Assembly: GCA_017619275.1 (NCBI GenBank)
Contig: JAFZSR010000028.1
Location: 1-41,569, forward strand
Direction of reading: 5' to 3'
Length of the DNA: 41,569 nucleotides
Origin: Prevotella sp.
GTDB lineage: Bacteria > Bacteroidota > Bacteroidia > Bacteroidales > Bacteroidaceae
In this document: positions 1 through 41,569 of the stretch, piece after piece
How the letters are laid out: the number at the start of each line of letters is the position of its first letter
How positions within the stretch are numbered: position 1 is the first letter of the stretch
The notes under the pieces: generated by a model
Told to the model about the DNA's origin: nothing
The model's input: only the letters and a program-made list of their open reading frames with translations
Database searches by the model: none
Program-made: the position numbers and the translations under genes

Positions 1-1
1 A

Positions 2-445
2 TACCCCATGCAGACCTTCTCCAAGGAGCGACCCGTGGACTTTGCCCAAGTGCCCTTCTTCATCGAAGGCAACGACACGCATGCCAAGCAAGTGGCGCGA
101 CAGTTGACCTCGTCGTTGAGCGAAAGCATCTACGAACTAAGCTCCGAGGAGCGGCGCTACCTACATCTGGCCGCGGTCTTCGCCTGCAACTTCTCCAACC
201 ATTGCTATGCCTTGGCCGCCCATATCCTTCAGCAGCACCAGCTGCCCTTCAGCGTGATGCTCCCCCTCATCGACGAGACCACCCAGAAGGTGCATACGCT
301 GCCCCCACTCCAAGCTCAGACAGGCCCCGCCATTCGCTACGACGAGAACGTAATCGCCGCCCACCTTGCCCTGCTCAACCACGAGCCACGCCTCCAGCAG
401 GTCTACTCCCTCATGAGCCAGAGCATCCACGAGATTTCATCATAA
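2..445 (+). CDS. Rossmann-like/DUF2520 protein, C-terminal part (5' truncated)
   Basis: The reading frame is open to the left window edge (Y-P-M-Q-T-F-S...), so the N-terminal NAD(P)-binding half lies outside the window. What is left, about 147 residues, matches the helical DUF2520 C-terminal domain that follows an F420/NADP oxidoreductase-like Rossmann fold. The visible signatures are PMQTFSK at the domain start, then the helices around LHLAAVFACNFSNHCYALA and a final QVYSLMSQSI. Full-length family members are about 260 residues. The substrate is not known for this family. It is followed 15 bp later by the HAD phosphatase gene and then Maf, so the three are probably cotranscribed. The ATG at position 8 is an internal methionine, not the start. 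Confidence 0.85.
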   Translation, partial: YPMQTFSKERPVDFAQVPFFIEGNDTHAKQVARQLTSSLSESIYELSSEERRYLHLAAVFACNFSNHCYALAAHILQQHQLPFSVMLPLIDETTQKVHTLPPLQAQTGPAIRYDENVIAAHLALLNHEPRLQQVYSLMSQSIHEISS

Positions 446-460
446 CGTAATAACGACAAA

Positions 461-979
461 ATGATTAACTACGATTTGCGCAAGATACGTGCCATCGTCT
501 TCGACGTGGACGGCGTGCTCTCCGCCGAGACCATCCCCCTCGCACACGACGGTCTGCCCATGCGCACAGTGAACATCAAGGATGGCTACGCCCTGCAGCT
601 CGCCGTGAAGCTAGGCCTGCGCATGGCCATCATCACGGGCGCCAACGTGCCGTCGGTGCGGGTGCGCTACGAGGGGCTGGGGCTTACCGATGTCTACACG
701 GGCTGCTCCGTGAAGATTCGCACCTACGAGGAGTTCATCCAGAAATACGGACTGGCCGACGAGGAGGTGATGTACATGGGCGACGACGTGCCCGACCTGG
801 AGGTGATGCGCCGCGCGGGCTGTCCCGTCTGTCCCGCCGACGCCTGTACCGAGGTGAAGGAGGCCAGCATCTACATCAGTCAGCGCAAGGGCGGCATGGG
901 CTGCGCCCGCGACGTCATCGAGCAGGTGCTCCGCGCCCAAGGGCTGTGGCAGATGAACGCCACCGCCTTCGGATGGTAA
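461..979 (+). CDS. kdsC: KdsC-like HAD phosphatase (3-deoxy-D-manno-octulosonate 8-phosphate phosphatase family)
   Basis: This 172-residue protein has the length of C0-type HAD phosphatases without a cap domain. Motif I is DVDGV with nucleophile Asp15 and Asp17. Motif II is IITGA near residue 58, and the acidic motif IV is YMGDDVPD near residue 105. The C-terminal [14 protein letters not shown] matches the KdsC tail that reaches into the neighbouring subunit's active site. The expected reaction is KDO-8-phosphate to KDO plus phosphate, in lipopolysaccharide core synthesis in the cytoplasm. No other KDO gene is nearby, so the exact substrate is inferred from family only. The start at 461 follows the upstream stop by 15 bp. 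Confidence 0.82.
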
Positions 980-984
980 CTATT

Positions 985-1137
985 TAGGGAGTTAAAGGGA
1001 GTTAGAGGGGAGTTAAAGGAGTTAAAGGACAATAGTCCTGCTCTTGGAATACTCCCACCACGGATTAAAAAACAAGCAAAAAACTATCGTCCTTTAACTC
1101 CCCTATAACTTCCCCCTAACTCCCTTTAACTCCCCTA
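985..1137. repeat. Imperfect 50-bp inverted repeat built of short tandem units
   Basis: The arms at 985-1035 and 1084-1137 are near-perfect reverse complements. Each arm is itself a run of about 10-bp units of the type AAGGGAGTTA, with the right arm carrying TAACTCCCTTT. The loop is about 48 bp. The right arm ends 2 bp before the maf start codon, so a transcript from upstream would carry a long hairpin next to that start. Confidence 0.8.
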
Positions 1138-1139
1138 TC

Positions 1140-1721
1140 ATGTTCGATAAACTGAAGCACTACCACATCATCCTGGCCAGCAACTCCCCCCGCCGTCGAG
1201 AGCTGCTGGGCGGCCTGGGCCTCGACTACGAGGTGCGCGTTCTCCCCGATATTGCCGAGAGCTATCCCTCTGACTTGCCTGTGGAGCAGATAGCCGAATA
1301 CATCGCTGGCGAGAAGGCCGATGCCTATCGAAAGCTGATGGCCCCCAACGACCTCATCATCACGGCCGACACCATCGTGGTGGTCGACGGCGAGGTAATG
1401 GGCAAGCCCATTGATGCCGACGACGCTCGCCGCATGCTCAACAGCCTCAGCGCCAAGACCCACCAAGTGATTACCGGCGTCTGCTTGCTCACGGCAACAA
1501 AGCAGCGACTGTTCTCGGTGGTCACCGACGTCACCTTCAAGCAGCTCAGCGACGAAGAAATCGACTACTACATCGAGCACTACCGTCCCTTCGACAAGGC
1601 CGGCGCCTACGGCATTCAGGAGTGGATAGGCTATGTGGGCGTCACCGCTATCAAGGGCAGCTATTTCAACGTGATGGGGCTGCCCGTGCAGCGTATCTAC
1701 GACGAGCTGCAGCGCCTATAG
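1140..1721 (+). CDS. maf: Maf family nucleotide pyrophosphatase
   Basis: The protein is 193 residues, the usual length. It shows the Maf signatures in order: ASNSPRRRELL at the N-terminus, the catalytic ADTIVV with Asp77, GKP after it, and DKAGAYGIQEW near residue 155. Family members of the YhdE type hydrolyse dTTP, UTP and modified nucleotides to monophosphates in the cytoplasm (housecleaning of the nucleotide pool). The ATG at 1140 directly follows an inverted repeat, and no Bacteroidetes -7 box is seen in the gap. Expression therefore probably depends on readthrough from the upstream phosphatase gene. Confidence 0.9.
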   Translation: MFDKLKHYHIILASNSPRRRELLGGLGLDYEVRVLPDIAESYPSDLPVEQIAEYIAGEKADAYRKLMAPNDLIITADTIVVVDGEVMGKPIDADDARRMLNSLSAKTHQVITGVCLLTATKQRLFSVVTDVTFKQLSDEEIDYYIEHYRPFDKAGAYGIQEWIGYVGVTAIKGSYFNVMGLPVQRIYDELQRL

Positions 1722-1734
1722 AACCTATTATTAA

Positions 1735-2160
1735 TTATCTCTGTAACTGTTTGAACCTAAAGGTGTAGAAAATGTCGCCTGCCGTAACGGTTAATCCAAG
1801 GAGACGTACTTCGGCAGCTTCATTGGCTTCAAAAGTAACAGTGAGTTTGTTTCCCACTATTGCAACCTTAAACCAATCTGCCGTAATGGTGTGATAATCG
1901 TTGGCTTCACGAGGTGGGAAAAAGTAATTTTCGCCCGAGAAAGCATTCTCTATCCATGGGGATGAATAGTTTCGACAAGCAAATGAGAGCGTGCCTCCAT
2001 CTGCCGAGACCTCATAATATCCATCGGTTGTACGGACATCAGCGCTTTCGGTCTTCCACACCATCGATTCCCAATCTCCTTCTTTGGTGTTGCTGCAAGA
2101 GGCGAGGGAGAGGGCAGCAAGCATCATCAATATGATTCTCCAGCGTTTCATCGTCTTCAT
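1735..2160 (-). CDS. Small lipoprotein with a BACON-like domain
   Basis: This 141-residue protein starts with a lipoprotein signal (MKTMKRWRIILMMLAALSLASC; lipobox LASC). The rest looks like one all-beta module. YYEVSADGGTLSFACRN is followed by a WFKVAIVGNKLTVTFEAN stretch, then an R-containing strand and a final FRFKQ. That order (GG-x-L, W, L-x-V-x-x-x-x-N, R, ending in Q) resembles BACON domains, which are often mucin or carbohydrate associated. The domain call is by eye and the function is unknown. It is convergent with maf, 13 bp apart. Its start region faces a 390-bp gap holding a palindrome array. Confidence 0.6.
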   Translation of the reverse strand: MKTMKRWRIILMMLAALSLASCSNTKEGDWESMVWKTESADVRTTDGYYEVSADGGTLSFACRNYSSPWIENAFSGENYFFPPREANDYHTITADWFKVAIVGNKLTVTFEANEAAEVRLLGLTVTAGDIFYTFRFKQLQR

Positions 2161-2317
2161 TTTGAAATGATCTATTGTATTTGCTTTTATCTATATAACT
2201 CGTTTCGCCAGAAATCTTGCACCGCAGCCCGTTAAAATATCCTAACTTACAAATATTTGTGTCCGGGAAAAAACTGTATGCGACAGAACTTATGCTCTAG
2301 ACATGAAGAGATTCTCC

Positions 2318-2397
2318 AAACTACGTCGTAGTTTTTATAAATTACGTCGTAATCTATATAAACTGCGTCACGGTTTATTTAAACCACGTCGTGGTTT
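2318..2397. repeat. Four palindromic units at exact 21-bp period
   Basis: Units start at 2318, 2339, 2360 and 2381. Each is a 17-bp dyad AAA-YYACG-T-CGTRR-TTT followed by 4 bp of A/T. Units 1 (AAACTACG/CGTAGTTT) and 4 (AAACCACG/CGTGGTTT) are perfect, and the base that differs between them differs in both arms. Units 2 and 3 are near-perfect. The array lies between the lipoprotein gene start (2160) and the tRNA-Lys terminator. No CDS is visible in 2161-2513. Confidence 0.85.
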
Positions 2398-2507
2398 AAA
2401 CAAATAAAGAGATTGACTGATGTTTGTAGAAAGCGGTTTCTACAAGCACGATGACCGTCTCTTTTTCTGTATTTTGAGTGGTGCAAATGTGGTGTATGTG
2501 TAGAAAT

Positions 2508-2544
2508 AAAAAGAATCCGCAAGTTGTTGATATTCTTGCGGATT
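2508..2544 (-). terminator. Rho-independent terminator after tRNA-Lys
   Basis: On the minus strand AATCCGCAAG, an 11-nt loop and CTTGCGGATT form a 10-bp stem followed by CTTTTT. It begins 6 nt after the encoded CCA end of the tRNA. Confidence 0.8.
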
Positions 2545-2549
2545 GTTTT

Positions 2550-2625
2550 TGGTGATCCGTTTGGGGCTCGAACCCAAGACCCCAACATTAAAAGTGTTGT
2601 GCTCTACCGACTGAGCTAACGGATC
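2550..2625 (-). tRNA. tRNA-Lys (anticodon TTT)
   Basis: Read on the minus strand, the cloverleaf is complete. The acceptor stem is GATCCGT/ACGGATC, the D arm GCTC-AGTCGGTA-GAGC, and the anticodon stem CAACA/TGTTG with loop CTTTTAA (anticodon TTT). The T arm is TTGGG-TTCGAGC-CCCAA, the discriminator base is A, and CCA is encoded. A strong promoter precedes it and a hairpin terminator follows it, so it is a single-gene transcript. Confidence 0.97.
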
Positions 2626-2649
2626 TCCCTTTTTGCTGAAAAGCGGGTG

Positions 2650-2681
2650 CAAAGTTACAATGTTTTTTTGGATTAGCCAAA
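2650..2681 (-). promoter_or_regulatory. Promoter of tRNA-Lys
   Basis: On the minus strand there is TTTG (2678-2681), 20 bp, then TAACTTTG (2650-2657). This is the Bacteroidetes -33/-7 consensus at ideal spacing, 24 bp before the tRNA 5' end. Confidence 0.8.
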
Positions 2682-2763
2682 TGTTTCGGCGTTTTTTTTG
2701 TTTTTCGCCCAAACAGGAGGCCACCAGGGAGGCTGACAGGAGGCCGACAAGAGGCCTTCAGGG

Positions 2764-3972
2764 CTACTCGTGCAGATGCCAAATGGCTCGCACCTTGCGG
2801 TTGATGGCCACGAAGTTGAGCACCGTGGTGAGCGCGAAGATGGCGAGGGCAACGAGCAGCGCGGGCACGACGGATGCGGGCTCGTAGCGGTCGGTGAGCT
2901 GCTCGAAGAGGGGCAGATACCACTGGCGCAACAGGAACATGACAACGATGGCACCAACGAGCACCGCCAGATTGAGCAGCGTGGCCAGACGGTGGAAAGG
3001 CCGTGCCACGGTGGCGGGCTTGTAGCCGATGAGCAGCAGGTTGTCGATCTTGCTGGTCTGCTTCTGCAGCAACAGGAAGATGCTGAGCAGCAGGACGTAG
3101 AAGGCCAAGGCGGCGATGAGCAGGCCCACGGCGATGACTACGGTGGCCACCACGCGCAGCAGACTGGCGGCACGCGAGGCGTCGGCATCGGCGGCCTCGG
3201 TGTCGTAATGATACTCTTTGATGAAGCGGGCGATGCGCTCGTCGGCGGGGTTGTCGACCTGTACGATGATGCGCGACACCTGCGGCTGGCGGTCGGGCGA
3301 GAGCTGCTGGTTCATGTCTTCGAGGAATGCCTGCGGCACCAGGATGGTGTTCAGCCTACGCGAAAAAGCCACCACGCGCCCCGTCTTCAGCTTCACCGTG
3401 CGAGTGCCCGTCAGCCGCAGCTTCACGCCCACCTTGCCCACCAGCTTCTCCGACACCGCTGGCAGCCCCTGGCTGCTGGCGAATCCGAAGTTATAGAGAT
3501 TAAGGTAGGCACGCGGCATGATGATGGGCACTTCGTCGCTGTTGGGGTCGTAGTGCCAGGCGTCGCTCTGCACGTCGAGGTACTTGTCGGGCACGGCTTC
3601 GAAGAACATCTCAGTGGAGAACTCCACACCCAGCCGCTGGCTGCCCACGGTGGCAAAGACGGCGAACATGGCGGGTGTGTAGGCCGCCATGTCGTTGACG
3701 AAGGGCTGCTGTCGGAGCCTGTTGATTTCCTTCTGGTTGAAGGCCGGCGCCTCGCCGGTGATGGTGCCCACGGTGTTCACGCGCTTGGTGAGCACGATGT
3801 GCCCTGGCCGCATGAGGCTGTCGTTGCCTTCAAACAGCGGCTTGGCATCGCCATAGATTTGCACGGCGGCGAGCACGATGGCCATACCGCATAGATTGGC
3901 GAGCACGAAGCCCGCCAATTGCCATGCGTTGATATGGTGCCGGAGCAGCTTGCCCAGCAGTGCTCGTTTCAT
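2764..3972 (-). CDS. FtsX/MacB-like ABC transporter permease
   Basis: This 402-residue membrane protein has one N-terminal transmembrane segment (about 17-40), a periplasmic domain (about 45-275) and three C-terminal transmembrane segments (about 278-308, 333-352, 370-390). That is the MacB/LolC/FtsX topology. The periplasmic part contains the family-like PFVNDMAAYTPAMFAV and a late region about DNPADERIARFIKEY. No partner ATPase is encoded in the window, so transport direction and substrate are unknown. The start is 9 bp downstream of the DUF4836 stop, so the two are cotranscribed and may act together in the envelope. Confidence 0.75.
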   Translation of the reverse strand: MKRALLGKLLRHHINAWQLAGFVLANLCGMAIVLAAVQIYGDAKPLFEGNDSLMRPGHIVLTKRVNTVGTITGEAPAFNQKEINRLRQQPFVNDMAAYTPAMFAVFATVGSQRLGVEFSTEMFFEAVPDKYLDVQSDAWHYDPNSDEVPIIMPRAYLNLYNFGFASSQGLPAVSEKLVGKVGVKLRLTGTRTVKLKTGRVVAFSRRLNTILVPQAFLEDMNQQLSPDRQPQVSRIIVQVDNPADERIARFIKEYHYDTEAADADASRAASLLRVVATVVIAVGLLIAALAFYVLLLSIFLLLQKQTSKIDNLLLIGYKPATVARPFHRLATLLNLAVLVGAIVVMFLLRQWYLPLFEQLTDRYEPASVVPALLVALAIFALTTVLNFVAINRKVRAIWHLHE

Positions 3973-3981
3973 GATAACAGA

Positions 3982-5526
3982 TTAATTGAGGAACTTCTTG
4001 GCGTAGTCGCTGATGGCCTCAATGAGGGTCTTGCTGTTGTCTTTGTTGGCGATGCGGAAGATGCCCTTTCCGTCCTTGTCGGCGTAGAGCTCGGCATAGT
4101 CGAAGATGTCGTCGATGGCTTGCATCACCATGCGTGCTTCGTCGTCGTCCTCCACGTTCTTCAGATAGTCTTTAAAGATGCTGAAGTTGAAGCGAGCAAA
4201 GAAGCCGCAACCCTTCACATTGCCAAAGGGATACTCCGTGGCAGGAGCCTTGAATGCGTTCTCGGCTTCGCCCGAGAAATAGGTCAGGCCGTCCTTAAAG
4301 CCAAGCACGCCCCAAGCCTTCGGTGTCATGACGAGGTCGTCGTCGTTCCAATCATAATCATATTCGGTGGGCACCAGGAACTCGTCGGTGGCCACTTCCT
4401 TCTGCTCGCCATAAAACATATCCTTGGCCTCGGTGAGCAGCGAGTTGTCCTTTGTTCCCAAGTAGGCAGAGACCATGGGGCCGTTGTCGTTGACACCATA
4501 TACGTCGAGAGCCAGTGTTCCATCGAGGGTGTCGAGTATTTTCTTCACATCTTCCATGTCTTCGTCCTCGATTCCATAGATATCCTTCATCTTCTCGATG
4601 TTTTCAGCAAACTTTTTCATGTCCATGTTGACGAACACGCTCAAAGCACGGTCGGTGATGTACTTGGCCTGCTCTTTGACGATGGGCTTCAGCATCTTCA
4701 GGTTCTCATCTAAATAGTCCTGTGCCTTGCTGCTGAGCATCACGGCCTCGGTGGTCATCAGGGTCTCGCCCTTGTTCAGTTGGAAATCGGTGACGCTGGC
4801 CATGTCACTCAGCTTCACTCCCTCGGGCAGTGCTTTTTCTGCCATCAGCAGAGCCATCTTCACCTCGCGGTCCTTGATGTTTTCAAAGGCTGAGAGCTGG
4901 AACAACATTTGAGCGACGCCCGTCTTGTTGCACATCACGTCGAGTGCCTTGTTTCCGCTGAGCGAGCCCTTGCCGCTGGCGCGTTCCTTCAGTGTGGCAA
5001 TCATCTCCTCGACATCGTTGGTGGCTCCGCCAAAGAACCAGTCGTCGCAATAGATGATGGCGGCATCGTCGCCCAGCTCCACATAGTTCACGCCGTCCTT
5101 CTTCTCCACTCCGGGGAAGTCCATGTCTTCCAGCGTCTTAAACAGGTTGGTGAGGTCGCTCTCGCTGGCTATGCTGGCCACGAAACCGGCATCCACCTTC
5201 TTGGAAAAGTCGGTAGAGGCATAGATGAACACTGGCTCGGTGAAGTCGATGCCCGACTTGGTGGGGTCGTCGAGGATTTGCAGTATCTTGTCGCTCAGCT
5301 CCTTGTCGAGGCCAGACTCCTTGATTTGCTCCTCCATCCATTTCTTCATTTCCGAGTTGTCGCCCTTCAGGCCACTCTTCTCCATGCCTTGCAGCACGTC
5401 CATGCGCAACACCATGAATGCGTCGTCGGGAATCAGATTGGCAGCACCCTGCTGCTTGCTGCACGATGTCAGCATGAGCAGCATCAGGGCAGCGAATGAT
5501 AAAATAACAGTTGAAATTCTTTTCAT
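3982..5526 (-). CDS. DUF4836 family lipoprotein
   Basis: The protein has 514 residues with a lipoprotein signal (MKRISTVILSFAALMLLMLTSC; lipobox LTSC). The mature protein opens with LIPDDAFMVLRMDVLQ, the typical start of DUF4836 proteins of Bacteroidales. They are large two-lobed envelope lipoproteins of unknown function. A later FYIGGATNDVEEM-like segment (FFGGATNDVEEMI) and TTEAVMLSSKAQDYL fit the family. It sits between an AI-2E family transporter and an FtsX-like permease on the same strand. Its upstream region is a tandem heptamer array and shows no clear -7 box. Confidence 0.8.
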   Translation of the reverse strand: MKRISTVILSFAALMLLMLTSCSKQQGAANLIPDDAFMVLRMDVLQGMEKSGLKGDNSEMKKWMEEQIKESGLDKELSDKILQILDDPTKSGIDFTEPVFIYASTDFSKKVDAGFVASIASESDLTNLFKTLEDMDFPGVEKKDGVNYVELGDDAAIIYCDDWFFGGATNDVEEMIATLKERASGKGSLSGNKALDVMCNKTGVAQMLFQLSAFENIKDREVKMALLMAEKALPEGVKLSDMASVTDFQLNKGETLMTTEAVMLSSKAQDYLDENLKMLKPIVKEQAKYITDRALSVFVNMDMKKFAENIEKMKDIYGIEDEDMEDVKKILDTLDGTLALDVYGVNDNGPMVSAYLGTKDNSLLTEAKDMFYGEQKEVATDEFLVPTEYDYDWNDDDLVMTPKAWGVLGFKDGLTYFSGEAENAFKAPATEYPFGNVKGCGFFARFNFSIFKDYLKNVEDDDEARMVMQAIDDIFDYAELYADKDGKGIFRIANKDNSKTLIEAISDYAKKFLN

Positions 5527-5562
5527 TTTGTTTTTGGTTGTTTTAAAAAGTGATTATTGTGA

Positions 5563-5625
5563 TTCAATGTTCAATGTTCAATGTTCAACGTTCAATGTTC
5601 AATGTTCAATGTTCAACGCTCAACG
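5563..5625. repeat. Heptamer array TTCAATG/TTCAACG, nine units
   Basis: Nine consecutive 7-bp units (TTCAATG or TTCAACG, last one CTCAACG) fill 63 bp. The array covers the region before the DUF4836 start and extends over the last codons of the AI-2E family gene (TLSVEH and stop). The same family recurs at 7585-7619, 18424-18451 and 23839-23866. Confidence 0.9.
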
Positions 5626-6703
5626 TTTCTTCTTCTTCGTCGTCTTCGCGCGTAATGTAGCGCTGGTAGTAGGCCATGAGCAGGGTGGTGAGCGGCAGGG
5701 CGATGATGAGTCCGATGAAGCCGAGCAGGGCGCCCCAGATACTGAGCGAGAGCAGCAGGATGGCGGGGTTGAGGCCCATGGCCTTGCCCATCACCTTGGG
5801 CGTCACCACCATGTCGATAATCACCTGCACAATGGCAAAAACGGCGAGCGCCGAGAGCAGGATGACCCAGAAGTTCTGCCCCGTGTCGGCGGCTTTCAGC
5901 AGTGACAGCAGCACCGTGGGCAACAGCGCCAGGGTGTGCAGATAGGGCACCAGGTCCATGATGCCGATGAGGATGCCCAGGCCGATGGCCATAGGGAAGT
6001 CGATGATGGTGAATCCGATGCAGAACAGGATGCCCATGATGAGCGCCACCATGCCCTGCCCACGGATGTAGTTACTCAGCTCGCGCTCGGCGTCGGTGGC
6101 CAGCTCGCTCCAGAAGGGGCGGCTCTTCTTAGGGAAGATTTTAATCCACGCCTTCGTCAAGTACTCGTAGTCCATGAGGATGAAGAACATATAGAGCAGG
6201 GCGATGAGCGAGCCTGCGATGCTGATGATGATGTTGGCCGTCTTGCCCAGCACGCGGAACATGCTGGGGATGGCTTCCTTCAGTCCGTTGGTAAACTCAT
6301 GGCTGCTGAGGAATCGCTGTATCTGCTCGCGATTGTTCTCCGTCCACTGTCGGATGGCCTCGGGTATGCTGTCGATGCGGGCCGACTGGTGGATGTAGTT
6401 GGTGACCAGCTGCCCCAGCTTTGAGAACTGCTCCATCATGGGCGGGATGATGAGCCAGAGCAGGAACCCCACCGCCAGGCCCACGGCGATGAGCGTGAGC
6501 ACAATGCTTACCACGCGATTGCGCACGCGCAGACGAAACTGCACGAACTTCACCAACGGGAAGAGCAGGTAGGCCAGCAGCCAGCCCACGGCGAAAGGCA
6601 GCAGCACGTTGCTCAGATAGCTCAGCAGCAGGAACACGCCTATCACCAGCAGACCGTAGCCCAGCCAGCGCACGAAAGTATCGAATGTGATTGTCTGCCT
6701 CAA
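5606..6703 (-). CDS. AI-2E family transporter (PerM/YdiK-like membrane protein)
   Basis: This 365-residue polytopic protein has about seven to eight hydrophobic segments. The early ones fall at about 14-35 and 65-90, and a central soluble helical region covers about 95-150. The conserved C-terminal half carries GIMDLVPYLHTLALLPTVLLSLL, then VTPKVMGKAMGLNPAILLLSLSIWGALLGFIG, which is the family hallmark. Family members have been linked to autoinducer export or sodium/proton antiport. Which applies here is unknown. The start codon is TTG (6701-6703): no in-frame ATG or GTG exists between it and the upstream stop. The acidic tail REDDEEEE ends in residues encoded by the heptamer array. Confidence 0.85.
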   Translation of the reverse strand: MRQTITFDTFVRWLGYGLLVIGVFLLLSYLSNVLLPFAVGWLLAYLLFPLVKFVQFRLRVRNRVVSIVLTLIAVGLAVGFLLWLIIPPMMEQFSKLGQLVTNYIHQSARIDSIPEAIRQWTENNREQIQRFLSSHEFTNGLKEAIPSMFRVLGKTANIIISIAGSLIALLYMFFILMDYEYLTKAWIKIFPKKSRPFWSELATDAERELSNYIRGQGMVALIMGILFCIGFTIIDFPMAIGLGILIGIMDLVPYLHTLALLPTVLLSLLKAADTGQNFWVILLSALAVFAIVQVIIDMVVTPKVMGKAMGLNPAILLLSLSIWGALLGFIGLIIALPLTTLLMAYYQRYITREDDEEEETLSVEH

Positions 6704-6734
6704 TTTACCTATTAAATACTTTACCTATTAAATA
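6704..6734. repeat. 15-bp direct repeat at the AI-2E gene start
   Basis: TTTACCTATTAAATA occurs at 6704-6718 and again at 6720-6734 (16-bp period), directly upstream of the TTG start codon. Confidence 0.8.
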
Positions 6735-6744
6735 TCTGTTATAA

Positions 6745-6852
6745 GAACCCACCCCCAGCCCCTCCCGTGCGGGATGGGAGCTTGGTCAGACTTCTTCGCC
6801 GCAAAAATTATATAGACGCCCCTCCCGCACGGGAGGGGGAGGGGGTGGGTTC
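6745..6852. repeat. GC-rich inverted repeat overlapping the 3' end of tdk
   Basis: The arms at 6745-6781 (GAACCCACCCCCAGCCCCTC...) and 6818-6852 are imperfect reverse complements of about 36 bp around a 36-bp centre. The right arm encodes most of the last 14-16 residues of thymidine kinase. The style resembles the GC-rich mosaic elements at 32.7 and 41.3 kb, but the sequence differs. Confidence 0.8.
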
Positions 6853-7434
6853 CCCCTCCTTAGCTTTCAACTCCTTCTGATAGCACTCACGGCAGAGGGG
6901 TTCGTATTCCTGAGTCTCGCCCAGGAGCACGCGCTTGTCGGATGTCACCTTGCGGTGGCTCACATAGGCCAGGTTGCCACAGCGCACGCAGATGGCGTGC
7001 ACCTTCGTCACGTCGTCGGCGATGGCGCAGAGGGCGGGCATGGGGCCGAAGGGAACGCCGCGGAAGTCCATGTCCAGACCAGCGATGATGACGCGCACGC
7101 CACGGTTGGCCAGCTCGTTGCATACATCCACCAGACCCATGTCGAAGAACTGCGCCTCGTCGATGCCCACCACGTCGATATCACTCGACAGCAACAGGAT
7201 GCTCGCCGACGAGTCGATGGGCGTGGACTGGATATGCTTCTGGTCGTGGCTCACCACATCCTCGTCGGAATAGCGCACATCAATCGACGGTTTGAAGATC
7301 TCCACACGCTGCTTGGCGAACTGCGCCCTGCGCATTCGCCTGATCAACTCTTCCGTCTTGCCCGAGAACATCGAGCCACACACCACCTCAATTCTGCCGG
7401 GGCGGTGCGCTTCGCCTGAAATGAATGATGCCAT
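6808..7434 (-). CDS. tdk: Thymidine kinase (type II)
   Basis: The enzyme phosphorylates thymidine with ATP in the cytosolic salvage pathway. Of 208 residues, the P-loop is GSMFSGKT (20-27) and the Walker B-like IDEAQFFD holds DEAQ at 92-95. The nucleoside-binding AGLDMDFRG follows, and a zinc site is formed by CVRCG and CRECY. The start at 7434 is the only methionine before the P-loop. The -7 box ends only 7 bp upstream, so the mRNA would be nearly leaderless. The last residues ([13 protein letters not shown]) are encoded by an inverted repeat and look like an acquired tail. Confidence 0.95.
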
Positions 7435-7441
7435 TGGGCTG

Positions 7442-7473
7442 CAAAGTTACGAATAAGCGGGCGAATAACCAAA
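7442..7473 (-). promoter_or_regulatory. Promoter of tdk
   Basis: On the minus strand there is TTTG (7470-7473), 20 bp, then TAACTTTG (7442-7449). The transcription start is expected about 3 nt before the ATG at 7434. The -33 box lies in the loop of a small hairpin (GGGCGAA 7459-7465 / TTCGCCC 7478-7484, then six T on the plus strand). Confidence 0.8.
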
Positions 7474-7512
7474 GGTTTTCGCCCTTTTTTCAAGATTATC
7501 GGAAAAGATAGT

Positions 7513-7527
7513 GCCAGAAAGACTGGC
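7513..7527 (-). terminator. Possible weak terminator after the BspA-like gene
   Basis: GCCAG-AAAGA-CTGGC forms a 5-bp stem just past the stop codon at 7533. On the minus strand it is followed by ACTATCTTTT. The stem is short, so this is tentative. Confidence 0.35.
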
Positions 7528-7532
7528 GTGGC

Positions 7533-9797
7533 TTATTTCACCACCTGCTTACGCCCATCCTTGATGTAGATGCCCTTAGACAAACGTTGAACGTTGAACG
7601 TTGAATGTTGAACGTTGATGCGACGGCCCTGCATGTCGAAGCAACTACCCGATGGGGCTGCGTCGAGCGCGATAGATTCTACCGACGTATTCACGGTCGA
7701 ATTCGTATTTACACCCTTGGCCAACACGAAGTTCCACTGCGTTTGGCTGTCCTCTCCTATCGTAATGCCCTCCTCGCCTGTTGTCAGCTGCAAGGCTACA
7801 GGGGTTTGCGAAAGCATTATCTGGCCATCGGCCGAGAACGAAGCATACTTCTTGGCACCTATGTTGTATAGATGATGCTCCGTGCCGTTTCCTGTCAGTT
7901 GCCAAATGCCGTTTGGGTCGGTTTCATCGAAACTATAGAAGGCCTTCATCGTGTTTACCTCCTCGCCATACACGTCGCTCACCGCATAGCTTTGCGTGTT
8001 GGCATTCATCAGCATATAGGCTGTATTGCGCGACAAATCTTCTGTGTCATCAACCATTTCCCTGATGTTGTTGAATTGGTACAGATTGGTGTCATAAACA
8101 GCATCGCCCCATGTGCCCACGGGAATATAGAGCATGGCATGAAGGTATGTCCGCTCAGAGAAAGCGTTTTTATTGATGGGTACTGCCTTCTTGACGATGA
8201 CGTTTTCGAGCCGACAACCATCGAAGGCATAGTTGCCAATGCTGGTCACGTTTCTGGGGATGGTGACCGAGGTCAGCCCGCTGCAGCCCTGGAATACAGA
8301 CATGCCGATAAATGTCACGCTGCTGGGAATGGCAACCGAGGATAGGCCAGTGCAACCAGTGAAAGCATAATCACCGATGAGTGTTATACCTTGTGGAATG
8401 CTCAACTCCGTTATTTCTGTTCCGTTTAAGAACAAATGATGTGCAAGATACAGGGGGTTGGCAGAATTACCGAGAAATAGCGTATTGCACCACACTCTCA
8501 AATCAGAGATGTTCACCGAGGATAAACCGTAACAGCCCTCAAATGCATTTTGGCAGAAATAGGTTAAGTTTCTGGGAATGGTTACGGAGGTAAGTGCCGA
8601 GCAGCCCTGGAAAGCACTTTCGCCAATGTGGGATACTTTGTCGCCTATGTCGATGGAGGTCAGACCGTAACAATTCTGGAAAGTTCCCTGGCTGATGCTG
8701 GTTACGTCGTCGGGAATAATGAAGGTAGTTAATCCGGTACAGCCACAGAATGCATAGCTGCCAATGGAGGTCACGCTGTTGGGAATGGAGATGGAGGTAA
8801 GGCCAGCACCCATGAAAGCATAGTCGCCGATGGCAGTCACGCTGTTGGGGATGGTGATGGAGGCTAATCGGTAACAGTCCACGAAAATTTCGTCATTGAT
8901 CCTCGTCACGCCGTCGGGGATGTTGATGGAAGATAATTTGATACATCCGTAGAAAGCTTTATAGCCAATAGAGGTCACGCTGTTGGGGATGACGACTGAG
9001 GTCAAACTGGAACAGCCATAGAAAGCGCCGTCGCCAATATAGGTCATGCTGTTGGGGATGGAAATCGAAGACAAACTTCTGCATTCAAGGAAAACATACG
9101 CGCCGATGCTGGTTACGCTGTTGCCAAGGTCCACGGAGGTCAAGGCATAGCAATCGGAGAAGGCATTCGCGCCGATGCTGGCCACGCCGTCGCCGATGAC
9201 CACAGAGGGCAGTGCACTGCATCCCTTGAAAGCGAAGTCGCCAATGCTGGTCACACTGCTGGGGATGGTGATGGAGGTTAAGCTGGAACAGCCATAGAAG
9301 GTTCCTTCACTGATGTAGGGCACGCCGTTGGCAATGTCGATGGTGGTTACGCTCGAACAATGGGCGAAAGCATAGTTGCCGATAGTGGTCACATTGCTGG
9401 GGATGGTGATGGAAGTCAGTCCAGAGCAACTTGAGATGGCAGATGCGCCAATGGTGGTCACGCCGCTGGGAATGGTGAAGGAAGTCAGGCTTGTGCATCC
9501 TGTGAAAGCCAATTCACCAATGGTAGTCACGCTGTTGGGAATCGACACGGAAGTCAGTTCCGTGTTCTGACCGAAAGCGTTGTCGCCAATGCGGGTTACG
9601 CTATACACAACACCTTTATAGGTCACCTCTTCGGGAATCGTTATATCGCCAATGTAGACAGAATAGAAACCACGTGTCACCGTTGCCGTTTGGGTTTCCG
9701 AGTCAAAATCGTAGTAGATGCCGCCTATTTGGGCATCAAACCCCATAGCCATCAAAGGCAGGAGCATTGAAAACAGGAGAAAAGATAGCTTTTTCAT
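7533..9797 (-). CDS. BspA-like leucine-rich-repeat surface protein
   Basis: The 754 residues begin with a Sec signal (MKKLSFLLFSMLLPLMAMG). About 19 repeats of 23 residues follow (residues about 67-540), with the LRR_5 pattern VTSIGxxAFxGCxxLTSIxIPNS as in Treponema and Tannerella BspA proteins. After repeat 16 an insert (VWCNTLFLGNSANPLYLAHHLFLNG) interrupts, as is common in this family. A lectin-like segment follows (about 590-710). The tail CFDMQGRRI...GIYIKDGRKQVVK resembles a type IX secretion sorting domain. Within the tail, INVQHSTFNVQ is encoded by a heptamer array (7585-7619). A role in adhesion is inferred from the family only. Confidence 0.88.
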   Translation of the reverse strand: MKKLSFLLFSMLLPLMAMGFDAQIGGIYYDFDSETQTATVTRGFYSVYIGDITIPEEVTYKGVVYSVTRIGDNAFGQNTELTSVSIPNSVTTIGELAFTGCTSLTSFTIPSGVTTIGASAISSCSGLTSITIPSNVTTIGNYAFAHCSSVTTIDIANGVPYISEGTFYGCSSLTSITIPSSVTSIGDFAFKGCSALPSVVIGDGVASIGANAFSDCYALTSVDLGNSVTSIGAYVFLECRSLSSISIPNSMTYIGDGAFYGCSSLTSVVIPNSVTSIGYKAFYGCIKLSSINIPDGVTRINDEIFVDCYRLASITIPNSVTAIGDYAFMGAGLTSISIPNSVTSIGSYAFCGCTGLTTFIIPDDVTSISQGTFQNCYGLTSIDIGDKVSHIGESAFQGCSALTSVTIPRNLTYFCQNAFEGCYGLSSVNISDLRVWCNTLFLGNSANPLYLAHHLFLNGTEITELSIPQGITLIGDYAFTGCTGLSSVAIPSSVTFIGMSVFQGCSGLTSVTIPRNVTSIGNYAFDGCRLENVIVKKAVPINKNAFSERTYLHAMLYIPVGTWGDAVYDTNLYQFNNIREMVDDTEDLSRNTAYMLMNANTQSYAVSDVYGEEVNTMKAFYSFDETDPNGIWQLTGNGTEHHLYNIGAKKYASFSADGQIMLSQTPVALQLTTGEEGITIGEDSQTQWNFVLAKGVNTNSTVNTSVESIALDAAPSGSCFDMQGRRINVQHSTFNVQRLSKGIYIKDGRKQVVK
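7585..7619. repeat. Heptamer array CGTTGAA, five units, inside the BspA-like gene
   Basis: These are five 7-bp units (CGTTGAA, one TGTTGAA, last CGTTGAT). Read on the coding strand they give the FNVQ peptide motif inside the C-terminal tail. Same family as 5563-5625. Confidence 0.85.
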
Positions 9798-9886
9798 TTT
9801 AGTAGATTTTTATAGTTAATAATTTTAGATAATCATGATGAGAGGGTAGAACACCTTCTTTATATGGATGTTAGTGATTGATGCCG

Positions 9887-9894
9887 CAAAGGTA
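9887..9894 (-). promoter_or_regulatory. Probable -7 box of the BspA-like gene
   Basis: The minus strand reads TACCTTTG, matching TAnnTTTG, about 90 bp before the start codon at 9797. No -33 TTTG is seen at the right distance. Confidence 0.5.
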
Positions 9895-10584
9895 ATAAAA
9901 AAATGTGATTTCTCCATCTTATTTGAGTACACAAATAGTACACATTTTATCTTTGAAGCAAAATCTGCCGATGAAATGGGGAATTTTTAACGCTCGGCCG
10001 TTCGGCTGGTATTTCTTCGTTCGCTGGATTTGTCGCTCGGCACTGCCGCTTGTCACCGATGGGACGTAAGCGCTCGACCTCATGTTGCTTTCACGAAAGA
10101 ATTTTGACGCACCGAAAAAAGGCGATACCAGCCTGAAAAAAAGCGTTACCAAATTTCAAAAAGTCGTTAGTTTTTTGAAAAAATTCGTTACCAAAATTTT
10201 TCTTCGCGAAACATTTTGTTGGAAACGCGAATGTACGCAAATTGAACGTGAATTTTTGATAAAAAATCTAAGGGGTTGAAGATGTTGCGCAGCCACTCCC
10301 CCGTTCGGTTGAATTAACAAACCCAATAGATTGATTATCAACACTTTTTAATACAATAAGAGCATGTCTCGGATTCATGGACGTGCTAAACATCAGCCTT
10401 CTTGCGTCCCTTTGGTAGCAAGCGATTAAAGGTCGAGCGCGGGATGCCGAGCGACAAACCCTAATACTCAATGAACGGAGAACGGGATGCGCATTGTTTT
10501 TGCAAGGAAATGATATAACAGTTAACCGATATTTTATGGAATGTGCCAACCTTTGCAATAATAACGCCTTGCGGGGATTGGCGT
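9895..10584. other. Gene-free stretch with decayed repeats
   Basis: I see no supportable gene here. Short open frames on both strands lack signals, family motifs or sensible starts. The stretch holds a 14-bp inverted repeat (TTTGTCGCTCGGCA 10029-10042; its complement 10445-10458). Inside it lies an 11-bp one (GCGCTCGACCT 10070-10080; complement 10430-10440). There is also an A-tract array (10114-10202) and a lone copy of GCGCAGCCACTCCCC (10286-10300). It may be a worn mobile-element scar. Confidence 0.5.
10114..10202. repeat. A-tract array at 21-bp period
   Basis: Related units start at 10114, 10135, 10156 and 10177, with a core of GAAAAAA-n-GCGTTACCAAATT. The third unit is degenerate (CAAAAAGTCGTTAG). 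Part of it (10151-10202) resembles the hairpin at 32605-32657. A-tracts spaced by two helical turns would bend DNA. Confidence 0.65.
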
Positions 10585-10647
10585 GGAACATACTTAAAAA
10601 AATATGTGACATACAGAAAAGTGGCATTCACGTAGAGAAAACACGAA
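10585..10647 (+). promoter_or_regulatory. Three 21-bp direct repeats, candidate HTCS operator
   Basis: Units begin at 10585, 10606 and 10627. The cores, starting 3 bp into each unit, are ACATACTTAAAA, ACATACAGAAAA and ACGTAGAGAAAA. The same motif at the same 21-bp period stands before the HTCS gene (33299-33340). The array ends 36 bp before the -7 box of the FAS1/SusCD operon. This is the layout expected for an AraC-type activator binding direct repeats. Confidence 0.6.
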
Positions 10648-10683
10648 TGCACCAGCAAAAAAGCTTCGCGCGTAAAAAAGTTG

Positions 10684-10691
10684 TAACTTTG
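10684..10691 (+). promoter_or_regulatory. -7 box of the FAS1/SusCD operon
   Basis: TAACTTTG matches TAnnTTTG. It lies 33 bp before the first start codon at 10725. There is no -33 TTTG at the right spacing, which fits a promoter that depends on an activator. Confidence 0.65.
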
Positions 10692-10724
10692 CAAGCAAAT
10701 ATATTACAAACCAAATAAGCATCA

Positions 10725-13337
10725 ATGAAAACCGAAAAACGAACACAACGACACGGTCGGCAGCTGCTGCTGGCCGCTGTTGGCGTGCTGTTGACCGGTG
10801 GCAGCTGCCTGACGTCGTGCTCACAGTACGACTTGGATGAGCGAACCCCCGAAGGCTGGGGCTCGAGCATCTACAACTGGCTTGAAGAACAAGGCAACTA
10901 CACCAACACAGTGCGCTTGATTGACGACCTTGGCTACCGCGAGGTGCTGGCCAAGACGGGTTCGAAGACGCTCTTCGTGGCCGATGACGCGGCCTACGAG
11001 CGTTTCTTCAGTGCGCGCAAGTGGGGCGTGGGCAGTTATGCTCAGCTCTCCAACTCGCAGAAGCGCTTGCTGCTCTTCGGCAGCATGCTCGACAACTCGA
11101 TGCAGCTCTCGGCACTGCCCAGCGTGGAAGGTACCCCGCCCACCGAGGGCGAGAGCCTGAGGCGCTTCGCCTCGACCACCCCCTATGACTCGGTGACCAT
11201 CTTCCGCCCGGATCAGATGCCGCAGACAGCCTACTGGCAGCGATTCCGCGACGGCGGTCAGAGCATCGTGTGCATGACCGACAACACCACCGTGCCCCTG
11301 GTGCTCTTCATCGAGAAGATGCTCACCAACAAGCGTATCACCAACAGCGACTACGACTTCCTGTTCAACAACACCACGCAGCGGCAGCCTGGCGAGGCCA
11401 GCATCAACGGCGTGCAGGTGTTTGAGCCAAACGTGAAGTGCAGCAACGGTTTCATCCATTTGATGGCCGACGTGGTGACACCCCTGCCCAACATGGCCGA
11501 GCGCATCCGCACGAAGAGCAACGTGAGCCAATACAACACGCTGATGGAGCGCTTCTGCGCCCCCTACCCCGACCGCACCCCCGACCGCGACGGATCGGTG
11601 ACGATGCAGTATAACGACATGTATGGCACCAGGGTGGACACCGTCTACCAGAAGCGTTTCTTCTCGGAGAAGTCGCAAAACAACGAGGAGCTGTCGAGAG
11701 ACCCCTACGGCGGCAACCCGACGGCCCTGCTGAAGTACGACCCGGAGTGGAACGCCTTCGTATCGGGACTCATCGAGGGAACGGGCAACGTGTCGATGCA
11801 GCGCGACATGGGCGTGATGCTCGTGCCAAGCAACGAGGCCATGGACAACTACTGGAAGAACGGCGCTGGCCGCATCCTGAAAGACCAGTACGGCTCGTGG
11901 GAGAACGTGCCCGACGACGTGGTGGCCGAACTGCTGAACAACAACATGCTCAGCTCGTTCGTCAACAGCGTGCCCTCGAAGTTCCAGAGCATCCTCAACA
12001 AAGACAATGACCCCATGGGCGTGGAGGTGGCCGACATCGACTCGGTGTGGCTGGCCTGCAACGGAGCCGTGTACCTCACCAACAAGGTGTATTCGCCCAA
12101 CTCCTTCGTCAGCGTGCTCTTCCCCGCACTCACCAACGAGTCGATGAAAATCATCTACTGGGCCGTGAACAGGCTGAAGTACAACATCTACCTGAACTCG
12201 CTCAATGCACGCTACAGCTTCTTCATCCCCAACAACAAGGCCATGCTGCAATACATCGACCCCTGCAGCTATGGCAAGGCCGAGACGCAGCTTTTCCGCT
12301 TCCACTGGGACCCCACGAGGAGCGACGACCAGCGTGTGTGGGCCAGCATCTTCAATTATAACGTGGAGACCGGCGAGGTGGGCGACAGCATCGGACGCGC
12401 CACACAGGCACAGGTGGAGAACCGCCTGAAGGACATCCTGGAGACGCACGTCATCATTGGCGACGTGGAAGACGGCCATGAGTTCTACCGCACCAAGGGC
12501 GGCACGATGATTCGCGTGTCGAACGTGGGCGAGGGCATCGGCCACATGAAAGTGGCCGGCAGCTTGCAGGTGGACGAGCAGCGCCCCGTGGTGGTGAGCG
12601 ACATCTACGACCAGACCGCCGACGGTAACGGCAAGAGCTATATCCTGAGCGACGAGCCACTGATGACCACCCGCAAGTCGGTGGACGACGTGCTCTCGGC
12701 CACACCCGAATACAGCATGTTCTACGGACTCTTCGAGCGCAGCGGACTCTTGGAGACCCTGCACAACAAGAGCTACGCCTCGCCAAGGAGGAACATCAGC
12801 ACCTTCAACACCTACCACTACACCATCTACGTGCCCACCAACGAGAGCATACAGAAGCTGCACGACGACGGACTGCTGCCCACTTGGGAGCAGGTGGACA
12901 AATATGAGGACGAGGGCAACCTGACGGCCAAGACGCGTGACTCGCTGCAGATTGTGAACTTCGTGAAATACCACATCCAGGACAACGCCCTCTTCATCGG
13001 GGCACCCGTGGAGGTGATCGACCCCTCGCACCCCGAGCTCACCGTGGAGACTGCACTGATGAACCCCCTCACCGAGCGCTTCTATCTGCTCACCGCACGC
13101 TATACCACCGCTGCCGATGGCCGCGAGACCATCGAGGTGAACGACCAGCTGTGCCAGGACCACCCACAGCAGTACGAGCCCGCACATGTGCTCACCAGCA
13201 ACCCGGCGCTCTACAACCTGCAAGCGCGCGAGTATCTCTATCATGAGGCCGACGCCATGGAGGCCGTGAACATCGAGACCAGCTCGTCGGCAGTGATTCA
13301 TCTCATCGACAGGCCTTTGCGCTACGCTAATGAATAA
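10725..13337 (+). CDS. Multi-FAS1 (fasciclin) lipoprotein
   Basis: The 870 residues have a basic n-region, a hydrophobic core and the lipobox LTSC (about residue 32), so the product is a lipid-anchored envelope protein. Four fasciclin-like cores can be seen by their H1 strand: TLFVADDAAYERFF (about 82), VMLVPSNEAMDNYW (about 363), YSFFIPNNKAML (about 496) and YTIYVPTNESI (about 698). FAS1 domains mediate adhesion or ligand binding. In Bacteroidota such proteins are often next to SusC/SusD pairs. It opens the operon and is 31 bp from susC. I infer an accessory surface ligand-binding role; the ligand is unknown. Confidence 0.82.
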   Translation: MKTEKRTQRHGRQLLLAAVGVLLTGGSCLTSCSQYDLDERTPEGWGSSIYNWLEEQGNYTNTVRLIDDLGYREVLAKTGSKTLFVADDAAYERFFSARKWGVGSYAQLSNSQKRLLLFGSMLDNSMQLSALPSVEGTPPTEGESLRRFASTTPYDSVTIFRPDQMPQTAYWQRFRDGGQSIVCMTDNTTVPLVLFIEKMLTNKRITNSDYDFLFNNTTQRQPGEASINGVQVFEPNVKCSNGFIHLMADVVTPLPNMAERIRTKSNVSQYNTLMERFCAPYPDRTPDRDGSVTMQYNDMYGTRVDTVYQKRFFSEKSQNNEELSRDPYGGNPTALLKYDPEWNAFVSGLIEGTGNVSMQRDMGVMLVPSNEAMDNYWKNGAGRILKDQYGSWENVPDDVVAELLNNNMLSSFVNSVPSKFQSILNKDNDPMGVEVADIDSVWLACNGAVYLTNKVYSPNSFVSVLFPALTNESMKIIYWAVNRLKYNIYLNSLNARYSFFIPNNKAMLQYIDPCSYGKAETQLFRFHWDPTRSDDQRVWASIFNYNVETGEVGDSIGRATQAQVENRLKDILETHVIIGDVEDGHEFYRTKGGTMIRVSNVGEGIGHMKVAGSLQVDEQRPVVVSDIYDQTADGNGKSYILSDEPLMTTRKSVDDVLSATPEYSMFYGLFERSGLLETLHNKSYASPRRNISTFNTYHYTIYVPTNESIQKLHDDGLLPTWEQVDKYEDEGNLTAKTRDSLQIVNFVKYHIQDNALFIGAPVEVIDPSHPELTVETALMNPLTERFYLLTARYTTAADGRETIEVNDQLCQDHPQQYEPAHVLTSNPALYNLQAREYLYHEADAMEAVNIETSSSAVIHLIDRPLRYANE

Positions 13338-13368
13338 CGAATAAATAATAAAGGAAGGAAGATCGTAT

Positions 13369-16300
13369 ATGAGGAAATATATCCGTATCAGAAAGAAGAT
13401 AGGTTTATTATTTATTCTTTTTTCACTATTCATCAGCCGTGCAGCCGCCCAGCAGGCCGGCGACATCATCAGCGGTACCGTTACCGACGCGTTTGGCCCC
13501 GTGATGATGGCCAACGTGGTGGAACTCGACGCCGCCAACCGTATCGTGGCTTCGGCCGTGACCGATATGAGCGGTAACTTCTCGTTTAAGCTGAAGAACC
13601 CCAAGGACAAGCTGCGCGTCACCTACGTGGGCGCGAAGACCGTTACCCTACCCTTCAACAAAACTAAGTTCAACATCACCCTGCAAGATGCCACGCAAAT
13701 CCAGGAGGTGACCATCACCTCGAAGAAGCGTACGCAGGGCAACGGCTTGAGCATCCCTGTTGACGAAATCTCGACGGCACAGCAGAGCATCTCGATGTCG
13801 GAATTCGAGGGACTCTCGATGACAACCGTCGACGAAGCCCTGCAGGGCCGTATCGCCGGTCTCGACATCGTGGCCAACAGTGGTAACCTGGGTAGCGGCA
13901 CCAGCATGCGTCTGCGTGGTGTGTCGAGTATCAACGGTAGCAGCGAACCCCTCATCGTGGTCGACGGCAACATCTGGGAGACCAACACCAACGACTTCGA
14001 CTTCCAGTCGGCCAACGAAGAGCGTTTTGCCGAGCTGCTCAACGTAAACCCCGAGGATATCGAGAGCATCGCCGTGCTCAAGGATGCCGCCGCCACCGCC
14101 GTCTACGGCTCGCAGGGTAGTAACGGTGTGATTGAAATCAAGACCAAGCGCGGTGCACGCGGCCAAACGCGCGTGAACTACAGCTTCCGACTCACTGGCA
14201 CCTACCAGCCCAACGGCTACAAGCTGCTCAATGGCGACGAGTACACCATGCTGCTGAAGGAAGAATACTTCAACCCGCGCATGAGCGACGATGCCAGCGA
14301 CATCAACGAGATACAATACAAGACCAGCGGATTCCCCGAGTGGCGCATGTACGACGACAACACCGACTGGCTATCGTTGGTGAAGAAGACTGGTTGGCGC
14401 CAGAACCACTACCTGGCTCTGACGGGTGGTGGCGAGAAGGCTCACTTCCGCATCGGCGCCGGCTATGACCACGAAACCGGCTCCATCATCGAGCAGCGAC
14501 TCGACCGATTCACCTCGCGCGTCAACCTGGACTACTTCGTCAGCGACCGCATCAAAATCGAGACGAACATCGCGCTCACCTACACCAAGAACAAGAAGAA
14601 CGCCGGCGACCTGCTCTCCATTGCCTACGTGCGCATGCCTAACCTCTCCATCTATGAGGAGGACGCCAACGGCAACGACATCGTGGGCGAATACTACTCG
14701 ATGCTGCCCACGGTGAACACCAAGCTGCGCGACCAGCTGAGCTACAAGAACCCCGTGGCACTGGCACATCTGGCCAAGAGCTACGACACCAGCTACAACA
14801 TCACGCCGGAGTTCAAGCTGAACTATCGCCTGCTGGGCATCGACCAGGACCACCACCGACTGGACTACGAGGGCAAGGTGGTGTTCAATATCTTCAACCG
14901 CTACGACGACCAGTTCATGCCGCTCTCGCTGAGCACCAGCGGATGGAACGACCAAGGCAGTAACACCGCCACGGCCAACTCGTCGAAGAGCCTCGGTGTC
15001 ACCACCACTCATACGCTCACCTACACGCCGGCATTCAAGAACAAGGACCACTCGCTGTCGATGATGCTGCGCGGACAGCTCACCAGCGGCACCTCGTCGT
15101 CGCAGGGCACCACCACTTGGGGCCTGCCCAGCGGCACCATTGAGAGCACAGCCGCCGAGGGTATCATCAGCAGCATGTCGACAGGCAGCGGACGCTGGCG
15201 CAGCATCTACTTCACCTACTCGGCACACTACGCCTACAAGGGACGCTACATGGCCGACTTCACCGTGCGCCGCGACGGTAGCACCAAGTTCGGCGACGAC
15301 CAGCGTTGGGGTAACTTCCCCTCGCTGTCGCTGCGATGGAATGTCAGCCGCGAACCTTGGTTCAAAGAGGCCCTGCCCTTCGTCTCCATGCTCTCCATCC
15401 GTCCGGGATGGGGTATTGGTGGCCGCCAGCCCGGCTCGGAAGGACTCTTCTATAGCAAATATGGCGACGGCCCCGGCTATCTCAACGCCAAGTCGAACTA
15501 TCCCTCCAACATTCAGCTGAAGAACCTGAAGTGGGAGCAGAAGAAAACCTACAACGTGGGTACCGACTTCGGATTCTTCAACGAACTCATCACCGGTAAT
15601 GTCGACCTCTACTGGCAGTACACCAGCGACCTGCTCATGAACAGCTACGGCATCCCCACTTCGTCGGGATTCCCCAACCTGTCGGTGCAGAACGCAGGCG
15701 ACATGAAGAACGTGGGTTGGGAGTTCAACCTGAACGGTAACCAGATTATCAAGGCTGGCAAGTTCTCGGCCGACTTCAACATTACCTTCGCCAACAACAA
15801 GAACGAAATCACCGCCATGGACGAGACCTGCTTGGCACGCCTCAACCAGGAATACGACCGCAGCGGACACACCCCGTCGTACCTGACGCGCGTGGAGCTG
15901 AAGACCGCCCTCGGTAGCATCTACGGATTCCGCTACAAGGGTGTCTACCAATACAGCGACTACAGCGAGGTGGAGGTGCCCGGCGTGAGCGGACCCAATG
16001 CTCCCGTGGTGCGCGACGCCAACGGCCAAGTGGTGCTCGACGAGAACAACATGACGAAGCCCATGGTCTACTGCTACGACGGCACCCGCGACGAGAACCG
16101 CATCTTCCGCGGCGGCGACGCCATTTACGAGGACATCAACAGCGACGGACAAATCAACGAGCTCGACATCGTCTACCTCGGCTCCTCGCTGCCCAAGTTC
16201 ACCGGCGGCTTCGGCTTCAAGGTGCGCTATGGCCGTCTGCAGTGGAACAACCAGTTCAACTTCCGCTATGGCAATAAGATCATCAACCAGGCCCGCCGCG

Positions 16301-16680
16301 ACGTGGAGAAGATGATCGACAACAACAACCAGAGCCGCGCCGTGAACTGGCGATGGCGCGTGGAAGGCGACGTGACAGAGATGCCACGTGCCCTGCGCGA
16401 CGCCGGCTACAACGCCCTGCCCTCCGACCGCTTCGTCGAGGACGGCTCGTTCATCCGCCTCAACTACTCGCAGATTAGCTACAACTTCGACCCCAAGCTC
16501 ATCAAGAAGTGGGGACTCACTCAGCTCTCGCTGCATTTCTCGGCAAACAACCTCTTCGTGCTCACCAAATACTCGGGAGCCGACCCAGAAGTGGGCTACG
16601 GTTCGATGGGTATCGTGACCGACGGTGCCAAGACACCGCGAGCCAAGTCGTTTACCGGAGGCGTAACCATCAGCTTCTAA
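13369..16680 (+). CDS. SusC/RagA-family TonB-dependent outer membrane transporter (first pair)
   Basis: The protein has 1103 residues with a Sec signal ending at about AAAQ. A carboxypeptidase-regulatory-like domain (about 32-115, ISGTVTDAFGPV) comes first. The plug (about 140-255) has ALQGRIAGLDIV, MRLRGVSSINGSSEPLIVVDG and VLKDAAATAVYGSQGSNGVIEIKTKRG, all SusC hallmarks. The remainder is the barrel and ends in an aromatic residue (VTISF). It would import oligomers across the outer membrane using TonB energy, capped by the SusD lipoprotein encoded next. The substrate is unknown because no degradative enzyme is encoded nearby. Confidence 0.95.
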   Translation: MRKYIRIRKKIGLLFILFSLFISRAAAQQAGDIISGTVTDAFGPVMMANVVELDAANRIVASAVTDMSGNFSFKLKNPKDKLRVTYVGAKTVTLPFNKTKFNITLQDATQIQEVTITSKKRTQGNGLSIPVDEISTAQQSISMSEFEGLSMTTVDEALQGRIAGLDIVANSGNLGSGTSMRLRGVSSINGSSEPLIVVDGNIWETNTNDFDFQSANEERFAELLNVNPEDIESIAVLKDAAATAVYGSQGSNGVIEIKTKRGARGQTRVNYSFRLTGTYQPNGYKLLNGDEYTMLLKEEYFNPRMSDDASDINEIQYKTSGFPEWRMYDDNTDWLSLVKKTGWRQNHYLALTGGGEKAHFRIGAGYDHETGSIIEQRLDRFTSRVNLDYFVSDRIKIETNIALTYTKNKKNAGDLLSIAYVRMPNLSIYEEDANGNDIVGEYYSMLPTVNTKLRDQLSYKNPVALAHLAKSYDTSYNITPEFKLNYRLLGIDQDHHRLDYEGKVVFNIFNRYDDQFMPLSLSTSGWNDQGSNTATANSSKSLGVTTTHTLTYTPAFKNKDHSLSMMLRGQLTSGTSSSQGTTTWGLPSGTIESTAAEGIISSMSTGSGRWRSIYFTYSAHYAYKGRYMADFTVRRDGSTKFGDDQRWGNFPSLSLRWNVSREPWFKEALPFVSMLSIRPGWGIGGRQPGSEGLFYSKYGDGPGYLNAKSNYPSNIQLKNLKWEQKKTYNVGTDFGFFNELITGNVDLYWQYTSDLLMNSYGIPTSSGFPNLSVQNAGDMKNVGWEFNLNGNQIIKAGKFSADFNITFANNKNEITAMDETCLARLNQEYDRSGHTPSYLTRVELKTALGSIYGFRYKGVYQYSDYSEVEVPGVSGPNAPVVRDANGQVVLDENNMTKPMVYCYDGTRDENRIFRGGDAIYEDINSDGQINELDIVYLGSSLPKFTGGFGFKVRYGRLQWNNQFNFRYGNKIINQARRDVEKMIDNNNQSRAVNWRWRVEGDVTEMPRALRDAGYNALPSDRFVEDGSFIRLNYSQISYNFDPKLIKKWGLTQLSLHFSANNLFVLTKYSGADPEVGYGSMGIVTDGAKTPRAKSFTGGVTISF

Positions 16681-16689
16681 TGAATTGTC

Positions 16690-16707
16690 CGCTTTCAAAG
16701 AAAGAAT
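16690..16707 (+). repeat. Leader motif CGCTTTCAAAGAAAGAAT
   Basis: This 18-bp motif lies 9 bp before the first susD start. It recurs with one mismatch at 22177-22194, 15 bp before the second susC. It may be a translation leader or a duplicated gap segment. Confidence 0.5.
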
Positions 16708-16716
16708 AAGAAATCA

Positions 16717-18429
16717 ATGATTATGATGACCAAAAGACATAAATTCCATAATAAGGCGTTTGCAGGACTATCCCGCTTACTCCTCTACTCCTCTGCCCCA
16801 CTGCTCCTTTCCAGCTGCAATGACTTCCTCGACATCCTGCCCCTGAACGAGGTGGTGCTGGAAAACTACTGGACGGAAAAAGCCGACGTGAACAGCGTGC
16901 TTAACAGCTGCTACGAGACTTTGGAGCACAGCGATGCGCTGACACGAATGGGCATCTGGGGAGAGCTGCGCAGCGACAACCTGATGGCTGGCGACAACGT
17001 TCCCACCGAGGTGAGCGAAATTCTGAAAGAGAACCTACAGCCATCCAATCCCTATTGCAAATGGGACAAGATTTATGAGTGCATCAACCGCTGCAACACC
17101 GTTTGCCACTACGCCCCCAAGGTGCAGGCCATCGACCCCAACTACAGGGAAGAGGAGATGCGCGCCAACGTGGCCGAAGCTATTGCGCTGAGGTCGCTGA
17201 GCTACTTCTACCTCATCCGCACCTTCCGCGACGTGCCCTACTCTACCCGGCCCAGCATCGACGACACACAGTCGTATGTGCTCCCGGCAACACCCTTCGA
17301 TGCCGTGCTCGACTCGCTCATCACCAGCCTGGAGCAGGTGAAGGACGACGCCGTGCGCCGCTATTACACCGACGACAGCCCCAACGCCTGGCAGAACTCC
17401 AGCAAAATCACCCGATGGGCCATCTATGCACTGCTCGCCGACCTCTACCTCTGGAAGGGCGACTGGAACAACAGCATACGCTATTGCGACCTCGTCATCG
17501 ACCAGAAACGCAAGCAGTATGAGGAACTGCTGCAGCGCGAAGGCAGCCAGCCCAACATGGACCTCATCGACAGTATCCCCATGATTCTCGAAGCCCCGTT
17601 GGGAACCACCAACTGCGGCAACTCCTACACCGAAATCTTCGGAACGGGCAATAGCTTCGAGAGCATCTTCGAGCTCTATTTCAGCAAGAACCAAGAGCAG
17701 AAAAACACGTGGGTGGACTCCTACTATGGTAACAGAGACAGCCGAGGAAGGCTGAGCGCCAACTCGCTCATGCTGATGGACGTGGTGAAGAACACCAACT
17801 CGCTGTTCAAACGTAGCGATGGCCGCTTCTACGCCGCCACCAAGACTTCGGGCTCCTCGCTCACCATTGCCAAATATGTGCGCACATCGGTCAGCTTCAC
17901 CACGAAGAACGTCACCAGCGAAAGCGACCTGCACCTCACCGACGACATGCGCCAAAATGCCGACAAGGACGCCCACTGGATCATCTATCGCCTGAGCGAC
18001 ATGCTCCTCATCAAGGCCGAGGCTCTGATTGAGCGCGCTCAGGACGGTGACTTCGACGCCGCCTTCGACCTCATCAACGTGGTGAACAAACGCGCCAACA
18101 ACCTCACCGCAACTTTGAAGAAGGAGGACTACATCAGCTCGAAGAAGCAGATGGAAGATCTCCTCATGGAGGAGCGCCAGCGTGAGTTCATCTACGAGGG
18201 CAAGCGATGGTACGACCTGGTGAGACGCTCGCGCCGCGACGGCAACACCATCAGCCTCGTGGCCGCCGTGCAGAACAAGTTCGAGGAGAACAGCAATGCC
18301 ATCCGCATCAGGCTCTCCGACCCCAACATCATCTATTTCCCCTACGCCAAGAGCGAGCTGAAGGTGAACCCGCTGCTCACGCAGAACCCGGCATTCACCA
18401 ACGGCGAGGACTCGCAGTATTCACGTTGA
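16717..18429 (+). CDS. SusD/RagB-family nutrient-binding lipoprotein (first pair)
   Basis: The 570-residue lipoprotein has lipobox LSSC, followed by NDFLDILPLNEV, the usual mature start of SusD proteins. The helical TPR-like part includes ALRSLSYFYLIRTFRDVPYS (about 160-180) and ITRWAIYALLADLYLWKGDWNNSIRYCDLVI (about 228-258). The C-terminal part has MLLIKAEALIERA and MEERQREFIYEGKRWYDLVR, then the family end ...LLTQNPAFTNG. It would sit on the outer face of the first SusC as a lid that captures the substrate. Two ATGs (16717, 16723) are possible starts. The first is used. Confidence 0.95.
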   Translation: MIMMTKRHKFHNKAFAGLSRLLLYSSAPLLLSSCNDFLDILPLNEVVLENYWTEKADVNSVLNSCYETLEHSDALTRMGIWGELRSDNLMAGDNVPTEVSEILKENLQPSNPYCKWDKIYECINRCNTVCHYAPKVQAIDPNYREEEMRANVAEAIALRSLSYFYLIRTFRDVPYSTRPSIDDTQSYVLPATPFDAVLDSLITSLEQVKDDAVRRYYTDDSPNAWQNSSKITRWAIYALLADLYLWKGDWNNSIRYCDLVIDQKRKQYEELLQREGSQPNMDLIDSIPMILEAPLGTTNCGNSYTEIFGTGNSFESIFELYFSKNQEQKNTWVDSYYGNRDSRGRLSANSLMLMDVVKNTNSLFKRSDGRFYAATKTSGSSLTIAKYVRTSVSFTTKNVTSESDLHLTDDMRQNADKDAHWIIYRLSDMLLIKAEALIERAQDGDFDAAFDLINVVNKRANNLTATLKKEDYISSKKQMEDLLMEERQREFIYEGKRWYDLVRRSRRDGNTISLVAAVQNKFEENSNAIRIRLSDPNIIYFPYAKSELKVNPLLTQNPAFTNGEDSQYSR

Positions 18430-18451
18430 ACGATGAACGTTGAACATTGAA
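18424..18451. repeat. Heptamer array CGTTGAA, four units
   Basis: Units CGTTGAA, CGATGAA, CGTTGAA and CATTGAA span the susD stop codon and the gap before the next FAS1 gene. An in-frame ATG at 18440 inside this array is a spurious start. Confidence 0.75.
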
Positions 18452-18478
18452 CGACAAATAACGAAGATTGAATATATT

Positions 18479-20434
18479 ATGACGACAAAGATTTATAAAT
18501 ACATTTGCGCCCTCTGCGTTTGCTGCTGGTTCTTTGCCTGTGTCGACAACGACGACGTGCCCGAGAACATGTACACCGCGCAAAAGATGACGGCCGCCCA
18601 GTTCTTGGAGGCCAACCCCGAGCAGTTCAGCGACTTTACTGCACTGCTGAAGCGCACACCTTATTTCTCGTTGCTCACCACCTACGGCCGCTACACGCTC
18701 TTCGCAGCCACCAACGACGCCGTGGCCTCCTTTACCAACCACCGAGGCTACAAAACCATCGATGAGCTGCCGCAAGACCTCTGCGACACCATCGCGCGTA
18801 CGCATATCATTAAGGAGGGAGCCTTCTTCACCACCGACGTGGTGGAGGGAACGCTGCCCCAGCTGAACATGCTCGATGCTTTCATCGTATGGTCGAGCGA
18901 CTCCGACGTGGTGAACGACAACAAAATCATCTACTACGTCAACAAGAACGCTCGTATGCTGGAGTACAACGACTCCGTGACTAATGGCGTGGTGCACGTG
19001 GTGAACAACATCATCACCGCGAGCAACGATTTCCTGCCCGACAAGATGGAGGAAGACCCTTCGCTCACCATCTTCTGCGAAGCCCTGCGTCTGACGGGTA
19101 TGGCCGACTCGCTCACCCGCTACATGGACGAGACCTACTCCTGCGGCGACGACTCAGTGTATAATGGTACGCGTGAGCGCTGCACCAACGGCAGCGATCT
19201 CTACATGACCTGCAAATGGGTGGGAACGCGCTATTTCAAGTACACCGCCCTTGTGGAGCCCGACAGCGTCTATCGTGCACACGGCATCAACAACATCGAC
19301 GACCTGAAGGCCTACGCCAAGCAGGTGTACGACCAGACCTATCCTGAAGATGCCGGCCTCTACGACGACGACCCCAAGCACCGCAAGAACCCGCTTAACC
19401 GCTTCGTCAGCTATCATCTGCTCGACCGCGTGGCGCAGTACAACCAGTTTGTCATCTCGGGAGCCATCCGCGAGAAATGCTGGAAGTCGTCCATCGCCGA
19501 CCCGGAGGAGTTCTACGAGACCATGTGCCCCGGCACGCTGGTGCGCTTTGCCAGCCCCGCCGCAGCCTCCGTCAGCGGACTTTATATCAACCGGCGCGGA
19601 TTCCAGGGACGCCTCTACAACAACGATCCACAGTGCCGAGGCGTAAAGGTGCTCTCACCGTCGGAGTCGGGAAGCATCGACCAGAACGCGCTCAACGGCG
19701 TCTACCACTACATTGACGACATTCTTGTCTTCTCGCCTTTCGTGCGCGACGTCATCTTCAACTGCCGCATGCGCTTCGACCCCGCCACCCTGAGCCCCGA
19801 CTTCATGAACTGCGACGGTCGTGGCCGCCAAGGTTCCTCCGAACTGCGCGGCTTTAAGCGTGGCTACGTCACCAATTTCGACTTCACCAAGGAGACCTTC
19901 CTCTCCGTCACGCCCGACCAGGACTTCTGGTGGTCGTTCCTCGGCCACGTGCTCTGCGTCAGCGGACGCTTCGACATCTCCTTCAAACTCCCCACCGTGC
20001 CCAACAAGGGAACCTACGAGATTCGCATGGGCTACACTCCGGGCGAGGAGCGCGGTGTCATCCAGGTGTATCTCGACAACAATCCTTGCGGTATCCCCAT
20101 CGACCTTCGCGTGGGTGGTGGAGCACCTGAGATTGGTGCCATTGCCGACACCGACGACGAGGAGCAGAACCGCCTCAACGACAAGGCCATGCACAACCGT
20201 GGCTACATGAAGGCCATGGACTGCTACTTCCCCGGAGGCGGCGAGACGGCCATGCGCGAACTGGGCAGTCCCCTGCGACGCATCCTGGCCACCGAATACT
20301 TGGAGCCGGGCAAGGAGTATTTCCTCCGCGTACGCCAGGTGCTCGACGATCCCATGAAATACTGGAACTTCAACTACTTGGAGTTGTGCCCCAAGAGCGT
20401 ATATGCCAGCCCACAGGGCGAGGACACGCACTAA
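18479..20434 (+). CDS. FAS1 lipoprotein with C-terminal jelly-roll-like region
   Basis: I place the start at 18479. This gives 651 residues and a proper lipoprotein signal (MTTKIYKYICALCVCCWFFAC; lipobox FFAC). The longer frame from 18440 would put 13 repeat-encoded residues ahead of it. FAS1-like cores are YTLFAATNDAVASFTNHRG (about 75) and a second starting LTIFCEALRLTGMADSL (about 195), with YHYIDDILVF closing it (about 415). The C-terminal half (about 430-645) is beta-rich and ends YWNFNYLELCPKSVY, a pattern seen in binding modules fused to FAS1 in SusCD loci. It probably captures ligand at the cell surface. It overlaps no neighbour and is in the SusCD operon. Confidence 0.75.
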   Translation: MTTKIYKYICALCVCCWFFACVDNDDVPENMYTAQKMTAAQFLEANPEQFSDFTALLKRTPYFSLLTTYGRYTLFAATNDAVASFTNHRGYKTIDELPQDLCDTIARTHIIKEGAFFTTDVVEGTLPQLNMLDAFIVWSSDSDVVNDNKIIYYVNKNARMLEYNDSVTNGVVHVVNNIITASNDFLPDKMEEDPSLTIFCEALRLTGMADSLTRYMDETYSCGDDSVYNGTRERCTNGSDLYMTCKWVGTRYFKYTALVEPDSVYRAHGINNIDDLKAYAKQVYDQTYPEDAGLYDDDPKHRKNPLNRFVSYHLLDRVAQYNQFVISGAIREKCWKSSIADPEEFYETMCPGTLVRFASPAAASVSGLYINRRGFQGRLYNNDPQCRGVKVLSPSESGSIDQNALNGVYHYIDDILVFSPFVRDVIFNCRMRFDPATLSPDFMNCDGRGRQGSSELRGFKRGYVTNFDFTKETFLSVTPDQDFWWSFLGHVLCVSGRFDISFKLPTVPNKGTYEIRMGYTPGEERGVIQVYLDNNPCGIPIDLRVGGGAPEIGAIADTDDEEQNRLNDKAMHNRGYMKAMDCYFPGGGETAMRELGSPLRRILATEYLEPGKEYFLRVRQVLDDPMKYWNFNYLELCPKSVYASPQGEDTH

Positions 20435-20444
20435 AGGCGGCGCA

Positions 20445-20461
20445 CGGTCTATTTAAGACCG
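20445..20461 (+). other. Small intergenic hairpin
   Basis: CGGTCT-ATTTA-AGACCG forms a 6-bp stem between the second and third FAS1 genes. It has no T-run, so it is not a typical terminator. It might affect processing or stability of the operon mRNA. Confidence 0.35.
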
Positions 20462-20486
20462 GCACTTTAAGAACGACATAATAACA

Positions 20487-22157
20487 ATGTGTAATATGAA
20501 CAGCAAGATAAAAACAAAGACAAAGATATCTGCACGAATGATAGGTTTATCATTTATCATTTGTCATTTATCATTTAGCGCAGCGCTCACTTCCTGCTCC
20601 GACTGGGACGACCACTACGAGGGCACCGACCAAGCAGGCACCAGCACCACCCTGTGGCAGCTGATGAGTGAGAACAAGCAGCTGACCGACTTCTGCCAAG
20701 TGCTGGAGCAGACAAAGGTGTTCCGCATGCACCGCAAGACAGGCGTCAGCTATGCCCAGCTGCTCGACGGCGGACAGGCCTTCACCGTGGTGGCACCCGT
20801 TAACGGCACCTTCGACCGCGACTCCCTGCTCCGTCTGGTGCAGACCAACCAGGGCGACTCGGTGGTGGAGAAATTCTTCGTGCTCAACCATCTCTCGCGC
20901 TCGGCCAGCTCCATCCAGGATGGCACCAAGTCGCTCCTGATGCTCAACTCGAAGCATGCCATCATACAGGACTCACGAATCGAGGGCATCAGCGTGACTC
21001 AGGCCAACATCCACGCCAAGAACGGCGTGCTGCATGTGATCAGCCAGCCACTGCCTTTCACCCACAACCTTTATGAGGCTTTGTGCGACCTGCCTGACAT
21101 GAGCAGCATCGGTTCCTTCCTCCGACAGTACGACGAGGACTACTTCGATGCCGACAACTCCGTGTCGATAGGTCTGGTGGAAGGCGTTCCCGTCTACATC
21201 GACTCTGTTGTCATCGAGCGCAACCGCATGCTCCAGAGCATCGGACTCCTCAATGCCGAAGACTCCACCTACTGGGTGGTGGCCCCCACCACTGCTGGCT
21301 GGCAGAAGGCATGGGAAGAGGCTTCCAAATACTTCGTCTACGACGAGAGAGTGCTCAAGCGTGACTCTATCCAGCAGTACTGGACAAACCGTGCCCTGCT
21401 CGACGATGCCGTCTTCAACATGAGCGACCAGCATTCCACGCAAGACTCGCTCGTCTCCGTGCCCTGGCTCAACTGGCGCAAGTCGTGGAAGGTAGGACAG
21501 CCCATCTACCACATCTTCCGCCAGCCTTTCGCCGCCAATGGCATCCTGCATGGAGCCACACAGGTGGCATGCAGTAACGGCATCCTCTACAAGGTTAACG
21601 AGTGGCCTTTCCGAGCCGAGGAAACCTACTTCAAGGAGCTGTGGACCGAGGGCGAGGCGTCGTATCTCATCACCAGCGAGCGTGAGTGCAGCTACAACGA
21701 GCGGCGCCAAGTGGCCGACAGCATTTCGGACAATGGTTATCTGCAGATTCTCCCACGCACCAACACCTCGAACTGGGACCTCACCTTCCGCATCAACAAC
21801 ACCCTTTCGGGCGACTACGACGTCTGCGCCATCCTGTTGCCTAAGAGCGTAGCCAACCAGAAAGACCCCGATGTGCGCCCCTGCAAGTTCAAGGCCACCA
21901 TCAACTACGTCGACGAGAAGGGCGTGGCACAGACCGACAACTGCGGCAACAAACAGTTTGAAAGCAATCCTGAACGCGTGGACACCATCGTGCTGGCCGA
22001 GGCCTTCCATTTCCCCGCCTGCAACTACGGCCAGAGCGACCTCAAGGTCAGCCTGAAGATTCAGTGTTCTATTCTTGCACGCGAGACGGCACGCTATGCC
22101 CGCGAGATGTATCTCGACTGCATCTACCTGCGACCAAGAAAAATTAGTAATGAGTAA
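20487..22157 (+). CDS. FAS1-like lipoprotein with repeat-built signal peptide
   Basis: The 556-residue lipoprotein has lipobox LTSC and mature start SDWDDHYEG. FAS1-type cores are AFTVVAPVNGTFDRDSLLRLV (about 95) with NGVLHVISQPLPF closing it (about 175), and TYWVVAPTTAGWQKAWEE (about 255). The C-terminal region (about 410-550) resembles the beta module of the upstream FAS1 protein and ends MYLDCIYLRPRKIS. The hydrophobic core of the signal (LSFIICHLSFS, about residues 20-31) is encoded entirely by a heptamer array. Starts at 20487 or 20496 are both possible. It precedes the second susC by 52 bp. Confidence 0.75.
   Translation: MCNMNSKIKTKTKISARMIGLSFIICHLSFSAALTSCSDWDDHYEGTDQAGTSTTLWQLMSENKQLTDFCQVLEQTKVFRMHRKTGVSYAQLLDGGQAFTVVAPVNGTFDRDSLLRLVQTNQGDSVVEKFFVLNHLSRSASSIQDGTKSLLMLNSKHAIIQDSRIEGISVTQANIHAKNGVLHVISQPLPFTHNLYEALCDLPDMSSIGSFLRQYDEDYFDADNSVSIGLVEGVPVYIDSVVIERNRMLQSIGLLNAEDSTYWVVAPTTAGWQKAWEEASKYFVYDERVLKRDSIQQYWTNRALLDDAVFNMSDQHSTQDSLVSVPWLNWRKSWKVGQPIYHIFRQPFAANGILHGATQVACSNGILYKVNEWPFRAEETYFKELWTEGEASYLITSERECSYNERRQVADSISDNGYLQILPRTNTSNWDLTFRINNTLSGDYDVCAILLPKSVANQKDPDVRPCKFKATINYVDEKGVAQTDNCGNKQFESNPERVDTIVLAEAFHFPACNYGQSDLKVSLKIQCSILARETARYAREMYLDCIYLRPRKISNE
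20546..20580. repeat. Heptamer array TTTATCA, five units, in a signal peptide
   Basis: Units TTTATCA, TTTATCA, TTTGTCA, TTTATCA and TTTAGCG are consecutive. They encode the hydrophobic core of the lipoprotein signal. The same array, with the same last unit, is at 25609-25643 in the second susD. Confidence 0.85.
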
Positions 22158-22176
22158 TGAGAATTCGAACTAAGTT

Positions 22177-22194
22177 CGCTTTCAAAGTAAGAAT
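22177..22194 (+). repeat. Second copy of the leader motif
   Basis: CGCTTTCAAAGTAAGAAT matches 17 of 18 bases of 16690-16707. It lies 15 bp before the second susC start. Confidence 0.5.
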
Positions 22195-22209
22195 TATAGA
22201 TTAGGAATT

Positions 22210-25200
22210 ATGATTACCAAGAGCTTAAGATATTTTCTCTTTGCGTTTTCTTTCGGCTGCGCCTCAGTAGCTGCAACCGCTCAAGACAACACACAGACGG
22301 TATCAGGTACAGTCGTCGATGCAGCCACAGGCCAGCCCCTGGCGGGTGTCATCGTGTCGGCCTACGGCAACCAGCGGCAGACCACGATGACCGACGATCA
22401 GGGCCGCTACGAACTGAACGTGCCCGAACAGACTCGCTCAATGCTGATGCGTGTGGATGGCTACAACCTGCAACAGAGTGCCATCGCCAACGGCAAGGCC
22501 GACGCCCGCCTCTACCGCGATGCCTTCAGCGAAAACTACAGCCGGCAAGTCACGGCAGGACTGAGCAACGAGGCCACTAACTTCAGCAACACCTCGCAGC
22601 TCAGCATCGACCCGCTGGTGAGCCAGCAGCTGGGTGCCGACATGCGTACCGTCAGCCACGGCGCTATACCCGGTATGGGCAACCTGATGCTCATTCAGGG
22701 CATCAATTCGCTCCATACCAACGCCCAGCCCCTCGTCATCGTCGACGATGTCATCATGGACATGCAGTATGGCCGTGAGATGCTTCACAGTGGCTACTTC
22801 AACAACCTGCTGGCCAACCTGAACGTGAACGACATCGAGAGCGTGCAGGTGATGAAGAACGGCACCGCCCTCTATGGTGCCAAGGCTGCCAATGGCGTGC
22901 TCATCATCAAGACCAAGCGCAGCAAGTCGATGGCCACGAAGATTGACGTCACCATCAACGGACGCTACGAGCTGACCCCGCGCCTGCCCCAGATGCTGGG
23001 CGCCGAGGACTACCGTCTCTATGCCACCGAACTGCTCACCGGCAACACCAATCCCACGCTGATGAGCAAGATGAAGTTCCTCAACAGCGACCCCACCTAC
23101 TTCTACTACAACCAGTATCACAACCAGACCGACTGGAGCAGCCTCGTCAGCGACAACGCATTCTCGCAGAACTACGGCATCAACGTGCAAGGTGGCGACG
23201 ACGCAGCCTCCTACAACCTCTCCGTGGGTTATGTGCTAGGCAACAGCACGCTGAAGGAGAACGACTACTCGCGCTTCAACATGCGCCTCAACAGCGACAT
23301 CAACATCAGCCGCCGCCTCAGCGTGCGCTTTGATGCTTCTTACAGCGATGTCGACCGCTCGCTGCGCGACGATGGCGCCCCCGAGGATCCCCTCGGCACC
23401 GTCATCACATCGCCGGCCTTCATCGCAAAGGCCAAGTCGCCCTTCCTCTCGCCCTACGCCTTCGACAATTATGGCAAAATCAGCCAGTACCTCTCCGATG
23501 CCGACGACTATTTGGAGGGCAAGTTCCAAGGACGTGGCCGCCTGGCCAACCCCGTGAGCATCCTCGAATATGGCGAAGGACGCAACCGCAACTCCTTCGG
23601 CAACCGACTCATCACGTTTGCCATCACGCCGAAGTACGAGTTCAACCGCCACCTCTCCTTGCAGGAACACTTTACTTTGGGACTGGTGAACACCAACGAG
23701 AACTACTACCTGCCCATCAATGGCGTGCCCAGCTTCTTTGTGGAAGGCCTCGACGAGGGCACCGAACTGGACAACGTGGTGCAGAGCCTGACCTCGCGCC
23801 AGACAGCCATCCAAAGCGACACCCGCCTGAACTGGACGTTCAACGTTCAACGTTCATCGTTCAACGTCAAAGCTGGCGTGCGCTATCTCAGCAGCGAGTA
23901 CAAGCTCACTTCACAGCGTGGCTACAACATGAATGGCTCGGGCAACGACAAGACGCCTAACATGTCGGGCTCGCTCAACTTCAAGACCACCGGTGGTGCC
24001 GACGATAACACCCGTGAGCTGGCATGGTATGGCTTGGCCAACTACAGCTATGCCGACCGCTTCTATGTCGACGCCGGACTGTCGGCACAAGCCTCGTCAC
24101 GCTTTGGCGACGATGCCTCGGGCCTGAAGCTCTTCGGCAAGGTGTGGGGTCTCTTCCCCAGCCTGCAGGGCGCTTGGGTGCTCAGCAACGAGCGCTGGCT
24201 GGCCGGCACGCCCGGAATCAACTACCTGCGACTCAACGTGGGCTTCGACATCACGGGCAATGACGCCATCGACTACACCGCTTCGCGCTCCTACTTCATT
24301 GCCAAGCGCATGCTGGGCGAGAGCGTCAGCGGCAAAATCATCGGCAACATCGGTAACACCGACTTGCAGTGGGAGTCCACACGCCGACTCACAGCAGGAC
24401 TCGCCGGCAACTTCATCGACAACCGCCTGTCGCTCCGCTTCGACGTGTTCAAGAGCTGGACCTCGAACCTGCTCTCCATCCGCCAGCTGGCCTACACCAG
24501 CGGCTTGCAGCAGAACTGGAGCAACGACGGCAAGCTGGAGAACATGGGCTTCACCGTCAGTCTCAATGCCAAGCTGCTGGCCCTGAAAGACTTCAGCTGG
24601 GAGGCTGGAGCATCGGCAGGACACTACAAGAACAAGGTGACGGCGCTGCCCAACAACAACCAGGCCATCGAAACCTCTGTCTACGGTGCCACCATCCTCA
24701 CGCAGGTGGGACAACCCGTGGGACTCTTCTACGGCCATAAGGCGCTGGGCGTCTATGCCACCACAGCCGAGGCAAAGGCCGACGGCCATTACACGCTGCT
24801 GCAGAACGGCGACCACCAATACTTCGAGGCTGGCGACGTACGCTTCGACGACCTCGACAACAACAAGGTCATCGACGATGCCGACCGCGTGGTCATTGGC
24901 GACCCCAACCCCGACATCTACGGCAACATCTTCACCACGCTCACCTACAAGAACCTGTCGCTGAACGCCGTGATGACCTATTCCTTGGGCAACGACATCT
25001 ACAACTATGAGCGCTCACTGCTCGAGGGAGGCAGCCTGTTCCTCAACCAGACCACAGCCATGGGCAACCGCTGGAACACCGAGGGGCAGCACACCGACTT
25101 CCCCCGCGCCTCGTATACCGACCCCATGGGCAACTCGCGCTTCAGCAACCGCTGGATTGAGGACGGCTCCTACCTGCGCCTGAGCAATGTCACGCTGGCA

Positions 25201-25401
25201 TGGAACATTCCCATCCAGAGCACCTACCTGCAGGGCATCACCCTCTGGGGCGCAGCATCGAACCTTTTCACAGTGTCACGCTATCTCGGCAGCGACCCCG
25301 ACTGCTCCATCGCCACCGGCGGCATCCTCACGCAGGGCATCGACATCGGTCTGCTCGGAGCCGGACGCAGCTTCTCACTGGGCGTGAACGTCAAGCTCTA
25401 A
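22210..25401 (+). CDS. SusC/RagA-family TonB-dependent outer membrane transporter (second pair)
   Basis: The protein has 1063 residues with a Sec signal ending at about ATAQ. A CarboxypepD_reg-like domain follows (VSGTVVDAATGQPLAGVIVSAYG, about 30-110). The plug has MLIQGINSLHTNAQPLVIVDD (about 158-180) and VQVMKNGTALYGAKAANGVLIIKTKR (about 213-238). The usual LRG and ALQGxxAG signatures are weaker here than in the first SusC. The rest is barrel. At residues about 543-553, WTFNVQRSSFNVKAG is encoded by a heptamer array and looks like a 7-residue in-frame insertion in a barrel strand or loop. The two SusC proteins are clearly different in sequence, so this is not a recent duplication. Confidence 0.93.
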   Translation: MITKSLRYFLFAFSFGCASVAATAQDNTQTVSGTVVDAATGQPLAGVIVSAYGNQRQTTMTDDQGRYELNVPEQTRSMLMRVDGYNLQQSAIANGKADARLYRDAFSENYSRQVTAGLSNEATNFSNTSQLSIDPLVSQQLGADMRTVSHGAIPGMGNLMLIQGINSLHTNAQPLVIVDDVIMDMQYGREMLHSGYFNNLLANLNVNDIESVQVMKNGTALYGAKAANGVLIIKTKRSKSMATKIDVTINGRYELTPRLPQMLGAEDYRLYATELLTGNTNPTLMSKMKFLNSDPTYFYYNQYHNQTDWSSLVSDNAFSQNYGINVQGGDDAASYNLSVGYVLGNSTLKENDYSRFNMRLNSDINISRRLSVRFDASYSDVDRSLRDDGAPEDPLGTVITSPAFIAKAKSPFLSPYAFDNYGKISQYLSDADDYLEGKFQGRGRLANPVSILEYGEGRNRNSFGNRLITFAITPKYEFNRHLSLQEHFTLGLVNTNENYYLPINGVPSFFVEGLDEGTELDNVVQSLTSRQTAIQSDTRLNWTFNVQRSSFNVKAGVRYLSSEYKLTSQRGYNMNGSGNDKTPNMSGSLNFKTTGGADDNTRELAWYGLANYSYADRFYVDAGLSAQASSRFGDDASGLKLFGKVWGLFPSLQGAWVLSNERWLAGTPGINYLRLNVGFDITGNDAIDYTASRSYFIAKRMLGESVSGKIIGNIGNTDLQWESTRRLTAGLAGNFIDNRLSLRFDVFKSWTSNLLSIRQLAYTSGLQQNWSNDGKLENMGFTVSLNAKLLALKDFSWEAGASAGHYKNKVTALPNNNQAIETSVYGATILTQVGQPVGLFYGHKALGVYATTAEAKADGHYTLLQNGDHQYFEAGDVRFDDLDNNKVIDDADRVVIGDPNPDIYGNIFTTLTYKNLSLNAVMTYSLGNDIYNYERSLLEGGSLFLNQTTAMGNRWNTEGQHTDFPRASYTDPMGNSRFSNRWIEDGSYLRLSNVTLAWNIPIQSTYLQGITLWGAASNLFTVSRYLGSDPDCSIATGGILTQGIDIGLLGAGRSFSLGVNVKL
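23839..23866. repeat. Heptamer array TTCAACG, four units, inside the second susC
   Basis: Units TTCAACG, TTCAACG, TTCATCG and TTCAACG encode FNVQRSSFNV. Removing three units would restore FNVKAG in frame. Confidence 0.85.
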
Positions 25402-25407
25402 CTTGGT

Positions 25408-25540
25408 CGATTAGTCGTCTGGTAGTTTAGTCGTTTAGGAAACTAACAAACGGCGGAGGCAACATCCCCAAACGACCAACCCCCAAAACGACCAAATGAC
25501 CAAACGACAAAACGACTAATCCCCTAAACAACTAAAAAAC
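25408..25540. repeat. Intergenic inverted array of GTCGTTTAG-type units
   Basis: The left side reads GTCGATTAGTCG...GTTTAGTCGTTTAGG. The right side carries the complement as AAACGACC, AAATGACC, AAACGAC and AACGACTAATCCCCTAAAC. The arms are built of about 8-bp units, as at 985-1137. It fills the 151-bp gap between the second susC and susD, where a hairpin could uncouple their expression. Confidence 0.65.
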
Positions 25541-25552
25541 ATACAGAATGTT

Positions 25553-27301
25553 ATGAATAAGACCATAAGAACAAGAAAGAGCGCTAAACGATATGTTTGG
25601 ATGATCAGTTTATCGTTTGTCCTTTATCATTTATCCTTTAGCGTAGCGTGTTCTGACATGCTCGACACCCAGAGTGAGCTGGTGGAGTTTCAGGAGGACA
25701 ACACGCTGAACCATCCCACCGACAGCGTCTACAGCGTCATGGGTATCATCAACCGCATGCAGCTCATTGCCGACCGCACCGTGCTCCTCGGCGAGGTGCG
25801 TGGCGACTTGGTGCAGCCCACCGATGCCGCATCGGCCGACCTGAAGCGACTGGCCGCCTTCAACTTGACTGAGGCCAACAAGTACAACCAGGTGAGCGAC
25901 TACTACGCCGTCATCAACAACTGCAACTACTTCCTGGCCCACGTCGACACCGCCCTGCAGCGTCGCGGCCGCAACCTCTTCATGAACGAGTATGCCGCTG
26001 TGAAGACCTTCCGCGCCTGGACCTATTTGGAGCTGGTGAAGAACTACGGGCAGGTGCCCCTGGTGCTCGACCCCGTGATGACCGAGCGCGAAGCCGCCGA
26101 GCACCTCAACGGTAAGCGGGCCACCATCCAGGAGGTGTGCGACTATTTCATCGCCGACCTCACGCCCTATGCCTACATCACGCCGCCCTCATACGGCAAC
26201 GTGGGCGACTTCCAGTCATCCTCCTTCTTCATCCCAACCCGCGTACTCCTGGGCGACCTCTGCCTGTGGGCGGGCAAATACAAGGAGGCTGCACGCTGGT
26301 ATAATGACTTCCTGAACGACCCGCAGCAACCAAGACCCTTGAACGAGCAGCGACGCATCAGATGGAACAGCGTCACCGACTTCCAGAGTCCAGTCAACGG
26401 CTACAGTAGCGATAACAACGCCAGGGAGGAGACACTCGCCTCCATTCCCATGGAGAGCCGCGTCTTCGACGGTAATGTCAGCGACCTGCAGAACGTGTTC
26501 AACTCCACACGAGAGAACAACTACTTCTACCAGCTCACCCCCTCCGCCGGCATGCGTCGCATTTCGGCCGAACAGGTGTATTGCATGGAGTATAAGACGG
26601 CCACCACAACCGACACCGTCTATGTGCCCCGCACAGGCTTCAGCAACGACAACTACATTGGCGACCTGCGCTTCTCGGCCAACTACACCCTGCGCTCCGA
26701 GGGCGGTCAGGACCCCTATTCCGAGTTCTCCACGCTGCGCCAGACCATCAACAAGCTTTCACGTGCCAATACGGTGTCCACCTATCGGCTCACCATGGTC
26801 TACCTGCGCTATGCCGAGGCCCTCTGCCGCGCCGGTTTGCCACAGTCGGCCATGTCCGTGCTGAAGTACGGTCTCTGCCCCGACAACAACGTGGAGCGCA
26901 TCGACAGCCTGGAGCGCGTCGAGGCTGGCAGTCTGATCACTTTTGATGTCAACACCTTCACCGAAGAGCGAAGCATTGGCGTGCATTCCGTTGGTTCTGG
27001 CGATGCCGACTGCAACGCGCAGTACGCCCTGCCCATGCCGCCCACGTCGCTGCCCACTCGTCAGGACACCATCAACTATCAGGTGCCGCTCGTCGAAGAC
27101 CTCATCATCAACGAGATGGCGCTTGAGGGTGCTTTCGAGGGCTACCGCTTCCACGACCTGATGCGCGTGGCACTGCGCCGAGGCGACCCATCCTACCTGG
27201 CCGACCCCATCAGCCGTCGCAACGGAGCAGCCGACGCACAGCTGCACCAGCTGCTCATGAACCAAGACAACTGGTTCCTGCCGCTTCCCACCGTGCAGTA
27301 A
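25553..27301 (+). CDS. SusD/RagB-family nutrient-binding lipoprotein (second pair)
   Basis: This 582-residue lipoprotein has lipobox SVAC and mature start SDMLDTQSELVEF. SusD features include EYAAVKTFRAWTYLELVKNYGQVPLVLDPV (about 142-172), RVLLGDLCLWAGKYKEAARWYNDFL (about 225-250) and the C-terminal LIINEMALEGAFEGYRFHDLMRVALRRGDPSYLA. It pairs with the SusC encoded just upstream. The signal core LSFVLYHLSFS (about residues 19-30) is encoded by a heptamer array at 25609-25643, the same array as in the FAS1 gene at 20546. Confidence 0.93.
   Translation: MNKTIRTRKSAKRYVWMISLSFVLYHLSFSVACSDMLDTQSELVEFQEDNTLNHPTDSVYSVMGIINRMQLIADRTVLLGEVRGDLVQPTDAASADLKRLAAFNLTEANKYNQVSDYYAVINNCNYFLAHVDTALQRRGRNLFMNEYAAVKTFRAWTYLELVKNYGQVPLVLDPVMTEREAAEHLNGKRATIQEVCDYFIADLTPYAYITPPSYGNVGDFQSSSFFIPTRVLLGDLCLWAGKYKEAARWYNDFLNDPQQPRPLNEQRRIRWNSVTDFQSPVNGYSSDNNAREETLASIPMESRVFDGNVSDLQNVFNSTRENNYFYQLTPSAGMRRISAEQVYCMEYKTATTTDTVYVPRTGFSNDNYIGDLRFSANYTLRSEGGQDPYSEFSTLRQTINKLSRANTVSTYRLTMVYLRYAEALCRAGLPQSAMSVLKYGLCPDNNVERIDSLERVEAGSLITFDVNTFTEERSIGVHSVGSGDADCNAQYALPMPPTSLPTRQDTINYQVPLVEDLIINEMALEGAFEGYRFHDLMRVALRRGDPSYLADPISRRNGAADAQLHQLLMNQDNWFLPLPTVQ
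25609..25643. repeat. Heptamer array TTTATCA, five units, in a SusD signal peptide
   Basis: Units TTTATCG, TTTGTCC, TTTATCA, TTTATCC and TTTAGCG encode most of the hydrophobic core and the approach to the lipobox. Confidence 0.85.
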
Positions 27302-27367
27302 CGAATAAACCAGAAACCATCTAACGGTATTTATACTATTTATTTATCCACTTAAACTATTAACATT

Positions 27368-30300
27368 ATGAGAAAACGTCTTTTACTTATCGCAATGGCG
27401 CTCTTCTCGCTGACGGCTGCACAAGCCCAGCTGACGAAAGATGCCAAGTTGGATCAGAAGTGGACCCTCGTAGAGGCCGACCCCACTAACATGAATCCAG
27501 TGAACCCACAGACGGCTCTTGACAACTTTGCTCGCAAGCTGGTTGCCAAGAACAACCCCATGCGCAGGACTGGCTTCGCCAAGGCTCCCAAGCGTGAGGC
27601 TGCCCAGCCCGTGAAGTACCTGGTGGCTGCCCAAAGCTTCACGAAGGACTATACCTTCGTGTTCGAGGGTGGCGACTACAGTGTTTGGGACATCAATGTC
27701 ACCGTTGACGGCACCGATGTCACCTTCGAGCACCTGTTCCACATTGAGGCCCTGTCGCCCGAATGGAACCCCTACGTCGACGAAGTGATCACTGGTGTCT
27801 ATGATGCCGAGGCCCAGACTGTGAGCATCGCTGCCCCGCCGGGAGCCAGCGGAACAGTAGCTGCTACTGGCAATGGTTCTTTTATCACGGTCATCAGTGG
27901 TGAGGTGAACGAGAGCGCCCAGATGATACCCGAGAATTATCTTGTCTTCGACGTGCAGACCGATGCCGACGGCAAAATCACTCGCATGACATCGCGCTAC
28001 CCCATCGCACTGCCCACCTACTACGGGCAATACACCTACGGCAACAACGCCGTCTATCGCCAGTTCATCATCAACCTGCCTGGCGAAGATGCCTCGCTGC
28101 TGGCTACCAGCACCAGCTTGGAGTTGGGAGAGTGCTTCCTTAACGAAGAAATCAGCGGCCAGGTGAAAGTCATCAACCTGGGTGGTGCCACCGCAAGCTT
28201 TGTGGTCGACGTGGAGTGTGAGCCCGAGGGCTACATCATCAGCGGCACCCCAACAGGCGAGATTGAATCTGGTGAAATCAAGGACATCGTGTTTACCCTC
28301 AAGGGTATCGATGTGAACGACGACGTGGAAGGAATTGCTACCATTTCTTACGAGGGTGGCGACGCCGAAGGCAGCTTCGACGTGGTGCTCCACGGCAAGG
28401 TGGTTCCCGCTCCCGATTTCACGCCTATCGTCACGAACGGCGACTTCACGTTCAAGACCAACATCGACGCTCCTTGGGAGGTGATGACCGACGAGGAAGG
28501 CGTGCAATGGGCCAAGTCGGGTGCAAAAGGACGCAAGCTCACCAGCGATTTGTATGTGAATTTCGTCGTTCCCGAAGGACAGATTGGTACGCTGTCGTGG
28601 GTTGGCCAATACAAGAACAACCCCGCTTTCCGTTATTCGTTCTACAACCTCGCAGGCTGGTACATCGACTCCGACAATGCCGAAGTGGTCATGCAGTACG
28701 AGGGTGAAGCCAACGGCGAGAAGGAGTTCGGTCCTGGTGCCCACTTCATCCGCTTCCAGCAACAAGCCCAGTATGCCTCGGGCTATGAGGACGACGGCCT
28801 CTACATCCGCAACCTGAACTTGGACCTCGTGCAGCCCGCCGATGACGTGGCCGAGGTGAAGACCCCCGAGGTGAAATTCGGATACTTCATTCTTGAGGAA
28901 GGTAGTGGTGTGGACGGTGCCCAGACTATCATCATCCAGAACCGTGGTGTGAACAAGCTTTCGCTGTTGAGCATCACTTGCGACAACAATGAGTTCGCTG
29001 CTGGCAACGACGTTGAAGATGCCAACACACTCGAGAACCTTGTCATCCCCGTCTACTTCTCGTCAACCGTTGCCGGCAAAAAGAACGCCACCTTCACCGT
29101 TGAGACGACTGCTGGCACGTTCACTATTGCTGCTACGGCCAACGTCATCAGCCAGCCCGACTTCTCGCAGATTGTCACCGAGGGTGCCGAGTATATCACC
29201 TTCACTACGAACCCCACCAGTCCCTTCGTCGTTGAGGACGGCGTGGCCTACAACGTTGACTGTGACGACGAGGACCTCACCGTTTCGTCGCAGTCATCGA
29301 TGGACACGGGTACCGACCTTACCCTCAACTTCATTATTCCAGAGGGCAAGATTGGCTACATCACTTGGGAAGGTAAAATATGGGGCGATTTGGAGGACAA
29401 CACCACCTACAGTCACCTCAATGGCGACTTTGGTTTGTTCTTTATCACCCAACAACCCTACGAGGGCTATGGCAACATGGCACAGATGCAGGCATTCTGC
29501 ACGGATCTTGAGAATGGTGGCGATGCCAGCTCGCGAAAGTTCAGCGAAAATTCTGGCTGGGAGCAGTTCCTCACCTATGTGCCTGGCAGCCACTCCATCA
29601 CCTTCCGCTACTACCACAATGGCGATGGCATCACCTACGGCAAGAACCGCTTCGAGATTAGCAACGTCTGCCTACATGTAGAGGACTTCCAGGACAACGG
29701 TGCACAGCTCATGACCGAGGGTCCCATTGAGTTTGAACCCACCTACGTTGGCTACGGCCGCTACTCCTCTGTCAATGTGACATTGCTGAACACTGGCAGC
29801 AAGCCGCTGAGCGTGACGGGCTTTGAGGCTCAGAAAGAGGATTCACCGTTCCTTTCCATCCTGCCCACCTATTCGGCTCAGTTCAACAACACGTTGTCTG
29901 TCCAGTTGGTATTCTATCCCGGTGTCCACCTCAATGCAAACGGCACTGTGGCATACGTCGACGAGAGCGTAGGCCTGGAAGATACTTGGTACTACGACCA
30001 GGTGACCATCAAGACCACCGGAGGCGACTTTACGCTCGATGTCTCGGGTATGTCGCTGGGTTCGGAAGGCATCGTGTTCATCGGCGACTTTGAGGATAAT
30101 GCCATGGGATGGGAACGCATCGACCATGACGGCGACGGCCGCAACTGGGATGTGGGCACCCAACTTTGGTATTACGAGAATCCGGCATATTGCCACAGCG
30201 GCGTACAGTGCATCGGCTCTGCCTCTGACACTGGTTATGGTGCCCTGACACCCGACAACTGGGTTTATTCGCCCGAGTTCACCGTGCCCGACGATGGTGC

Positions 30301-30763
30301 TATGCTGACGTGGTGGGTTGCCTCGCTGCATAACACGAAGTGTGCCGAACACTACAGTGTCTACATCGAGGAGGACTTCAGTGACGAATCGCTGCTTGAC
30401 GGCTTGACTCCCGTGTTCTCCGAGACGCTCGACGAAATCAATCCCACTGACCACGTCCAGTACAACGAGCGCACCGTCGACCTGAAGGATTACGCCGGCA
30501 AGACCGTAAGGATGGCCTTCCGCCATCACGACTGCACCGCTCAGTATCTGCTGTTGATCGACGATGCCTTCGTCTTTACCAACGAGAAGTGGGATGTCAC
30601 AACTTCCATCAACGGCCATCAGTTAGACAAGTCCGAAATCGTCAGCCGTGAGTACTTCAATGCAGCAGGACAGCGTGTCGAACGTCCTGTGAACGGCCTT
30701 AACATCATGCGCCAGACCATGAAGGACGGCTCTGTGAAGTCCGTGAAGTGGATGTTGAAATGA
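27368..30763 (+). CDS. Secreted multidomain protein with choice-of-anchor J domain
   Basis: The 1131 residues have a Sec signal (ends AAQAQ). By eye the order is an N-terminal domain (about 30-240), then three ASPM/Hydin-like Ig domains (about 244-345, 496-595, 777-897). These are separated by two copies of another module (about 350-495 and 596-772; both start PDFxxIVT and contain VPEGQIGTLSW or IPEGKIGYITW). A choice-of-anchor J/cleaved-adhesin-type domain follows (about 900-1075, GDFEDNAMGWERIDHDGDGRNW...LLLIDDAFVF). A tail YFNAAGQRVERPVNGLNI comes last. Such proteins are exported and attached outside. No catalytic motif is visible. It follows the second susD by 66 bp without a visible -7 box, so it may be in the same transcript. 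Confidence 0.75.
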   Translation: MRKRLLLIAMALFSLTAAQAQLTKDAKLDQKWTLVEADPTNMNPVNPQTALDNFARKLVAKNNPMRRTGFAKAPKREAAQPVKYLVAAQSFTKDYTFVFEGGDYSVWDINVTVDGTDVTFEHLFHIEALSPEWNPYVDEVITGVYDAEAQTVSIAAPPGASGTVAATGNGSFITVISGEVNESAQMIPENYLVFDVQTDADGKITRMTSRYPIALPTYYGQYTYGNNAVYRQFIINLPGEDASLLATSTSLELGECFLNEEISGQVKVINLGGATASFVVDVECEPEGYIISGTPTGEIESGEIKDIVFTLKGIDVNDDVEGIATISYEGGDAEGSFDVVLHGKVVPAPDFTPIVTNGDFTFKTNIDAPWEVMTDEEGVQWAKSGAKGRKLTSDLYVNFVVPEGQIGTLSWVGQYKNNPAFRYSFYNLAGWYIDSDNAEVVMQYEGEANGEKEFGPGAHFIRFQQQAQYASGYEDDGLYIRNLNLDLVQPADDVAEVKTPEVKFGYFILEEGSGVDGAQTIIIQNRGVNKLSLLSITCDNNEFAAGNDVEDANTLENLVIPVYFSSTVAGKKNATFTVETTAGTFTIAATANVISQPDFSQIVTEGAEYITFTTNPTSPFVVEDGVAYNVDCDDEDLTVSSQSSMDTGTDLTLNFIIPEGKIGYITWEGKIWGDLEDNTTYSHLNGDFGLFFITQQPYEGYGNMAQMQAFCTDLENGGDASSRKFSENSGWEQFLTYVPGSHSITFRYYHNGDGITYGKNRFEISNVCLHVEDFQDNGAQLMTEGPIEFEPTYVGYGRYSSVNVTLLNTGSKPLSVTGFEAQKEDSPFLSILPTYSAQFNNTLSVQLVFYPGVHLNANGTVAYVDESVGLEDTWYYDQVTIKTTGGDFTLDVSGMSLGSEGIVFIGDFEDNAMGWERIDHDGDGRNWDVGTQLWYYENPAYCHSGVQCIGSASDTGYGALTPDNWVYSPEFTVPDDGAMLTWWVASLHNTKCAEHYSVYIEEDFSDESLLDGLTPVFSETLDEINPTDHVQYNERTVDLKDYAGKTVRMAFRHHDCTAQYLLLIDDAFVFTNEKWDVTTSINGHQLDKSEIVSREYFNAAGQRVERPVNGLNIMRQTMKDGSVKSVKWMLK

Positions 30764-30776
30764 TTAGCTTATTCGT

Positions 30777-32564
30777 ATGAGTAAAGCACTTTCTGCTCTG
30801 TTAGCATTGCTCGCCATCTGCATGGCGGGCAATGCTCAGAATAATGTTCTCAACGTGGGGTATTGCGATGGTGAACTGCAAACCTCTTCCAACCAGGCAT
30901 TCGGCACAAAAGAGAAGAACACGTGGGTCAGCGGTGCCATCTACCTGCCTGCTGGCGACGTGAAGACCTACGCCAACAGCAACATCGACTCCATCCGCGT
31001 GGGACTGGCACAGAAGCTGGGCATCAGCGAGATGAAGGTGTGGGTGCGTGAGACGCTCGACGGCGAAAACCTGGTTGAGGTCAGCATCGGCAAGAACGAC
31101 CTGGTGAAGGGCTGGAACGTCCTTAAGTTCGATACGCCCTATACCATCCCTGCCGACAACACCACCGGCCTATATATCGGTTACTCCACCTATCAGACTT
31201 CGTCGAACTACGGAATGTCCGTGCTCGACAATCCCCAGGCCAATGCCTTGTGGGTGCAGTTGGGAACCGATGCCGAGTGGGAGGACCGCTCGGCCGAGGG
31301 CACGCTCTGCATAGAAGCCATGATAAGTGGTGAACAGCTGCCCCTGCACAACCTGCGTCTGCTCTCGCTGTCGGCTCCCGACAATTATGTCATCATGCGG
31401 GGCAGGATGACCGTCACGGGCATGGTGAAGAACGTGGCGTTGCAGACCATCACCGGCTTCGACGTGGAAACACGCTTCGACTGCACCGACAAGGTCTACC
31501 AGTCGCATGTCGACCTCACACTGGCACATCTGGAAGAGGGGGAGTTCAGCTACACCATCGAACCCGACATCTATGAGGTAGGACAGGGCACCATCACCGT
31601 CACCATCACCCGACTGAACGAAGGGGAGGATGACAACCTCGACGACAACACCCAGAGCCGTACGTTTGACATCGTCTCCGAAGACTTCACGCGTCGTGTG
31701 CTGCTCGAGGAGTTCACCACCGAGATGTGTTCCAACTGCCCGCGTGTGGCCACCTTCCTGCACAACATCCTCGAAGACGAGTACTACAAGGAGAACGTCG
31801 TGGCCGTATGCCACCACTCGGCCTACTATACCGACTGGCTCACCATTGATAGCGACAACGACCTGCTGTGGTACTTCAACGACGGCGGGAGCACCTATGC
31901 ACCTGCCATGATGGTCGACCGCTGGACCTCCGACCCCTCAGGCAACACGCCCGTGTTCATCCCCAACACACAAAGCGACCTCAAGTCATACTTCGACTAC
32001 CGTCTGCGCCAGCCCGCTTTCGTATCGGTGAACATCCAGGCAAAGCTCGACACCGAGAATAACATGGTCAACGTGCTCGTTCAGGGCAGCCGCTCAAAGG
32101 AAAACATCACCGTCAATCCCGCACGCATCACCGTTTGGCTTGTCGAAGACAATATCCTGGCCCGCAGTCAGGCTGGTGCCGGAAATAATTGGACCCACCA
32201 GCACACTGGGCGCGCCATCAACAAGTCGTTTGGCGATGTCGTCAAGTGGCAGGAAGACGGAACCTATTCCTACGAGTGCCAGTTCCGCAAACGCAGCGAC
32301 TACAAGGCAGAGGATCTCATCGTCGCTGCCATGATCTACGACTACGACGAGGAGGATGCCTCCAAGAACCTTGTGTGCAATGCCAACCAGGTGCCTGTCA
32401 CCGAGGGCGAGATCATTAACGGCATCAGTGAAATGGAATATGGACAATCTGTTACCGATCGTTTCTATAACCTTCAGGGTCACCGCGTGACGGGTGAGCA
32501 AGCCTCTGGAGTGGTCATCGTGCGCCGCGCCGATGGCAATACCATGAAGGTGATGAAGAGATAA
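30777..32564 (+). CDS. Omp28-related secreted protein with thioredoxin-like CxxC
   Basis: The protein has 595 residues with a signal (ends MAGNAQ). An N-terminal beta domain (about 20-185) and an Ig-like domain (about 190-300) are followed by an Omp28-type domain. It starts RRVLLEEFTTEMCSNCPRV, with Cys318 and Cys321 forming the CxxC, then the VVAVCHHSAYYTDWL region. Omp28 proteins are outer-membrane-associated, first known from Porphyromonas. The fold resembles thioredoxin, but redox activity is not shown for most. The tail RFYNLQGHRVTGEQASGVVIVRR looks like a secretion tail. It lies 13 bp after the choice-of-anchor J gene, so the two are an operon. Confidence 0.8.
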   Translation: MSKALSALLALLAICMAGNAQNNVLNVGYCDGELQTSSNQAFGTKEKNTWVSGAIYLPAGDVKTYANSNIDSIRVGLAQKLGISEMKVWVRETLDGENLVEVSIGKNDLVKGWNVLKFDTPYTIPADNTTGLYIGYSTYQTSSNYGMSVLDNPQANALWVQLGTDAEWEDRSAEGTLCIEAMISGEQLPLHNLRLLSLSAPDNYVIMRGRMTVTGMVKNVALQTITGFDVETRFDCTDKVYQSHVDLTLAHLEEGEFSYTIEPDIYEVGQGTITVTITRLNEGEDDNLDDNTQSRTFDIVSEDFTRRVLLEEFTTEMCSNCPRVATFLHNILEDEYYKENVVAVCHHSAYYTDWLTIDSDNDLLWYFNDGGSTYAPAMMVDRWTSDPSGNTPVFIPNTQSDLKSYFDYRLRQPAFVSVNIQAKLDTENNMVNVLVQGSRSKENITVNPARITVWLVEDNILARSQAGAGNNWTHQHTGRAINKSFGDVVKWQEDGTYSYECQFRKRSDYKAEDLIVAAMIYDYDEEDASKNLVCNANQVPVTEGEIINGISEMEYGQSVTDRFYNLQGHRVTGEQASGVVIVRRADGNTMKVMKR

Positions 32565-32587
32565 TTTCACTGGCCTATCGCTTCCTT

Positions 32588-32654
32588 AAATTTTGGAGTA
32601 CGAGATTTTTCAAAAAATCGTTGACTTTTTGAAAAATCTCGTACTCCAAAATTT
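32588..32654. terminator. Perfect 29-bp inverted repeat after the Omp28-like gene
   Basis: The arms 32588-32616 and 32626-32654 are perfect complements (AAATTTTGGAGTACGAGATT... ) around ATCGTTGAC. It starts 24 bp after the stop codon. There is no strong T-run, so besides ending transcription it could be a dispersed element. Its core resembles 10151-10202. Confidence 0.6.
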
Positions 32655-32678
32655 TCTGATTCAATTCAAACCAAAATT

Positions 32679-32888
32679 GTCGTTAAGACCAATTTGGGAA
32701 AAACGACGCGCAGCCACTCCCCTCCCTTCAAGGGGAGGGGTTAGGGGTGGGGTCTCTAAATCCCTGCGAATGAAGAATATACAGACCCCACCCCTGCCCC
32801 TCCCCGTAAGGGCAGGGTTCAGGAGGGGAGTGGCTGCGCCTTGTTGATTTAAAGACAGTTTTGCAAAGAACTTTTCGGTCTTAACGAC
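32679..32888. mobile_element. Mosaic GC-rich element, two modules in opposite orientation
   Basis: Module one (about 32708-32760) begins GCGCAGCCACTCCCC. Module two (about 32772-32840) is its inverted relative and ends GGGGAGTGGCTGCGCC, followed by TTGTTGATTTAAAGA. The whole is framed by a 12-bp inverted repeat (GTCGTTAAGACC 32679-32690 / 32877-32888). The outer flank and linker reappear at 41283-41431. There is no coding content. A BIME- or MITE-like nature is inferred. Confidence 0.6.
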
Positions 32889-33014
32889 CGTTTAGGGTTC
32901 AAGCATAAATTTGACGAACCCTACAGCATTTTCCTCTCCATTATACGCAATGTTTCACATAATTATAGCATTTATTACATTCGACAATGCTATTACAAAT
33001 AAAGAAGTAAGAGA

Positions 33015-33056
33015 AACATACGGTGTAATCGGTATAAAAAATAATGATTACCTTTG
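33015..33056 (+). promoter_or_regulatory. Promoter of a small putative transcript, with one AACATACGG site
   Basis: TACCTTTG (33049-33056) matches TAnnTTTG. AACATACGG (33015-33023) lies 25 bp upstream, the same core as before the HTCS and 1243-residue genes. Confidence 0.5.
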
Positions 33057-33060
33057 CAAC

Positions 33061-33279
33061 GTGAAAATATGAAGACAGCGCAACCGAAGCTGGAGCCTGC
33101 CAAGCGAAGCAAGGCCACCCAAAAGAAATGAAGGGGCTGTCGACAAGGAATAGCAAGTAGTGATTTTCTTCATATAACTGCATTATTCATGGTTATTAGT
33201 TAGTAGTTAGTTATCGTTAGTTATGGTAAAACTAATCGTCGCGGTCGGCCTGTATGAGAATATCGGCGACCGCTTTTTT
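33061..33279 (+). ncRNA. Putative small transcript upstream of the HTCS gene
   Basis: A -7 box at 33049-33056 and a terminator at 33241-33279 define an RNA of about 220 nt in a gene-free gap. Within it, 33069-33131 could encode a 20-residue basic peptide (MKTAQPKLEPAKRSKATQKK) starting 8 nt from the expected 5' end. Whether the RNA or the peptide matters is unknown. The lead is based only on signal placement. Confidence 0.4.
33241..33279 (+). terminator. Rho-independent terminator
   Basis: GCGGTCG (33241-33247) pairs with CGACCGC (33267-33273), extended by CC/GG past a bulge, then six T. No annotated gene ends just upstream, which points to the small transcript. Confidence 0.7.
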
Positions 33280-33298
33280 GTTCCATTTACGAAACATT

Positions 33299-33340
33299 GG
33301 AACATACGGAAAAACGAATGATACATAAAGAAAACACAAA
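33299..33340 (+). promoter_or_regulatory. Two 21-bp direct repeats before the HTCS gene
   Basis: The cores ACATACGGAAAA (from 33302) and ACATAAAGAAAA (from 33323) are 21 bp apart. They match the three-unit array at 10585-10647. The array ends 15 bp before the -7 box, so it could serve autoregulation. Confidence 0.6.
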
Positions 33341-33355
33341 GAAGGGCATTCTTCG

Positions 33356-33363
33356 TATCTTTG
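33356..33363 (+). promoter_or_regulatory. -7 box of the HTCS gene
   Basis: TATCTTTG matches TAnnTTTG, 43 bp before the start codon. No -33 TTTG is seen at the right spacing. Confidence 0.65.
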
Positions 33364-33406
33364 CACCGTGATTAATGACTAACAACACAACGTTTTACCA
33401 TAACCA

Positions 33407-36400
33407 ATGAAACATAAGCTGAACTTGAAACGTATTGTGGCCATGGTGTTCCTGGCGTGCTGCGCAAAGGCGGCACCGCTGCAGGCACAGGTGGCTCACT
33501 TTTTGTCGAGCGACCAATTCTCTTCAAGCCTTATCTCCGAAATCTGCCAGGACCACCAAGGCGCCATTTGGATTGCCACCGACTATGGCCTGAACCGCTT
33601 CGACGGATATTCCTACCAGACGTTTCTTCACGACGAGGCCGACAGCACGTCGCTGCTCAGCAACATGACGGTGAGCCTTTTTTGCGACAACCAAGGGCAG
33701 CTGTGGGTAGGTTCCAGCCGTGGACTTGACAGCTTCAACGCCGCCACAGCCACCTTCACCCACCATCTCTTCCCCGATGACAACAAGCCACGCGTCACCG
33801 AGATTCTGCAGCGCCTCGACGGCTCTATGCTCGTGGGCACTGCCGGCTATGGCTGCTTCAGCCTGCTCCCCGACGGCACATTGAAGGCCTTTCCGCTCAA
33901 TGAATCGTGCGACTATGTGGGCTGCCTCTACGAAGATAGCCAAGGCCGTCTGTGGGTCACTGGCTACAACGACCAGATCATCATGCACGACATGGGGCAG
34001 ACGCTCCTGATGCACTCCACCAAGGGCGAGCCGCGCAGCATCGTGGAGCAAGACGGCCAGCTGCTGGTGGTGTGCCAGCACGGCTTCCTCACTTTCAAAG
34101 ACAACCAGATGGTGGTGGCCGACATCGACATGAGCGCCGTTGCCGACCGCGAAGTGGTGTTCACCCATGCCCGCAAGGACAAGCAGGGCCGTATATATAT
34201 TGGTTCGCGCGGACAAGGATTGTTCTGCGTGGAAGCCACGCCCCACCGCTATCTGCGCAGCATGGACATCAGCGCAGCCGACATCGATGTTGCGACGGCA
34301 AAAATCAAAACCACCTTCATCGACCGCCAGGGCAACCTCTGGTTAGGTTGCGAGCGCAAAGGATTGCTGCTGCTGCCCCAGCGCCCCGCGCAGTTTGGCA
34401 ACTGGAGCTTCAGCTCGCAGGGCTTCCGCCTGGGTAGCAACATCAGCAGCGTGTGCGATGGCGACGAAGGCATCTTCTGGACCACCGTGCAGGGCGTGGG
34501 CGTCTACGGTTTCAACCGACAAGGGCGCGTGGTGGCTCACCCGAAGGCTCCGGAGGCCGTAGAGTTTATCTTCCGCGACAAGCTGAAACGCTACTGGTTA
34601 GGCACCGACGACGGTCTCTACAGCTACAACCCCATCACAGGACAGTGGCAACTGAAGGTGACCTTCGACTGCGAGATGTTTAACGACATGACCAGCGATG
34701 ACGCCGGCAACATCTACATCAGCACTTTCGCACGGGGCTTCTGTGTCTACAATCCTCAGACGGGCGTGCTGCGCAACCACCATTTCTTCGAGACCGACAG
34801 CGTGCGCGGACGCCTGTGCAACAACTGGGTGATGGGCATGAGCACCGACCGCCAGGGCATGCTCTGGATGGCCACCTCGTCGGGCGTGGCATGCTTCGAC
34901 CCACAGTCGGGCAGCTTCCGCTCGCAGGGATGGGAGTCGCTGCTCAATGGCGTGATCTGCTTCGACGTGTGCGAGCTCATCGACGGCAACATCGCCATCG
35001 GCACCGACCAAGGCCTGTATCTCTACGACCGCAGCACGCGCCAGGCCGCCCGCTTCCCTGGCAGCGACCAGCTCGCGAACAAGGTGGTGGACTACATTGT
35101 GCAGTCGAACGACGGCGACATCTGGTGCTCCACCTCACAGGGCATCTGGCAGTATTCGCACGAGAGCCACACCTTCCTGGGGCACCTCAGCGGCAACGGC
35201 CTCACCACCAAGGAATACATCTATGGCGTGGGCATGCACACCGAGGACGACCTGATTTGCTTCGGCCACAACGACGGACTGACGGTGTTCCGTCCCAGCG
35301 ACATTCGCGAGAGCCGTCCGGCCATCGACTCGCTGCAGCTGTCGACCTTCCGCGTGGGTGACCAATATGTGACGGCAGGCACCATCATCAATGACGTGGA
35401 AATCACCTCGAAGGGCGTGGCCGATAGCGAACAATTCACCTTGAGCTATCTCGACCACACCATCACGCTCGGCTTCTCGCAGTACAATTTCTTCATTCCG
35501 CCAAGCATCGTGCTGGAGTATCGCGTCAACGGCGGCGAATGGGTGCGCAATGACGAGGGCAAGAACGAAATCACGCTGGGTCATCTGCAGCCTGGCACCT
35601 ATCTCATTGAGGCACGCGCCCAGCAAGCCGGCGAATACTCGCCCGTGAAGCAGGTAAACATCGTCGTCGACGCCCCCTGGTATCGCTCCACACTGGCCTA
35701 CATCATCTATCTGCTGGCCGTGTTGGGGCTGCTGGCTTGGGCAGTGCTGGGATTGCAGCGCCGCGCCAGCCGACAGCTGAACGAGGAGAAGATGAAATTC
35801 CTCATCAACGCCACGCACGACATCCGCTCGCCGCTCACCATCATCATGGCCGCCCTGAAGAAGCTGAAGGTGCCCCTTTCGTCGTCGGAAGGGGGAGCGA
35901 TGGCCCTCAAGGCAGACGAATCACGCCGGGGAGCCAGCGCGGCATTGGACACCATCGACCGCAACGCCAAGCGCATTCTCGACCTGGTGAACCAAATCCT
36001 CGACGTGCGCAAGATCGACAAGCAGCAGATGCACCTGCACTGCCAGCTCACCGACATGGTAACTTTTGTCAGCGGCGTGTGCAAAATGTTCGATTTCAAC
36101 GCGCAAGAACGCAACATCCGATTCCGTTTCCTCCACGATGGCATCGACCGTTTGGAGGCTTGGGTCGACCCCACACAGTTCGACAAGGTCATCACCAACG
36201 TGCTCAGCAACGCCTTCAAATACAGCTACGACGATGGCGAAATCACCGTGGCGCTGAGCACCGATGAAGCCCAGCAGACGTTCAGCGTCGCCGTGAGCGA
36301 CAAGGGCGTGGGACTCGACGACGACAGCATGAAGCACGTCTTCGACCGCTTCTACCAGGGCAGCAACTCGCGCCGCATGAATATCGATGGCACCGGCATC

Positions 36401-37354
36401 GGCCTGAACCTCTGCAAGATGATTGTCGACATGCACCACGGCACCATCACCGCCAGCAACCGCCCCGACGGGCCAGGCTCGGTGTTCACCATCACCCTGC
36501 CTTTAGGCAAAAGCCATCTGAAGCCAGAAGAAATGGAGACCAGGAAGGAAAACGCCAACACGACGGCCACCGCGACGAAGCTGCAAAGCTCCACGTCGCA
36601 CCATCGGGTGCTCATCGTCGACGACGACCAGGAGATAGGCCACTACATCTCCACCGAGCTGGGCCATTACTACCGCTTCACCGTTTGCTCCAACGGCAAG
36701 GAGGCCCTGAAAGAACTGTTGAGGAACGAATACGACGTGGTGGTGAGCGACGTGATGATGCCCGAAATGGACGGTTTCACCATGTTGCGCATGATTAAGA
36801 CTAATATGAACCTGAGCCATCTGCCCGTGGTGATGCTCACCTCGAAGGCCGACGTGGCCAACCGTCTGGAGGGTCTGGAGCGCGGCGCCGACGCCTTCCT
36901 GGCTAAGCCCTTCGACATGGAGGAGCTGCACCTCACCATCGAGAACCTGATACAGGGCCGCCGACACCTGAAGGGCAAGTACTCGGGGGCTCAGCAACAA
37001 GCCGACAAGATAGAGCAACCCGAAGTGAAAGGAAACGACGAGGTGCTGATGGAGCGCATCATGAAGGTGGTGAACAAAAACCTCGCCGACAGCGACTTCA
37101 ACGTGGAGATGCTGTGCCACGAGGTGGGCATCAGCCGCACACAACTGCACCGCAAGATGAAAGAGCTCACCGGGCTCTCGACCAGCGAGTTCATCCGCAA
37201 CATCCGACTGGAGCAGGCTGCCCGATTGCTGAAGGAGCAGAAGGTGAATATCACCCAAGTGGCCTACACTGTGGGCTTCTCGAACCTGGCCCATTTCTCT
37301 ACTATCTTCCGCCGCCATTTCGGCATGTCGCCCTCGGAATATGCCGAAAAATAA
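33407..37354 (+). CDS. Hybrid two-component system regulator (HTCS)
   Basis: One 1315-residue protein joins sensor and regulator. After a signal (about 1-27) come two-propeller-type periplasmic repeats (about 30-680; ICQDHQGAIWIATDYGLNRFDGY and LWVGSSRGLD motifs), a Y_Y_Y domain (about 683-750) and one membrane segment (about 762-784). HisKA follows with FLINATHDIRSPL (phosphate-accepting His804). HATPase has NVLSNAFKYS, DKGVGLDD and GTGIGLNLCKMIV. The receiver domain starts VLIVDDDQ, with Asp1115 in VVSDVMMPEMDG. The AraC-type DNA-binding domain (about 1213-1312) ends GMSPSEYAEK. A roughly 20-residue insert sits after the histidine motif. HTCS proteins sense breakdown products in the periplasm and activate uptake loci. 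Its targets here are inferred from shared promoter repeats. Confidence 0.95.
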   Translation: MKHKLNLKRIVAMVFLACCAKAAPLQAQVAHFLSSDQFSSSLISEICQDHQGAIWIATDYGLNRFDGYSYQTFLHDEADSTSLLSNMTVSLFCDNQGQLWVGSSRGLDSFNAATATFTHHLFPDDNKPRVTEILQRLDGSMLVGTAGYGCFSLLPDGTLKAFPLNESCDYVGCLYEDSQGRLWVTGYNDQIIMHDMGQTLLMHSTKGEPRSIVEQDGQLLVVCQHGFLTFKDNQMVVADIDMSAVADREVVFTHARKDKQGRIYIGSRGQGLFCVEATPHRYLRSMDISAADIDVATAKIKTTFIDRQGNLWLGCERKGLLLLPQRPAQFGNWSFSSQGFRLGSNISSVCDGDEGIFWTTVQGVGVYGFNRQGRVVAHPKAPEAVEFIFRDKLKRYWLGTDDGLYSYNPITGQWQLKVTFDCEMFNDMTSDDAGNIYISTFARGFCVYNPQTGVLRNHHFFETDSVRGRLCNNWVMGMSTDRQGMLWMATSSGVACFDPQSGSFRSQGWESLLNGVICFDVCELIDGNIAIGTDQGLYLYDRSTRQAARFPGSDQLANKVVDYIVQSNDGDIWCSTSQGIWQYSHESHTFLGHLSGNGLTTKEYIYGVGMHTEDDLICFGHNDGLTVFRPSDIRESRPAIDSLQLSTFRVGDQYVTAGTIINDVEITSKGVADSEQFTLSYLDHTITLGFSQYNFFIPPSIVLEYRVNGGEWVRNDEGKNEITLGHLQPGTYLIEARAQQAGEYSPVKQVNIVVDAPWYRSTLAYIIYLLAVLGLLAWAVLGLQRRASRQLNEEKMKFLINATHDIRSPLTIIMAALKKLKVPLSSSEGGAMALKADESRRGASAALDTIDRNAKRILDLVNQILDVRKIDKQQMHLHCQLTDMVTFVSGVCKMFDFNAQERNIRFRFLHDGIDRLEAWVDPTQFDKVITNVLSNAFKYSYDDGEITVALSTDEAQQTFSVAVSDKGVGLDDDSMKHVFDRFYQGSNSRRMNIDGTGIGLNLCKMIVDMHHGTITASNRPDGPGSVFTITLPLGKSHLKPEEMETRKENANTTATATKLQSSTSHHRVLIVDDDQEIGHYISTELGHYYRFTVCSNGKEALKELLRNEYDVVVSDVMMPEMDGFTMLRMIKTNMNLSHLPVVMLTSKADVANRLEGLERGADAFLAKPFDMEELHLTIENLIQGRRHLKGKYSGAQQQADKIEQPEVKGNDEVLMERIMKVVNKNLADSDFNVEMLCHEVGISRTQLHRKMKELTGLSTSEFIRNIRLEQAARLLKEQKVNITQVAYTVGFSNLAHFSTIFRRHFGMSPSEYAEK

Positions 37355-37373
37355 GGCTTGGCGCAAAAACGAA

Positions 37374-37424
37374 AACATACGGAACAAACAAGAAACCCCA
37401 TTTCTGCGAAGGTATCTACCTTTG
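37374..37424 (+). promoter_or_regulatory. Promoter of the 1243-residue gene, with AACATACGGAA site
   Basis: TACCTTTG (37417-37424) matches TAnnTTTG. AACATACGGAA (37374-37384) is identical to the HTCS promoter copy at 33301-33311. The second 21-bp unit is not recognisable here. Confidence 0.55.
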
Positions 37425-37477
37425 CACACAGAATTAAAAACATTCCTTTCTTTTTTATTAACTAACAATTTAACAAC

Positions 37478-40400
37478 ATGAGAAAAACTTACATGATGAT
37501 CCTTTCGGCAGTATTTTGCTTATTTGCCGGAAGCGTAAGTGCAGGTGAACGTATTCCGTTTGACGCGGAACACTTCACGTTCCACAACTACGATGGTTGG
37601 GATGCTGATGCTGTCGAGACGGGTGTCTACGAGGGCAACTTCATCCTGGACGAGAGCAATGGCTGCCCCATCGGCGACACCAACTGCAATGCTTGGGTTG
37701 ACCTGGGAAGCTACACCAAACTCTATGTGAAGATGGCCGGTTGCGATGGCGATGGCAATCTGAATGACTCCAATCCCCGTATCTTCATCAACCGCACTGC
37801 CGAGAATGGCCAGTTCAACTCCGACAAGGCTTCGTCGAACTGCCTCGTTCTGCCTAACGGCGGATGGGCTGCTGAATACTACACCCAGGAGGACGACGGC
37901 ACCTACGTCATCGACCTGAAGAAGATTGCCCGCGAGTGGGGCTTTGTGCATTTCCACTCCATCAAGGGTTCGGCATGGAACACCCAGGCTGTGGTCTACA
38001 GCATCGAGGTGGAGAAGGCCGCTGCCGCTCAGCAGGTGGGCTGGATTGACCTCATCACCAATGGCGACATGGAAGGCGAGGACAACAGCAACTTCTGGGC
38101 TCGTGAGAACAATGCCGATCCTGTGGCTTGGCCCATCACCGACGGCATCGGTGTGGACAACAGCCGCGGTGTCATGGTGCACGCTGCTGCTGGTGCCGCT
38201 CAGGACTGGGACGCCCAGTTCTGGATTAACCTGCCCGAGAAGCTGGCTCCCAATGCAAAGTATCGCGTGAAGTTCGACTATCGCTCAAGCATCGACGGCT
38301 CGATGGATACACAAGCCCACCGCGACCCCAGTGACTATATCCACTACGAGATGCTGGGAACCATCAACACGACCACCGAATGGCAAACATTCGAAAAGGA
38401 AGGCCAGATCACTGAAACACAATCAGGTGAAACCACAATGCACTCTATCGCCTTCAACCTCTCGAAGGATCGTAACAACGACGTAGACTTCTACTTCGAC
38501 AACATCAAGTTCGAAATCTACAAGTATGGTACCACCGTTGAGTACTACATGGACATCATCAAGATTGACTTCGGCTTCGACACCAACGTTGCCGAGCTGG
38601 TGGAAGCCTGCGGCAAGCCCCGTCTGCTCTTCCCCAAGGACATGGTTAAAGTGACCGAAGATGGAGCTCCCGTCGACATCATGACCGTTGAAGGATTCCC
38701 CGATGGACGCTTCTACATCTTCCTCGAGGCCGGCCTTGGTGACGATGCCGAGGTGGAGGTGAGCCTGAAGAACTCTGCTAATGCTGCTTATCACCTGCTT
38801 TACAGGTCAGGTCCTGGCGGCGACATCAACGACTTCACCACTCCTGCCTTCTTCAACGATGAGATTGGTATGGCCGAAGACGCCTATTCCTACAACTTCG
38901 TGAAGCCCGTGGTGATTGCTTCCGATCCCGAGCAGGGTTCGTTCAACCTGCCCAACAGCCTCAAGGAATTCAAGATCACCTTCGACAAGAACGCCGACTG
39001 CGGACTGCTCGAGGCAACCCTGACCAATGGTGCTCAGTTCAACCAGAGACTCACTGTGACACCTGCTGAAGGCTTTGCTGAAGAGGTGACCCTGACCTAC
39101 AACGGCGGCGACCTGGCCAATGGCGAGTACACCCTGAAGCTCAACAAGATCTTCGCCGAGGAGCCGCTGGAGCCAAACGACTTCAACACCTTCGAAACAT
39201 CCTTCTACATTGGCAAGGTGGAAATCGATCCTGACGATGTTCCTATGGACGTGCTGCCCGACTACTTTGCCACGACCAGCTCTGGCGGTATTCCCGAGGG
39301 CTACATCGTTCTCTTTGGCGAAGAGGAGCGCACCTCTGAGGGCAGCTACGGCAGTGGCTCGCGTATGTTCGACTTCGCCGAGGGTGGCGACTTCACAAAG
39401 GGTCTCTATTTCCGCGAGGGTTATGTAGAGTACGGAAGCCAGCCCGACCACATTCTGGCTCTGGAGGCCGGCAAGAAGTACAGGATGCACTTCAACACCG
39501 CTATGTGGAAGGACAACGGTACTGTCTGCACATTCGAAATCCTCAACGAGGCCGACGAGGCTGTGGTTTCGAAGACCATTGAGAACAAGCCCAACGTGAA
39601 TGGCAGCTACGCTGCTGTCAACGGCTCCACCGTTACGGAATTTGACTTCGTGCCCGAGGCTGATGGCAACTACCGCGTGAAGTGGTCGGTCAATGGCTTC
39701 GTGGAAGTGCTCTTGGCTAACGTTGTCATGAAGTACATTCCCAACCAGGTTGGTATCGAAGAGATTCAGCTACTGAACACCGCACTGGAGAACGCCAAGA
39801 GCGTGCGCGACGCCAACAACGGTGAGCGCTACGACGGTGCCGTCTTCGATGCACTCGTGGCTACCATCAACAAGTACGAGGCTGAGAGCGCCGACTACAC
39901 TGCTCCTTCTGCTTACAAGAAAGCTGCTGCCGCCCTCGACGCTGCCGCACAGGCCATGAAGGACCACCGCTCGCTCTGCGACAAGTTCGACAGCATGGTG
40001 GCTGCAGCTATGCAGACCGTCCTCGACAATGCTGAGAACAAGTTTGCCAACACCGATCTCTACGCTACCTTGAAGGCTGAAGCTGAGAAGTATTGCACCG
40101 TTGACGAGGAATTCAACATCACCGTTATTCCTGTGAAGGACGACAACGTGATGAACGAAGCCATCGCAAACATGGAGGCTCTTTCCAACACCTGCAAGCT
40201 GCTCTTCACCGAAGGTCCCTCCGACGTGTCTAACACGGGTGTGAAGGTGCTTGTTGAGCGTCTGCGCCTGGGTGCTGAGGCCCTGATGACATTGGGTGCT
40301 GCTGCCGACGACGAACTCGTTGTGGCTGCCGACAATGCCCTGACCGACGACGATGAGCTGGCTGAGAAGATTAAGAACAGCCTGAAGGTGAAACTCTACG

Positions 40401-41209
40401 GCCAAATTAAGAATGGCATCGACCTCTTCCCCGTGCTGGAGGATCAGTATGACGATGAGGGTAACGCCGTCACGAAGAGCTACGACATGACCGTGTTCGT
40501 TAAGAACCCCAACATGTACAAACTGCAGACTGGCACGAACTACGCTGAGGGCAGCGTTCCTGGCTGGAGTGTTCCCGAGGGCTACAACGCTCCTGGACTT
40601 TCAGTAGGATGGGGTTCCGCTCAGGGTAGTGAGCAGATTGCCGAGGACTGCATGTTCCAGACTTGGGGTGGCAGCTATCGCATCCAGCAGACCATTGAGG
40701 ACCTGCCCGCTGGTGTCTACACACTGCGTGGTGGTTTCGGTGAGCGCATGAGCGAGGATGAGGCTCCAGAAGCTCTCGACGACACTTGGTTCTTCGTACA
40801 GACCAGCGACATGGTTGCTAACGATGAGTACCTGCAGGAGTGGGCTGGCCGCATCGGACAGGCATTCCCCCACGCTACTGAGGGTGGACTGGGCAGCCTG
40901 GCCATCAAGGAGGTTGTCATCACCGACGGTATCGTCACACTGGGTGTCAACGCTTGCAATGGCTCGCACACCTTCTTCAACGACGTCCGCATCGTCCTCA
41001 CCGCTGCCGCTACTGGCTTCGACTATGCTAAGGCATACGAAGAGGTGCTCGCCGGCATCGACGAGACCACAGCCAACGTGAAGACTCGTGCCATCGCCAT
41101 CTACGACCTCAACGGTCGCCGCATGATGAAGGCTGAGCGTGGCGTGAACATCGTGAAGAGCCTGATGAGCGACGGAACCATCCGCACTCAGAAGGTGATC
41201 GTGAAGTAA
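37478..41209 (+). CDS. Large secreted protein with carbohydrate-binding-like and three-helix modules
   Basis: The 1243 residues have a Sec signal (ends SVSAG). The N-terminal beta domain spans about 25-180. A CBM4/9-like jelly roll follows (about 190-350; LITNGDMEGEDNSNFW ... VDFYFDNIKFEIYK). Ig-like regions come next. At about 758-875 there is a FIVAR-like helical module (LLNTALENAKSVRDA ... YKKAAAALDAAAQAMKDH). A second binding-like module (about 1007-1170) ends TFFNDVRIVL. The tail is IAIYDLNGRRMMKAERGVNIVKS. No hydrolase motif is visible. It directly follows the HTCS gene with its own promoter and shared operator core, so it is probably an HTCS-controlled surface binding protein. It could also be an uncharacterised enzyme. 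Confidence 0.7.
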   Translation: MRKTYMMILSAVFCLFAGSVSAGERIPFDAEHFTFHNYDGWDADAVETGVYEGNFILDESNGCPIGDTNCNAWVDLGSYTKLYVKMAGCDGDGNLNDSNPRIFINRTAENGQFNSDKASSNCLVLPNGGWAAEYYTQEDDGTYVIDLKKIAREWGFVHFHSIKGSAWNTQAVVYSIEVEKAAAAQQVGWIDLITNGDMEGEDNSNFWARENNADPVAWPITDGIGVDNSRGVMVHAAAGAAQDWDAQFWINLPEKLAPNAKYRVKFDYRSSIDGSMDTQAHRDPSDYIHYEMLGTINTTTEWQTFEKEGQITETQSGETTMHSIAFNLSKDRNNDVDFYFDNIKFEIYKYGTTVEYYMDIIKIDFGFDTNVAELVEACGKPRLLFPKDMVKVTEDGAPVDIMTVEGFPDGRFYIFLEAGLGDDAEVEVSLKNSANAAYHLLYRSGPGGDINDFTTPAFFNDEIGMAEDAYSYNFVKPVVIASDPEQGSFNLPNSLKEFKITFDKNADCGLLEATLTNGAQFNQRLTVTPAEGFAEEVTLTYNGGDLANGEYTLKLNKIFAEEPLEPNDFNTFETSFYIGKVEIDPDDVPMDVLPDYFATTSSGGIPEGYIVLFGEEERTSEGSYGSGSRMFDFAEGGDFTKGLYFREGYVEYGSQPDHILALEAGKKYRMHFNTAMWKDNGTVCTFEILNEADEAVVSKTIENKPNVNGSYAAVNGSTVTEFDFVPEADGNYRVKWSVNGFVEVLLANVVMKYIPNQVGIEEIQLLNTALENAKSVRDANNGERYDGAVFDALVATINKYEAESADYTAPSAYKKAAAALDAAAQAMKDHRSLCDKFDSMVAAAMQTVLDNAENKFANTDLYATLKAEAEKYCTVDEEFNITVIPVKDDNVMNEAIANMEALSNTCKLLFTEGPSDVSNTGVKVLVERLRLGAEALMTLGAAADDELVVAADNALTDDDELAEKIKNSLKVKLYGQIKNGIDLFPVLEDQYDDEGNAVTKSYDMTVFVKNPNMYKLQTGTNYAEGSVPGWSVPEGYNAPGLSVGWGSAQGSEQIAEDCMFQTWGGSYRIQQTIEDLPAGVYTLRGGFGERMSEDEAPEALDDTWFFVQTSDMVANDEYLQEWAGRIGQAFPHATEGGLGSLAIKEVVITDGIVTLGVNACNGSHTFFNDVRIVLTAAATGFDYAKAYEEVLAGIDETTANVKTRAIAIYDLNGRRMMKAERGVNIVKSLMSDGTIRTQKVIVK

Positions 41210-41233
41210 GCAAAGCTGAAAAAGCTATAACCG

Positions 41234-41268
41234 AAAAGGAGGTAAACGCTCGGCGTTTACCTCCTTTT
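41234..41268 (+). terminator. Strong terminator after the 1243-residue gene
   Basis: AAAAGGAGGTAAACGC (41234-41249) and its perfect complement (41253-41268) flank a 3-nt loop and run into TTTTCTTG. Confidence 0.9.
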
Positions 41269-41282
41269 CTTGTTCTCTCTTG

Positions 41283-41431
41283 TCTTTAATCAACAAGGCG
41301 CAGCCACTCCCCTCCCCTCAAGGGGAGGGGCTGGGGTGGGGTCTGTATATTCTTCATTCGCAGGAATTTAGAGGCGCAGCCACTCCCCTCCCCTCAAGGG
41401 AAGGGGCAGGGGTGGAGTCTGTATATTCTTC
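41283..41431. mobile_element. Mosaic GC-rich element, two modules in direct orientation
   Basis: Two 59-bp modules (41297-41355 and 41373-41431) both run GGCGCAGCCACTCCCCTCCC to GTATATTCTTC and fold back on CCCCTCAAGGGG. The left flank TCTTTAATCAACAA and the linker ATTCGCAGGAATTTAGAG match the reverse complement of the 32.7-kb element. There the second module is inverted. Confidence 0.7.
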
Positions 41432-41507
41432 CTGACTTCGTCACTTTTCCTGCCATCAGATAGTTTATGCTGTAAATCAATCAGTTGTAATCTTTTTATG
41501 GGTGAAT

Positions 41508-41538
41508 TTGGGTGAATCGGTCGTTTTTTGTACCTTTG
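41508..41538 (+). promoter_or_regulatory. Promoter of the gene at the right edge
   Basis: A TTTG box near 41508-41511 and TACCTTTG (41531-41538) are about 20 bp apart. The expected transcript would start almost at the ATG (41544). Confidence 0.6.
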
Positions 41539-41543
41539 TGCCC

Positions 41544-41569
41544 ATGTTCATACGAAAAAGAAAGAACCC
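41544..41569 (+). CDS. Start of a gene cut by the window edge, possibly an IS transposase
   Basis: Only MFIRKRKN can be read. This opening (M-F-I/V-R-K-x-K-N) is typical of IS1634-type transposases of Bacteroidota, whose next residues are often RSGS. Eight residues cannot prove it. A strong, near-leaderless promoter precedes it. Confidence 0.4.

Follow-up and report, generated by a model that had tools for sequence, protein, structure and literature searches.

HTCS proteins control glycan use in Bacteroidota; to our knowledge, the limits on their output have been little studied. In the araI1-I2 activator site of AraC, direct half-sites lie 21 bp apart and the proximal one overlaps the -35 region. 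For Bacteroides HTCSs encoded beside SusC/SusD genes, the predicted operators are direct repeats with a spacing of about 21 bp (Ravcheev et al. 2013, PMC3878776); a 21-bp direct repeat had thus been predicted before. The two-component regulator OmpR of Enterobacterales activates the sRNAs OmrA/OmrB, which repress the regulator's own mRNA (PMC12692685), and the FopS sRNAs of B. thetaiotaomicron, which end in a terminator, act in PUL control and pair close to start codons (PMC11697453).

The window analyzed here is a 41,569-nt stretch of DNA from Prevotella sp. (contig JAFZSR010000028.1); the host group consists of uncultured Prevotella-like bacteria. The initial annotation had placed 21-bp direct repeats before a FAS1/SusCD operon and before an HTCS gene. 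We recovered all three units claimed at the FAS1 promoter and both units claimed at the HTCS promoter, with a period of exactly 21 bp at each, although each of the three FAS1 cores starts 3 nt inside the coordinates given earlier. The nearest of these units lies 54 nt upstream of the -7 box in the FAS1 promoter vs 33 nt in the HTCS promoter, which bears out the claimed 21-nt difference. A fourth, degenerate unit in the FAS1 promoter and two more pairs of units, at 32995/33016 and 37363/37384, had been overlooked.

10588..10599, plus strand: FAS1 operator unit at -96, ACATACTTAAAA; a -96 signal is seen in the alignment of 80 promoters.
10609..10620, plus strand: FAS1 operator unit at -75, ACATACAGAAAA; weakest of the four registers in relatives.
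10630..10641, plus strand: FAS1 operator unit at -54, ACGTAGAGAAAA; strongest register in relatives.
10651..10662, plus strand: degenerate FAS1 operator unit at -33, ACCAGCAAAAAA; the -33 unit is conserved in relatives.
10684..10691, plus strand: -7 box of the FAS1/SusCD operon, TAACTTTG.
10725..27301, plus strand: FAS1/SusCD operon (FAS1 protein, SusC, SusD, two FAS1 proteins, SusC, SusD), from open reading frames, Pfam and synteny in 7 relatives.
33302..33313, plus strand: HTCS operator unit at -54, ACATACGGAAAA.
33323..33334, plus strand: HTCS operator unit at -33, ACATAAAGAAAA.
33356..33363, plus strand: -7 box of the HTCS gene, TATCTTTG.
33407..37354, plus strand: HTCS with Reg_prop propellers, HisKA, HATPase_c, receiver and AraC-type HTH_18 (Pfam).

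The genes of the FAS1/SusCD operon are presumably co-transcribed. The units have the form of an HTCS-type operator, a direct repeat about 21 bp apart, as the spacing is exactly 21 in the window and the register is conserved. By position only, they also match an AraC-like class II activator site, with a unit at -33 in the FAS1, sRNA and 37478 promoters (the last two are described below); the TTTG consensus at -23..-20 was absent from the FAS1 and sRNA promoters. The protein encoded at 33407 unites a periplasmic propeller sensor, a kinase, a receiver and an AraC-type domain, the arrangement of the HTCS family, and its Reg_prop, HisKA, HATPase_c, Response_reg and HTH_18 matches all exceeded the Pfam cut-offs. 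When nine orthologues were compared, the DNA-binding domain was 84-98% identical vs 61-77% for the whole protein. One paralogue, 48% identical overall and 80% identical across the DNA-binding domain, also carries such a site at -54/-33.

FAS1 promoters of the genus were aligned on the -7 box alone; 15 of 95 were dropped since they had no strict box, more than one box, or too short an upstream sequence. The results showed that, in the remaining 80 (own included), units recur at -96, -75 (the weakest), -54 and -33, with no unit at -117. Autocorrelation of column information failed to single out 21, which ranked seventh behind 9, 10, 8, 12, 42 and 11, and we therefore relied on a split-half register test. 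With training on the -54 unit of 40 promoters and scoring on the other 40, registers 54, 96, 33 and 75 ranked 1, 2, 3 and 9 of 143, and 117 ranked 112. Conservation upstream of orthologous loci, a check proposed in the initial annotation, was thereby observed, the units being kept in register before orthologous FAS1 operons (orthologue cut-offs were our own, 48% identity for FAS1 and 54% for HTCS). The FAS1 operator was stronger where an HTCS orthologue was present (54 promoters, median 2.5) than where it was missing (27 promoters, -19.1; p=0.0012), but control registers 86, 90, 56 and 88 differed equally or more, and we do not count this comparison, which is not register-specific, as evidence.

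The HTCS promoters were less uniform. One of 53 HTCS upstream regions was without a box in the range used, leaving 52. A pair of units 50-60 nt from the box was found in 24 of these orthologues, whereas 28 had no such pair above the score cut-off, which was our choice; orthologues G416, G336 and G220 were counted for co-occurrence only. Eight of the 52 promoters combine a -33-like TTTG with a unit pair, and the relation of TTTG vs operator is a tendency only (Fisher p=0.0505). In the 46 single-box promoters, the mean unit score was highest at 55, yet negative.

The paired pattern ACRTANNNAAAA-N9-ACRTANNNAAAA occurs three times in the 3.59-Mb genome (two overlapping occurrences at FAS1, one at HTCS), with none on the reverse strand, none for a reversed-pattern control and no additional genome match when the gap between copies was varied from 0 to 30; since the pattern was derived from these very sites, the count is post hoc. 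Less circular is a matrix trained on the FAS1 promoters of 78 other genomes, which gave its two best scores in the window to the FAS1 site (28.8) and the HTCS site (26.2), the maximum in 100 shuffled windows being 20.6. We also scanned 12 genomes with R1, a sequence-only model of two units plus the -7 box. This gave 83-112 matches per genome at E<=1 and cannot show uniqueness, because many matches are partial and include the -7 box. The own HTCS site had E=0.005, and in the same genome an esterase-like gene has a promoter that scored higher (E=7.9e-4); we found no HTCS in the 46 kb inspected of that gene's contig. Similar sites also precede some other loci in the own and related genomes. For both reasons, the consensus is not exclusive to HTCS 33407. 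At three FAS1 paralogue loci of the own genome (C97, C28, C114), two have a box but no fitting units and one is without a strict box; no HTCS was present in the stretches fetched.

One of the overlooked pairs precedes the gene that follows the HTCS.

37363..37374, plus strand: operator unit at -54 before gene 37478, GCAAAAACGAAA.
37384..37395, plus strand: operator unit at -33 before gene 37478, ACAAACAAGAAA; same register in 4 of 5 relatives, by eye.
37417..37424, plus strand: -7 box of gene 37478, TACCTTTG.
37478..41209, plus strand: gene 37478; its 1243-aa product matches CBM_4_9 weakly (23.0 bits, below the Pfam cut-off of 25.9).

The pair scores 16.3 with the FAS1-promoter matrix, inside the range of the shuffled windows, and its -54/-33 arrangement is seen in the own genome as well as in those 4 of 5 relatives. 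We infer that gene 37478 is a member of the HTCS regulon.

The other pair, at -54/-33, precedes a predicted small RNA at about 33062-33283, which the first reading of the sequence had missed.

32995..33006, plus strand: sRNA operator unit at -54, ACAAATAAAGAA.
33016..33027, plus strand: sRNA operator unit at -33, ACATACGGTGTA.
33049..33056, plus strand: -7 box of the sRNA, TACCTTTG.
33062..33283, plus strand: predicted small RNA, its 5' end placed from the -7 box; match to model R2 at 33214-33283, 82.2 bits.
33217..33235, plus strand: sRNA hairpin TTAGTTATGGTAAAACTAA, containing the complement of the HTCS start region.
33240..33279, plus strand: intrinsic terminator of the sRNA with a GNRA-type loop; double changes in 8 of 14 pairs.
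33392..33404, plus strand: predicted sRNA target in the HTCS leader, GTTTTACCATAAC, two bases before the ATG at 33407.

In 30 of 31 sRNA promoters, the best pair of units lay exactly at -54/-33; the agreement at -33 is partly built in, because AC[AG] near -33 helped to choose the -7 box. When 27 sRNA promoters were chosen by a single box alone, with no AC[AG] selection, -54 was the top register. Model R2, built from 33 sequences, matched 54 of 398 genomes of the genus at E<=1e-4, of which 33 were found by construction since the same sequences built the model; 11 further genomes gave weak matches only (E between 1e-4 and 0.01). Six matches in 5 of 294 other genomes of the order (36-38 bits) look like ordinary terminators, with no homologue of a window protein within 1.5 kb. 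We dropped a 3-mismatch match to the sRNA core on the own contig C83 because long open reading frames enclose it. The idea that the sRNA holds a conserved small ORF was also set aside, as the own 20-codon frame was not seen in the nearest relative, G083 (by eye). The sRNA is not a FopS RNA (RF04319) by its Rfam score: the sole gathering-score match in the window was a tRNA, and in G319, the only relative for which a FopS hit was listed, the model reached 17.3 of the 56 bits required. Nor is it a Bacteroides-1 RNA (RF01694), with 17.5 bits (own) and 28.1 bits (G319) of 43. Agreement with the Bacteroides-1 RNA lies mainly in the terminator loop.

The sRNA hairpin holds an exact complement of the 13 nt just 5' of the HTCS start codon, and the computed duplex of the own sRNA and HTCS leader has an energy of -21.8 kcal/mol. 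The duplex calculation covered 36 of the 54 sRNA-bearing genomes. In 30 of them, the pairing outdid 95 or more of the 100 shuffles, and in six (G321, G237, G181, G153, G174, G139) it was no better than shuffles; the mean energy was -14.6 kcal/mol for HTCS leaders vs -6.8 kcal/mol for FAS1 leaders. Of 16 genomes with the RNA, 11 have the leader pattern at the start of the HTCS. When the 457 ATG starts of the window were ranked as targets, the HTCS start came second, behind the sRNA's own antisense strand. These findings suggest that the sRNA resembles a feedback brake on the HTCS. It probably represents a new RNA family of the Prevotella-like genus, with an HTCS-dependent promoter and a hairpin that would pair in trans with the start region of the same HTCS, although we hold this less firmly than the circuit as a whole.

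That circuit, to which we assign a probability of about 0.7, is as follows. The 21-bp units would be half-sites for the AraC-type DNA-binding domain of HTCS 33407, dimers of which would line up along the same side of the helix; the unit closest to the -7 box, at a distance of 33 nt, would replace the -33 element, and the HTCS bound there would recruit RNA polymerase. The FAS1/SusCD operon would carry two unit pairs in tandem, and the HTCS gene, gene 37478 and the sRNA one pair each. On sensing its ligand, the HTCS would turn on uptake, the neighboring gene and itself, and also the sRNA, the hairpin of which would pair with the leader and block HTCS translation, giving delayed negative feedback. 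The HTCS-operator interpretation is supported by the conserved register at FAS1, recurrence at HTCS promoters, the Bacteroides-like architecture and the conserved DNA-binding domain. The circuit draws on unit positions and conservation, RNA structure, complementarity and co-occurrence, all read from sequence; from these we infer HTCS binding, activation, sRNA transcription and the direction of the sRNA effect. The earlier claim that the HTCS governs both the uptake operon and itself through these units thus appears sound for the operon, and self-regulation would apply to only about half of the orthologues (24/52).

The possibility exists that the units are operators of another AraC-type regulator, or of several related HTCSs sharing a recognition sequence, so that the link is not one-to-one. 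The sites before other loci, the paralogue with its similar DNA-binding domain and same kind of site, and the partial arrays kept in the FAS1 promoters of 27 genomes without an HTCS orthologue all fit such sharing. The three elements nevertheless occur together (HTCS in 53 and FAS1 in 54 of 54 sRNA-bearing genomes), in 33 genomes no more than 600 nt separate the sRNA core from the HTCS downstream, and four promoters at the locus carry sites in one register in the window; we consider a different regulator unlikely. Somewhat less likely still is that the RNA element belongs to the HTCS transcript as its 5' leader or an attenuator, formed by read-through from 33049, or that it raises HTCS translation. 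In the 33 genomes the RNA is indeed on the same strand and directly upstream of the HTCS, and the complementary stretches could also pair in cis. The RNA, however, has an intrinsic terminator of its own that covaries, and in the window a separate -7 box for the HTCS follows it. In G288 the HTCS is on another contig and in G172 it lies about 1.8 kb off, yet the pairing is kept in both (computed for G288, judged by eye for G172), and the own duplex extends to the start codon. It is very improbable that the repeats reflect spacing noise of AT-rich promoter sequence, with the two sites alike by chance. The pattern was indeed spotted by eye, promoters of this kind often contain A-rich units, and plain autocorrelation peaks at 8-12 and 42 before 21, but the alignment of the 80 promoters on the box alone, the split-half test and the shuffled windows all oppose this reading.

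If the proposed circuit holds, a whole regulatory circuit is contained in one locus, with an operator of exact promoter geometry, four vs two half-sites at different targets of one regulator, self-activation in some species but not in others, and an RNA brake acting on the sensor itself. With this sRNA, a hybrid two-component system would for the first time be known to have a dedicated feedback RNA, and together with the four-site array the sRNA could give the uptake operon a sharp, self-limiting response. We found neither the four-unit array nor the feedback RNA in the literature searched. The parts are all small and amenable to reporter tests.

Compared with known systems, the locus shares the approximately 21-bp direct repeats of the Bacteroides HTCS operators (PMC3878776). 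Those motifs are described with two sites, whereas the FAS1 promoter has four, in a fixed -33 register to the -7 box; the organism is another one, and the likeness is one of spacing. The araI1-I2 site of AraC likewise has direct half-sites at 21 bp with the proximal one overlapping the -35 region, but sigma type and sequence differ, and it has two units vs four at the FAS1/SusCD operon. FopS sRNAs (PMC11697453) also end in a terminator and pair close to start codons; unlike the hairpin-pairing sRNA described here, they are multicopy and bind SusC-type mRNAs through a single-stranded 5' region. The proposed circuit has the same arrangement as the OmrA/OmrB - OmpR feedback loop, a likeness suggested by operator, complementarity and co-occurrence. 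OmrA/B are multi-target RNAs working with a separate kinase/regulator pair (PMC12692685), whereas for the sRNA here a single target is predicted so far, which in 33 genomes is encoded directly downstream of the sRNA.

The initial annotation had proposed that the hybrid two-component system (HTCS) gene controls itself and the FAS1/SusCD operon through 21-bp repeats. Five repeat units were present where it had placed them, with cores 3 nt inside its coordinates; the 21-bp spacing was confirmed in the window sequence, and the distance from the repeats to the -7 box differs by one unit between the two promoters, as it had said. The features of the locus considered here are:

10725..27301, plus strand: FAS1/SusCD operon
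32995/33016: candidate operator pair before the small RNA
33049: -7 box of the small RNA, lying downstream of the pair 32995/33016 and ahead of the HTCS promoter
about 33062-33283: predicted small RNA, upstream of the HTCS gene
33217-33235: hairpin of the small RNA, TTAGTTATGGTAAAACTAA
33240-33279: intrinsic terminator of the small RNA
33407..37354, plus strand: HTCS gene
37363/37384: candidate operator pair before gene 37478
37478..41209, plus strand: gene 37478 (1243 aa)

The units are conserved before orthologous FAS1 operons. A sample of 398 genomes of the genus yielded 95 FAS1 orthologues (at least 48% identity) and 53 HTCS upstream regions (at least 54% identity), own genome included in both. 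A single strict TAnnTTTG box was present in 80 FAS1 promoters; with these aligned on the box alone, the units lay in fixed register, being visible at -96, -75, -54 and -33 relative to the box, with no unit at -117. When a unit matrix from the -54 unit of 40 promoters was scored on the other 40, registers 54, 96, 33 and 75 ranked 1, 2, 3 and 9 of 143, and 117 ranked 112. Thus, the array is four units long; its weakest unit is that at -75, and it terminates at the position of a would-be -33 element. The fourth unit of the window itself is degenerate (ACCAGCAAAAAA at 10651).

The genome comprises 3.59 Mb in 127 contigs, the window being one of these. ORFs and Pfam matches gave the operon order FAS1, SusC, SusD, FAS1, FAS1, SusC, SusD, and the seven genes are syntenic in each of the seven relatives examined, which belong to the same genus. 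Relatives of the FAS1 protein, 37-92% identical, were present at nine named loci in assemblies titled Prevotella, Prevotellaceae or, once, Bacteroidaceae, two of the titles naming rumen or omasum. Cleaved-adhesin (choice-of-anchor J) and Omp28-like genes at 27368-32564, between SusD and the RNA/HTCS region, look like an insertion, because the equivalent stretches in the relative G083 (FAS1 92% identical) and seven others gave no match to them. Three more FAS1-SusC-SusD loci, paralogous to the window operon, lie on contigs C97, C28 and C114 of the same genome; no HTCS was detected in the stretches read, and no fitting four-unit array was seen at the -7 boxes found.

The HTCS protein contains propellers, a kinase, a receiver and an AraC-type domain, the last being 84-98% identical versus 61-77% for the whole protein among nine orthologues compared. 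An HTCS paralogue in the relative G031, 48% identical overall and 80% in the AraC domain, carries its own site of this type at -54/-33. Both observations fit recognition of the units by the AraC domain, and the paralogue is a caution that sites may be shared among related HTCSs. On another contig of the own genome, an operator-like promoter (C72:59910-59973) with units at -54/-33 of its -7 box outscores the HTCS site; it precedes an esterase-like gene close to a glycoside-hydrolase-like gene (names from reading protein starts). Reading 46 kb of C72 revealed no HTCS, and this promoter counts against the putative operator being exclusive to the window's HTCS.

Scanning the window with a matrix built from other genomes' FAS1 promoters added two pairs to the two sites already proposed: 32995/33016 (score 21.0) and 37363/37384 (16.3). 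With the same matrix, 100 shuffled windows gave a maximum of 20.6 and a 95th percentile of 18.5, and two minus-strand places without such an array scored 21.2 and 17.1, so both pairs are unconvincing from the window alone. The case for these candidate operators rests on conservation. At the small RNA promoter, 30 of 31 genomes have the pair at -54/-33, and in the remaining one it is a base off; before gene 37478, it was read by eye at -54/-33 in the window and four of five relatives, no strict box being seen in the fifth. The proposed self-control of the HTCS was supported in part: the own site stands, and in 24 of 52 HTCS promoters a pair scoring above 8 lies 50-60 nt upstream of the box, with none such in the other 28. 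A -33-like TTTG is present in 26 of the 52 (eight also with the pair), and TTTG and pair tend toward mutual exclusion (p = 0.05). From this distribution, self-regulation seems to have been gained or lost between species.

In the terminator of the RNA, both-side changes occur in 8 of 14 pairs (33 aligned sequences, own included). The first hairpin uses a different stem (GAGTT/AACTC) with much the same loop in the relatives G321 and G237. At E<=1e-4, the covariance model detected the RNA in 54 genomes out of the 398 of the genus; 33 had contributed to the model and 21 had not. In G237, the contig with the FAS1 locus carries a second copy. A FAS1 orthologue was present in all 54 and an HTCS orthologue in 53, the exception being G172, with part of an HTCS at the end of a contig. 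Conversely, 53 of 56 HTCS genomes had the RNA at this threshold. Outside the genus, matches among 294 other genomes of the order were confined to five genomes and numbered six, all weak and terminator-like. At its apex, the terminator loop (33251-33262) carries UAUGNGAAUA, which resembles the Rfam Bacteroides-1 RNA in a sub-threshold match and may be a shared motif for protein binding or termination. Upstream of the RNA promoter, two long inverted repeats (32588-32655 and 32702-32833) matched microRNA-type Rfam models below threshold; they could be terminators or remnants of mobile elements.

Within the hairpin, GTTATGGTAAAAC is the exact complement of 13 nt that stop two bases short of the HTCS start codon; the predicted duplex (-21.8 kcal/mol) extends over the start codon. 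In the 36 genomes computed, mean duplex energy was -14.6 kcal/mol for the HTCS leader versus -6.8 for the FAS1 leader of these genomes, and HTCS pairing was better than at least 95 of 100 shuffles in 30 genomes and not in six. Of the 457 candidate ATGs considered in the window, only the antisense strand of the RNA itself ranked ahead of the HTCS start. When 16 RNA-bearing genomes were scanned for TTTACCATAAC followed by ATG, 16 matches resulted, of which 11 fell at the HTCS start, two in the RNA's own complement and three elsewhere; a reversed-pattern control yielded seven. In 20 genomes without a strong RNA match, the pattern yielded five matches, counted regardless of gene, and the control 10. 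One HTCS paralogue in G031 is devoid of the complement and reached -7.6 versus -21.7 for the orthologue. The HTCS mRNA is the likely target, judging from complementarity. In the relative G288, the RNA follows SusD and the HTCS lies mid-contig on a different contig; the pairing is still -15.2, which points to action in trans. TTAGT-type stretches are repeated in the middle part of the RNA in many relatives (33190-33216 in the window), and the own HTCS leader has ACTAAC (by eye); a second pairing region is possible there.

Taking the observed sequence, register, conservation, RNA covariation, complementarity and co-occurrence together, we infer HTCS binding, activation, RNA transcription and repression by the RNA. 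Phosphorylated HTCS would occupy half-sites along the same face of the DNA and substitute for the -33 element, at the operon with its four units as well as at targets with two, and the RNA would restrain HTCS synthesis.

For 16 of 36 HTCSs in B. thetaiotaomicron, the predicted operators are direct repeats averaging 21 bp (PMC3878776); the 21-bp operator by itself is of a known type. The TAnnTTTG/TTTG promoter has been described (PMC7366714). Also known are OmrA/B and OmpR, where a regulator-activated sRNA represses its own regulator (PMC12692685), and FopS, with sRNAs pairing near PUL start codons (PMC11697453). Neither a feedback RNA for an HTCS nor this RNA in Prevotella turned up in searches of open-licence PubMed Central papers. 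Both the array of four units and the RNA go beyond the known operator type.
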